From Liolophura sinensis (taxonomy: Eukaryota > Mollusca > Polyplacophora > Chitonida > Chitonidae), in contig NC_088300.1 in NCBI RefSeq assembly GCF_032854445.1, positions 4,836,001 through 4,900,000 of the forward strand: 64,000 bases of DNA, given 5' to 3'. The notes beneath the pieces are model-generated. The model was not told where the DNA came from. It saw nothing but the letters and a program-made list of their open reading frames with translations, and did no database searches. How positions within the stretch are numbered: position 1 is the stretch's first letter; every line of letters begins with the position of its first letter. Position numbers and translations under genes: made by a program. This document shows positions 1 to 64,000 of the stretch, piece after piece.

Positions 1-257
1 ATCAAGAAACTATTGAAGTACTGGTGGCGTATTTGGTGTTACATAATGTAACTTTTCTTGTTTTCAAGCTATTTGTTACCTACCTTGTGGAATACACATA
101 GAATCATGCAATTAAGAATGAGAATTTGTAGCTGTTCTGTGGTTTGTAAATGGCTTGCAAATAGTGATGATGGCAGTCGCATTGCATCAATAAAACATAC
201 ACCCAAACTTAAAATACATGTTCTCAGAAATACTCACCTTTCATTTGTTTTTGCAAG

Positions 258-3200
258 GCTAAGAAGTCAAGCACTGAGGCCACAGACCAAGCCCCTGTGG
301 CAACTTCCTCCCCACCACAGAAAGTCCCAGCCAAGGACTACAGCCAATGTAGATTACAGGTATACATAACATAATTGACTTCAAATGGAAATATTACCAA
401 GGTTCTCACTGACATACATGTGTGGTCTTTAAATTCTTGACTTTCATTTTCATGCGTAAGTAATAAACCAGTGTCAGATGGTTTGTATTACTTGGTCATA
501 CCAAATACTTTGAAAATGGTACTCTTTGCCTTCTGCCTTTGCATTCAGCAATGAGAGGTTGTAGCAAGGACTGGTTGGCTCGATGTCAGTGTAATGTAAC
601 TGGGTGGGGTGTCTGTCATGTCTGGTGACTGCGGCATGATGCTTAAATGGTGACAGCACTTCAACGACATGGACTCACCTTGCTACAAGAATACATGGTA
701 AATGTACATGCGCCTAACTGAGTCTAATAAAGTATTTAAACAGACAAATTTTGTCTTTAAATACAAATCTCAGTGCACAATGAACTGTACAATTGGTGTT
801 AAACTTTAATAAGAGTGCACCTGAGAGTGTCCTGTGGTATTGTTAACTTTTCATGTACTGTTATGCTGATATATGTATAATTGGTGTTGATGTCTTGTGT
901 ATATCTTCAGATCCGACTTACAAATGGCCAGGCTCTCACACAGACTTTCTCCTCTAAAGAACCCCTAGCTGCTGTTCGTTTGTACATAGAGATGAACAGA
1001 ACAGATGGCTCAGGCCCTTTTAATCTGATGACAAACTTCCCCAAGAAGGTTTTCTCAGTTGATGATATGGAGAAGCCACTGTCAGAACTTGGTATGTAAG
1101 ACATTTCAGATACAACCAAATTTTAACACATTATCTTGCCTATATTCTTCTGAAATTATGTTATATCATAGTGTCAAAAGAAGTAAACTTGACCATTCAA
1201 AGATGCAAACCTGTGACACCCAGTGCATTCAATTTTGTCATTATTGATGTTAGGTCTGGCCAGTTGCCTCTAAAATAATAGCTATTCTTGGTCCAAAGTT
1301 CATATTTTTGTGTAAGTCACAGATGTTTTTAAGCTTTCATCATAACAAATGATTTGACTGCCTCATATACTTGGTTAGCAGTATGTCTGATTTTAATACT
1401 GTAAAGAAAGTATAAAAAATCTTTGAGTATTGTTGAAACATACCCAATTGGTGGTGATATTTACAAGCTAAATTTAATAGACAAGACCAACAAATTTCGA
1501 CTGACTGGATTTCTTTTGTTTTTTAGATCTTTTTTCATAAACATACGACCCTATCTGCTTAAATCAGTTTTAATATAAGTGATTAATTACCAACTTTCTA
1601 AAATTAAAATTTTTATTTATTTGTTATCAAGGGATCAGGTATATCTATCGAATGAATGTTGAGCAAACATGTACTGTAAATATAGAAGTTCTCAGTCAAG
1701 TGATGATCACGATTCTTCTTTCTGTGGATAGGGTTTTCCCAACATTGAGAAATAAACAAAACTACAGACAACAACATCATTTTATAGAGATAATCAGATA
1801 GTAGTGCATGTTCGGTTATTCATGCACCTGCCTGGTATTGTCAGCAAGTATTAAAATTCTCTTACAGTGCATGACTTCAGTAAAAATAACGAAATGACAA
1901 ATTAGTAAGGATAATTATACATACATGTACAAGAAGAACAAGAAGGTTATTCTCTTTGTATCTGTGAAGTCAGGTTTGCCAACTTGATCCCTGTTTCCTT
2001 CACACAAAACAAAGATGTAAGAGGAGTAACCTAAGCCCCATATATCACACGTAAGTGAAATGTTTCTGAGCAAGATATAAGGTAGATCCATGTAAATGTA
2101 TTAACCAAAATATAACGTACACAATGATGGAAATGATCTCAATTATTACTGTATGACCCAAATGAATTTTTGTAATCCTTATACGACTTGCTGGAGTATG
2201 ATTTGCATATTTCTTCAAAGGTTTGTTTAAATTACTGAGTCCCTACTGTATGGTACATTTAAACTTACTTGTTGTAAAAACAGCTGTGCAACTAGTATTT
2301 TGAATTACACCATTGGCCTTCGGCCAGCAAAAGTCAAATCAGCTGCAAGCACACTACACTGTAGGCATATCTAAAAGTTCTACAGATCGAGTCTATTGCA
2401 AGAGAAAGATGAATTATCCTGCTTCTTGTTAAATGCAGATAACTGCCTTTAGGCTCTAGACCCCATGATGGATGAACATATTAATGTGTTCAGAAGAGTC
2501 TTCGATATGAGATATGCATTATTTTGGCAAATAGCTACACCCGGCAGAATATTTCAATGATGCAATGGTCGTCAGTCCTATGGGTTAATCAAACTGTTAA
2601 AACAATGAACTTTGCCAAGTTCGTGCATTATGTGATGCACAGATATGCACACCATGCTGATGGAAGAAAAGTGGCTTTCAGCAACATTGGGGCTGTGTAA
2701 TCCACCACACAAGTGTTGTTGACTGCCTATTGTCACCAAGATCCACAAAGTTAAGGTGTCGGAGTCGAGAAATCCAGAATTGGTCCCACTGGATGATTTA
2801 GTACTGTCATGCACGCCAGCATCACCAGCGTGACCAGCATGGCTTGCTTGTACCAGTCGTGAATGAGAATGGCTCACATACAGTTCATGTCTTTTGTATG
2901 TTATTGCTATGGCATCCACAAAAAGAGTGAACTGGTGCATGGCCAGTCACCTCCAAGGGTTATAAGGCCACAAAGATGATATTGGTGTAATAGTAAAGTA
3001 TGATGAAACTCGGAATACATGAAGATAAAAAAACACTATTTAATACATGTAGCAGAATTTCCCATCAGTACCCAAATTACTTTTTCGAAACCACCAGAAC
3101 CTTAATAATTATGTGAAATGTGGTCTATCGGTTAAAGGTGCTCGTCTTCCAATGGCCATGAGTTCAAACCCCGGCCTTGAATAGTGAATTTGTAGCTTTT

Positions 3201-5125
3201 GTTGCTCTCATTGCTTTTGCGGTCATGGTGACAATAAGTTGTTGAAGTTGTTTGTGTGACCATTTGCAGTCTGTAATTGGCAAGAAAGTCCATCAGTAAC
3301 TTGCCAAAGGTAGGTGGATTCCTCCACTCATTGAAAACTGAAAGCCATCAGGCCATCATCAAAAATTTGTTTTTACTCCTTGCACAGGCCAGGTCTACAA
3401 GAAGTAGAGTTTGTTTTATTTTTTTCTCAATGTTATTGTTTTTTTGAATCTCTATATTTTCCATTAACCAGTATTTAAAAAAAGTTCCTGCCAACTTACT
3501 TTTTTTTCTGATAAGGCTAGGTTGCCACAAACCATGAATTGTTTAAGGATGGCCTCATATAAGTCAGAAAATGATGTCGAACAACAATCAAATAAATAAC
3601 CAAATAAATGGTACACAAAAGTCATGAATTTTTTTAAAATTTACAGTTACAGGAAATCAAGGACAGAACATTCCCCTTGTGTGTAAAACTTTCGGTCAAT
3701 ACATCAAAAATCAGAATATAGTTGAATATAGAATATACGTCAACCAACTAAGTTATTAATTTTGTTACTGAAATTAGCAGACGTGCAAGACATCATCGAT
3801 GGAGAATCTTGTTTATGTCATTATGGTTTACAAACCCGGGCCCACTCGCATGAAGCCTTCTTATTGTTAAGAGCATGTCACTACCATGGCTACCAGCACT
3901 GCAGGCATTACGTCAACATGGTTGCTATGTGTGCATAACATTAAGTGGGCCCTGAGCTTTATATATGTTCCTGTACAAGTAGTACATTTTGAGATACTAC
4001 CCTTAACATATACCCTATTTCTTCTAATATTTGCGACACCTGGTCTGCGCTTTTTAGCAAATATAGATGTAACTGTAGTAGGAATATTTAATTTCTTTTT
4101 TCTCACATGGTTAGACCATCTAAGGAACAACATACCCATATCTTTACTTTTCCAAAAAGCAGTGAAAGAAATGTAATGTTCTGCATGCAGCACTAATACT
4201 ATCTATCCAAAAATGAAAAGAATTAAGGTACACGACTCTTAACATTTTCTGTAATTAACAGACACCTATGGTACCACCAGTGGAAACTCTACATGTAGGA
4301 GATACCACCCTTTACACTGGATAGACACTAACACCGAACATTCTATGTTGAGTTTAAGTTCGAATTTATTAGTCATAATAATATGCATTATTGCAAATGC
4401 TCTTTGAATGCTCTCTTCTCCAGTGTTAGAAACCGTTACTTCAAGATTAGATTGGTATTGTGTGGTAACATTCCCCTTAATTTGCTTTACCTTCTATTTG
4501 ATGCAAATGAAGCTCTTCGTGTAGAATACATGTACCTTGTACAGGCAAGCTAAAAAAAAACAAGAAGGTAGGCAATGACAGCAAATTTTGAGCTGCTTTT
4601 CGTGTAGAAATATTGGAAATATACTAAGTTTTTAACAAATGCAGGAGAGAATGTAGGGACACTGAGGATTGAAAATGAGTGAGAAACAACAGAAATACTG
4701 ACAAAATTTGTTAGTCTTTTCCTTTAATGGAAGTTGTTCCAAGATGAAGTGGACACATGATGATGAAAAGCCAACTTCCTTTAATAACATAAAGCTGTGA
4801 CATTTCAAGTTTCTCACCTAATGCTATTAGCTCATATAATTGTCTTGATGGCATATAGGTTTTCAGGTACGTACAGCAAGGTTTCCTCTATACAGTCAGT
4901 TGACAATAATAAAATCTGTCTTCTGTTGTAATCATTAGTTAATAGTGCATGACAGGGCAGTTGATGGGGTTATACAGCATACGTGCCTGATACATTTTCA
5001 GTTCAAATACATAGCTTTGTGTTATCTGTTATGGACATAAATCACTCAGTATGCAGTCTAATAGTTTTTCCTTCTTTATTTCAGGATTGGTGCCATCTGC
5101 AGTGATTATATTAACCAAAGCGTAG
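258..5125 (+). CDS. UBXN1: UBX domain-containing protein 1 (UBXN1/SAKS1-like), 3' exons only
   Basis: Three exons join in frame: 258-359, 911-1091 and 5085-5125 (stop TAG 5123-5125), giving about 108 C-terminal residues. Each is bounded by AG and GT. The first exon encodes a proline-rich linker ending in KDYSQCRLQ. The second encodes most of a UBX fold (IRLTNGQALTQTF, RLYIEMNR, the FPKKVF loop, DMEKPLSELG). A tiny last exon adds LVPSAVIILTKA. The family binds the N domain of the AAA ATPase p97/VCP through UBX and ubiquitin through an N-terminal UBA domain; the UBA part lies outside the window. The order of motifs, including the ELGLVPSAV ending, matches UBXN1 rather than other UBX proteins. 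The usual FPR tripeptide of the p97-contacting loop is FPK here. Intron 2 is about 4 kb and holds SINE remnants. Identity is from remembered family sequence, not a search. Confidence 0.88.
2555..2720 (-). repeat. SINE family B remnant
   Basis: It shares the run caagttcgtgcattatgtg, then gatatgcacaccatgctg and agaaaagtggctttcagcaac-type sequence, with copies near 15655, 18955 and 63130. No head or target duplication could be recognised. Confidence 0.5.
3120..3335 (+). repeat. tRNA-derived SINE, family B, plus orientation
   Basis: The left end resembles a tRNA promoter: an A-box-like tggtctatcggttaaagg followed about 35 bp later by a B-box-like gagttcaaacc. Downstream, the sequence around 3280-3330 is the reverse complement of the acctttggcaagttactg block seen in minus-oriented copies elsewhere (for example 15655-15850 and 56285-56405). 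It is diverged and lacks a clear tail. Confidence 0.6.
4005..4130. repeat. dispersed repeat, copy 1 (inverted copy near 58925-59045)
   Basis: About 110 bp (tatttcttctaatatttg ... ttttttctcacatggt) is closely similar to the reverse complement of 58925-59045. Both copies can be read as a hydrophobic peptide containing LFLLIF, TPGL and VGIF, but neither sits in a recognisable gene. It may be a fragment of a transposable element. Confidence 0.5.
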
Positions 5126-8100
5126 ATATATATAATGAACTCTAACGAATGTCATGAAATTCAATTATCACCTGGGTTTTGTTAAATGTCTTAATATCAT
5201 AAATATGCTGATGGATGCAAAAGACATGTTGAGAGTGGCTACACTTGAAAAAAAATTAGTATATCTTGACAGGCAAACTCATTATCTCTATTATGTTTTT
5301 ACCAGTGATCTGATAAGGAGTCTAACTCCCAAGGATATGCCATTTATACTGTCACAGTGAAAATATAAAGTTTGATGTTACATTTTGTTTTGTTACATTT
5401 TTAACCGTATGACCTTATTTGATTAGATGTTCTATGATGGTACTTCCTGATTGAGGCTATATAAAGCCCTTGACACAATGGCACAATCAATGAAATATTC
5501 TGTACTTCTTAAGCACGCCATTCAAAAAAGTCTTAACAAAATGAAAATGTATTCCTTATATTTATATTCCTTAAACATTTCAGTTATGCAACCATTTTGG
5601 AAGTATGTTCATTGCATGGAAGTGTAAACCTAATGTTATCAGCAATGTCCATAGTGTATTAAAATGATGCTGTGTCTTCAATGAATTGGGGGGGAGTGGC
5701 TCGTCCTTTCATTGCTAGGCCACACCAGGCGCAAGTCAGCCTTGGACAGGGAATTTGTGGATTCTTACTGTGCATGGGACCTTTGGTAAGAATGCAGCTG
5801 ACGATGCTCATGCCACCAGTTTGCAGTCATACATTTTGCAGCCTAATCGTCTTTTCACACCACTTGTCTTCCACCAATATGGTGTGCATTTATATGGAAA
5901 AGTTCAAGCAACTTGCCAAAAATCAGTGGATTACCCTAATTCCTCAAACTTTCTGCATGCGAGAGCCAAATTTCAGCGCAAATGACATGTATTCCACATT
6001 TTTAATTTGATTTTGGACACATTACATTGGTCGCATTGGCCAATTTCTGGGGATCACAAAAAGTATAAGTTTTTCATTCCGCACAGAATAATGCCTTCAG
6101 AATATGGTGTGGAGAAAGGCCGATTAACTGTAAATTCCTGGATAAGAAAGTACAAGGCGCAAAGCGCCGAGGATTGTGTTGTCCAGGAATGTACAGTTAT
6201 GAGGTCTTTCTCTGACTTAAACGTTTGTATTAGTGTTACATAATAAACGATTTCTGTGTTTGAAGGTGGGAGGGAGTGGGAATGAGTGGGAATAACAAGT
6301 GCACAGATAGCACAGGGCTATGTTTTCGTTCTGATACTTTATATATGGCAACATGGCCAAAGTATGCTTGATTAGACAATTCAGACCTGCCAGAGAAATT
6401 TAGGAAAGTATGGCTGCTGTACTTTCCAGACGAGAAAGTACGAAAGTAGTAAGAAAGAAACGGTTTTCTGAATAGAGTCACGTCACAACAAGCATTTAAG
6501 CTTGAATAAATATCTTGCAAACATGCAAAAAGGCTGAAGAATTAGTGCCACAGTTTCTGCCACCCTGGAAGCTGACTGGCAGTGCATAAGTGAAAAATTC
6601 TTCAGTAAAGTTTTCAACAACAATCAAATACAGAAATAAATCAATGAATTAACAAATTTAAATTTTATTTTCAGACTACTAGTTTAGTACCCTATTTCCC
6701 AACATGATAAAAAGCCACAGGATGTTTCAATGGCCAATGTTTACTTTCTTTATGGCGTATTGAAGATCAGACATAGAAAAGGAGATGGAGGTACAACACC
6801 AGCAGTTTGTACCTACTTGTTACCTTATGTTTAAATCTTACCATCAGTATAAACCTATGAACTGCCTTTGTCCATTTGCTGTACCGGTATTGTATATATT
6901 AGTAATCAGTTTCAAAGATTTCACTTCATCTTTCTCTGAAATATCCATGTGAATGACATAAATATTTGTATACTGTTACTAAATATGTTAAAAATGGATA
7001 AATAAATTTGATATACTTATCAAATTCAAAAACTTACTTGATTTATTACTGATATCATGCACTTGGTATTATTTTTACCATAGTAGGCACTTATGCTCTT
7101 GCATGCTAGCATCTCTGCTGTAATGGATACATTTTATTGTCCTTGTTCTGTAGGAGAATTATGTTATTAAGGAATTAATGTATTAGGTTAGCAACACCTA
7201 CTATCACTTACTATAAATAAGAGGTACATAAATGCCAGCTTTGCTGATTGGTAAATTTAATGAATACTAATTCACAAAATACCTGTATAAAACCAGAAAC
7301 CATGACAAAATCAAATACTGAAAAAAAACCTCTTTGAAAGCAACAAATAGAACAGTAGTTGGTTAATGGACTTCTCATTAATGTAAAATATAGAACAACG
7401 GGTTAAAACCTATGTCAATATATGTAACTGTATGCTATGAAATTGTGAACGTCTACTTTATTCACACTGATCACAGAAACTAAGATCTGTGGTATCAGCA
7501 TTTAAAACTTGGCATACAAGAGTCAGAGCTTTTCATGGGACTGTAAGTACTTCTGTAGGCGAAATGACAACAATACTAGAATATTTCTTGTGTATGCAGT
7601 TCAACCTTGCAGTCATATGGACAGCAGGCATAAGGGGCCAACTATGTACGGTAAGTTGAGTGGAATCACATCTTAAGCCCATCTGAGTGACCTCACTGAC
7701 CAATAACCTCACAAGGCTACAAATGAAGATTAGTATACTGCTTCAGTTTGGTGTACAACCAGGAATACAATGTTATTGAGTATTCAGACATATAAAGCAC
7801 ATCAGCAAAAATAAAGTCTAGTTTTTTTTTTCGTAATGTAAAAAATCAGTGGAATAAACTGTGAAAAGGCAAGAAAACCGAGGTACATGTTTTCCAAGGC
7901 TTGTCACCGACCATTTTGTCAACTGGACTGCTTCATAAAAGCTTTCTAATAAATTTGTATTTATACTGGTATAGTAAATCACACATAATGGGTAAATGCG
8001 GATTGTTGAATTATTTGCAACAATGTAGTAATGACTTCATGGGGTGATTTGGTGGTAAAAGAAGGCCTAGGCACAGCGTAATGACCTCGAGTAATAAACT

Positions 8101-8394
8101 CAAAGTTAACTATCTTGCCACTCTTTGGATGATAGTTATTCAATGTCCATGCAGACTTAATTTGTACTCCACAGAATATCAAGATTCTACATACTATACT
8201 CAGTTGAATTCCTCACATTTGCTTCCTTAACAGCAAATGTAAACATTTTACTGTATCTTACTTGCTACCCTCATTAACATGTAACAACCTCAGCACTCAA
8301 GAGTTTTGAGCAATTCATCTGTGAAAAAGTACACATTCTTAAGCTGAAAGATTATGATGCTTTGGTTAGTCAGTATGAGGAATGTGATTACATC
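5126..8394. other. UBXN1 3' flank and convergent intergenic region
   Basis: This AT-rich stretch separates the UBXN1 stop codon from the ZDHHC24-like stop codon; the two genes converge here. A family-B SINE fragment lies near 5855-5960 (ccaccaatatggtgtgcat in plus orientation). An AATAAA occurs at 6242-6247 but is 1.1 kb past the UBXN1 stop, so its use is uncertain. I see no supported gene. Confidence 0.6.
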
Positions 8395-9322
8395 TTAATT
8401 GCTTTTCAGTCTCATGGAACTTTCCCAGTTGATTCCATCCTGCTGTAGGTCAATTTGAAAAGGAAAGAGAAAATGCACCATGCCATATGGCCCGAAGGTG
8501 GAACGCCATCCATCTAGTATACCAGTCTGGTACACTGAAATGTTCTTCCAAGCCTCGTGACTTGTTTGTCCACGAAATACAACAACAAACTGCCACACAA
8601 GGAAAAACACAGCTCCTGCCAGACAGAAAAGGGTCAAATAAAGGTGGACGACCACACACATAACCCAGGTAGAGATATCTCCAACAATTAGCCATCGATA
8701 CACTGTTACCATAGGGATGTAATTAAGGAACTCCATAGAGAGGAATGGCATGGCTTGATCCAGATACAAAAACTGCAGCACGGCAGCGATGATGTTGGCT
8801 AATGTAATGTAGAATAAAAGTACAATGAATCTCCTCTGGTTGTGAAATCCTACGCAGGAAGCAGTAAAAAAAACAGTGGTGGTCTCTCTTCAGCACACAG
8901 ACACCACATAGGTTACAGTGGTGTGATCGAGGAGGCGCCTCCAGCTGACACTTCAGGCAAGTCTGCCACCCCGGCGGGCTTTGTATGGCATCCGCACCTG
9001 TGAGCTCAACGGCCTGGTCCCGCATCGATGCAACAACAACAGACGTCTTTTTCCTTGATAGCATCCAGTTTAACATCGTTTGAACAAACACAAATAATAT
9101 CAGCGCGGACATGACAGCTCCCCATAGAGACGGTTCTTGGAAGAGAGTTGGCAGGAGAATGAAGAAAGCTTCCCCCAACAGCACAAAACTCATATAGAGA
9201 AAAAAGCCCACCCCAAACGAGTTGGCATTCTTCGGATCTGGTTGAAAGATCTTATCTTTCGTTTGGTAATGTGCCCGTAGTTTTTCCTTTAGGGTTTCAT
9301 GTGTTCTTTCTCTGCACTCCAT
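8395..9322 (-). CDS. ZDHHC24: DHHC palmitoyltransferase, ZDHHC24-like, interrupted by a +1 frameshift
   Basis: A single-exon gene reads from ATG at 9322 to a stop at 8395. It has 928 nt, one more than a multiple of three. The first frame gives two N-terminal membrane segments, then the cysteine-rich domain TCLKCQLEAPPRSHHC, NLCGVCVLKR and the catalytic DHHC. Directly after DHHCFF a run of eight T (plus-strand A 8866-8873) breaks the frame. With seven T the reading would be about 308 residues, with the usual CVGFHNQRRF, two more membrane segments, a TSHE in the TTxE position and a DGINW ending typical of ZDHHC24. The enzyme family S-acylates proteins at Golgi or ER membranes through the DHHC cysteine. 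Because both halves look under selection and the break is in a homopolymer, a consensus error is the likeliest cause. A real allele or young pseudogene is possible. ZDHHC22/24 assignment is from memory. Confidence 0.82.
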
Positions 9323-10824
9323 TTTTTCGACTGAGTTTTGCGTGGACTGATAGTTTGTTTCTCTTCCGAAGAAAAAATGGACCAGCAGAAGTTCGATCTC
9401 TTCATATGCACTTCATAAAAGCATGTTTCAGTTTGGACGTTTCCATGCACGCCGCTCAGCACGAGGGAGCTATCCGTGATTTTCTTTCTCACAATCGCCG
9501 AATCAACTGGTTTCTAAAAGAAAATAATTACGCAAAGTATGTCAATCACACATCTCTTTGAGTTAAATGGTGAATATTAGATAACTCACACAAGACGAAG
9601 CTGTAAGATGATGGTTTTTCACATAATGGAACACAGATAATTGCTACTCCCAACAACGCGCGCGAACATGCCTGCCGATAAGCGCTAGTGATTGCAGGCT
9701 GCTACCCGTACACGACTGACAGGGGCAATGAAACAGATGTATGTTCCTCAGTCTAAAGATCTGCACTGAATACGGAGATGCTCTGGTTTGTATTTTATTA
9801 TTATTGTGTAGTGTACACGAGATGCGATTCTGCGCACCCGACCTTTCATATCAAAGAGATCGACAGCACGACTGCCTACATACATCCAACTTAGCTCTGC
9901 CATTTGCTACTGGCCTTAGTTGGATGGGATTCCTGGATATCCGAGTGGAACCATGTTATAACACAGCACAAGATGGACTAAGTTCAAGGCTAGCCTTAAC
10001 ATAGCATAATTCTGGGGCTAGACTTAACAATAACAGTCTGCTAGGGGTAGCCCAAGAATTTTTGTAAGTCAAACCCAGGATATGAGGAATGATCAGAATT
10101 TCACGAATGTTCCCAACACCCTGAACCTGTGCTTTTCTTTGTAATAACCAGTAATTACTTTTTAAGGATGAAGAACCCAAGTATTTGCCAACTTGTTCAC
10201 TAACCTATTTCTTCAACATTTCGCTTGTCTTCCTACAGCAAACAAAAGCAAGATTGTGTATCCCTTTTGGTCCGGCTCAGTTAAATAGGATGTTTTCTTT
10301 TAAAATAAAACTGGTAGAGTTATATTTCTCTGTAGCAGTACACCTCATTGAGCTTTAGATGCATAGAATCGACTCAAAATGACTATCTTATTTGATAAAA
10401 TCTAGAATATCTCCCAACCTTGACGCAGCTCTCATCTATTGAAAGGGAAATTTCCACGTGGACCAGAGATAAAGAAGTTCACCAAATCTAAAGATAACAC
10501 AATGACACAATTCGGTTCTCGGTGTTATTAAATTTACTGGTACTGACACTAGTCCTGCGAGTCAGGTTAAGATGGACACATCATAAGATGAGTCATTTTC
10601 CTGCCAACACTTGTTTGTTTGGGGGTTTGAGGCCACTTTCAACACTTATTTCGATCATATTAAAATGCTGTGTCCTTCGAGTAAGTTATGGTCCCAGTGT
10701 TCACATACATGTATTTTAATTTAGTGTTGCTTCAATGGAACACTATTCCAGGGACACCAGACATGATACTCCTCTTGGTCACAGTCTATAGTGACACTAG
10801 GCTGACCTATACTCGGCCCACACA

Positions 10825-11075
10825 AAGAAAAGTGAGTGAGTGCTTGGGGTTTAACGTCATACTTAATATATGACAATGAAGGAATCCTTAGCATGCATGT
10901 AATGTGCCTCCTTGTTGCAGGACAGATTTTAACCGCTCTTTTATCTAGTGCTGCTTCACTGAGATGCCTTACCAAAGGCAAGTAAGCCGCCCTGCTCGAG
11001 CCATTATACTGATACGGGTCAACCAGTCGTTGCACTATCCCCTTCATGCGAGGAAGTTACAATTTCCTGTTTTAA
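10825..11075. repeat. dispersed repeat family C (gtgagtgagtgcttgggg type)
   Basis: The segment begins gtgagtgagtgcttggggtt, continues with aacgtcat, gaaggaatcctta, catgtaatgtgcctccttg and ctgatacgggtcaaccag, and ends near ggaagttacaatttcct. I recognise this composite as an abundant interspersed repeat of molluscan genomes, but cannot name it. Orientation is not resolved. Confidence 0.6.
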
Positions 11076-11164
11076 GCACACAAAGACAAGTACCAGTATC
11101 AATATTAAAGTCTTTAAACTTGACCAAATTCAACAGAATGGCTATTGATTGGTGGTTACTGCCA

Positions 11165-11375
11165 TGATTGAGAACTTTCATATGACAGTGGTGAGGTTTA
11201 TGGGTGGAGGAAACCAGAGTGCCCGGAGTCAACCAAAAACCTTCATCTGGTACCTGGGAAACCGCTAACCTTAATGCCACGGCTGAAATGGAGACAGCTG
11301 AATTTGAACATGCGACCTCAAGTCTTAAAGGTCGCAGGAAGCCAGCACTTTAACCATCTGACAATGGCTATTCAT
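11165..11375 (-). repeat. tRNA-derived SINE, family B, near full length
   Basis: Read on the minus strand, the head has an A-box-like tggttaaagtg and a B-box-like gcatgttcaaattc near 11310-11365. The body ends in the gtttatgggtggaggaaacc block shared with other family-B copies. Confidence 0.6.
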
Positions 11376-12104
11376 ATCCATAACACTTTCAACTGCTGTC
11401 TACAGAGAACAATTTTTGTAAAACCCTAATTAACCCTTACAACACTGCTTCCAAACCCTGGCCATTCACGTTATAAACAAACAGCTGTGGAGACCTATAG
11501 AGAAAAGCCAATATGCTTCTGCACATGCTGGGAGAGTCAACATATACTTCAGAACTTGTACTTCATATTGTTCTGCTAAACAGATACGCAGGATGCTTAA
11601 ACAGTTGCTTGCCTATTATTTGTAAGGACCTTACTCGTATAAGGCTTTCAGACGTGGACAAACAAAAGCAGAATTGTTGTAACAGACATTTATTGCATTA
11701 TAAGCCAAAAGAGTTGCAGTTAACCAGGTACGTCTTTCTGGCTTCATTCATCTGGTCCCATGCCATGCTTTGCTTCATAACTAGACACCAGTTTACGTTT
11801 GATATTAGCGTTGACGTTGTGCAGATCAGTCATTCTTCTTGCTGCCACCTGTAATGAAGTATGGCTATACAGATAACAGATTCACACAGGACTTCTCTGT
11901 AGTGCTTAGCAGAACAGACAAGAAAGAAATACTAGCTCCATTTCTATTTTCATCACCTGGAGTTTCAATCCAGATTGCTCATCTTTGTTTATTTATGTAC
12001 TGCTATCCAACTGACCAAAACGTCCACATTGTGTTCCACAAAAAAGGAAAGATGTCTGTATACATGCTACAACATCTAGTTTTATGCTGGAAAATTTATG
12101 TATT

Positions 12105-12245
12105 TATTTGAATGCTGTTTTATGTTGAACCCAAGAACATTTCATTTATACAATGGCAGCCAGAGTTATGGTTGGAGAAAACCAAGCAGAGCTCAGGGGA
12201 AACCAACAACCACCCACAGGTTTATGAAAATTTAATGCCTTATCA
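12105..12245 (-). repeat. SINE family A fragment
   Basis: It matches the family-A 3' half (aagaacatttcatttatac, ggcagccag, gttatggttggagaaaacc, ggggaaacc) but lacks the tRNA head. It is diverged and has no clear duplication. Confidence 0.55.
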
Positions 12246-12252
12246 ATAACAA

Positions 12253-12346
12253 AACACATCCCAGAACAACAATGTTCTCTACACAATGTCCCAGCACAAC
12301 AATGTTCTCTACACAATGTCCCAGCACAACAATGTTCTCTACACAA
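12253..12346. repeat. 30-bp tandem repeat, three copies
   Basis: The unit cccagcacaacaatgttctc plus tacacaatgt occurs three times head to tail. It lies just downstream of the last recognised DDX28 exon. Confidence 0.85.
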
Positions 12347-12414
12347 TTAGATTACCATTAGATGCATTGTATGGCTACACCATACAGTTAATTGTCAAAA
12401 GTCATTTTTTCCTT

Positions 12415-15400
12415 CTAATTCTTTCTTACCTCTATTTTGTTAATGAGATCCACCTCCCAAGGGTGCGAGACGAAGCTGACCACATGTCCAGGAGAGCCTG
12501 CTCCCACTCGACCAGCCCGCCCAGAACGGTGGATGTAGTCAGACATGAAGTCTGGGCACTCATAATTTATCACGCGCTCAACCTGCAGCAAACACCAAAT
12601 CAGACATGACAGAGGCCACAGTAATGTAATTCAAACACTGTTGGAAAGGAGGACTGAATGTAAGTTGTGCACATGGAATTCTAAAACAAATAGTGAATTA
12701 GAATTATGATACTGTGAGAAAACCTAACATATTTAAGACACAAATACAACAATGACTTAACAATAACACATAATGTATATTTTTTACCCTGAGTGTGTCA
12801 AGCCCTCTTGAGGCAATGTCCGTGCACACCAATATGTTATGTTCTCCGTTTTGGAAACTCTCAAAGCGACCAGCTCTACTCTGCAAGTATAAAAAATACA
12901 CATTCACAGGTGTTATTTACCTCCTAGAACACACCACGGTTTACAGTTAAAATTTCCTTTATACATTAACAAAAATAGGGACAAAACAACTTTTATTGTG
13001 TGTTTTGAAATTGTGTTATATTCATTATTGGACCATTAGTATGAAGAAAGGTGGAAATGTTGATGACCTGGAGGACAGCCATAATCATTCATTAATTATA
13101 AAAACAAATTAAACCTCCTAGAGAAGCAGAAACCACTTTGGCTTGACTGCTATGAGGGAATGGTGAAGGGGACATAAATTATTCATTTAATATGATGTTT
13201 CACATCCATCATAACAAGCAGAGGTACCTTTTCCGTCAAGAAGCCACTCATAAACATATTGTCTACATCACTGGCATCCAGAAAGCGAGTCAGCCAGCTG
13301 CAGGTTGTAGTTTTATTGCAGAATATCAAAGTGGGGATAGACTTGAGTATGCTCTGCTTTGAGAGACGTAAGATGTTCTCTGAAAAAGTTTTATTGAAAA
13401 CAACATTTCCTCACAGCACATAAATTTACATGTAAAATGTTACACTTCAACGAACAAAATATTTCATTTCAAATACTTTGAGTTCAATGAAAGATCATTT
13501 TGTTCAATCATACACAGCATAATATTCCCCTTTGAATGAGTTACATTTGAATTTTGGTAAAACTCTCAATAAACCATAATCCTGGCTGCCGTCATATAAG
13601 TGAAATACTCGAGTATGACATAAAACACCAATCAAATAAATCAATGATTTTGTGGTGCCTCGGTAATTCATGCAGGATTTAAAGTTCCTCATAGAAGAAA
13701 CTCAAATGGTAGGCCACTAGTCTGCCCACAGTTTAATTGTGATTATGAGAAGGTAGTATACTTTCTGTACAAAGCCATCAAGCTAGTGAGATGCTTAACA
13801 AATGGTTTATATAGGCTACTGGTGAGCTGGGCTAGTAGTAGCTAATACTGGCACTGTGACAATATGTAGAAGAAGTATTTGTAGCACATACCTGGTTTAG
13901 ATGAGGGTCTGAGCCGGATGAACTTCTGTGAGACATGTGGCATGAGGCGATGAACGTGATCTGTGGTGGCTTTGTGGAAGGCTTCCACCTAGAACAAGAG
14001 ATCTGGTGTGAGACCATGAACATGATCTGTATAGGGGCGTTGTGGAAGGCTTCCACCTAGAACAAGAGATCTGGCGTGAGACCATGAACATGATCTGTAT
14101 AGGGGCGTTGTGGAAGGCTTCCACCTAGAACAAGAGATCTGGCGTGAGACCATGAACATGATCTGTTTTATGGCATTGTGGAAGGCTTCCACCTAGAATG
14201 AGAGATCTGGCATGAGACCATGAACATGATCTGTATAGGGGCGTTGTGGAAGGCTTCCACCTAGAACAAGAGATCTATCGTGAGACGTTGAACATGATCT
14301 GTATAGGGGCTTTGTGGAAGGCTTCCACCTAGAACAAGTGATCTGGCATGAGACCATGAACATGATCTGTATAGAGGCGTTGTGGAAGGCTTCCACCTAG
14401 AACAAGAGATCTGGCATGAGACGAACATGACCTGTACAGGGGCATTGTGAAGGCTTCCACATAGAACAAGAGATCAAGCATGAGACACTGAACATGATCT
14501 GTATAGGAGCTTTGTGGAAGGCTTCCACCTAGAACAAGAGATATAGCATGAGACCATGAACATGATCTGTACTGAGGCGTTGTGGAAGGCTTCCACCTAG
14601 AACAAGAGATCTGGCATGAAACAATGAACATGATCTGTATAGGGATGTTGTGGAAGGCTTCCACCTAGAATGAGATATCTGGCATGAGAAAATGAACATG
14701 ATCTGTATAGGGATGTGGAAGGCTTCCACCTAGAATGAGATATCTGGCATGAGAAAATGAACATGATCTGTATACAGGCGTTGTGGAAGGCTTCCACCTA
14801 GAACAAGAGATCTGGCATGAGACAATGAACATGATCTGTATAGGGGCGTTGTGGAAGGCTTCCACCTAGAACGAGATCTGGCGTGAGACCATAAACATGA
14901 TCTGTATAGGAGCTTTGTGGAAGGCTTTCACCTAGATCAAGAGATCTGGCGTGAGACCATGAACATGATCTGTATAGGGGCATTGTGTTTTTTTTTTTGT
15001 TTGTTTTTTTTTTGATTGGTGTTTTGCACCGTACTCAAGAATATTTCACTTATACGACGGCAGCCAGCATTATGATGGGTGGAAACTGGGCACAGCCCGG
15101 GGGAAACCCACAACCATCCGCAGGTTGCTGGCAGACCTTCCCACTTACGGCCGGAAAGAAAGCCAGCATGAGCTGGACTTGAACTCACAGCGACCGCATT
15201 GGTGAGAGCCTCCTGGGTCATTACGCTGCGCTAGTGCGCTAACCGACTGAGCCACGGAGGCCCCAGGGGCATTGTGGAAGGCTTCCACCTAGATCAAGAG
15301 ATCTGGCGTGAGACCATGAACATGATCTGTATAGGAGCTTTGTGGAAGGCTTCCACCTTGAACAAGAGATCAGGCATGAGACCATGACCATGTATAAGGG

Positions 15401-18400
15401 CGTTGTGGTTTATGTTCTTAACCCTCGAATCATTATGCAGGTCAATGACTTTCAGAAAAGTTCATTAATAATGGAAGGAATTCAGATACATACTGGGAAA
15501 ACATCATTAAGTATTTCACTGAGACCTCTAGGTACTGTCGCCCCTACTAAGATGACCTGGGTGCTGGTGCTGACATAGACGTTGTTGCCACTGGACTCCC
15601 CAGCCGTCACCTACAATATACAGGAGGGATGTCACATTACACTCTACACATTGATTGACTGATGATTATTTAATATCATACTCAAGAATTTTCTGCTTTA
15701 ATGAAGGCAGTCCGTTCAACGTGCACAGGAATGGAGTGCCCAGGGTAAATCACAGGCCTTTCGACAAGTTACTGACTAACTTACCCACATGTGATGTACA
15801 GATATGCACAGCATATTGGTGTCAATATGCACACTGGCAAACAAGCTGTCTCGAGTGAATGTTAGACTGCACAAACTGTCGCAAAAGTCAACTGTTTATT
15901 GCCACCAGTCCTCATTTGATGTGAGAGTGGGGGGAATCCACAAATTATGTTTCCAAGACATAATATGTCCTAGTCACTAAAAGGCAAGGTCCTCTCCCCC
16001 AACCACTGCAACCCGGCTCGCTATCTACACTGTACAGCATTACATTCTCAGCATGATATTAACAAATGATAAATAACTGATGAACTTGTCACATGTTGTA
16101 ACATTGTTACTGGCATTCCATGAAAATGATATCTGCTTTGAAAAATGGAAATAGAACATTGACATCTACAATTAGGCCCTGTTTGAAGTGGAACATCTAT
16201 AAAGTACGACAGAATGTGATACACGCTTTATTTTCTGTTAACCAAGCTCTTATTCATCAACATGTACTGTCTACCAACATAAACCTCATTTTAGTGATGA
16301 TTTTGCAGTTCCTGCAGTTTCCTGTCTGGTACACAGACATTAGGCACAGCTGTCAGGTGTTTCTTATCTGGTATACACACACCAGGCACAGCAGTCAGGT
16401 GTTTCCTATCTGGCATGCAGACACCAGGCACAGCTGACAGCTGTTTCCTATCTGGTATACACAGACCAGGCAGAGCAGTCAGGAGTGTCCTATCTGGTAA
16501 ACAGACACTAAGCACAGCTGTCAGGTGTTTCATATCTAGTATACATAAACTAGGCACAGCAGTCAGGTGTTTCCTATCTGGTATACAGACACTAGGCACA
16601 GCAGTCAAAAGTTTCCTATCTGACATACAGACACCAGGCACAGCAGTGAGGTCAGGTGTTTCCCATTTGGTATACACACACTATGCACATCAGTCTGGAA
16701 TTTCCTATCTGGTATACAGACATTAGGCAGAGTTGTCAGCTGTTTCCTATCTGGTATGCAGACACTAAGCACAGCAGTGAAGAGTTTCCTATCTGGTATA
16801 CACACTCCAGGCACAGCAGTCAGCTGTTTCCTATCTGGTACACAGACATTAGGCAGAGCTGTCAGGTGTTTCTTATCTGGTCTACAGACACTAGGCACAG
16901 GCGTGAGGAGTTTCCTATCTGGTACACAGACATTAGGCACAGCAGTTAGGTGTTTCCTATCTGGTATACAGACACTAGGCACAGCTGTCAGGTGTTTCTT
17001 ATCTGGTACACAGACATTAGGCAGAGCTGTCAGGTGTTTCTTATCTGGTCTACGGACACTAGGCACAGACGTGAGGAGTTTCCTATCTGGAAAACAGACA
17101 CTAGGCACAGCAGTTAGGTGTTTCCCATCTGGTATACAGACACTAGGCACAGCTGTCAGGTGTTTCTTATCTGGTACACAGACATTAGGCAGAGCTGTCA
17201 GGTGTTTCTTATCTGGTGTACAGAGACTAGGCACAGACGTGAGGAGTTTCCTATCTGGTATACAGACACTAGGCACAGCAGTCAGCTGTTTCCTATCTGG
17301 TATACAGACACTAGGCACAGCTGTCAGGTGTTTCCTATCTGGTATACAGGCACTAGGCACAGCAGTCACCTGTTTCTTATCTGGTATACAAACACTATGC
17401 ACAGCAATCAGCTGTTTCCTATCTGGTATACAATACAGACACTAGGCACAGCAGTCAGGTGTTTCCTATCTGGTATAGAGACACCAGGTACAGCAGTCAG
17501 GTGTTTCCTATCTGGTATACAGAAACTAGGCACAGCTGTCAGGTATTTCCTATCTGGTATACACACACACCAGGCAAAGCAGTGAGGAGTTTCCTATCTG
17601 GTATACAGACACTAGGCACAGCAGTCAGCTGTTTCTTATCTGGTATACAGACACTAGGCATAGCAGTGAGGAGTTTCCTATCTGGTATACACACACCAGG
17701 TACAGCAGTTTCCTATCTGGTATACAGACACTAGGCACAGGTGTCAGGTGTTTCCTATCTGGTATACACACACCAGGCAAAGCAGTGAGGAGTTTCCTAT
17801 CTGGTATAAAGACACTAGGCACAGCAGTCAGCTGTTTCCTATCTGGTATACAGACACTAGGCAAAGCAGTGAGGAGTTTCCTATCTGGTATACAGACACT
17901 AGGCACAGCAGTCGGCTGATTCTTATCTGGTATAGAGACACTAGGCACAGCAGTGAGGAGTTTCCTATCTGGTATAAAGACACTAGGCACAGCAGTCAGC
18001 TGTTTCCTATCTGGTGTACAGACACTAGGCACAGCAGTGAGGAGTTTCCTATCTGGTATACAGACACTAGGCACAGCAGTCAGCTGTTTCTTATCTGGTA
18101 TACAGACACTAGGTACAGCAGTGAGGAGTTTCCTATCTGGTATACAGACACCAGGCACAGCTGTCAGGAGTTTTCTACCTGGTAAACAGACACTAGGCAC
18201 AGCTGTCCTGTAGTTGTCCTCAGGCACCAAGTTAAGAAGAATGTGTGTGCTATTTGCAGACAATAACTTTGTCCTAATTACAACACATACCATAGTTTAA
18301 GTTGGTCAATAAATTTTCAGTGTTGCCGACACACTTGATTACGGCTGATATGTACAGTTAATTAGCACAGTTTACATTACCAATTTGATCACACAGGCTT

Positions 18401-21400
18401 TAGACTTCTCACCTGAAGCTTTTTGATGATGTCGATAATTTCTCCACTGAAGCTGTCATCCATCAAGGTGTCCATTTCATCCAACACTAGATGACGTAAT
18501 GAACCTCTTCGGATAATGTCTGTTTTGTGACAAATCAAAAGTTGTAAGACTTAAGCCACGGAGAAGACCCTCAGAAACATATGCATTCAGGTTGCATACA
18601 AACACAAAAAAACGAAGAAACAACTCTAGTGATTACATGTCATGGCAAACTGCAGGTCAGACAAGAAAAGTGAAAACCTGATTTAGTTCTGGTAAATGGC
18701 TGAACAAAGGGATTTCAGGGCTTAGGAAAATGTCCAACGAGCTAGCAAATACAAAACTGCAAACATCAGACGAGCATGAAATCTGGACAGCTGTCCTTTC
18801 CAGCCCTCACAGTGCCTCTCTGCAAATAATGGAGGTTTTTAATGAAATATAGGAGAAATATAGGAATTCTTTCCTGAAAATATAGGAACTTATAGGAAAC
18901 TCCAGACATAATTTTAAGACATATGGATGTCCTATTAATTATCTGATTGTAGCTTAAGTTCATACTCAAGGATTTTTAAATTATACAATGGTGGTCAGTT
19001 TTATGACTGTGGTCAGTTTTATTTGAGTGAATGAAACTGGTAAACCACATAACTTTGGCAAGTTTGTGTTTTGTGTGACATACAAATATGCACAACAGTA
19101 TTGGTGGAAGACAAATAGCTTCAAAAAGGCATCAAAAACTGAATTGTAAATAAACTAAAATCCAGATGTTTGAAATATTCCCTTCCATCCCCCAGCACTT
19201 CAAAAAACAAAAGAAAGGAAACTAAGAAAACCTTTAAAAAAAATGTTTGGTTTCATATAGATGGTTTCATACGCCATTCATGGTGACTGACAACTGCCCT
19301 CATATTTGACTGACAACTGCCCTCATATTTGACTGACAACTGTTCTCATATCTGACTGACAACTGCTCCCATATCTGACTGACAACTGCCCTCATATCTG
19401 ACTGACAACTGCCCCCATATCTGACTGACAACTGTTCTCATATCTGACTGACAAATGCCCTTATATTTGACTGACAACTGTTCTCATATCTGACTGACAA
19501 CTGCCCTCATATTTGACTGACAACTGCCCTCATATCTGACTGACAACTGCCTTCATATTTGACTGACAACTGCTCTGAACATTTGACTGACAACTGCTCT
19601 GAACATTTGACTGACAACTGCCCTCATATTTGACTGACAGCTGCTCTGCATATTTGACTGATAACTGCTCTGCATATCTGACTGACAACTGCCCTCATAT
19701 CTGACTGACAGCTGCTCTGCATATTTGACTGACATCTGCCCTGACAGCTGTTCTGAACATTTTATTGACAAATGCTCTCATATTTGGCTGACAACTGTCC
19801 TCATATTTGACTGACAACTGCTCTGCATATTTGACTGACAACTGCTCTCATATCTGACTGACAGCTGCTCTGCGTATTTGACTGACAAATGCCCTCATAT
19901 TTGACTGACAACTGCTATCATATTTGACTGACAACTGCTCTGCATATTTGACTGACATCTGCCCTGACAGCTGTTCTGAACATTTTACTGACAAATGCTC
20001 TCATATTTGGCTGACAACTGTCCTCATATTTGACTGACAACTGCTCTGCATATTTGACTGACAACTGCTCTCATATCTGACTGACAACTGCTCCCATATT
20101 TGACTGACAGCTGCTCTAAACAACTGACTTACAGCTGCTCTCATATTTGATTGACAACTGCTCTCATATTTGACTGACAACTGCCCTCATATTTGACTGA
20201 CAACTGCTCTGAACATCTGACTGACCACTGCTCTCATATTTGAATGACAACTGCTCCCATATTTGACTGACTGCTGCTCTGAACATCTGACTGACAACCG
20301 CTCTCATATTTGACGGACAGCTGCTCTCATATTTGACTGACAGCTGCTCTCATATTTGACTGACAACTGCCCTCATATTTGACTGACAACTGATTCAGAT
20401 ATTTGCCTGACAAATTCACCAAATGTTTGTAGAAGTGAGAAATGTCTGTCTGAATACAATTTCATACTCACTTCTGGACAAGAGCTTTCGCAAGACTCCT
20501 GGAGTTGATATCAAGATGTCCATACCTCTGATCTCTGGCCAGTTGAGTTTTGCCTTAATAAAACATCAGAAAACATTGGTATTTCACAGTATCCCGAATA
20601 ACCATATAACTAATGATGCACTCAAGAACATTGGAGTTACATGTAGTCAAACTTGGACAAATACAAACAAAACATAGGTAACCACAGGTATTTTCTGCTG
20701 TCTTGAAATGGATATATACCTGCATTTACAAAGCTACTCCACACAACCCTAGTTAAATATTAATCTCCAGCCAGGGTACACTTCTGAGAACACCAGCTGT
20801 GCCTGGAGTACACCTCTGAGAACACCAGCTGTGCCCAGCGTACACCTCTGAGAACACCAGCTGTGCCCAAGGTAAACCTCTGAGAACACCAGCTGTGCCC
20901 AGGGTAAACCTCTGAGAACACCAGCTGTGCCCAGGGTAAACCTCTGAGAACACCAGCTGTGCACATGTCTGACTTACCTTGGTGCCTCTGCCTCCACAGT
21001 AGGACTGGACTTTGAATGGGATGACCTCAGACAGGCTTTGTGCCACACCCTAAAAGAGAGGAAACCACTATCTGGTAGAACCACTAAATTCATCTAAAAC
21101 ACTCCCATGAAGATTTACGTAAACAGATTTTGAACAACAATATTTAACCTAATATACTATTTTTTTAACCTTTCAAATAAAAAATGAAAATCTGATTGGA
21201 GTTTGTGCAACTTAATAATATTTATGGATTTATTTGTTTGGAGTTTTACACTATACTAAAGAATATTTCACTCATTCGGCTGCAGCCAGCATTATGGTAG
21301 GAAGAAACCAAGCAGAACCCAGAGGAAACCCACGATCAAATTGATGGCAGACTTGCCCATGTGTGAAACGGGGAGGAAGCCAGCATGAGCTGAGCGTGAA

Positions 21401-24400
21401 TTCATAGCAATCACATTGGTGAGAGGCTCCTAGGTTGTTAAACTTCACTAGCATGCTAACCACTGGGTCATTGAGATCCCCTCCCCAACCTTAATAACAT
21501 GTTTATGCGAACAATTATATTAACACATACATATGACTAATGAAAGGACAATACCCTCTAGCTTGTCTGACCAGATAAATGACAAATATATAAATATACA
21601 AACATTTGTCATGTGTTGTAACAAATATGTTTTCCCAAGCCTCTGTCTCAGGGACAAAAAGCCGGCAATGTCTGACATCCAAGATGTAACTGTTGCCAAA
21701 GGGAACGATGACCATAAACTAAACATAAATCCCGCCAATGTCTAAATGGACAGAGTTGGAGATTTCCTCACCATAATTTGATCAGCGAGTTCCCGCGTTG
21801 GAACCACAATGATGGCTTGGGGACTGTTTTTCCAAGATGGTGTGGAACGATCAGTCACCTGACCATGCCGATGAATCAGCTCTATTAAGGGGGTCAGATA
21901 AGCCAAAGTTTTCCCACTACCTGTAAGAGAAAGACACAGCTTGATATATATACGGTTGCAAACTTGCCAATGGGGATTCAATGGAATGATATGGCAAGTA
22001 AATACAGTGATGTACTCAACTTAGTACAAAAAAACCCCGCTGATCCACACGTATTTATCGCCAATGCATAAAGATTTCAGCCATTAACTCAGTGAATGCT
22101 GTCTGAGATTACCTTGAGAAATATAAAAGGGCTGTACAGCTTGGGTTTGTGGACAAGATACCACTCCGGATATGCTGCTAGTGGATTATTACCTTAATAA
22201 CGTATTTGTTGCCACTGATCAGGTTTGAACCCTTAACCATTTGGTCTGCAGCCTAAACCCATACATTCATGCAAGAGAAAATTCTCCTGGCCCAGTTAGA
22301 GATAGCTACTAAATTCTATCCTGCTACACACAGACTAGGTTTTTTCCTCAAGATTACCTTACCAGTTTCAGCAGCTGACATTACACAATGACCTTTGAGA
22401 ATTTTAGGAACTGTTATTTCCTACAAACAAAATAAAAAGATGGAAACAATTTCAATGCACTGTTTTGTTCTGTTCACAACATATATATGTGTGTGTAAAT
22501 TTGATACATTTACGTGTTCTGAACAATATTTAACTTTTAAGTCACTAGTATCAATTATTATCGTTGTGTTTAATACAATTATTTTTCCACTCACATGTGA
22601 AAGATTTCAAGCTGAGAGGCTTCTCACCTGAATACGTGTTGGTTGAGAAATGCCAATACTCTTCAATCCATCAGCAACCGCAGAGCTCACGCCCAGATCT
22701 TCAAACCTCTGTGATACACTCAGCCAGGATGGGTTCTGCCAGACAGAACAACAAAGCATTTGTTAACACTGATATCAGCTGTGTCTGCATCAATACAGGA
22801 AGGGTTCTGAGAGACAGAGCAATGAAGCCTTTGTTAACACTGATGTCAGCGTTGTCTGCATCAATACAGGATGGGTTCTGAGAGACGGAGCACCAAAGCC
22901 TTTGTTAACACTGATGTCAGCATCAATACAGGATGGGTTCTGACGGACGGAGCAACAAAGCATTTGTTAACACTGATGTCAGCATTGTCTGCATCAATAC
23001 AAGATGGGTTCTGAGAGATGGAGCAACAAAGCCTTTGTTAACACAAATGTCAGCTGTGTCTGCATCAATACAGGAAGGGTTCTGACGGACGGAGCAACAA
23101 AGCCTTTGTTAACACTGATGTCAGCTATGTCTGCATCAATAGAGGAAGAGTCTGAGAGACAGAGCACCAAAGCATTTGTTAACACTGATGTCAGCTGTGT
23201 CTGCATCAATAGAGGAAGGGTCTGAGAGATGGAACACCAAAGCCTTTGTTAACACAGATGTCAGCTGTGTCTGCATCAATACAGGAAGGGTCTGAGAGAC
23301 GGAGCACCAAAGCCTTTGTTAACACTGATGTCAGCGTTGTCTGCATCAATACAGGAAGGGTCTGAGAGACGGAGCACCAAAGCCCTTGTTAACACTGATG
23401 TCAGCGTTGTCTGCATCAATACAGGATGGGTTCTAAGAGATGGAGCACCAAAGCCTTTGTTAACAATGACGTCAGCGATGTCTGCACTAAACCGGGAGAC
23501 GGACTATTGTCACTTTAGGAACATGCGAATATTGACGTCCCCAACAGATTTAGTATGCTAATTTTCTCTGATGTGGTATATTTTGTTGACAGCAACAGGT
23601 GAGTGACAAACATCACCAGTCATCGACAGGTGACATGGGAATTTCAAGCCAGGCAAAACCTCTAAAAATGCACTTTCTCAAGTGAATTTTTGGAGAAAAT
23701 ATTTTAATGAAGAAATAGTAAAGTTCTACAAGGAGATATACGTAACTTTACGGAATGATCAAAAATAACTGCTAAAAGACAATTTCATCATTACAACAGT
23801 ACAACAGTTCTACTCACTGGCTCATAGGGTAAAATAGTAAAGTGATCTCCGTGAGACTTCCTGTGCTTCCACCCATATGAGGCCAGGTGTTTGGGGTTAA
23901 AGGAACTGTATGTCTGGCCTAGGTGATGATTAAATTCTGGCCTTTTACACGAGATAATCAGGGGAGACTTAAACACAGGTTTACGATTCTGCTGTGCTTT
24001 CTCAATGGCTTTCTTGGTCATCATTTTCTGCATATTCTTCACTATGTTGTGAGGGACGGTGATCCTGGGAAGATCTGGATTCAGTTCAGCCTGCAAAGTA
24101 AACACGTACATGTTTATCCATACACAAAATGCTAATGAGTTATAGAATTACTTAATAGCTTAATGCATCTTCTAGATTACCTTCCTTTCTGTGATCATCC
24201 AAATTTGCAGACATGGACACTTATGATATATCTTATTAGGGAGGTGAAATAATTAAACCGCTGAGAATAGTTTTTTTCAATGTTTACCTTGACAACAACA
24301 ATGAAATTTTCTCATACTATACTTCAATGCCATTATAGTCTTGCTGTTATTATAAATGTAATGTCTGATCACATATCTACATTCTCTGTAGTTTCCAGAA

Positions 24401-24538
24401 TGTAACTACCATAAGCAACCATTTAAAACGTAAGGTGTACATGTGAAATAACAAAAATGTGCATACCCTGTAATGCCGACATATCTGTAATATCGCTTTT
24501 CCAGGGCAGTCAACATGATGAAGATGTCTTGTTGCCAT
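12415..24538 (-). CDS. DDX28: DDX28-type DEAD-box RNA helicase (mitochondrial), 13 exons
   Basis: Exons in transcript order: 24467-24538, 23818-24090, 22628-22735, 22363-22420, 21772-21920, 20978-21049, 20472-20553, 18413-18519, 15494-15610, 13892-13988, 13228-13379, 12788-12880, 12430-12582; all join in frame for about 511 residues. The start ATG (24536-24538) sits in ACCATGG. Visible in order: GWKHR and DHF before the core, Q motif ending PTRIQ, motif I AAETGSGKT, Ia PTRELADQ, GGRG, Ib STPG, motif II DEMD, motif III GAT, IV LIFCN, V CTDIASRGLD, VI HRSGRAGRVG. The GWKHR block, GAT and the FVSHPWEVDLINKIE ending point to DDX28, which in mammals acts in mitochondrial RNA granules and large mitoribosomal subunit assembly. 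The C-terminus is uncertain: reading through the last donor gives VRKN and a stop at 12415, or another exon follows. Introns hold six minisatellite arrays. Confidence 0.9.
13920..15408 (-). repeat. 68-bp minisatellite made from the DDX28 exon 10 acceptor and exon edge
   Basis: Seventeen copies of the core ggaaggcttcc (one written aaggctttc, one tgaaggcttcc) recur about every 68 bp. On the minus strand each unit reads acceptor ttgttctag, then GTGGAAGCCTTCCACAA and about 45 nt that align with exon 10 (13892-13988). The exon itself is the first unit. Most copies keep AG before GTGGAAG; the copy near 14460 has lost it. A 277-bp SINE interrupts the array at 14988-15264. Confidence 0.92.
14988..15264 (-). 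mobile_element. full-length tRNA-derived SINE, family A, with 12-bp target duplication
   Basis: On the minus strand it begins with a tRNA-like head (tggctcagtcggtt near 15240-15253, B-box gagttcaagtcc near 15175-15186) and ends in an A-rich tail (plus-strand T run at 14988). It is flanked by identical 12-bp copies of aggggcattgtg at 14976-14987 and 15265-15276. The duplication consists of minisatellite sequence, so the SINE landed after the array formed. Confidence 0.93.
15655..15855 (-). repeat. SINE family B copy
   Basis: It contains the shared blocks catactcaagaattttctgc, gagtgcccagggtaaatcac, ctttcgacaagttactgac and gtacagatatgcacagcata. It lies in DDX28 intron 8 just beyond exon 9. Confidence 0.55.
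16316..18212. repeat. 42-bp minisatellite, about 45 copies, DDX28 intron 8
   Basis: The unit is roughly ggtatacagacactaggcac plus agcagtcagctgtttcctatct. The period of 42 (14 codons) and absence of stops leaves several frames open on both strands for up to 265 codons. These are low-complexity artefacts, not genes. Variant units (gaggagtttcc, caggtgtttc, cagctgtttc) alternate, suggesting higher-order expansion. No exon edge is included in the unit. Confidence 0.92.
18955..19135 (-). repeat. SINE family B remnant
   Basis: Blocks catactcaaggatttttaaa, gtcagttttatgactgtgg, ctttggcaagtttgtg and caaatatgcacaacagtatt match other family-B copies in order. No target duplication is visible. Confidence 0.5.
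19283..20412. repeat. about 23-bp minisatellite, some 48 copies, DDX28 intron 7
   Basis: The unit is catatttgactgacaactgc plus a variable tct or cct. Copies alternate between catat, gaacat and gcatat forms, and blocks near 19730-19870 and 19965-20100 are duplicated as a whole. It ends about 60 bp before exon 7 and contains no exon sequence. Confidence 0.9.
20768..20965. repeat. 32-bp minisatellite, six to seven copies, DDX28 intron 6
   Basis: The unit is cagctgtgcccagggtaaac plus ctctgagaacac. It starts about 12 bp beyond the donor of DDX28 exon 6 (exon edge at 20978) but does not include exon sequence. Confidence 0.9.
21226..21485 (-). mobile_element. full-length SINE family A, DDX28 intron 5
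   Basis: The whole family-A body is present in minus orientation, from the tail at 21226 (atttatttgtttggag) to a head near 21440-21480. The flanks cttaataatatttatg (about 21209) and cttaataacatgtttatg (about 21490) look like a decayed target-site duplication, so this copy is older than the one at 14988. Confidence 0.75.
22725..23500 (-). repeat. 71-bp minisatellite including the DDX28 exon 3 acceptor
   Basis: About eleven units, each with minus-strand ctctcag followed by AACCCATCCTG or a near variant, then tattgatgcagacaatgctg and a spacer. The first 11 nt of exon 3 (22628-22735) and its acceptor form the leftmost unit. Several distal copies have lost one T of the gggttctg junction. Confidence 0.88.
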
Positions 24539-24681
24539 GGTAACACGGAATATCCCAAATTATGTATTGCTGCCAAACACATATAAAAGAATTAAGATCA
24601 ATTATTTCAAAACACTGACACTACAACTACATCACAATCTGGACAATCAGGGAATGAGTGATTTCAAAGATTGTTGTTTGC

Positions 24682-25018
24682 TGGCAGTAATACATGGATG
24701 CCCTCGGCTGAGGATCAATTCATTGTTTCTGGCAGTAATATATGGGTGCCCTAGCCTGATGATCAGCTCATTGTTTCTGGCAGTAATACATGGATGCCCT
24801 AGGCTGAGGATCAGTTCATTGTTTCTGGCAGTAATATATGGGTGCCCTAGCCTGAGGATCAGCTCATTGTTTCTGGCAGTAATACATGGATGCCCTCGGC
24901 TGTGGATCAGTTCATTGTTTCTGGCAGTAATATATGGGTGCCCTAGCCTGAGGATCAGCTCATTGTTTCTGGCAGTAATACATGGATGCCCTAGGCTGAG
25001 GATCAGTTCATTGTTTTA
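24682..25018. repeat. 48-bp minisatellite with alternating A/B subunits upstream of DDX28
   Basis: Seven units of about 48 bp alternate strictly between two forms: A (acatggatgccctnggctg, then gttcattg) and B (atatgggtgccctagcctga, then gctcattg), in the order A-B-A-B-A-B-A. The growth unit is therefore a 96-bp dimer. It lies about 140 bp upstream of the DDX28 start codon. Confidence 0.9.
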
Positions 25019-25092
25019 GTCTGGCCATGGAACATATCTCAGGTTCTGCCAGAGACAACTGTAGCAAACACTTACGGCCGAGTGTGAGTGAA

Positions 25093-25571
25093 GCTGAGTG
25101 TCGTAGCCACAGGGGGAACCAATGGTTAATCATACACCATCTCAGGCCATGTCCAATAAGTCCTTTCTAAACATTGGCTCCAGTCCAAAACTGGTGTCAT
25201 CCCAGGTATGTTCCACTCTGTAAGTACACGAGACCCAAATTCACCTCACAGTCATCGCTAAAGCAACAGCCATTTTTCCTTCACCTCAGTTATTGTTCTT
25301 TGATGGCGCATGCTCATTAAACCTGAAAAGACAAGCGCAATGGATTCCTTGTCTAGAAATGGTTTGCTCGTGAATACTGGGCTGGTGTGCCATTACCGTG
25401 TGGAATATACCAGGGATGTTGCGTGTGCGGGTGGGCTGAGATAAGAGCCAAAGTGGACACCAATTTTGGCCCGCAGCCATTGTTTAGACAGGACTTATTA
25501 GACATGGCGTGAATCCGTGTATGGTTTGCAGACATGGACACTTATGACGTCTGCCCCTGTGGCTATGATAC
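25093..25571. repeat. large imperfect inverted repeat (foldback)
   Basis: The left arm (about 25093-25232) and the reverse complement of the right arm (about 25366-25571) share, in order, tagccacaggggg/tagccacaggggc, catgtcyaataagtcctktc, taaacawtggct, ccaaaaytggtgtc and ggtatrttccac. The spacer is about 130 bp. The right arm carries extra sequence, including gcagacatggacacttatga, which also occurs once near 24209. It may be a foldback or MITE-like element. Confidence 0.75.
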
Positions 25572-26280
25572 TCTGCCAGCCCAGCATAAAGAGAGGAATT
25601 GAAGTAGCCATCTGGGGCTAGTATACATCACAGTGTGAAACTCTTAGTTGGCTCATAGTTATGCGCTTGATGTGCACTAACACCTGCATTATGGGGATAT
25701 AATTACTTAGCTGTTATTAATATATGTAGCTGTTTAAAGGCCATGGAGCATAGGCCTTGGTGTAGGCTATGTGCCTTACACATGGACTAAGTTCAGTCAC
25801 TGTACACCTTTTTGCATAGCCTGTCTACCTCTCTCCAAACTGGGAATATGATTGACGTCTCTTAATTCCAGCTCTTTCGTTCAATTTCAAGAAAGCCGTT
25901 TCATTTTTAGATATCTCGGTCCAAACAACAGCGAGCACATTCAACGGTAGGCCTGCAGTACATGTTCACGTTTGCAAAACAAGCAAGACAAGCAGTTGTT
26001 GGTTAAATTTCAACACATTACAAGTTAACAATGGGTTACACGCTTCGACAGATTTTAAAGTGTTCTTGACAGCAGTGATATTTGACTTCACTTCCCACGC
26101 GTGGAGTTAACGCGCGATCACCACGAGTTTGGTTTATCAGCGTAACAAGAGTAGCACTGGGCAGTTTACATCCTGTTGTCATGCGCTCTACACCGTCCTC
26201 CTGATATACTTCCGTTCCCCTCGTGGATGTAGGCTGACGAGTACTGTTAAAGGCTGACGAGTTTCTCTTTCACCATGGCT

Positions 26281-26300
26281 TGACCGCAAATTTGCGGTCA
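26281..26300. other. 20-bp perfect palindrome
   Basis: The sequence tgaccgcaaatttgcggtca equals its own reverse complement. It follows a direct repeat of ggctgacgagt at about 26232 and 26251. Function unknown; it could be a dimeric transcription-factor site. Confidence 0.6.
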
Positions 26301-27111
26301 TTCCATACTTCTTTCATGCTAAGGCCCTTCAGAGTAGTCTGCTAAACCAACTTGAATTGTAGGCATAAGAAATACTGTGGGGCTAGCTGCACATGTTGAC
26401 CAAACAATGCAATCATGAGCCTGTATTCATTTCGTTCAAGTGATGCATGTTAGTAATTTAGGCCAACCTTGCCTATTGTTAGTCACATTTAGTTAGTTTA
26501 TTCTACCTATTTAGTTGATTCTTGTCTGAGGATCTTGTCTCACACCCATTAAGTTTTCAATCTTTTTTAATCATTACGGCACTTTTTTCAGTGTAATGTA
26601 TGCATACCATTATTACAAAAATGACAATAAAACTAATTTGTTTGTGTCACTACAGATAAAAGCTTTATAAAACTGTGCAAATTATTTATCTACGCTCTAT
26701 AGTTCTATTAGACTGTTTCAAAATAAAAGTTGCCGAGGTGGTTGACAAGGTTGAAGAATTAGGGTACCGGTAGATGAAATACCGTTAATTCACGCAAAAT
26801 TTTTTCTTCATCATACTTAACATTTTTATTCACGTAAAATACAAACTCACTTCACAAAATAACAAGATCTGAAAACACCTAAATCTCAATGCATTACATT
26901 AACAACAAAACTGTCATCATATTAACAATATTTTACAATGCAATAATGATTTAAAGCTAGATATAAAGCTATTTTTGTTTACTTTAAAGCACGAAAGAGA
27001 AATCTATAATGGATAATTATTCTTCAAAAACACACAAATAGTTTATGAAAGATATGTGCATAAGAGATAAAATTTTCACAAAATAATAACAATTGTCTAT
27101 GGGTACTTTTA

Positions 27112-27198
27112 TTTATTTGTTTGATAGGTTTTTTACGCCGTACTCAAGAATATTTCACTTATATGGCGGCAGCCAGCATTATGGTGGGAGGAAACCGG
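27112..27198 (-). mobile_element. 5'-truncated SINE family A with 17-bp target duplication
   Basis: Only the last 87 bp of the element are present, from the tail (tttatttg) to gggaggaaaccgg. It is flanked by perfect 17-bp copies of gtctatgggtactttta at 27095-27111 and 27199-27215. This is direct evidence of target-primed retrotransposition with early termination. Confidence 0.92.
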
Positions 27199-27719
27199 GT
27201 CTATGGGTACTTTTAATTACAAGACTAAGTGAATAAAATTTAGCTTGTCCTCTGGTAAAATACAAATAACACATAACAGAAATACAGATCACAGTTTTAA
27301 ATATTTACACTAAAATTATCACTACACCGTAATGCCTTGTTACTGAACAGAAACACTGCTGCATAGCTTGAAACTTTCAAGTACCTGTACTGCACACCAA
27401 CAACATATGGCTTATGAAAGCTTACAATGTGGTTGCAACTCAGTTAAGGTTTACTGTGCATTCGACAACATAGTATCATACAGCTGCTGCAAAGTACCAC
27501 ATCATTCATCATTTCAAACTATGGCAGCATGCATGGTCAATGACTGTTACACATATGATTGGTCCAAAAGCACTCAGCAGCACCTGCCACTTTGTAAGCA
27601 AACTGTGATGCACCGTCATGAAAAGAACACTAACAGTGTAATGGTGCAATGAATATCTATAAAGAAAATTAAGCCTGGTTGCATACAGATTCCTCTGGAG
27701 TTGAAATGGCACTTGTTTA

Positions 27720-27832
27720 TTAATATTTATTATTTTTTTTTAATTGGTGTTCTACACTCTACTCAAGAATATTTCACTTATGGAACGGTGGCCAGCATTG
27801 TAGTCAAAGGAAACCGAGTACAGCCCGGATAA
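27720..27832 (-). repeat. 5'-truncated SINE family A
   Basis: A T-rich tail is followed by aattggtgttctacactcta, ctcaagaatatttcac, ggccagcattgtag and gagtacagcccgg, then the match stops. Confidence 0.75.
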
Positions 27833-28489
27833 AAAAAAATGTAATTGGTTCAGTACAGTGCCTTTAATTTTTTTTTATGAGTTTTGGTTGGTAATTTTCA
27901 CCATAGATCATAACCGATGTGACCAAACCATAGGCCATTACTGTGACCAAACTACTGTCGTGTTTATTTTCATTCTGACTAGTTGATACGACAGATTACG
28001 CTGTGTAAATGTTGCAATATTTTCCTTATTCATCCTTGTCAAGGATGGATTGATGCCACAATCAATGGCGAGATATATTTTAAAATATTTTTAGAATACC
28101 AGTACCAACATGTTTTCTCACAGTCACAAATCCAAAAGACTTTTTCAGCAGACAAATATTTTAATCTGCTTGCTGACAGTAAAATGTGTTTAGCTTTCAT
28201 TAAAAACATTAACAGTGAGTATACCCTGGCTATGCAGTGGCTGGATGTAACTGTTGTAAGATGTAGTGCTATGGCTTAAAAATCACACAAGGTATGAAAT
28301 AACAACCATAGTAATAATCTCAGTCTCCCCTTATAAATGGATTTAAACACTTTATGCACATACATGTATTTTACAAGCAGACTTACATAATGCACCGATC
28401 CCAAACACAGTAGTGAAGGGCACCAAGAAACCAATGTTTAAAAGCACTTAAACGCCAACATTTTGATATTAACATTTGTGTTTGTTGTA

Positions 28490-28706
28490 GATATTTGATT
28501 TGATATTTCGCTTATAGGATGACAATGAGCAGGAAACCACACTTGGGGAAACCTACCACCATCCCTAGGTTGCTATGACCTTCTCACATGCCACCAGAGA
28601 GGAAACCAGCACAAGCTGGACTTACACTTAGAACAGCTGCATTGATGAGAGACTCTTGAGTCTTTATGGTGAGCTAACATACCAACCTTTCGGCCACAGA
28701 GGCCAG
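28490..28706 (-). repeat. diverged SINE family A
   Basis: The family-A order is retained (gatatttcgcttatag, gcaggaaaccac, ggggaaacc, ggttgctatgaccttc, aaccagcacaagctggactt, head-like cggccacagaggcca), with many changes and no tail of note. Confidence 0.65.
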
Positions 28707-29825
28707 TTGTTGCAGAGAAATACAATGCACTGATGTCAGTCCAAAAAAAAAAATGCGGATTTTAGCCTGCACAGTTTAAAGCCCACCATAGAATTTAACC
28801 ATTTACATCATTTTATTCAGTGCAAAAAAAAAAATCTAAAAAAGAATTCTGCTTGTTTGTTTTTTAGCTTTTTTCACTTTAACCCAAGAGGCTGGTTTAA
28901 CACAGCCATTTTGGGGTTAAAGTTCAAAACTGTAATACCAAAGCATAGTACCAGCACTCAAAATTTTGCACTCAAAATTGATTTGATGCAAATATTTAAG
29001 AGTTTAATTTGGATTAAAATTTTAGAGCTGAAACCCAAAATCGTGATGTGAAAGAGATCTGTGGTAGACATCTATTACATGTTTTCAATGTAAGTATTAT
29101 GTCATGCAATTATGCCATAAACTTTGGTCAGAATAGATGCATTTGCACTGAAAACGAAGCAGATGAAATATATCACAGTATCTGTTAACTTTGATGTAAC
29201 TGGACTTACAACTTAAATATCACACTTCATTGTTTATACTGGAACAGTCATTTTGCAAATTACTTTGAAGTTCACATTTTTAATATAAAAAAAAATTTAT
29301 CTCCTGCAGGCTGAGAATTTGAAATCTTCATTTCTGAGATCAGAAAGTCTCCAGACACTGTCCATCTACACTTTTACTTATAGTTCTGATGCCAGTTTTC
29401 ACATTCAAATGTTCTCTCAATGGTCATCAAAATAAAAAATCTTATTTTTCTAATAAAATGTTTTATGGGATGAGCCCACAATAGCATTTCACTGTGATGT
29501 ACTGAGAAATCCAAACCCAAGCAGTCTGCACTATCTCTATCTTCAGTGCCAAAAAATACATCCACTTTAACCCATCATTCATAAATACAGCCATCAGCTG
29601 TCAATCTCTTAGTCATTTCATATCTGATGTCTCATCCATATGGAGCTACATGTATTTATACATTTTCACAAAAAATAAATAAATATAACCAACTATTCTT
29701 GTGTGCCCCTAGGCTTTTTAACTTTTTGAAATTAGGCTCAGAAATAACAAGTCAACATTTTCCTCTAAAGATTGATTTAGTTATCAAGTAACTACCGCAG
29801 TGATCAAAAGATAGCACCGAGAACA

Positions 29826-29984
29826 TGGGGAGATAATTAGACGTATTTTCTGTGAGTGAGGCTTGATGTATGCCTACATCATGCGACAGAACCCTCCCCT
29901 AGGGTAAAGGTTCAATATTGGACATATTTTCTGTGGGTGAGGGGTGGTGTATGCCTACATCATGCGACTGGCCTGGGAGTTAAT
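29826..29984 (-). repeat. partial tandem copies of the TEDC1 stop-codon region
   Basis: Two copies of about 100 bp share gtatgcctacatcatgcgac and wattttctgtgrgtgagg. On the minus strand their right parts (cacagaaaatatgtccaat) resemble the end of TEDC1 coding sequence (ccacagggaatatgtctaat). The terminal exon edge has apparently been duplicated downstream. Confidence 0.65.
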
Positions 29985-32900
29985 TAGACATATTCCCTGT
30001 GGCCCAGGGGAGGTATACATATGAGATCAGGTAGGGTAGAGGCTATCTTCTCCAGCCTAGCCTTCCCCTGGGCCTGTTGACTACTTATACAGCTCTCCAG
30101 TCTATTCATGTGTTCCTCCAAGCTTGCAATTTTCCCCAGGACATCTCTGGACTTGCCATCCATCTCCTCTAACAGAGCCTCATGGCGATTTTCTGTCTGG
30201 AACCGTCCTAGGTTAGACGGTTTGTTAGCGGGTTTGGTCACGTAAGCTAGGTCCAGGCAGTGAGGCACTCTTGAGGGAGCAGGAGAGCAAGAGCCTAGGG
30301 ATAACTTTGCTTTCTGTAAGGAGATCTCCAGATCAAGGGAGGCAATCAAACTGTCAAGTTCCCTCTCAGAAATCGAGGATCGCTACAAAATTGCAAAAGA
30401 AAGTATCAGAGGATGATGAAATTAACCACATCTGGAAAATTGGAATGTGAATCAATACTTCAAAAAATATACTTCGACCATCATAAATTTGGTGCAGCTG
30501 ATGATTACAGAAAAACTGATGACGTTCCAATGATACAAAATTCAGAATAGCAAACGTAAGTTAAAACAACCGAACTTGAGTGCAATTCAAAGACAGTATG
30601 GTTAAAATGTAACTGTAACTGTAACTGTTTATTATGATAAAAATGAAGCCAACAAACACTCAAGATTCCAGGTAGGAAGCTGAATTGACTGTGTTGCAAT
30701 ACATTACGGCTAGATTTGGGAACATTCACTAAAACACAAACCTTTGTCTCCCACAAATGCTCCAGTTCTTCCACCATTGTTTCATATTTCAGAATTGTTG
30801 TTTGCAAATCTTTACGGGCCTCTAACATTTGTGCCACTCCATCTGGTGGAATGTTATAGACTGAGTGAGTAGACATTTTCTGATCTCCTATATGTTCCTC
30901 CATCACTGACTTGACTTTTAGGTCCAGAACTGTTTCCTGTGATAAGATGTTACACCTGCATGAGTAAACCTATGATAATTCCTTCATCCATGTCTTTGTC
31001 TGAATCGTTGTTTAATGCCACGCTCTAGAATTTTGCACTTACATATGATGGTGGCCAGTATAATATACTGGAGTGTCTGGAGTAAAACACAAACCTTTGG
31101 CAACTTCTACTGGCCACCAGCAAAACTACAGACAAGCATCTTCATCCTCTTTATTGTCATCAAGGCCCCATGAATAAGGGAAGCAGGGGAATCTTACAAA
31201 GTTCCTCTGTATTAAGAATGTAACCTTTATCTATTAACCATGTACATGTGCGTTATATGGGATCTGAAAAATATGGGGTTGAATTAATGCCTTATGTTTT
31301 GACATTAGTTTATAAAAAGCTGTAGCAAATTCAGAAAAGATCACAGAGAGAACCACAAAAATCTTTATTCCATTTCAACACAAAAATAACCACAAATGAG
31401 CCATGACTGTGCTGATCTTTTATGACCATAAAATCATATCAATACATCAAATCTTCTTCTGAAGCTGAAATGACAATTATGATCTCCTTACCATCCACCT
31501 CCAGAAAACCTCCTCTTTGTCTTGCCACTTGAGCAGGTTCTGAAGCCGAGTGTTGTCTTTCTCTAATAAGTATAACACCTACAAGCATATCCAAACCATA
31601 CTTTCAACACTAGCTCACCTCAAAGACAAGAAATAACAAGTCAACACTTACATGTAAACTGAGCACATGTGTTTCAACTTCTATCCCATCAAAAATCTAG
31701 AACAAGATTTAACACAATTGTTTATAAATGATCTAAAATCTTTTTCAACAAGGAGAAGAATCATCAACAAAAATGCAATAAAATAACAGTTTACTAAAAT
31801 TATCATTCTACATTACCATCCTACCCTCTGAAACCATGGGTACATTACTAGCATTTGCCCACCCTGCAACAAATGTTTAAATGTTTGCGTTAAGTTTGAC
31901 TGACCAGGAAACATTACATCCCAAATCGTGTAAGTGTAGATGTCAAGGCGTACGTGTAGATGTCAAGGCATACGTGTAGATGTCAAGGTGCACATGTAGA
32001 TGTGTATGTGTATGTAGATGTCAAGGCGTATGTGTAGATGTCAAGACGTACGTGCAAATGTCAAGGCGTAGGTGTAGAAGTCAAAGCGTACATGTAGATG
32101 TCAAGGCATACGTGTAGATATCAAGGCGTACGTGTAGAATGTCATGGCATACGTGTAGATGTCAAGGCGTACATGTAGATGTCAAGGCATGCGTGTAGAT
32201 GTCAAGGCATGTGGGCAGATGCCAAGGCTTACGTGCAGATGCCAAGGCGTAGGTGCACATGTCAAGGCGTACGTGTGGATGTCAAGGCGTACGTGTAGAT
32301 GTCAAGGCGTGCATGTAGATGTTTTAGGCATACGTGTAGATGTCAAGGCGTGCATGTAGATGTCAAGGCATACGTGAAGATGTCAGGCATACATGTAGAT
32401 GTCAAGGTGTACATGCAGATGTCAAGGTGTACACGTAGATGTCAAGGCATACATGTAGATGTCAAGACGTACATGTAGATGTCAAGGCATACGTGTAGAT
32501 GTCAAGGCATACATGTAGATGTCAAGGCGTACATGTAGATGTCAAGGTGTGCGTGTAGATGTCAAGGGGTGCATGTAGATGTCAAAAAGTGCGTGTAGAT
32601 GTCAAGGCGTGCGTGTAGATGTCAAGGCATACATGTAGATGTCAAGGCATACATGTAGATGTCAAGACGTACATGTAGATGTCAAGTGGTACGTGTAGAT
32701 GTCAAGGCGTGCTTGTAGATGTCAAGGCATGCGTGTAGATGTCAAGGCGTACGTGTAGATGTCATGGCATACGTGTAGATGTCAAGGCATACATGTAGAT
32801 GTCAAGGCATACGTGTAGATGTCAAGGCATATGTGTAGATGTCAAGGCGTACATGTAGATGTCAAGGCGTACGTGTAGATGTCAAGGCGTACATGTAGAT

Positions 32901-35900
32901 GTCAAGGCATACGTGTAGATGTCAAGGCGTACGTGTAGATGTCATGGCATACGTGTAGATGTCAAGGCGTACATGTAGATGTCAAGGCATGCGTGTAGAT
33001 GTCAAGGCGTACATGTAGATGTCAAGGCATGCGTGTAGATGTCAAGACGTATGTGTAGATGTCATGGCATACGTGTAGATGTCAAGGCATACATGTAGAT
33101 GTCAAGGCGTACATGTAGATGTCAAGGCATACGTGTAGATGTCAAGGCATACATGTAGATGTCAAGGCGTATGTGTAGATGTCAAGGCGTACATGTAGAT
33201 GTCAAAGCATGCGTGTAGATGTCAAGGCGTATGTGTAGATGTCATGGCATACGTGTAGATGTCAAGGCATACATGTAGATGTCAAGGCGTACATGTAGAT
33301 GTCAAAGCATGCGTGTAGATGTCAAGGCGTATGTGTAGATGTCATGGCATACGTGTAGATGTCAAGGCATACATGTAGATGTCAAGGCGTACATGTAGAT
33401 GTCAAGGCATACGTGTAGATGTCAAGGCATACGTGTAGATGTCAAGGCGTACATGTAGATGTCAAGGCGTACATGCAGAGGTCAAGGCATACGTGTAGAT
33501 GTCAAGGCATACATGTAGATGTCAAGGCACACATGTAGATGTCAAGGCGTATGTGTAGATGTCAAGGCGTACATGTAGATGTCAAGGCACACATGTAGAT
33601 GTCAAGGCGTATGTGTAGATGTCAGGCGTACATGTAGATGTCAAGGCGTACATGTAGATGTCAAGGCACACATGTAGATGTCAGGCGTACATGTAGATGT
33701 CAAGGCGTACATGTAGATGTCAAGGCACACATGTAGATGTCAAGGCATACGTGTAGATGTCAGGCATACATGTAGATGTCAAGGCACACATGTAGATGTC
33801 AAGGCGTATGTGTAGATGTCAGGCGTACATGTAGATGTCAAGGCATATATGTAGATGTCAAGGCGTACATGTAGCTATGAAGCATTTATCAACATGTTTA
33901 AAGATCATCCTGCAACACACCAGATAGTTCATAAGCAACATAATGGTCTGTCTCCATGAAGTGAGCAGATCTACACATTATATAACACCAGTAAGTTACC
34001 TTTTTGAGGAGTTCGGGATCCTTGAGGAGCTGTACCTCCAAGACAGACAGGTGATCTTTGTTTGGGGTCAGGTGCACACCTTTTGTAGCCTCATGGATCT
34101 ACAACAGAATCAATGTCCAGTCACAGTTCTGGTGCAGGCCACATTATGTATTTAGTACCATATTAATTACACTAACTGTCTCCGCATTTTTCTCAACACA
34201 ACTGCAGATTACACATTATTATCTAAAATTGTTGGCTTGTGCAATGATGGTGCAGGTCAGGTATGTGGATGAAGGAGCCCTGATCTCTGATCTCCCATGG
34301 ATTTTAACACAATGGTCAGCGACTAGTCAAATCAAAGCAATGATGTATGGTAAGAAGAAAACTCACATCCAATTTAGATAATCTTTAACAGCATGCAGAA
34401 TGTCTGAAAACATATTAAGCACATGAAGCCTAGGATACGCAAAATAGAAAAATTAAATTAAAGTTGTCCAACACCAATCAACGCTATCATTTTTTAGAAC
34501 ATGACATTACACAGGGATTATCCTGGAGCAATAAAGCAATGAGAGAAAATCTTGCGCTGCTCGAAATGAATGGGGTATTTTAAGAACCAAATGGGATTTT
34601 AAACAAATATAGTTTCTCTCATGGAATGAAACTCAGACAAAATTGCATGGAAAAAAGGCAAATATACCATAATGATACCACATTTATATGGTCAATGTCT
34701 TGGTTTGCTCCAGAAAAAAAAATGTTGTCATATATAGGGCCAATAGTGTAGCATTGTCTTTGTTCAAACAATTACATGTGATTGGTTACTGATGACATGG
34801 AAAAAAAAATTTATGCTCGGGTACTGGAGCTTAGTAACTAAAAAGTCTGCTGTGAACTTTTAATACTGGTTAAGATGTTGGGGCCTAGTGATCCTCGTAT
34901 AGGCCCTATTATTATTAGTAAAATATAAGCCAGAAGGCTGAAGTCAGCTGTAGCTGATATAGATGCTGGCATTTGTAATGGATTTGCTACACTGCTGTGA
35001 CTTTTGACAATAGTAACAAGTCACAATAATATCTTTCCTTTTGTTCCAAAACTTAAGTGTAGATGCAATCAAAGTTACAAGCAGGCTTTTAAAGTCACCC
35101 CCATACCTGCAACTTCCAGTGTTTCATCACCACTAGTTTTACAAAAATGTCTTCACGCATCCCTTTTCATAGTCCGAAGTTGCAATCTTCCCTTTAGTTT
35201 TGGATATGTTTCTGTTTTAATAGTCCTCTGTAGCCAGTCAGAATAACTACCACTGCCGTCGTTGTCAAACAGCCATTGCATTATTGTACACAGGTGGCAT
35301 TTCCGATAATTTGTTAGAAGCTCTCTAACTTTCTTATCCTAACTCCCGCCAACCCGGTGAAGATTTCACTATCCCAGCAGGTCAGCGGTTATTCCGACCC
35401 CTGGTAAAGAATGATCATGACAAGTCCATGCGACATTCAAGCAAATGGTATTCTAACGAGTTCAGTTTTCTCTGTCATTATACAAAACAACCATCGGCAG
35501 GATTTCTTCAGTGACAGAAAAATATAGAGCAACATTTGTTACCATCGAAGAGAATTTTTATCGTGTTGGTCAAAATTTTAGGAGATTTTTTGGAAATTTA
35601 CACGTATAAATGCTCCTGCCCAAATTCTATCCCTGCTTAACAGCTACAGGAGAATGGACAGCCAATGTCATTTGTGAATACCCTGGAAAATGATGTAAAT
35701 TAATTCAGAAAACTGAACACAAACCTTGTGCATTTTCCTATATTTCTGAGCCTGAAGAGCAAACAAACTGCGCAGATTCATTCTGAGTTTTCCATTCAGG
35801 AGGAGAAGCTGCTGTACCTTTTCCCCTGCTGAGGAGCCATGCTTGACTGACAGGGGTCGGGCTGAGCTTGCTCTGTAGTCATCATGGTAAAGTTCTGCCG

Positions 35901-37119
35901 CTCCCTCCTCTATAGGAGATGAGCACTGGTTCATGAACTTCTCCAAGATATTCTCCTTACAGAAGAGCCAGCCAAATGCCAGCAGCAGTTCTCTGCTACC
36001 CTCACTCATGTCATTAGGCAAAGTGGCAAACCTCTTGGAATGGAAGCCTCGCTGCTGTAACTCTCTCTTTACATACACAACCATCTCCTCTACAATGCAG
36101 CAAGCACCACTCAAACATATATACATGGAATATACACAATGTTATCATTACCTTTGTTTGACTCAATTCACTATCTATTTTAATTAGGTTGATACACGGC
36201 CCATTGCAAGTGAAAATATTACATGTGTTCAAGCAGTTTCTTGACTGGAAAAACAGGGTACTAAAAGACATTGATAAATGGCGAGTGATACAGAAACTAC
36301 TCTTAACAAGAAACACTAGCCCGAAACAATTTCTCTGAGGAATATGCTACACGGTCTTTACTACACTATATTCAAGAAAGAAAAAAAAGACTAAATGTTA
36401 GTAAATTACCTAAAATTTCACCCCAAAAAGTGAATTTTTGAGGCAAATTAAGGTCATAAAACATTAGTCATGAAACTTACGGTACACTATTCCAGTAGGA
36501 TATAATCCTACTTTCTAAAGAAAACTAACTTTCTGACATCAAAGAATTGTTAAAGTCAGGTAAACATAATAACAGGCGAAATTTTTGGGCATTTAGTTTA
36601 CCTTAGTATCTTAATACAATTAATACAGATAAGCTACTTGAAGAAAAGAAATCAATGGAATTCTGGGAATTTTGAAAAATGTCCACTCTGGGCTTTTAAC
36701 CAACCTGTCGTAAGCTCTCTAGCTGCAGTAACAGCCACATCATCTATCTTTCCATACATGCAGTAATATATAAGCTCAAACAACAACTTCCACATTGGAC
36801 GAACCTACAAAAAGAAAGTAAATGAATGCAATGCAGGTTTAACTTGAGAAATTTATGCTTAGCATAAAGAAGCAAAAGTTGGTCTATTATTAACACAGAA
36901 ATTTCTGAAAGGAAAATGGTCAAAAGTAAATATTCTCTGACTCTATGATAAGTGATGCCGGGCAGCATTATTACACTGCCAAATTTCGATACAATACACT
37001 CTTACCGCTTCAATGCTGTTGAATTTTGCTTGTCTAAATACTTCAGCCTTGAATTTAGACGCCCCATTTTCCCTCAGTACATTTGTCAGTAACTCTATTG
37101 TATCTCGTATCTGTGCCAT
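29984..37119 (-). CDS. TEDC1: tubulin epsilon and delta complex protein 1 (TEDC1/C14orf80), 7 exons
   Basis: Exons in transcript order: 37006-37119, 36705-36804, 35725-36089, 34000-34098, 31492-31578, 30742-30936, 29984-30382. They join in frame to about 452 residues, close to the vertebrate protein. The chosen start is MAQIRDTIELL; an upstream in-frame ATG exists at 37254. Family marks are EVFRQAKFNSIEA followed by MWKLLFEL near the N-terminus, SEGSRELLLAFGWL in exon 3, and a helical, probably coiled-coil C-terminal half (NTRLQNLLKWQDKEEVFWRW). In vertebrates TEDC1 acts with TEDC2, epsilon- and delta-tubulin to stabilise triplet microtubules of centrioles. All introns have GT-AG ends, two with GTTTGT donors. 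Intron 4 holds a 1.9-kb 20-bp array. The gene is divergent from SYMPK. Confidence 0.88.
30995..31140 (-). repeat. SINE family B remnant
   Basis: Blocks ctagaattttgcacttacat, ggtggccagtataatat, gtgtctggagtaaaacac and cctttggcaacttctactgg correspond to the family-B body, strongly decayed. It lies in TEDC1 intron 5. Confidence 0.45.
31936..33872. repeat. 20-bp minisatellite, about 97 copies, TEDC1 intron 4
   Basis: The unit gtagatgtcaaggcrtacrt repeats with almost perfect 20-bp phase for 1.9 kb; slips occur near both ends. Subtypes tcatggcatac and tcaaagcatgcg recur at 100, 120 and 180 bp spacings, and 33181-33280 is nearly identical to 33281-33380, so blocks were amplified together. The unit contains no exon sequence. 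Confidence 0.95.
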
Positions 37120-37493
37120 ATCAGATAAATAAATTCGGTCTCGACTAAGATACAATAATAGAACAAGTGGACGCCATTTGTAAACTACATCAGAAGGGGG
37201 ATAACTCAGTGATTTCAAACTTCCGCCACCAAAAGAAACACGCCATTTATTCACTGATTGTAAAAAGGGTAAAATTCACCGGTCCCCTTTATTAATCCAA
37301 CCATAATGCCTTTCCACATTACAGCTTGTTGCTCAGAAAAGACCAGTTCGTAACTCGGAGTTCTCGATTATCGATAGACGTCGCTTCTTCACAGCTTCCG
37401 GAAATAACATTCAGAACTTGGCTAGATGAATGAAATGTGACTTTGCCGGCAAAACTGTGAGATACAGATTGGCCTGTTCAAGAACCCTGCAAG
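37120..37493. promoter_or_regulatory. probable shared bidirectional promoter of TEDC1 and SYMPK
   Basis: The start codons of TEDC1 (37119, minus) and SYMPK (37494, plus) are 374 bp apart and point away from each other. The interval contains an ETS-type cttccggaa at 37395-37403 and a gacgtc (CRE core-like) at 37377-37382, and no TATA box in either expected position. This is typical of housekeeping bidirectional promoters. Transcription starts were not observed. Confidence 0.6.
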
Positions 37494-40400
37494 ATGGCCA
37501 CAGATAGCCGGCGATCCACGGCTGCTCAGTTCTTCATGGAGGAAGACGCAGCCGCCGGAGATTTAGTTTCCACTTATGATAAAGTATGAATAGGTCTATA
37601 TGTATTTGTATAGCAACACAACAACAACAACAACAACATCGAATGGTCCTCAACTTCATGTCTATCACTAGTTCCGGAGAGAAACTGTTTCGTATGTGTC
37701 GGATTGACGGTAAGGAACATTTACCGCATCTTCACACGCGCATGATAACTTCCCTAGCGTAAGTCAATGCCAACTAAGTGGTTCCGATAATGAACTAACC
37801 TGTTCTGAGTCTCCCCCAACCAAAAACGATCGATGACAACCGCGAAAATTCACAAAATAAATACATTTTCAGACTTGTAAAAGAAAATCTACTCGCCCAG
37901 TTGGCTGGTTCCCTCCTAATTCATCGAGCTCAATGATCTCCCTCGATATTTAACATTCTCACATTGCCTTGTCAGGCGACCAACCAAATGAATGTCAGAA
38001 ATATAAAATATGGAGGTAGTACATTTAATGTTGTTGAATTAGTTTATTTTGTGAATCTGCGTGGTTGTCATACATCATTTGGGTTCGGCGAGACTGAGAA
38101 CAGGATAGTTGATTATGGGGACCACTTGGTTGACATCGATTCACTCTAGTGAAGTTTTAATGCGCGTGTGAAGATTTGGTAAATTACCCTTACCGTTGAT
38201 CTGACACATTTGAAGCAGTTACTCTCTGCAACTCTCCGATTTAAGGGTTACATTCCACAACTAGTCTATCACTGACTCTGTCACATGATATTGGTCAGCA
38301 TATATCAGCGCACGTCTCGGTTGGAATTACGCTTCTGACATTCATCAATTTATTTTGTTTTTAATTCTGTATGTATAGCAAATTTTCTTCTTCCACTTGA
38401 CTACAGAGCAATAAACATTTCATTGACTGATAGCTTAGACACTTGTATCCTCCCTTGAAGGTTTTAGTGGAAGTATTACTGAATCATACACAATACATGT
38501 ATTCACAAATACGACATGTTGCTCTTGTTACACACAGTGCACCATCAACACTTCCTAATGCCATGTTGGCATTTTTTACGGTACAGTATCATCTATTTAA
38601 AAACAGAGCGATTTTCCAGACACGTGCACACCTTTCAGTCAAACAAAATCAAAAGAAAAAAAAATTCTTTTACGTCTTGTTACTTCATCTTTTCTATAGA
38701 ACCATGGAACTTTTTACAAGTCCTACATGTCTGAATTGCCTAGTAATCCTTATGTGTACCTAAATGCAAGGGTCATCTTTTCTTAAACACATCCATGACA
38801 GTTGAAACAGTACCTGTTAGTCACGAAAAGTGTTATGATACAGTCATAGCATTTTATATATTGAATTCATGTGGTTCACATTTTTGACACACATGTGGAA
38901 AACCTACCCACCTACATGTATACTTATCTAGAAATTTGGTACTGGAGTAATACCAATTGTGTTAAGCATTGGTCCCCGTCAGCCAGTTTTTCTGAAGAGC
39001 AGCTGTTTCAAACTGATGAAATTGTCTAGTTTGAGCAGCCATAATCTTTCACATTGTACATTATGCTTATCATTCAAACCTCACTGATAACGCTTTGAGC
39101 CTCAGCTCAATGAGCAAATTCAGTAATTTGTACATGTTTTCCAGCTTATCACTTAAATGGCCACCGGCAGCTTAGAATAATCAACTACACGGAAATATTG
39201 TAACTAATGTGTGACGTGGACACAATGCCTCACATGTTATGGTGTGTATTATCTTGTCCAGATGTGACATTTACTCGAAAAAGGTTTAAACTGTCAATAT
39301 GAAAACGATCTCCTTTGTAATAAGTTACTTGTAAAAATGTGTGCCATGTTTTATATGTATAAATTAGGTATATACAGCTTTTGTGGTTAAAAAATCAATA
39401 AAGTGTCAGTGCAAGAAGTTTAAGACAGAGTGCTCAGGAGTTTAATTTCCCACCTCAGTTTTTCCAGTGAAGCTGCTGTGAAAGCAGGTCCTCAGCCATT
39501 ATTTGACAGTGTGAACGTATGTGGACTGTTGGTGAATTTAATTTCTCGGATTGATTTGTGAAAAGATAGTTTGTTCTGTATAGTCTTAGATAAATTTCAT
39601 GTGCTACATTTTCCAGGTGGTTGAGCTGCTGAATGAGGCATCATTGCTTCAGATGAGAGACACTCAGAAAATTAACAAACTCAAACAGGTAAAATCAAAC
39701 TAGAAGACCATAAATCCTTTCCTAAAATATTGAGTGATTAGCTGTTAAGTTTTAACTTTCCAAGTGTAGTGTAAAAAGTGAGTGTGCATTCTCTGATCCT
39801 GATAGTGTAAATGTTTCCCTACATGTAGATTTATTTATTCAGTTATTTATTTATTTGATTGGTGTTTTACACCATACTCAAGAATATTTCACTTATACAA
39901 AGGCAGCCAGCATTATGGTGGGGAGAAACCAGGCAGAGCCCGGCCTGAAACCCACGACCATCCATAGGTTGCTGGCAGACCTTCCCACTTACGGCCGAAG
40001 AGGAAACTAGCACCCTACATGTAGACAGATTTGCAGTTAAATGTCCCCCACCCCCTTCCTTGTCCAAAAGGATCAGGGGACTCGTGGGGTGGGGGATGTT
40101 AGTACTTTGGGATGATGGGATGGGTCCTTCCTTTCATCACCTCTTGTATCTTTGAGCAACTACAGTTACCAACAGAAAGTCATGAAATTTCCTAAAAATA
40201 CTAACGGTTAAATTTTTTTTTCAGGTTCAACAACTTATTATTCATGAGGACCCAACATTACTGGATAACTTTCTAGATGTAAGTATGAGGATGTCTGGTA
40301 ATAGTTAGATTGGGAGTATTTTGCCGTAGTCACTGTGGGAGGGAGGGCTGTGTGGATAAGATCTTGATAAGTTCTGTGACGGAATGTGCTGATCAGTAAC

Positions 40401-43400
40401 TTTTTGACTTACATATTGTATGCAACATTGTACAGATACAAAAAACATGATTGCTTTGCAAATGTGATTTTATTCTTACTGGAATAAAAAGTTCCCTAAA
40501 ACTGCAGTAATTTCTTCTTATTCAGAAGTTGTGCGTGTTTAATGCCTTTGTAGGAGATGTTGGTGTTCCAGTCTGACAAGTCGGTGGATGTGAAGAGATT
40601 TGTCATTGGCTTTATGGAGGAGGCCTGGTTTGTATTCATCTTTAAAGTTTAACCATATTTTTTTAAGCAATATGTGGTATTATTATAATTTTTTGCCCTT
40701 GATAGGAGTCAACACCAGTGACCAATGTGACAGAAAATTTGACTTGATTATATGAATTTATTTAGGTTGTGTCAGAATGCCTGATATTAGTCTGTTCATA
40801 TAATTAAGACGTACATCATAGAGAGAAAAAACAGAGCAGCAATAACAGTGTGATAGCTGGCAAATGGTCACATGCAACTGGTGAAATACAACCTCTTGTC
40901 AATTTACCTCAGTTATGGTTTTGTTCTAACTGTTCATGTAAATGCTTAACAGTAGCAGATTACATGTCCTAGCTCCATGGTTTAAGGAGAATTAAGTAAA
41001 AAGAAAATGCAGTGATGTTAATTGCAGTCGTCACTGATAACCATTGGCTGACAATTTACAAGATCACTTACAGTTGTAGTCTAGTCAAGCTCCTGCTGCA
41101 GGCTAAAATATGGCTTTATTTTATTTATTTGATGGGTGTTTTACACCATACTCAAGAATATTTCACTTATACAAAGGCAGCCAGCATTATGATGGGAGAA
41201 AACTGGGCAGGACCTGGGTGAAACCCAAGATCATCTGCAGGTTGCTGGAAGACCTTCACACATACAGTGTAGCTTTACCTTAGTAGGGGTGTCAGGTACG
41301 TGGTAAGGTTTGCACAGTGGCTCATTTGAAATGGTTTTAGGTTTCTTCTTCACTCATGTAACAGCCCTTGCAAATGAAAAATTTGTTAATATGGCAAAAC
41401 CACCTGATAATGAACACTAAAATCCACAGTAAACAATGTCATTGACATTTATTTTAAGGCATCGTGGTGATCTAAACACAATTGTAGAAAACAAGAGGAT
41501 AATGTTAAGTTAAAATCTGTTTAATGTTCCAGTAAAAAGGACAATGAGATCCTGCCCAAGGTGGTGCCCATTTTGAACATGTTGCTGTTTGAGGAAAACG
41601 TGAATGTTCAGAAAAGAACTATGTTATGTCTGGGGCAGCTATTCAAGGTCATAGTGCAGGTAAGGGCCTTGGTATCTGGCAGACAAGTCCTGATTCTGTA
41701 GATCATTGTGCAGGTAAGGGCCTTGGTACCTGGCAGACAAGTTTTGATTCTGTAGGTCATTGTGCAGGTAAGGGCCTTGGTATCTGGCAGACAAGTCCTG
41801 ATTCTGTAGGTCATTGTACAGGTAAGGGCCTTGGTACCTGGCAGACAAGTCCTGATTCTGTAGGTCATTGTGCAGGTAAGGGCCTTGGTACCTGGCAGAC
41901 AAGTCCTGATTCTGTAGGTCATTGTGCAGGTAAGGGCCTTGGTACCCGGCAGACAAGTCCTGATTCTGTAGATCATTGTGCAGGTAAGGGCCTTGGTATC
42001 TGGCAGACAAGTCCTGATTCTGTAGGTCATAGTGCAGGTAAGGGCCTTGGTATCTGGCAGACAAGTCCTGATTCTGTAGATCATTGTGCAAGTAAGGGCC
42101 TTGGTACCTGGCAGACAAGTTTTGATTCTGTAGGTCATTGTGCAGGTAAGGGCCTTGGTACCTGGCAGACAAGTCCTGATTCTGTAGGTCATTGTGCAGG
42201 TAAGGGCCTTGGTACCCGGCAGACAAGTTCTGATTCTGTAGGTCATTGTGCAGGTAAGGGCCTTGGTACCTGGCAGACAAGTCCTGATTCTGTAGGTCAT
42301 TGTGCAGGTAAGGGCCTTGGTACCCGGCAGACAAGTTCTGATTCTGTAGGTCAGTGCACAGATAATAACTCTGTATTATTATTTTTTTTTTTTTTGATTG
42401 ATGTTTTACACTATACTCAAAAATATTTGACTTATATGACCGTGGCCGGCATTATGGTATGCGGAAACTGGGCAGATGGTAGTCCCCAACCATCTGCAGG
42501 TTGTTGGAAAACTTTTCCACCTACAACCAGAGATGATTCAGGCCTCAGATAAAATCTGGATCATGGGTGTCTAGAAATGAAGGTACCAATACAATATACA
42601 TATGGCCGTGTAGGCCTTGGTTGTACAGTGACAGCACCAATAATTGAGGCTGTGACTATGGAACATGCTCCATGGAAGTTGTACCTCACAAGAGAAATAA
42701 ATTTTTGCGGAATTTTGATTTGTGGATGATTGGTCTACTAAATGGAGTTCTTAGTGACAAAATTGCAAACAAAATTGAATTGACCAAAGTATTCATTCAC
42801 AAGATGACAATTTGCATTAATGTGTTTGTTTCGTTTAATATTGTAAATTATTAGATAACTAATAATTTATGTGTGAGTTAGTGATGAAGACATTGTGGGT
42901 TCTCTGTGGCCGAGGTGGTAGCATGCCAGCTTGGCGCAATAACCCAGGAGCCTCTCAAGTGCGGTCGCTGTGAGTTCAAGTCCAGCTTATGCTGACTTCC
43001 TCTGCTGCCATACCTGGGAAGGTCTGGCAGCAGCCTGCAGATTGTTGTGGATTTCCCCCGGGCTCTGCCAGGTTTACACCATATTCCTGGTTGCTGTCTT
43101 ATGAGTTAAATATTCTTGAATATGGCAGTGAAATAAATAAATAAATACAGACATTGTATTTGAGATCGAAGATATATGTGAGCACAAAACTATGGCATTG
43201 GTTGTCTTCATTAACCAGTCAGAAGTGTTGAGCTCTACCTGTTAGTACTGTTATCACTTTTGTGCACTATAGCATTGTGTGGATACACTTGTTGATGATT
43301 GGAGCATGTGCTTGTTTCAGTGGATAGCTAAGGCCAAGAAGGTAACAGACATGATGCGCCAAATCTGGGAGATGATTAACCAACTGAAGACAAAAATTAT

Positions 43401-46400
43401 ATCAAATTTGGAATCTGAAAATGATGGGTATGTCTGATTCACTCTGTTTATTTCTTACTGTATACAGGCCTCGACATAAGGATGAAGGAGGGGATTCTCT
43501 TGGATTTTCAGCCAGGAGATCAAAATTCTGATCACCCCTACAGAGGTCAAGGGGATTAAGCGATTCCCTCGATTGATCACCTTAAGCTTACATAGTTTGT
43601 CTAATCTTGTATCGTGCATTCTTTTTGCCGACTTTTCTGTATTCCAGCGGACATTACCCTGTACAAAGGCATGGGAACCCTAAACCCACATATTAGTTTC
43701 ATCATCTGATTACGGAAAGGTCTTGTATCAGTGCCTGTATTTCATGGTACATATGTTCATGTTGCCGTGTAAAGATAATGGGCCCCAATGTAAAAACAGG
43801 TTTGATGGTGTTTGAAAGAAAACTAATACAGAGAATTGTCATATATATGTCTTGATTTTAATAATATTCTTTGATTGATTTTAACGTGGTAATAGCTTTA
43901 ATTAAAATATTAATCATTAAATTACAGTCGATATTCTGTTTCTAAGTCATTTTTCAAACCATGTACGTCCACAAACCCCTCAGAGGTATGAACATTTATT
44001 TGGGATTATGAAACGAAACATTTCATTGGTCACACAATTTTCGCTGAGCCAATCATAGGTCACATTAAATATAAGTAGTCTACGCTCACCGGCGCAAGCA
44101 GCCATTTTCATTTTACCAACATCGGTGATGAGTTCTTTTTCTATTTAAACGGGCATAAAGTTTGTGCAGATTTTCCTGTAAGTAAAATAAATTTAGCTAT
44201 TTGTAACCTATGGAGAGCACATTGTACTTGCCAACACGTGAAATTATCGTTCCCCTGGACTTTACGTGGTGATCGAAAATTTGTTCCCCTGAATTTACGT
44301 TTAGGAGACCGACAGATGATTTGATCACCTCTTATGTCGATGCCTGTATATATTAAATACTAATAATTTTACAATCTGCAATGGTGCCACTCTGATGTCA
44401 GTAAATGGAAAGTTCCCCCTAATAATCTATTTAAATCTCACCTCTTTATTGTGGTGTGATTTAAAAATCTGTCCAGCCTAGGTCTGTGTCTGTCTACGTT
44501 AAAGAAGCTTTTTTACTGATTTCAGAATAAGGACTCATGCTATTAAGTTCATGGAGTGCATTACCCTTGTGTTGACAAAGAAGACCCCCGTAAGTGACAA
44601 GGATCAATTTGCTTTGCTGTGAAATACCTCCATCTGAGTGTTTGTGGCTTAGAGTTCCATCATGTCAAAATCATTAGAAACAATTCTAGGATCTGAAAGG
44701 TGGAATATTAAAGTCATGAACAATTGATTTTTCTGAGAGGTTATAAAACATAAGTGTCCGAGGATTTATTTTATTTAAAGTCAGATCAGTCAAGCAGTAG
44801 CATATGTGTACAAGCTCTGTTAAGCTTTTCTACTGATAACAATAACAAGCAGTTATATTTTTTACACAGTTATATAAAAATGTATGTAAACATTAAATTT
44901 ATATATTTATTTATTTCATTGGTGTTTTACGCCGTACTCAGGAATATTTCACTTATACAATGGTGACCAGCATTATGGTGGGAGGAAACTGGGCAAAGCC
45001 CAGGGGCAGACCCAGGACCATCATCAGGCTGCTGCCAGATCTTCCCACGTATAGCTGGAGAGGAAGCCAGCATGAGCTGGGCTTGAACTGAAAACTTGGT
45101 GAAAGGCTCAAGTGTCATTGCGCCATGCTGGCCTGCTAGCCCCCCGTATGTGAACACATTGCAGGTGTAAATACATGTATTAAGAAAATCACCAAAACTA
45201 GTACCATGGTACAGAGGTCACATAATACAATTAAAGAATCCTGAAATTTATTGCATGGACGAGAATATTTAAGAATTTATGTACAAATTGTACATTTGCA
45301 TTGCCAGCCTCCCTGTGAATTATGTATAGATTTGACTAGGCTGAGAGTTTGCATACCGCGTTCAGTAGTTCATTCCAAATTTTCACGGCTTGATTTGACC
45401 AGCCATGCTTTTTATTTCTTGTTCTCAGTGTTTTCAGTAAGTTGTGACTTCTGTAGCTGATGTGTGATTTTTTGTCAATAATATACCCAAAGCTTTGCTT
45501 GTTCCAAAGGTTGAAAGTTTTGTTGGCAATTAATTCCATTTGATATACATTTAAGGGGAAGGAATTCATTGGTTTCAGATTTTCATTCGAGCTGTTGAAG
45601 TCTTTAAGGTAGAGACTAACTTGAATGGTCTTTTGAGCATTGAAATGTTACAAACTGTTGTAGTGTGAGAGGTTCCAAAAGGTGGAGGCGTTTAAAGCCT
45701 GTTAGGGGCTCATGATGTTACAGTAACAAGAAACACTATTTATTGTTAAACGCTTGGGAGAAATATTCTACGTTCTTCCATATTGTTAAATAATTAGAAG
45801 AAATGGTGAAGTCAGAAAGGTTCTTAATGCTAAAGTGATATTATGTAAGAAGTTTAGAAAAGTCAGAGGATATGAAGTTGTGTATCAAAATATTATTTAT
45901 TGCTAATTACAACTGATTGAGCTACATGTGATTATTTTTAATCACAGGACTCTGAGGCTGCAAAGAATGTGCCTGTAATCTTCTCACTGGACCAGATCCC
46001 TGAAGAACAAAAATTCTTCAAAGTGAAAAAGCTTGAGGAAGAGGGAAAAAATCATGTTGATACATTGTTACAGTTTCTAGCTTCAGCCCATATATCAAGG
46101 TGAGAGACACAAGTTACTTGAATGTATCATAAGACAATAATAATGACATGAATTGTGTGGACCTTCACTGTGGGCTGCCAGCTTTATTTCACAATATCAG
46201 ATAATGTGACTTTTACAGGATTTGTGTAGTAGCCTTTATCATTCAGGTAGATAAATATTCTGGGAACAAATAATAATTTCCTGTTTGTTGGAAGACCACT
46301 AATGTTCATCTTGTGTGTTGTGTATATGTCTATGTCAGATGTAGTCCAGTTCAGGGTTCATCATGTGCTCCGCCAGTTTCCTTCACCCACAAAACCATTT

Positions 46401-49400
46401 TATGTGCAACAATATGAATAGATATACCAAACTACAATGGACATTCAGTACTTAGTTATAATTATGCTATACACACACCTTTATATGAGGATGTAATTGT
46501 GTGATTTTTTCAGCATCAATCTTATGACAGTGATGGGTGCTCTGACTGCTATAGCCAAGCAAAGGCCAATGTTTTTCTCAAGGGTTGTACAGGCCTTTGA
46601 GGCTCTACATGGTGAGTTCTGTCGCATAACATGAATTTGTCTCTGTTAGCTTTAGAAATGCTTAGCTACATTTCACATCGATCTGAATCCCGTACCTGCG
46701 TTTGTAAACAGATTTATAATCCTTGTAAAATCCAGAAATGACCACAAACAGTTCCTGATTGTTTTTGTGGCAGGTTTATTCATAAGTGAGTTTATAGAAA
46801 AGAAAATCAAAGAAAGTTTTTATATATGAACTATTGAGGGCGCTAATACTTGTCAGAAATGTGGCATGGGTTGATTTACTCTTTTCTGTTCACAGTAAAC
46901 CTACCTCCAACCCTGGCCACATCTCAGGTCAGCAGTGTGAGGAAAAACCTCAAGATGCAGATGTTAGCTTTACTGAGACACCCCAGCTCAGCAGACTACA
47001 TCTCCCAGATCACTACACTCCTGACAGACTTAGGGGCCACTCAGTCAGAGGTAAGTCACTGTGACACCCAGATCATCAGAGTACATCTATCTTATCACTT
47101 GACTTGTGGAAGACGCAGGGGCCACTCAGTCAGAGGTAAGTCACAGTGACACCCAGATCATCAGAGTACATCTCTCTTATCACTTGACTCGTGGAAGACG
47201 CAGGGGCCACTCAGTGAGAGGTAAGTCACAGTGACACCCAGATCATCAGAGTACATCTCTCTTATCACTTGACTCGTGGAAGACGCAGGGGCCACTCAAT
47301 CAGAGGTAAGGCACTGTGACACCCAGATCATCAGAGTACATCTCTCTTATCACTTGACTCGTGGAAGACGCAGGGGCCACTCAGTGAGAGGTAAGTCACA
47401 GTGACACCCAGATCATCAGAGTACATCTCTCTTATCACTTGACTCGTGGAAGACGCAGGGGCCACTCAATCAGAGGTACAGTAAGTCACAGTGACACCCA
47501 GATCATCAGATTCATCTCCCACATAACTACACTCCTGACAGACACAGGGGCTACTTAATTAGAGGAGGTAAGTTACAGTGACACCCAGATCATCAGAGTA
47601 CATCTCTCTTATCACTTGACTTGTGGAAGACGCAGGGGCCACTCAGTCAGAGGTAAGGCACTGTGACACCCAGATCATCAGAGTACATCTCCCAGATCAC
47701 TTACACTTCTGACAGATGTAGGGGCCACTCAGTTAGAGGTAAGTTACAGTGACATCCAGTACATCTCTCTTATCACTTCACTCCTGGAAGATGTAGGAGC
47801 CCCTCATTCAGAGATAAGTCACAGTTGCTCACCGTCACTTTATTTTCTTTCTGTTCATGTTTTTATCTATTTCAATTCTTTTGCTTGTAGGTGATGAAAG
47901 CTATGCCCAAGCTGGATGAAAGCAAGAAAAGGAAGAGTGCAGATGATGAGCCAAGGAGCAGTAAAAAGATAAAGAGAGAGGAGGTGTGTATGTTAAGCAG
48001 ACAAAGAAAGGCAGAGAACAAATGGTTACAATGTGAAAGCCCTCACGTTATACTTGTTGTAATTTTTCTCAATTTGGGAAATGAAATGAGTACTAGCATT
48101 TTGTTGGAGGTATTCAGTATAATTTATGAGTTTCTGATTGCCTGCATATTATAGCAGCTTTATAACATCTATTTCTTATCTAATAATGTTAATGATCTGG
48201 AACATCAATGAAATACTCAATCCTAAGGTTTACTCCTAGGCACACTCCTGTAAAAGTCCTGTGCACAACAGTATTTTTACAGGGCTGAAGTGTTTGGTAC
48301 GGAACAAAGCTGCCATGTGAACAACATTATGATTTGCCAGATTTGCCAATCCTATCCTGCATGAACTTAAAAATCTTTTCACTTGTGGTGAAATCTAAAA
48401 CCATCCATATTCGTGTGACTTATACCATGACCTATGTTTTTGTTACAGATAGATGCAGATGATGATGATATTGGGATGACGCCCATGGTGAGTCGGCCTG
48501 AGAAACCACCCACTGTTGACCAGAGAACCACTGCCATTGATATCACCGCCGAGGATATCCGCCCAAAATTCACCAATGAAAATGTAGCAGACCTTGTACT
48601 CATTAGTATGGTAAGGCTATATGTGAAAGTTAATGTTGTTCAAATACATTGATATTTCTGTAAGAATGTCCTTTTTTTGAAAGTAGCAGTTTTTATCTGG
48701 AGGTAAATATATGGGGGATAAGTTTTATCCCATGCTTTTGCAAAAAAGGGATAAGAATTTGAGCCTCTCTGTCTCTCTGTCTGTCTGTCTGTCTGTCTGT
48801 CACACTGTGGTCTCTTTGCAGTAACTGCTCCAAATATAGTCCGATTTTGATCAAATTTTGTGCACAGGTTCACTTGTTTGAAAACCTGTCTAGTACATGA
48901 ATAAGTTTTGTATATTTAATTAATTCTGTGATTCTCAGAGGTAGTTGGTTTCCTTGTTATACAGGATCCACGTGTAGTCCACACATTACCCTCATTGTTA
49001 CAGATTCTCTTCTTTTCCCCCCGTGCAGGTAATGTTGCCAGATGCAATGCCTCCCCACTTCCAGGCCACCTATACCCCCATAGCCGCCGCGGGAACGGAG
49101 GCTCAGATCAAACACATGTCTCGCCTGCTGGCCACACAACTCACCATGGCAGGAATGGGCAGTGGGATAGCAGAGGTGCAGAGGAGAGTGAGTACAGCCT
49201 AGATTTGAATCCTTCAATCCTTCACCTCTAGTCTTTTTACCCACTTTTCTTTTTGTGTGAAATCATGTCAGGCTTGACTACCTTGAAATGCTTTGCCCCT
49301 TTAATAATTTGCTTGATTCTGAGCGGTCATTTTTACAATAGCTGTTGTGATTTTTTTTCTGATTTTGATAAAATTTGCGTTTAAGCAGTTTAATTCATAT

Positions 49401-52400
49401 ATCAGTTTTGTATATTTAAAATGGGATACAAATTCAGTGAATTAGCTGAGCTAAAATAATATGATACATATTATATGAGCACCATTATGGTGTCTGTGTG
49501 TGAAAAAATGTAGTAGGTCATATACATGTGAGCACCATTACCATGTCTGTGTGTGTGTGTGGAAATATATAGTAGGTCATATACATGTGAGCACCATTAC
49601 GGTGTCTGTGGGTGGAAATATATAGTAGGTCATATACATGTGAGCACCATTAAGGTGTCTGTGGGTGGAAATATATAGTAGGTCATATACATGTGAGCAC
49701 CATTAAGGTGTCTGTGTGTGGAAAGATATAGTAGGTCATATACATGCGAGCACCATTGCCATGTCTGTGTGTGTGTGTGGAAATATATAGTAGGTCATAT
49801 ACATGTGAGCACCATTATGGTGTCTGTGGGTGGAAAGATATAGTAGGTCATATACATGTGAGCACCATTATGGTGTCTGTGGGTGGAAATATATAGTAGG
49901 TCATATACATGTGAGCACCATTACGGTGTCTGTGGGTGGAAATATATAGTAGGTCATATACATGTGAGCACCATTACAGTGTCTGTGTGTGGAAAGATAT
50001 AGTAGGTCATATACATGTGAGCACCATTATGGTGTCTGTGGGTGGAAATATATAGTAGGTCATATACATGTGAGCACCATTAAGGTGTCTGTGTGTGGAA
50101 ACATATAGTAGGTCATATACATGTGAGCACCATTACCATGTCTGTGTGTGTGTGTGGAAATATATTGCAGGCCATTAGACTATATGAAAGCTAATGTGGA
50201 AAAAACAGTGTGATAGGTGCCATGTAATAGCTTTACTTGTCCATTTTAGGCTGCAGAGAGTAAGGAAGACGATGATGGAGGGACTTCCCCTAACCTGGAG
50301 GATTCTGGCACATCCCCCAAACAGCTCATCCAAACTGTTGTGGGTAGGTTGGGTGCCTTTATATAAGATCCTTATTGTGCAGAGTGAGACATGTAGTTGT
50401 GCTACCCACACTTGTAACATTTCCAACTTGGTGATTGTGCAGAGTGAGACATGCAGTTGTGCTACCCACACTTGTAACATTTCCAACTTGGTGATTGTGC
50501 AGAGTGAGGCATGCAGTTGTGCTACCCACACTTGTAACATTTCCAGCTTGGTGATTGTGCAGAGTGAGACATGTAGTTGTGCTACCCACACTTGTAACGT
50601 TTCCAACTTGGTGATTGTGCAGAGTGAGACTTGTAGTTGTGCTACCCACACTTGTAACATTTCCAGCTTGGTGATTGTGCAGAGTGAGACATGTAGTTGT
50701 GCTACCCACACTTGTAACAGTTCCAGCTTGGTGATTGTGCAGAGTGAGACATGTAGTTGTGCTACCCACACTTGTAACGTTTCCAACTTGGTGATTGTGC
50801 AGAGTGAGACTTGTAGTTGTGCTACCCACACTTGTAACATTTCCAGCTTGGTGATTGTGCAGAGTGAGACATGTAGTTGTGCTACCCACACTTGTAACGT
50901 TTCCAACTTGGTGATTGTGCAGAGTGAGACTTGTAGTTGTGCTACCCACACTTGTAACATTTCCAGCTTGGTGATTGTGCAGAGTGAGACTTGTAGTTGT
51001 GCTACCCACACTTGTAACAGTTCCAGCTTGGTGATTGTGCAGAGTGAGACTTGTAGTTGTGCTACCCACACTTGTAACATTTCCAGCTTGGTGATTGTGC
51101 AGAGTGAGACTTGTAGTTGTGCTACCCACACTTGTAACAGTTCCAGCTTGGTGATTGTGCAGAGTGAGACATGTAGTTGTGCTACCCACACTTGTAACAT
51201 TTCCAGCTTGGTGATTGTGCAGAGTGAGACTTGTAGTTGTGCTACCCACACTTGTAACAGTTCCAGCTTGGTGATTGTGCAGAGTGAGACATGTAGTTGT
51301 GCTACCCACACTTGTAACATTTCCAACTTGGTGATTGTGCAGAGTGAGACATGTAGTTGTGCTACCCACACTTGTAACATTTTCAACTTGGTGATTGTGC
51401 AGAGTAAGACATGTAGTTGTGCTACCCACACATGTAGCATTTCCAACTTGATGATTGTGCAGAGTAAGACATGTAGTTGTGCTACCCACACTTGTAACAT
51501 TTCCAACTTGGTGATTGTGCAGAGTAAGACATGTAGATGTGCTACCCACACTTGTAACATTTCCAATTTGGTGATTGTGCAGAGTGAGACAGATAGCTGT
51601 ATTATCCACACTTGTACAATTTTCAACCTGCTTATTTATTTAGGAGGGGTTTAGCACTATACTCAGGAGCTTTTGACATTTATGACTGCATTGGTATAGA
51701 AGGCATACCTGAAAAACGATTTGCCTTACAGCTGGAGCCAAATAAGTGATTGTTGATTTCAAGCAAGAGACTTCAACAGCAGTAAAAGAGAAGCAAAACT
51801 TATAAATCTTGTTCAGGGTAAGGACAATTTCAACCTTTTGCTTTAGCCTAGGAATAATATTGGGTATTTGAATCCTTCTCTTTGGTTTTCACGTTACTGA
51901 ATTCCTGGCTTATATTACACAGGTGGATCTGTGAGTCAGATGGCAGGTAATCTGATGGACATGAAGAAACCTGGCTTACCTATACCTGCTCAGGTAGGTT
52001 AATCACTGACGACTGGGTGCACTCATCTTGCCAGTGAGACTTGGTTTCTAACCGTGTTTGAAGGCCAAGACATGAACGGTATCCGCTTTTCACGTATACA
52101 GTGGTGTTCTGTGGGTAACCCTGACGAATAGTGTAAGAGAACTATGGTAAATTCAGTATGGACTTGAGTCACAAATGGACAAGACGAGGTACCCAGTTAT
52201 GTGGGCCATAATTCCATTATTAGAGGGCGTAGTTTTCTGTGTGTGTAGATCTATTCTTACAAGATATCAGAGACATCATCTGACTTAATACTAATTTATG
52301 TTTTGTGTTAAGATTTAGCCTAAACCTTAAAGAGTTGAAAAATACTTTATTCATACCATCATAAAAGGTGTTTGGGAAGGTTGAAGAATTAGGTTGACAT

Positions 52401-55400
52401 GTTTTTGGTTTTGAGTTAACATGTAAAGTTAATTTTTGTGTGTGGTTTTGCTGTTTAGCCGAGGAAGGGTATAAAACAGTTTAAGCTGGCCAATGTGACC
52501 AACACGTTAGATCGCGATCAGGTGGACCAGATGATGATCTCAGCATTGAAGAGGATTCTGGCTGCAGAGAGTAAGTATACATCGGTCTTCCTCCTAGTCC
52601 TGGTTTCTGCTTACTTTTCACTAGATAATTGTGTTGAATTGAAAGATGTATATATATTTTTCTTTGACATATTGGAATATAAAAAACAAATCACAAATTC
52701 ACAGTAAATTTTTCCCTTTAATCGAATTATTATAGCCGCTATGTAGTAGACATATATTTGATAAAACTGGAAAACTGTTTTAAGAACATAATTTCATTTA
52801 ACATGTACTTCTACATATATATACTGTATATAAGTTTTTTACTTCTGCAATTTAGTTTTCCATGAAATGTAGCTGCAAATCAGGTTTATTTATGCTGCTG
52901 TCACCTGATTTTGTACAGAGGCAGCAATTCAAGGCAATGCTCTGGTTCCTAGGACAAAAATCCTGGCCTCGCTGGTGGCACATATTGGAGGAGAGCTAAA
53001 ACACTGTGAGTCCCTAACACGTGATCTGTATTACAGTGTGGTAAATGTGTTATGAACTGAAGGAGCTATGCACTTATGCGCATACCCATGCAGTTTTCAT
53101 TCTTTTTCACATTTATTTCAATTAAAATTTAAACAGATACCCAAGAAATTAAATGTTTTAAAAAGTCTAATCAGGCATACTCGTTGCCTGTTTACAGCTT
53201 GAACTGGCTTTCATTGATGTTCTTATGTTATTTCTACAGTGTTACAAGACTTCATATTTGAGGACTTACGTGCCCGCTCTGATCTTGCCTTCGCCTGGCT
53301 GTACCAAGAGTATGCTAATGGCAGAGGTTACAATACAACAGTGCCCAGTGATAAACTGACACTGGCCAGCTACGATGAATGTCTGACCAGGCTACTCAAT
53401 GGCCTGCTCGAGCGACCAGATCATAAAGAAGGGTCAGTGTCCAGCATATTTCATTCTCTAGATGCATCAGTTTTATTGTGGAATGTATAAAGGCTCCATA
53501 TGTAGTAATAAAATTGTATATTTGGGTCTACCTTTTCATGCCCTGGACAGAGAGATTATTTGGGTAAATGATGATTATTTTGCGCATGCAGTACTTTTTA
53601 TTGACCCTAAATCACACGTCAGCAGCTTGATATACATGGACATTTAACCTAATGATCCTCTGAGCTGCTTATGACTGTGCGAGACTTGATCATTCATGAC
53701 AGGCCATAATCATTAAAACACCTGAATAAAAGATGAAAGCAATGATATGTTTGTTGCATTTTTTTAGGTTATTTTCCCGGCTGCTTTTGGAGGCACCAGC
53801 AATCACAGATAATGCTGTACAGATCATGAAAAAATTTTGCATGGATGAGGTAATGATATTGTAGCTCCATGAATTATCCATTCCTTGGGACTTTTAATTT
53901 GATGGACATATTATAAATATAAGGTATTTGGCTATCACTAATGGATGACGAGGGGAATGCGAGTGTCTCATCTCTAATTTTATGAGCTCATCTTTAATAG
54001 TGCTGAATAAATGTCTAGCTGTGTGAGAACCTTGAATCTGTACAGGTAAGTATAATCTGTGGTTTCTGTTGTTGTCAAATTTCCCAAATTTTTCATGGTT
54101 TACTTTCAGACTCGTATTACTCAGGGAATGAGTATAATTAAGGAATTGATTGAGAAGCGACCCAGTCAGAAAGTGCGCTTCTTACATGTGCTACTAGACT
54201 TCACCTCCAATGATAAACCTGAAGTAAGGCTTTCTTATCTTATGACAGTGTTCCTGTGTGATAAAAAAAGAAGTTCACGGCTAACATGTAGTGTTCACTT
54301 TTGTAATTTATATTTAAAGGAGAAGAAAACATAAAAATGATGCCAAAATCAAGTGAAAGAGTGTCAAAACTTATTTGTAAATGTGATCTGTAATATTTTT
54401 TTTTTTTTAAGAGAAAAGGGTATCTGAAAATATTTTTGTATGGTGGGTATTCAGGACCAACTTTTGGTATTTATTGTTGTTGCATAATGATGTTCTTAAT
54501 AAGGTGTGATGCTTCTCTAATAAATTAATTTGAATGTAAATTTGTTGTTTATATCGAAACATATGCATTTAACCTAAATTATGATAATATTTATGAACAT
54601 GTTAAAAATATGAATATGATCCAAATTGAGGTGTAATACATTTGTTAGTTGAAAAGAACAAATTCTAGTGCAAAAATATTTATTAAACCTGTGTTACATC
54701 CTCATTTATGACATTATTAAATAAAGACTATAAATACCAAGAGGTAGTCCCAAATACCCACCACACAAAAGTTATTTTCAAGTGTCTTTTTCTCTGTAAG
54801 GAAAATGTGGAAAAAATATTGTAGAGCACATTTAGGAATCACTTTTCGCACTCTTTCATCTGAACTTGATGTCATTTCTATGTTTTCTCCACTTTTAATC
54901 ATGCACAAAGTTTTATGCCAATTCAGCTTTTCTGGGGTGATTGTAGTAGTTTTCAAAATGATTTCATAATTTATTTCTCAAAGAATATTCTTATGGTTTA
55001 AAGACCAAAAAATAAAAAAAAAAATTTTGTATGAAAATTTACAGAATTGTTTTCATCAACTTTTGTAAGATTTGAATGTGGATAATTTTGTTTTGATGAA
55101 TTTCTTCTAAATTGCAATAAATTATTCTTACAGTTGTCTAAATCACTGATTTTATTGACCCACAAGTTTACATGGTGCTGTTTTATCATTCAGCATTATC
55201 TCAGATAATTCACATGACATGAGAAGTGTAGGCTGGTGTAGGCGGTACATACTTTATTAATGCGAACGCGGCCTACACCCCCACCACCTCACAAAGCCTG
55301 TGTCCATGGACATTATTGGTTCTGGCGAGCCTACTTAATTATGTTTTGATAAAAACTAAGTACATGATTCATTGTCCAGGTGAGAAATCATGCTTTACGG

Positions 55401-58400
55401 GTGGTGAAGAAACTACAAGATGTCCCTGACCTGAAGGATGCAATGGAGGTGAACATCACAAAGATAATACAACCTGAATGATTTGTTCCTGAGATAATAT
55501 TTAGAAATATAAAGAATAACTGTTAACGTTAAACCTGTTATTGTAAAATTCTTCTTTTTGGATTTTTCTGATTTTTTTTATGTGGATTTTTTAAAAATTA
55601 ATTTCTATATAGCTGGCTAGTGCGAAGTACAGTCACCACTATACTCTTGTTTACTGAAATCTGTCAAAGTAAATTTAAGGGAGGTTTCTCTGAAGGTGCC
55701 TCACGTATTGAGCTCAGTCGTAACCATGGCCTTCACGTCTTTTTTTTTGTATATTAGAATCTATGCTAGGTAAATATTTAAGTCTTTTATCTATTGAGCT
55801 GAAGTTTTGTATTCATGAGCCTCATACTGACGAGGTCTTTGGTAGTGTTGCCACTGAATCTATGTTTTTATTCAAACCTTACCATTGCAGAACAATAAAA
55901 ATGATCTGTTTATGAATGTGTGCGTGTGGAGGGCTTTTCCCTTCAGTGCAGACACAAGACTGTCTGTAAAAACTGTCTTTTCACAATTTCAGAAATATGC
56001 CCTAATACAGCTGAAGTATCTATTACACAAATCACCTCCTCCAATACTGTTCCCTGGCATCAAAAACAAAGGTTTGTTTGGTGGTTAAATTACAGGTAGA
56101 GTACAGTGTTCTGGATCTGAACATTTCTGTTGAAAATTTTAATTGTTTACAGATTACTGTCACATTTTTTGTACATGTTGTTGGGGCTTAAGGGGCCTGT
56201 TTTCTACAGCAGTTACATCATTCCAGCAAAAACATCTGTTACGATGACATTATTCTTGATAATTGCTGAAGACAATTTTGCCTTTAAAATGGGTGGAGGA
56301 AAGGAAACGGGAACAAGTCACTGACCTTTGGAAAGTTACTGATGAACTTTCTCACATGTAACCCACAGATATTCACGCCATTTATATGGAAGACATCTGA
56401 TCTTTAAGCAACAACAGGTCGCTTGTCACCATGGCCGCACAAACAATGAAAACATGCTCACCTGTACATGTACGTTTGGTTGATTTTACCCCAGGTGTAA
56501 GCTGTGACTGCTTCATTTTATTATGGCCCTCAGCTACTTGTAGGTATCTCATGTTGTGGAACATAGAAGGGCCATTTTGTGAATATTTACTGGCAGTAAA
56601 TATGTGGTAAATCCTGTTTTTGTATTAAAGTAACATGTAATGACACTTATATAAATACGAGTATTGTCTTTGACAGATGCCCCTAAGGTCTGGGCCGAGG
56701 ATAGCATCAAACTCTGCTTGTACCTGTATCTTGGACTGTTACCTATCAATCACAAACTGATGCATGAGTAAGGACTGGTATTTTATTTTTGTCAGTATCA
56801 AGACGTCCCTCATCAGTTTGCAGATCTGTCCTTCACACTGTTAAGAGCCGTGCACATGTATTGGAAATACTTGCATGTACAGATCTTGTGTTTTATGTTA
56901 ACACCTGTAACTGTCATGGAGATGTGTTTTGTCATATAATTTTTGTAACCATTGTTCAGAGTGGATGCAATTCTTGGAAATATACAAATTGACAAGTTTC
57001 TTCATAGTCTCACTGAAAGCTACAATTGTAGTTACATCTGAACTCTTTTGTGAACAAATTGTTTTAGAGGAGTTGAACATGCTGTAGGCCAGAAGGAAGT
57101 ATATGTACACCAGTGAATCTGGTTGTGTGTTTTCAGGTTAGCCACTGTGTACACTGCTGCCACAGCTGACATCAAGAGGTGCATCTTAAGAGTGTTGGAA
57201 AACCCGGTTTGTTCTCTACTCTACTTTCTCAACTGTGAAGTATTTCCGTCCTGTGATGAGCTGTTACACATTTTAACCATGTATCATCAAGTGAAAGGGA
57301 TGGCTGTACAGCTGCCTTACCAAGTACTTGTTATTTGCTTGTAATGTTTGTTTGAACAGGTGGAAGGGATTGGACTGCAGTCACCAGAGCTTGTGTTGCT
57401 TGTAAGATTGTGTTATAATTGAATGGCGATGCAGTCACTAGAGTTTTTGCTGTTTCTGATGTTGTGTTATCAGGTGAAAGAGATGAGGATGCAGTCAACT
57501 GAGGTGTTACTGTTTGTAATGTTGTGTTATCAGGTGAAAGGGGTGGGGATGCAGTCGCCTGAGCTGTTAATGTTTGTAATGTTGTGTTATCAGGTGAAAG
57601 GGATGGGGATGCAGTCGCCTGAGCTGTTAATGTTTGTAATGTTGTGTTATCAGGTGAAAGAGATGAGGATGCAGTCACCTGAGGTGTTACTGTTTGTAAT
57701 GTTGTTTTTATCAGGTGAAAAGGGTGAGGATGCAGTCACCTGAGGTGTTACTGTTTGTAATGTTGTGTTATCAGGTGAAAAGGGTGAGGATGCAGTCACC
57801 TGAGGTGTTAATGTTTGTAATGTTGTGTTATCAGGTGAAAAGGGTGGGAATGCAGTCACCTGAACTGTTGCTGTTTGTAATGTTGTGTGATCAGGTGAAA
57901 GGGATGGGGATGCAGTCACCTGAGGTGTTGCTGTTTGTAATGTTGTGTTATCAGGTGAAAAGGGTGGGAATGCAGTCACCTGAACTGTTGCTGTTTGTAA
58001 TGTTGTGTGATCAGGTGAAAAGGGCGAGGATGCAGTCACCTGAGGTGTTACTGTTTGTAATGTTGTGTGATCAGGTGAAAAGGGTGGGAATGCAGTCACC
58101 TGAACTGTTACTGTTTGTAATGTTGTGTGATCAGGTGAAAAGGGCGAGGATGCAGTCACCTGAGGTGTTACTGTTTGTAATGTTGTGTGATCAGGTGAAA
58201 AGGGTGGGAATGCAGTCACCTGAACTGTTGCTGTTTGTAATGTTGTGTTATCAGGTTAAAGAGATGGGAATGCAGTCACCTGAGGTGTTGCTGTTTGTAA
58301 TGTTGTGTTATCAGGTTAAAGAGATGGGAATGCAGTCACCTGAGGTGTTGCTGTTTGTAATGTTGTGTTATCAGCTGAAAGATATGCGGACGAAGTCACC

Positions 58401-61400
58401 TGAACTGTTACTGTTTGTAATGTTGTGTTATCAGGTGAAAGGGATGGGGATGCAGTCACCTGAGCTGTTACTGTTTGTGGAGAACTGTCCTAAAGGAGCA
58501 GAGACCCTGGTTACTAGGGTGATTCACATCCTCACTGATAAGGGTAAGTCACACTGGGAATGTTTATAATTGTATGCATGTACATGGATCTCTTATGTTA
58601 CGCTCACTGATTGTCTGATTCTTTTACCAAGAACTGATTTTAAATGTCAAACTACCCTCTGCATGGACTTATGTTACAGGTACATGCAACAAGACATGAA
58701 AATAGATGTGCTGCTCTTCACTTGATAAAGACAAGGATTTCTGTAATATAGTTATCCACAGTTGGAGCCTACCCTAATTCTTCTCATTTTTGGGACAGAC
58801 AGTAGTAATGATGAAACCAGAATTAGTAGTGATGAAACCAGAATTAGTAGTGATGAAACCAGAATATTGTATTTCTTTCCCAGCTTTTTGGAAAAATCAA
58901 GATATAATTATGTTGTTCAGTAGATGGACTTACCGTGTGAGAAAAAAGTAACTGAATATTCCGACTGTAATTACATGAATACTGGCTGAAAAGAGCAGAC
59001 CAGGTGTACCAAAAATTAGAAGAAATAAGGTGGTGACCAACATGAATTGTGTTTTAAACACTCTAACTTTTCCATAATTAACCTTAGCCAGGTGATGAGC
59101 AATGTTGACTGTGATTCTGTCCACAGCGGCCCCGTCTCCAGAGCTTGTGGAGCGAGTCAGAGATCTTTATCACAAACGTGTGCCTGATGTCCGTTTCCTC
59201 ATACCAGTCCTCACTGGATTACAAAAGGTAACTCTTTTGTTTCGTTTTTCTTTTTTTGTAAAAAAAATTTTGGCTTAATTTTGGGTTAAAGCCTTCAAAT
59301 CATGAAACAGCTTTGTCAAGGAAGATATGAGTGAGTGAAATATCTTAATGAGGTTTATCAATGCTAATGTAATTTTAAAACTAAAATTTGTTTAGATCAC
59401 AGGAGTGGACTTATATGTAGTGTTAAATAGATGCTAGGCCAAAGTTAAGATATTATGTACGCGACCAACTCTTCAAAAAGGCCTCGACTTTTTTCATGTT
59501 TTTACAGGTGCCAAGTTATTTTGTTTTATTTCATTTATTTATTTATTTTTTTCATTGATCATTTGAAATGTCACTCTATGTATACAGGTGAGGGGGGACA
59601 CTTCAGAGATATACAATTTGTTGAATCCGCAGATCCAGTTTAAGGATGGCTTATATTTATTGATATGCAGAGACCGCTGGCATCCTTAGCCCGGAAGACG
59701 TGTGCACCAGATTATGACATTGCTCTATGCATGTGTAATACTTAATACCCTTATCCACTTAATACATGGTCTGTCCGCAAGCTAAGACATTTAAGCAACC
59801 ATTGACACTGACCTTTATTTCATACTTTCCTGAACTGTCATGGAGATCACCACCGATGCTGGGAAACTTTGGTGGATACAAACTGTATCTGTTTACTGAT
59901 ACATTGTTGTGAAGTAGAAACAATGGTAGTGACACTAAACAGGGCAGGTGCATTTCTAAAAGTTCACATACAAAGGCAAAACTGATATGTTCCATCCTTT
60001 AATCTTCATGCACAACAGAATAGATGTTTGATCCTTCACACGAAGAAGAATCCCCTAAATCTTACCAAAGTTTAATTAAAATTAGGAAATTTAGGAAAAT
60101 GGAGCTAGATTTTTCAGTATAGATTTTATTTTACTAGGTCACCAGGTTCAACTTCACTCTGTCAAAAGTACCAGCTGGACAGGATTTTGGTTACATTTTC
60201 ACATGCTCGCCCCCACCGTACAGGACCTGAAAATGCTAGCACAAACTGTTGACTTAAATTAAGCTGCAGTAGTCATAAAAATGTTTAATAAATGTTTACT
60301 TATTAGATTATTGTAAAGATCTAAGAATATTTATTTTGAGGATTGCCAAATATTGGATGATATAATTTAGTGCTGTGTTCTGATCAGTGTTGAGAAAGCT
60401 TCATTCTGATTATCATTTGAACAGGATTCTACGATTGTTCTTCCCTTCTGTGAAAAAAAAAACCAAATTTTTCTTTTAAAAGGCTTGTAATATGAGACAC
60501 ACAATATTTTTATTTTGACCCTATGCTAGTTTACTGACAATAGACCAGACACATTACCCATTCATAGTGCATTGACATCCCACCCAGTCATAGTGTACCA
60601 ACACCATACCCAGCCATAGTGCACTGACACCATACCCATAGTGCACTGACACCCTACCAGTCATAGCCCACTGATACCCACCCAGTCCTAGTGCACTGAT
60701 ACCTCACCCAGCCATAGCGCACGGAGACCCCATCCAATCATAGTGCACTGATACCCCATCCAGCTATAGTGCACTGATACCCCACCTAATCATAGTGAGC
60801 TGATACCCCATCCAGTCATAGCACACTGATACCCCACGCAGTCATAATGCACTGATACCCCATCCAGCCATAGAGCCATGATACCTCACCCAGTCATAGT
60901 GCACTGATACCCCATCCAGCCATAGGGCACTGATAACCCACCTAGTCATAGTGCACTGATACCCCATCCAGCCATAGCACCATGATAACCCATCCAGCCA
61001 TTGGGCACTGATAACCCACTCAGTCATAGTCCACTGATACCCATCCAGTCATAGTCCATTGATACCCACCCAGTCATGGTACACTGATACCCCATCCAGC
61101 AATAGCGCCATGATAACCCATCCAGCAATAGCGCCATGATAACCCATCCAGCCATAGGGCACTGATACTCCATCCAGTCATGGTCCACTGATACCCATCC
61201 AGTCATAGTCCACTGATACCCACCCAGTCATGGTACACTGATACCCCATCCAGCAATAGCGCCATGATAACCCATCCAGCAATAGCGCCATGATAACCCA
61301 TCCAGCCATAGGGCACTGATACCCCATCCAGTCATAGCGCACTGATACCCCACCCAGTCATAGCACACTGACACCATACATGATATCTCACCCTGTTATA

Positions 61401-63589
61401 TTGTACTGGCGTGAGACATCCTTGCAATGGCATGACAAGAAGATTTCAATTTAATAGTCCAGTCAAAGTACATACTGTTTTCAGTATTTTGTGGAATCTC
61501 CTTACCTGGTGGTTAATGCACTGGTAATACATATTTGTGCTGTTCTCATCTTACAGAAAGAAGTCACCAATGCCTTGCCTAAGCTGATCAAGCTAAATCC
61601 TGTGGTCGTCAAGGAAGTGTTCAACCGATTACTTGGAGGCCATGGTAAATGCACAGTTGAGAAATAATTTTGCCTTTTTTAATCTTCCTCTGATAGAATG
61701 GGTGAATATTATTTTTAACACTATCAACAAAGAACTATTGTTATTGAGCAAAGACAACAAGAAAAAATCCATATATTATCAAGATGATCATTGCTGCGCA
61801 CAAACGTAAATCTGGTGTATTGTTAAAATGTGGGTTATGCTTAGAAATCAAGTCCATTGTTCTTGGTTGAGGACAATCATTCTGTATGCTGCTACCAGTA
61901 GGATGTCTTGTAACAGCTGTGTATCATTTGATCAGGTGGAGAAAGCGGGACCTATACTTCACCCCTGTCCCCAGCTGAGCTGCTGATTGCTTTACATAAC
62001 ATTGACCCAGCCAAATGTGATATGAAGACAATTATCAAAGGTAAGTGGACATTAAACCAAGTCCTTTAAATGAAGTAAGCATCATCTGAGAGGCCATAAA
62101 ATGCAAACACATTAGTCCTACAATCGATTTTTGTACTGTATTGAACAGTTTGACTGTAATGTCACATGTTTTGTTTTCACAGAGTACAGTGTAAAACACC
62201 AATCAAAGCAAATAAATATAATATTTTTCTTTTAAAAATTTTTTTCTTTTTGCTGGGTTATATTTCCACATAAATACAGCTAGCGATGTAATATTAAAAA
62301 CTCACTCATAAGCACCCCATGTTTAAATCCATCACATGATGGCATTTTAGATGATGCTTGCATTATTGAATGCTGATTAGTTCTTTTAACATCTTCAATT
62401 ATTGACAGTTATATTTGCGGAGTTTTAACAGGGATAACAGCATTTTTAATTTTTGGTAGTCAAGCAGGCAGTTTTAGAGATGTTAAGACATTACGCTTCC
62501 TGTTGTGATTTCCCATTATAAGCGGTCTGTGACAATTCATTGTCAACTGCAAATGTGAAACACATGTAGCGACATGTGACCATGTTGTTTGACTTTGCCA
62601 GCAACTAACATGTGTTTTGGGGAGAAGAAAGTGTACACACAGGAGACCCTGGCAGTGGTCCTTCAGCAGTTGATGGACCAGACCCCGCTCCCCACCCTCC
62701 TGATGAGGACGGTCATACAGTCTCTATCCATGTACCCTCGTCTCATCGGCTTCGTCATGAATATCCTCCTGAGGCTCATCACTAAACAGGTACTCACTGT
62801 TATGTTACTGTTGTCTCTGTAACGGGGCTTTAGTTCAGGCACATCCTGTCAAGTGGTCTCAGCAGCACTGTGTCAAACACCCTTAGCTATATTCACTAAC
62901 AGTAGGCCAGGTTGGGATTTCCAGTGGAGTGGAGGCGATAAACAAAGGCACATCTCCCCATGTTAAATCATTGTAACCCTCAGCAGTCACAAAAAATTCA
63001 AGAAATTTCATGCATTTTTCATGCAGAATTTTGTGACACATGAACATAGTTTCAAAAACGTTGGAAACATACATGTAAAAAACTGAGTGCTGACATTGGG
63101 TGTGACTGTTGTAGATTACCCTGCATGGGGCTTATTTGGCCCCTGTGTAGTCTAATGTTTATTGGAGACCACTCATTTTCCATCAGTATGGTGTACAATT
63201 GTGTGTTACGTCTGGGATAGTTTGTCAGTAACTTACCATACAGCGTAGGGGCCGGGTTTAACCATAGCACTCTGGTTTTCTCCACCCATAAAACTGGCTG
63301 CCATTGTATAATGGCGATATTCCGGGGTAGGACATACAGTGTAAGGAACAATCAGTCAACAATTCATGGCATAGTGGCTTGCCTGTAATTGCTGTTCTAT
63401 CTTTGGCTTCAGGTGTGGAAACAGAAGAAAGTATGGGAAGGATTTATCCGATGTTGTCAGAGGACAAAGCCGCAGTCCTTCCAAGTCCTGCTACAGTTAC
63501 CTCCCCCTCAGCTGAAGAATGTGTTTGAAGTTTCTCCAGAGTTGAGGGAACCACTATTAAACCATGTACTCTCCTTTACACCACATCAA
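37494..63589 (+). CDS. SYMPK: symplekin, 30 exons, 3' end outside the window
   Basis: Exons: 37494-37583, 39617-39688, 40225-40278, 40554-40627, 41533-41659, 43321-43427, 44526-44589, 45948-46099, 46514-46611, 46896-47050, 47891-47983, 48449-48610, 49029-49187, 50250-50343, 51923-51993, 52459-52570, 52919-53005, 53240-53432, 53768-53849, 54110-54223, 55380-55448, 55993-56071, 56677-56767, 57137-57206, 58435-58543, 59127-59227, 61557-61644, 61936-62040, 62602-62789, 63413-63589. All phases agree, giving about 1,079 residues of a family near 1,270. The N-terminal HEAT-repeat half includes [26 protein letters not shown] and [10 protein letters not shown] basic stretch (SKKRK, KKIKRE) in exon 11 is a likely nuclear signal. 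The Symplekin_C part includes [13 protein letters not shown] and [13 protein letters not shown]. The protein scaffolds CPSF/CstF and histone mRNA 3' processing and binds Ssu72. Three splice sites (exons 5, 10, 25) are expanded into minisatellites. Confidence 0.95.
37584..39616 (+). other. SYMPK intron 1
   Basis: The 2-kb first intron is AT-rich and starts with a short acaaca microsatellite (about 37617-37637). I see no exon, known repeat or regulatory motif that I can support. Confidence 0.6.
39830..40012 (-). mobile_element. 5'-truncated SINE family A with 13-bp target duplication, SYMPK intron 2
   Basis: An (attt)n tail at 39830-39857 is followed by the 3' half of family A as far as ggccgaagaggaaactagca. 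Perfect copies of ccctacatgtaga lie at 39817-39829 and 40013-40025. Confidence 0.9.
41111..41270 (-). mobile_element. 5'-truncated SINE family A, SYMPK intron 4
   Basis: The tail ttattttatttatttgatgg leads into ttttacaccatactcaagaa, ggcagccagcattatgatgg and ggttgctggaagaccttc, where the match stops. A short ggcttta/agcttta pair may be a decayed duplication. Confidence 0.75.
41640..42362 (+). repeat. 54-bp minisatellite carrying 13 copies of the SYMPK exon 5 donor
   Basis: GT donor dinucleotides recur exactly every 54 bp from the true exon 5 donor at 41660 to 42308. Nearly all copies keep gtgcag then gtaaggg; the one at 42092 reads gcaagtaagg with the AG changed. Each unit also has ctgattctgtag, an acceptor-like end, directly before gtcattgtgcag, so a 12-nt segment (codons for VIVQ in the exon 5 frame) is bounded by AG and GT in every unit. 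Confidence 0.95.
42379..42530 (-). repeat. 5'-truncated SINE family A directly after the 54-bp array
   Basis: A T15-like tail precedes gattgatgttttacactata, ctcaaaaatatttgac, gtggccggcattatgg and catctgcaggttgttgg. It is diverged and truncated. Confidence 0.7.
42900..43147 (+). mobile_element. full-length SINE family A in plus orientation
   Basis: This copy shows the element's proper direction. It starts with a tRNA-like head (A-box tggccgaggtggt at about 42907, B-box gagttcaagtcc at about 42972), continues through the family body, and ends in the tail aaataaataaataaata. It defines the other, minus-oriented copies as the reverse complement. Confidence 0.88.
43461..44350. mobile_element. DNA-transposon-like element with 20-bp terminal inverted repeats
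   Basis: The left end tatacaggcctcgacataag (43461-43480) and the reverse complement of 44331-44350 (tatacaggcatcgacataag) differ at one base. Both ends have gatcacc within about 75 bp. The 890-bp interior has no transposase frame, so it would be non-autonomous. Flanking TA or TATA could be the target duplication. It lies in SYMPK intron 6. Confidence 0.7.
44897..45150 (-). mobile_element. near full-length SINE family A, SYMPK intron 7
   Basis: The tail tatttatttatttcattgg is followed by the complete body as far as a head remnant (ttgcgccatgctggcctgct). Flanks gtatgtaaacatt (about 44883) and gtatgtgaacacatt (about 45147) look like a decayed duplication. Confidence 0.75.
45230..45945. other. 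rest of SYMPK intron 7; possible mobile-element ORF fragment
   Basis: A minus-strand frame at 45336-45569 (77 codons) contains [20 protein letters not shown], which has the flavour of the C-terminal tail of non-LTR reverse transcriptase ORFs, where an IWN motif is common. The match is weak and nothing else of such an element is visible. Confidence 0.25.
47020..47815 (+). repeat. 85-bp minisatellite carrying nine copies of the SYMPK exon 10 donor
   Basis: Donor GTs follow at 47051 (true), 47136, 47221, 47306, 47391, 47476, 47568, 47653 and 47739; a tenth is changed to gataag. Each unit holds about 58 nt homologous to the 3' end of exon 10 (tacatct ... ggggccactcagtcagag) plus about 27 nt of intron. 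Copies near 47510-47560 and 47690-47738 are closer to the exon (atctcccasat, cactcctgacagac) than the rest. Confidence 0.93.
48757..48802. repeat. ctgt microsatellite in a dispersed repeat, SYMPK intron 12
   Basis: Runs of ctct then ctgt units are followed by a block (ccaaatatagtccgattttg, atcaaattttgtgcacagg) that resembles a dispersed repeat; a weaker similar block (ctgattttgataaaatttg) lies near 49350. Confidence 0.6.
49478..50165. repeat. 53-bp minisatellite, about 13 copies, SYMPK intron 13
   Basis: The unit is gtaggtcatatacatgtgag plus caccattacggtgtctgtg and a variable gtg run with ggaaatatata. Copies with a longer gtgtgtgtgtgg run recur at intervals. It ends about 85 bp before exon 14 and contains no exon sequence. 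Confidence 0.92.
50378..51620. repeat. 60-bp minisatellite, about 21 copies, SYMPK intron 14
   Basis: The unit is agtgagacatgtagttgtgc plus tacccacacttgtaacattt and ccaacttggtgattgtgcag. Because 60 is a multiple of three and the unit lacks stops in several frames, ORFs of 416 to 486 codons appear on both strands. They are repeat artefacts. Variants (aacat, aacag, aacgt; acatg, acttg) show block-wise copying in the middle and divergence at the right edge. Confidence 0.94.
51630..51700 (-). repeat. SINE family A fragment
   Basis: The stretch ttatttatttaggaggggtt, tagcactatactcaggagc and gacatttatgactgca is the decayed 3' end of family A at the edge of the 60-bp array. Confidence 0.5.
56285..56405 (-). 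repeat. SINE family B remnant, SYMPK intron 22
   Basis: Blocks atgggtggaggaaaggaaac, ctgacctttggaaagttactg, tttctcacatgtaaccca and gatattcacgccattta follow the family-B order. Confidence 0.5.
57255..58480 (+). repeat. 60-bp minisatellite made from the SYMPK exon 25 acceptor and exon start, open in frame
   Basis: Seventeen tcag junctions (exon-start positions 57474, 57534, 57594, 57654, then 57715 and every 60 bp to 58435) precede gtgaaa-type sequence. Each unit repeats the first 43 nt of exon 25 (58435-58543) plus about 17 nt ending in the acceptor tgttgtgttatcag. From 57715 to 58543 the exon frame is continuously open, encoding a 20-residue repeat of the type [20 protein letters not shown]. 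Degenerate older units extend left to about 57255. Confidence 0.94.
58795..58866. repeat. 21-bp tandem triplication
   Basis: Three copies of agtgatgaaaccagaattagt lie in SYMPK intron 25; the first is written aatgatgaaacc. Confidence 0.85.
58925..59045. repeat. dispersed repeat, copy 2 (inverted relative of 4005-4130)
   Basis: Its reverse complement shares tatttcttctaat, ggtacacctggtctgc-like, catgtaa and ttttttctcacac-type blocks with 4005-4130. It ends about 80 bp before SYMPK exon 26. Confidence 0.5.
60540..61395. repeat. about 26-bp minisatellite, some 33 copies, SYMPK intron 26
   Basis: The unit is catagtgcactgatacccca plus tccagt or cccagt. A longer block (near 61030-61180) is repeated around 61185-61330, showing higher-order duplication. 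No exon sequence is included. Confidence 0.9.
63110..63355 (+). repeat. SINE family B copy, SYMPK intron 29
   Basis: In plus orientation it contains gagaccactcattttccatc, agtatggtgtacaattgtg, gtttgtcagtaacttacca and tggttttctccacccataaa, the reverse complement of the blocks in minus-oriented family-B copies. Confidence 0.6.
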
Positions 63590-64000
63590 GTAAGTTCACT
63601 TCAGTTTGCAGCCAAGATATCATAACGTTTTAACTATTATGTGTCATGTCGCAAAGATATAGTCTGGACATGTGATTGGTGACCAGAAAGTTTTCTAGAC
63701 TTGCTCCTAAATTGGCTTTACCCAGAGGTTAGATGCTAGAGGAAAGGTGTGTAATCTTTGGCCAGCTATGCTGTGTCAAGCGCTTGTAATGGCATGGATT
63801 TCAAGTTTGAAAGGTTCTTGGAGAGGTTAAAAATCCTTGGATAGTTGGACAGATTTCCACTCACACAAGCCAGTGGCTTCTACATTTCCATCAATACGAC
63901 TTTGTCAGGTGCTAGGCCGGGCTTATTTCCACTGTACAGGCAGGTACTTTTACACCAATACATCTTGTTGCTTGGAAGTCATGCGTATTTCTACCAATAA
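63590..64000 (+). other. SYMPK intron 30 (partial)
   Basis: Sequence after the exon 30 donor (gtaagttc at 63590). No further exon is recognisable before the window ends. Confidence 0.7.

Follow-up and report, generated by a model that had tools for sequence, protein, structure and literature searches.

Five tandem arrays in a 64,000-nucleotide stretch of the Liolophura sinensis genome (the window) are mirages, i.e. minisatellite-like tandem duplications of exon/intron boundaries, three of them lying in SYMPK (symplekin, + strand) and two in DDX28 (- strand). We consider it probable (roughly 0.85) that they are ordinary minisatellites that captured a splice junction, with selection keeping the exon-proximal copy in use.

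Anatomy of the five arrays

All five arrays were called by Tandem Repeats Finder, and the unit of each spans a donor or an acceptor (Table 1). The original prediction, that five arrays in this window have units lying across exon-intron junctions, is borne out by these calls, by reading of the sequences and by exon models that stay in phase across all five junctions. It had also described the terminal copy as the true site and the remainder as decoys at fixed spacing, and this too was correct: the working splice site is the exon-proximal copy in every case, and the arrays that begin at 41646, 46977, 57424, 13931 and 22725 hold 12, 9, 16, 14 and 10 scorable decoys, respectively.

Table 1. Mirages and the exons they adjoin; exon numbers are those of the original prediction, and the SYMPK exon model is incomplete, with two gaps
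Feature	Position	Strand	Splice site or decoys	Basis
SYMPK exon 5	41533..41659	+	donor CAG|GTAAGG after 41659	phase-consistent model, unbroken symplekin alignment across junction
SYMPK donor mirage, 54-bp unit (14 exonic + 40 intronic nt)	41646..42353	+	12 scorable decoys, GT intact in 12/12	
SYMPK exon 10	46896..47050	+	donor GAG|GTAAGT after 47050	exon model, symplekin alignment
SYMPK donor mirage, 85-bp unit (74 exonic + 11 intronic nt)	46977..47825	+	9 scorable decoys, GT intact in 8/9	
SYMPK acceptor mirage, 60-bp unit (16 intronic + 44 exonic nt)	57424..58478	+	16 scorable decoys, AG intact in 16/16	
SYMPK exon 25	58435..58543	+	acceptor TTATCAG|GTGAAA	exon model, symplekin alignment
DDX28 exon 10	13892..13988	-	acceptor TTCTAG|GTGGAA, first exon base 13988	phase, DDX28 alignment
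DDX28 acceptor mirage, 68-bp unit (10 intronic + 58 exonic nt)	13931..15392	-		Tandem Repeats Finder, sequence reading
DDX28 exon 3	22628..22735	-	putative acceptor CTGGCAG|AACCCA, first exon base 22735	limited to phase and splice-site score
DDX28 acceptor mirage, 71-bp unit (60 intronic + 11 exonic nt)	22725..23486	-	10 scorable decoys, AG intact in 10/10	

The spliced symplekin model aligns without a break to the solved symplekin sequence 6v4x_J over exon 5/6 (VIVQ|WIAK), exon 10/11 (TQSE|VMKA) and the 57206/58435 junction (LENP|VKGM), and the DDX28 piece over the 15494/13988 junction aligns unbroken to DDX28 chains (7oi6_x, E=1.1e-8). The prediction depended on the exon-like parts of the units being homologous to the exons, and this homology is supported. 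As judged from the sequence, the protein would read through correctly when the terminal copy serves as the splice site.

The 68-bp array consists of a main block (13931-14987) and a remnant (15265-15392), broken at about 14988-15264 by unrelated, SINE-like sequence; counted within 13931-14987, AG is intact in 13 of its 14 scorable decoys. A further array of 60-bp units (50374..51627, +) was rejected as a sixth case in the window, being intronic and beginning 30 nt past the exon-14 donor (the exon ends at 50343).

Mirages in chaperonin and kinesin loci

An independent sample was drawn from 38 stretches that hold 147 of 182 exon matches, comprising 47 of 50 chaperonin matches (all but three that lie in long open frames) and 100 of 132 kinesin matches (clusters with at least three matches and a short span were favoured). 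Eight of its 46 arrays, in eight of the 38 stretches, have units that straddle a splice junction (6 donor, 2 acceptor), and thus the phenomenon is not restricted to the window. The trait is therefore present in thirteen arrays in all, five from the window and eight from the sample, with units of 27-109 bp; both boundary types are involved, and the division into 8 donor and 5 acceptor arrays indicates no preference (P=0.58).

The count in the sample depends on the exon model. A crude first model gave 3/46 straddling arrays vs 2.67 expected (P=0.51), but it had dropped 45 of the 147 exon matches because they contained a stop, and several of these overshoot a donor, so that the loss fell exactly on the cases under test. 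An automated second model (154 exons) gave 8/46 vs 4.11 expected (P=0.043), and in it two more arrays each covered one whole exon piece that was spurious. Only the ten flagged arrays were then checked by reading, and the corrected model has 152 exons. On reading, the L026 array was removed, as was the 27-bp array of L007, which begins about 12 bases inside the intron (judged from translation and later from DNA), while L021 and L031 were reinstated, giving the eight. The repeat period was set by eye for L016, L021, L027, L031, L035 and L039 and by autocorrelation for the other arrays. With these periods and the corrected exons the expectation falls to 3.08 (P=0.0085); with unadjusted periods P is about 0.04. 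Contiguous junctions were phase-consistent in 64 of 65 cases, a figure that is inflated because the fit rewarded phase.

Could the arrays be an artefact of assembly? Such arrays are hard to assemble, and C99 carries apparent concatemers of the mitochondrial genome. Against this, the assembly is described as built from HiFi reads (PMC11068029), mean divergence of the decoys from their consensus is 2-16% depending on the array, and the pattern was found again in eight of the 38 sampled stretches, which leaves an artefact scarcely credible.

Placement relative to chance

In the window, 5 of 11 arrays straddle a junction vs 1.71 expected from random placement (P=0.0175; P=0.024 when one 3-copy array is added, and P=0.05 after GC correction), a modest excess in a window that was chosen for its striking look. 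Collapsing the arrays leaves short introns, and a randomly placed unit has a 7-22% chance of straddling a junction, a point missed in the earlier expectation that five cases would be hard to explain as chance; that expectation was too strong, the excess being about twofold. In the sample, the 8/46 observed compare with 3.08 expected or, GC-corrected, 4.05 (P=0.04), and among arrays of at least 5 copies 8/35 compare with 2.27 (P=0.0011; GC-corrected 3.00, P=0.006). For window and sample together, 13 were observed; the expectation is 4.79 (P=0.0005), rising to 6.26 once GC is corrected for (P=0.006). Arrays other than mirages lean weakly toward exons as well, 13 of 44 lying within 100 bp of one vs 8.7 expected (P=0.07).

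A roughly twofold excess over random placement therefore remains. Given that random capture underpredicts the count (4.79 or 6.26 vs 13), the arrays probably favour junctions, or the neighbourhood of exons, to some degree. It is possible, if we would not rate it as probable, that a biased process starts tandem duplications at the junctions themselves, for example by AGGT-AGGT microhomology pairing, and so amplifies them beyond chance. The excess in the independent sample, which grows when only arrays with 5 or more copies are counted, points in this direction, although the preference of arrays for GC accounts for part of it and the two uncorrected exon models gave the lower support described above. 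The original prediction had envisaged a local or genome-wide process that amplifies such sites; the sample removes the local option.

AGGT at the junctions and intron gain

The motif bears on the same question. AGGT is present at 10 of the 13 mirage junctions; in the symplekin and sample models as a whole it occurs at 95 of 179 donors and at 53 of 179 acceptors, a baseline that includes most of the mirage junctions themselves. The excess is significant for all 13 mirages (P=0.0145) but not for the 8 independent ones (P=0.105), and we regard AGGT enrichment as suggestive only. That AG|GT occurs at 4 of the 5 window junctions had been stated correctly. Genome-wide, tandem triples of AGGTAAG gave 3779 matches, the highest of six words (1920, 2637, 872, 1065 and 697 for the five controls), and 4.4% per single word vs 2.4% for the reversed word, the one control that was normalised. 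These counts, too, are suggestive only, since they tally matches rather than arrays and long arrays dominate them, most of the first 100 places listed falling in two arrays.

In the Rogers model, tandem duplication of an AGGT-containing sequence gives rise to an intron. Had the present introns arisen in this way from a duplicated exonic AGGT segment, their two ends would be copies of one site, and the AG|GT at four window junctions would fit such an origin. In none of the five window introns, however, do both ends lie in copies of one segment. The partner acceptors of the SYMPK donor arrays lie beyond them, at 43321 (array end 42353) and 47891 (array end 47825); the partner donor of the SYMPK acceptor array lies before it, at 57206 (array start 57424); and those of the DDX28 arrays lie outside, at 15494 (array to 15392) and 23818 (array to 23486). 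No window intron was made by its own array. The suggestion of intron gain thus found no example in the window, and a Rogers origin for these introns is highly improbable.

Decoy splice sites

Beside each true site stand between 4 and 45 evenly spaced decoys that resemble it. Across the 13 arrays GT or AG is intact in 215 of 243 scorable decoys vs 206.4 expected from the other columns, and variation within the decoys is similar for exonic columns (mean identity to consensus 0.933) and intronic ones (0.930). In 6 of 13 arrays the unit length is divisible by three, with no preference for in-frame lengths (P=0.24). Decoy use thus leaves no visible mark. Given the first of these figures, we set aside the proposal that decoys are purged or preserved by selection; the decoy splice sites appear to evolve neutrally. 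On whether boundary copies escape homogenisation, a trait ascribed to mirages, the arrays give a mixed picture: identity of the terminal copy to the consensus falls clearly short of decoy identity in three window arrays (0.84 vs 0.93, 0.88 vs 0.94 and 0.87 vs 0.94) but not in the other two, and it is lower in two of the eight sample arrays (L021 and L035).

These data also bear on whether the arrays are functional, the decoys serving as alternative sites that yield repeat-bearing isoforms or regulated non-productive transcripts. The third SYMPK unit, at 60 bp, is a multiple of three, one open reading frame spans 57700-58566, and most decoys keep their splice dinucleotide. That retention, however, equals that of the other columns, and the opposite strand of the 60-bp array likewise has a long open frame (57653-58255). 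Moreover, read-through from exon 5 hits a stop within the first unit, the 85-, 68- and 71-bp units shift the frame, and divisibility by three does not extend beyond the six arrays mentioned. We therefore hold a function of this kind to be very unlikely.

Proposed origin

Capture by ordinary minisatellites, the reading we prefer, would begin with a short tandem duplication that happens to include an exon/intron junction. Ordinary minisatellite turnover would then expand the duplicated junction into the intron, while selection at the protein level would preserve the copy next to the exon as the site in use and leave the other copies to drift as decoys under no detectable selection. The decoys may be kept silent by a preference for the shortest exon (exon definition), in which case the winner, in donor-side and acceptor-side arrays alike, would be the copy nearest the opposite exon end.

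A more far-reaching view, which we offer as speculation and think rather doubtful, is that minisatellites in the chiton arise preferentially at splice junctions via AG|GT microhomology, that about 1 exon in 20 bears a mirage (8 on 147 exon matches), that exon definition silences the decoys, and that mirages form a pool of ready-made splice sites for shifted exon borders and new introns in lancelets, moths and chitons. That mirages occur in several unrelated genes of a mollusc points to something general about genomes rich in minisatellites. Each mirage is a natural experiment in splice-site choice, and together they bear on exon definition, on the tolerance of cryptic sites and on the raw material for intron gain, all of which raise directly testable questions.

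Comparison with known systems

In the literature searched, no mollusc case of mirages was found. In the portions of the sources consulted, a boundary-spanning repeat was not found for earthworm metallothionein (repeats in the first intron; PMC12783039), Conus (intronic microsatellites; PMC3862624) or C. elegans (intronic minisatellites; PMC4039745), and the corresponding portion of a chiton karyotype paper (PMC12005716) contains neither a tandem repeat term nor such a repeat.

The Rogers model of AGGT-containing tandem duplication is summarised in PMC3087553, and intron gain by tandem genomic duplication is described for potato RdRp (PMC4974935). The model derives both intron ends from duplicated copies, whereas in the chiton window each array contains just one end of its intron. 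Variable internal tandem repeats are described for human genes within segmental duplications, some at exon-intron boundaries and tied to proposed novel introns (PMC2812944). Their units are minisatellites, as in the chiton, but as described there they alter exon or intron length in recent paralogs, whereas the chiton coding sequence is intact and one intron end stays outside the array.

The original prediction knew of no description of the pattern, yet one exists for lancelets, where "mirages" denote minisatellite-like tandem duplications of exon/intron boundaries (PMC3087553, PMC3902484), and a similar repeat is described in moths (PMC3081303). The moth odorant-receptor repeat joins an exon portion of 143 bp to a further 38 bp and extends out of the exon into the intron's 5' end. 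Like the chiton units it combines an exon part with further sequence, and it is a precedent beyond lancelets; it differs in its longer unit, its two or three complete repeats and its confinement to one gene family, and the passage describing it uses neither of the terms mirage and minisatellite and gives no rate (PMC3081303).

Lancelet mirages are described at Adh3, the globins Gb6 and Gb9, troponin C and PGBD5, with two more gene loci cited in PMC3087553; units are 10-72 bp in Adh3 and 60 and 108 bp in PGBD5, regular splicing is reported as undisturbed by RT-PCR, and the Rogers-type idea of intron gain has already been attached to them (PMC3087553, PMC3902484). As there described, they share with the chiton arrays a boundary-spanning unit on the donor or acceptor side that adjoins the authentic junction, and many copies with AG/GT. 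The chiton arrays differ in belonging to a mollusc rather than a cephalochordate and in affecting five junctions in two neighbouring genes plus eight in separate loci. For the chiton, rates, a chance model and decoy neutrality were measured. The kind itself was thus known from single lancelet genes and a similar moth repeat; the chiton extends it to a mollusc, and to several genes.

Splice junctions within tandem arrays of SYMPK and DDX28

In the window, five tandem arrays called by a repeat finder have a real splice junction inside their unit (mirages; table), each with extra junction copies (decoys) in the intron. The exon models keep phase at all five junctions, the spliced symplekin aligns unbroken to a solved symplekin sequence over all three SYMPK junctions, and the DDX28 piece spanning 15494/13988 aligns to DDX28. 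The original prediction that array units straddle junctions of these two genes was thus borne out, by phase and site score only at 22735. The exon-proximal copy was taken to be the working splice site in each array, because no other copy runs on into the remaining exon.

Arrays that straddle a splice junction in the window and in the sample of chaperonin and kinesin exons
Location	Junction	Strand	Unit
SYMPK, after 41659	donor	+	54 bp
SYMPK, after 47050	donor	+	85 bp
SYMPK, before 58435	acceptor	+	60 bp
DDX28, 13988	acceptor	-	68 bp
DDX28, 22735 (exact position from phase and site score)	acceptor	-	71 bp
Sample L002	donor
Sample L007	donor
Sample L021	donor
Sample L027	donor
Sample L031	donor
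Sample L039	donor
Sample L016	acceptor
Sample L035	acceptor

The arrays almost fill some of these introns, yet are not their origin. Amplified junctions had been proposed as a possible driver of intron gain, a suggestion that these introns do not bear out: the partner splice site lies outside the array in all five, twice close beyond it, at about 65 bases (47825 to 47891) and about 100 bases (15392 to 15494).

Unrelated sequence at 14988-15264, which resembles mollusc SINEs, splits the DDX28 68-bp array, which is therefore older than the insertion; similar-looking sequence starts just past the SYMPK 54-bp array, near 42375. Outside both genes, a 20-bp unit with strong strand skew is repeated about 97 times at 31930-33874.

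Comparison with chance

When every array is reduced to a single unit, the two gene stretches hold 39 modelled exons in ~28 kb, and the probability that a unit placed there at random spans a junction is 0.07 to 0.22. Five mirages were observed among 11 arrays against 1.71 expected (P=0.0175), a P value that is optimistic because the window was picked for its striking look. The G+C content is 0.427 in non-mirage arrays but 0.370 in introns, with junction segments intermediate (0.413); correcting for this raises the expectation to 2.21 (P=0.05).

An independent sample was built on exons found by Pfam Cpn60_TCP1 (50 hits) and Kinesin (132 hits) before any repeat finding there; its 38 stretches (222,638 bases) cover 147 of the 182 hits. 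By inspection, 8 of its 46 arrays (at least 3 copies, period at least 20, score at least 100) straddle a junction, against 3.08 expected (P=0.0085) or 4.05 after GC correction (P=0.04); two cruder passes had given 3/46 against 2.67 (P=0.51) and then 8/46 against 4.11 (P=0.043). Mirages thus number 8 per 147 exon hits in the sample and 5 per 39 modelled exons in the window, and the pattern therefore reaches beyond the window, as the proposal of a local or genome-wide process allowed. The overlap beyond chance that had been claimed stands, but as only an about twofold excess, with a GC-corrected P of 0.04. Part of this excess could reflect a tendency of arrays in general to lie near exons: 13 of 44 non-mirage arrays lie within 100 bp of an exon, against 8.7 expected (P=0.07).

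Two sample stretches have further features. In L021 (6093-8256), a kinesin exon has a 73-bp donor mirage, and about 1.6 kb downstream (from ~7817) stands a longer, near-identical second copy of the exon end, the array lying between the two exon-tail copies. In L007 (8753-9295), a 41-bp array ends at the acceptor TATGTACAG/ATCACAG (slash, junction; first exon base 8753), and each of its units carries the acceptor signal but hardly any exon sequence, or none.

AGGT at the junctions

AG/GT, to which meaning had been attached at four of five window junctions, occurs at 10 of all 13 mirage junctions (P=0.0145 for at least 10), but the eight independent sample mirages give P=0.105 for at least six. 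The baseline, 95 of 179 modelled donors and 53 of 179 modelled acceptors, is perhaps slightly high because the site score favours AG before GT and most mirage junctions are included.

In 609,464,459 bases searched (632 contigs), tandem triples of AGGTAAG spaced 40-70 bases gave 3779 matches against 1920 for the reversed word; four further words of the same letters gave 2637, 872, 1065 and 697, and single words numbered 85,904 (AGGTAAG) and 79,919 (reversal). This excess is a hint, because matches were counted and long arrays weigh heavily.

A tandem unit on another contig (G000:C1:18841395-18841495) contains donor-like CAG/GTGAGT and acceptor-like ACCCCAG/GATGAAG about 19 bases apart, as if an entire miniature intron were tandemly copied.

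Decoys and mechanism

GT or AG is intact in 215 of 243 scorable decoys of the 13 arrays (206.4 expected from other columns), exonic and intronic decoy columns are equally variable (0.933 and 0.930), and unit length is a multiple of three in 6 of 13 mirages. The decoys therefore show no sign of purging or protection, as would be expected if they are silent. The SYMPK 60-bp array holds one open frame from 57700 to 58566, which is no evidence for decoy use because the opposite strand likewise has a long open frame.

The best supported reading is that a minisatellite would arise and turn over in the ordinary way, by chance taking in a splice junction, and that selection would retain the exon-proximal copy. 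Under exon definition, the working site would presumably be the copy closest to the other end of the exon, a rule that would account for donor and acceptor arrays alike. AG/GT microhomology might make junctions preferred birthplaces of minisatellites.

Assembly and mitochondrial contigs

The assembly paper gives 632 scaffolds and 609,495,693 bases (PMC11068029); its authors subsequently changed the name of the chiton to L. sinensis (PMC12441733). The gene order along part of the mitochondrial contig is cox3-nad3-nad2-cox1-cox2-atp6, with nad4 and nad5 on the opposite strand (cox1 named also by Pfam, the rest from translations). We take this arrangement to be the ancestral mollusc order. Separate from the 15,209-base contig C632, seven COX1 matches at ~15.5 kb spacing lie at G000:C99:8348-102844; contig C99 looks like either the mitochondrial genome copied several times over or a concatemer made in assembly.

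Comparison with known systems

Our literature search, which covered few subscription journals, recognised no further case beyond the lancelet, moth and other compared systems, and none in a mollusc. The pattern had been thought undescribed, but mirages are known in lancelets, where PGBD5 and troponin C are further reported cases (PMC3902484). In a moth, 181-bp tandem repeats that extend out of exon 7 into intron 7 are reported from odorant-receptor genes, a similar boundary-crossing repeat outside the lancelets (PMC3081303).
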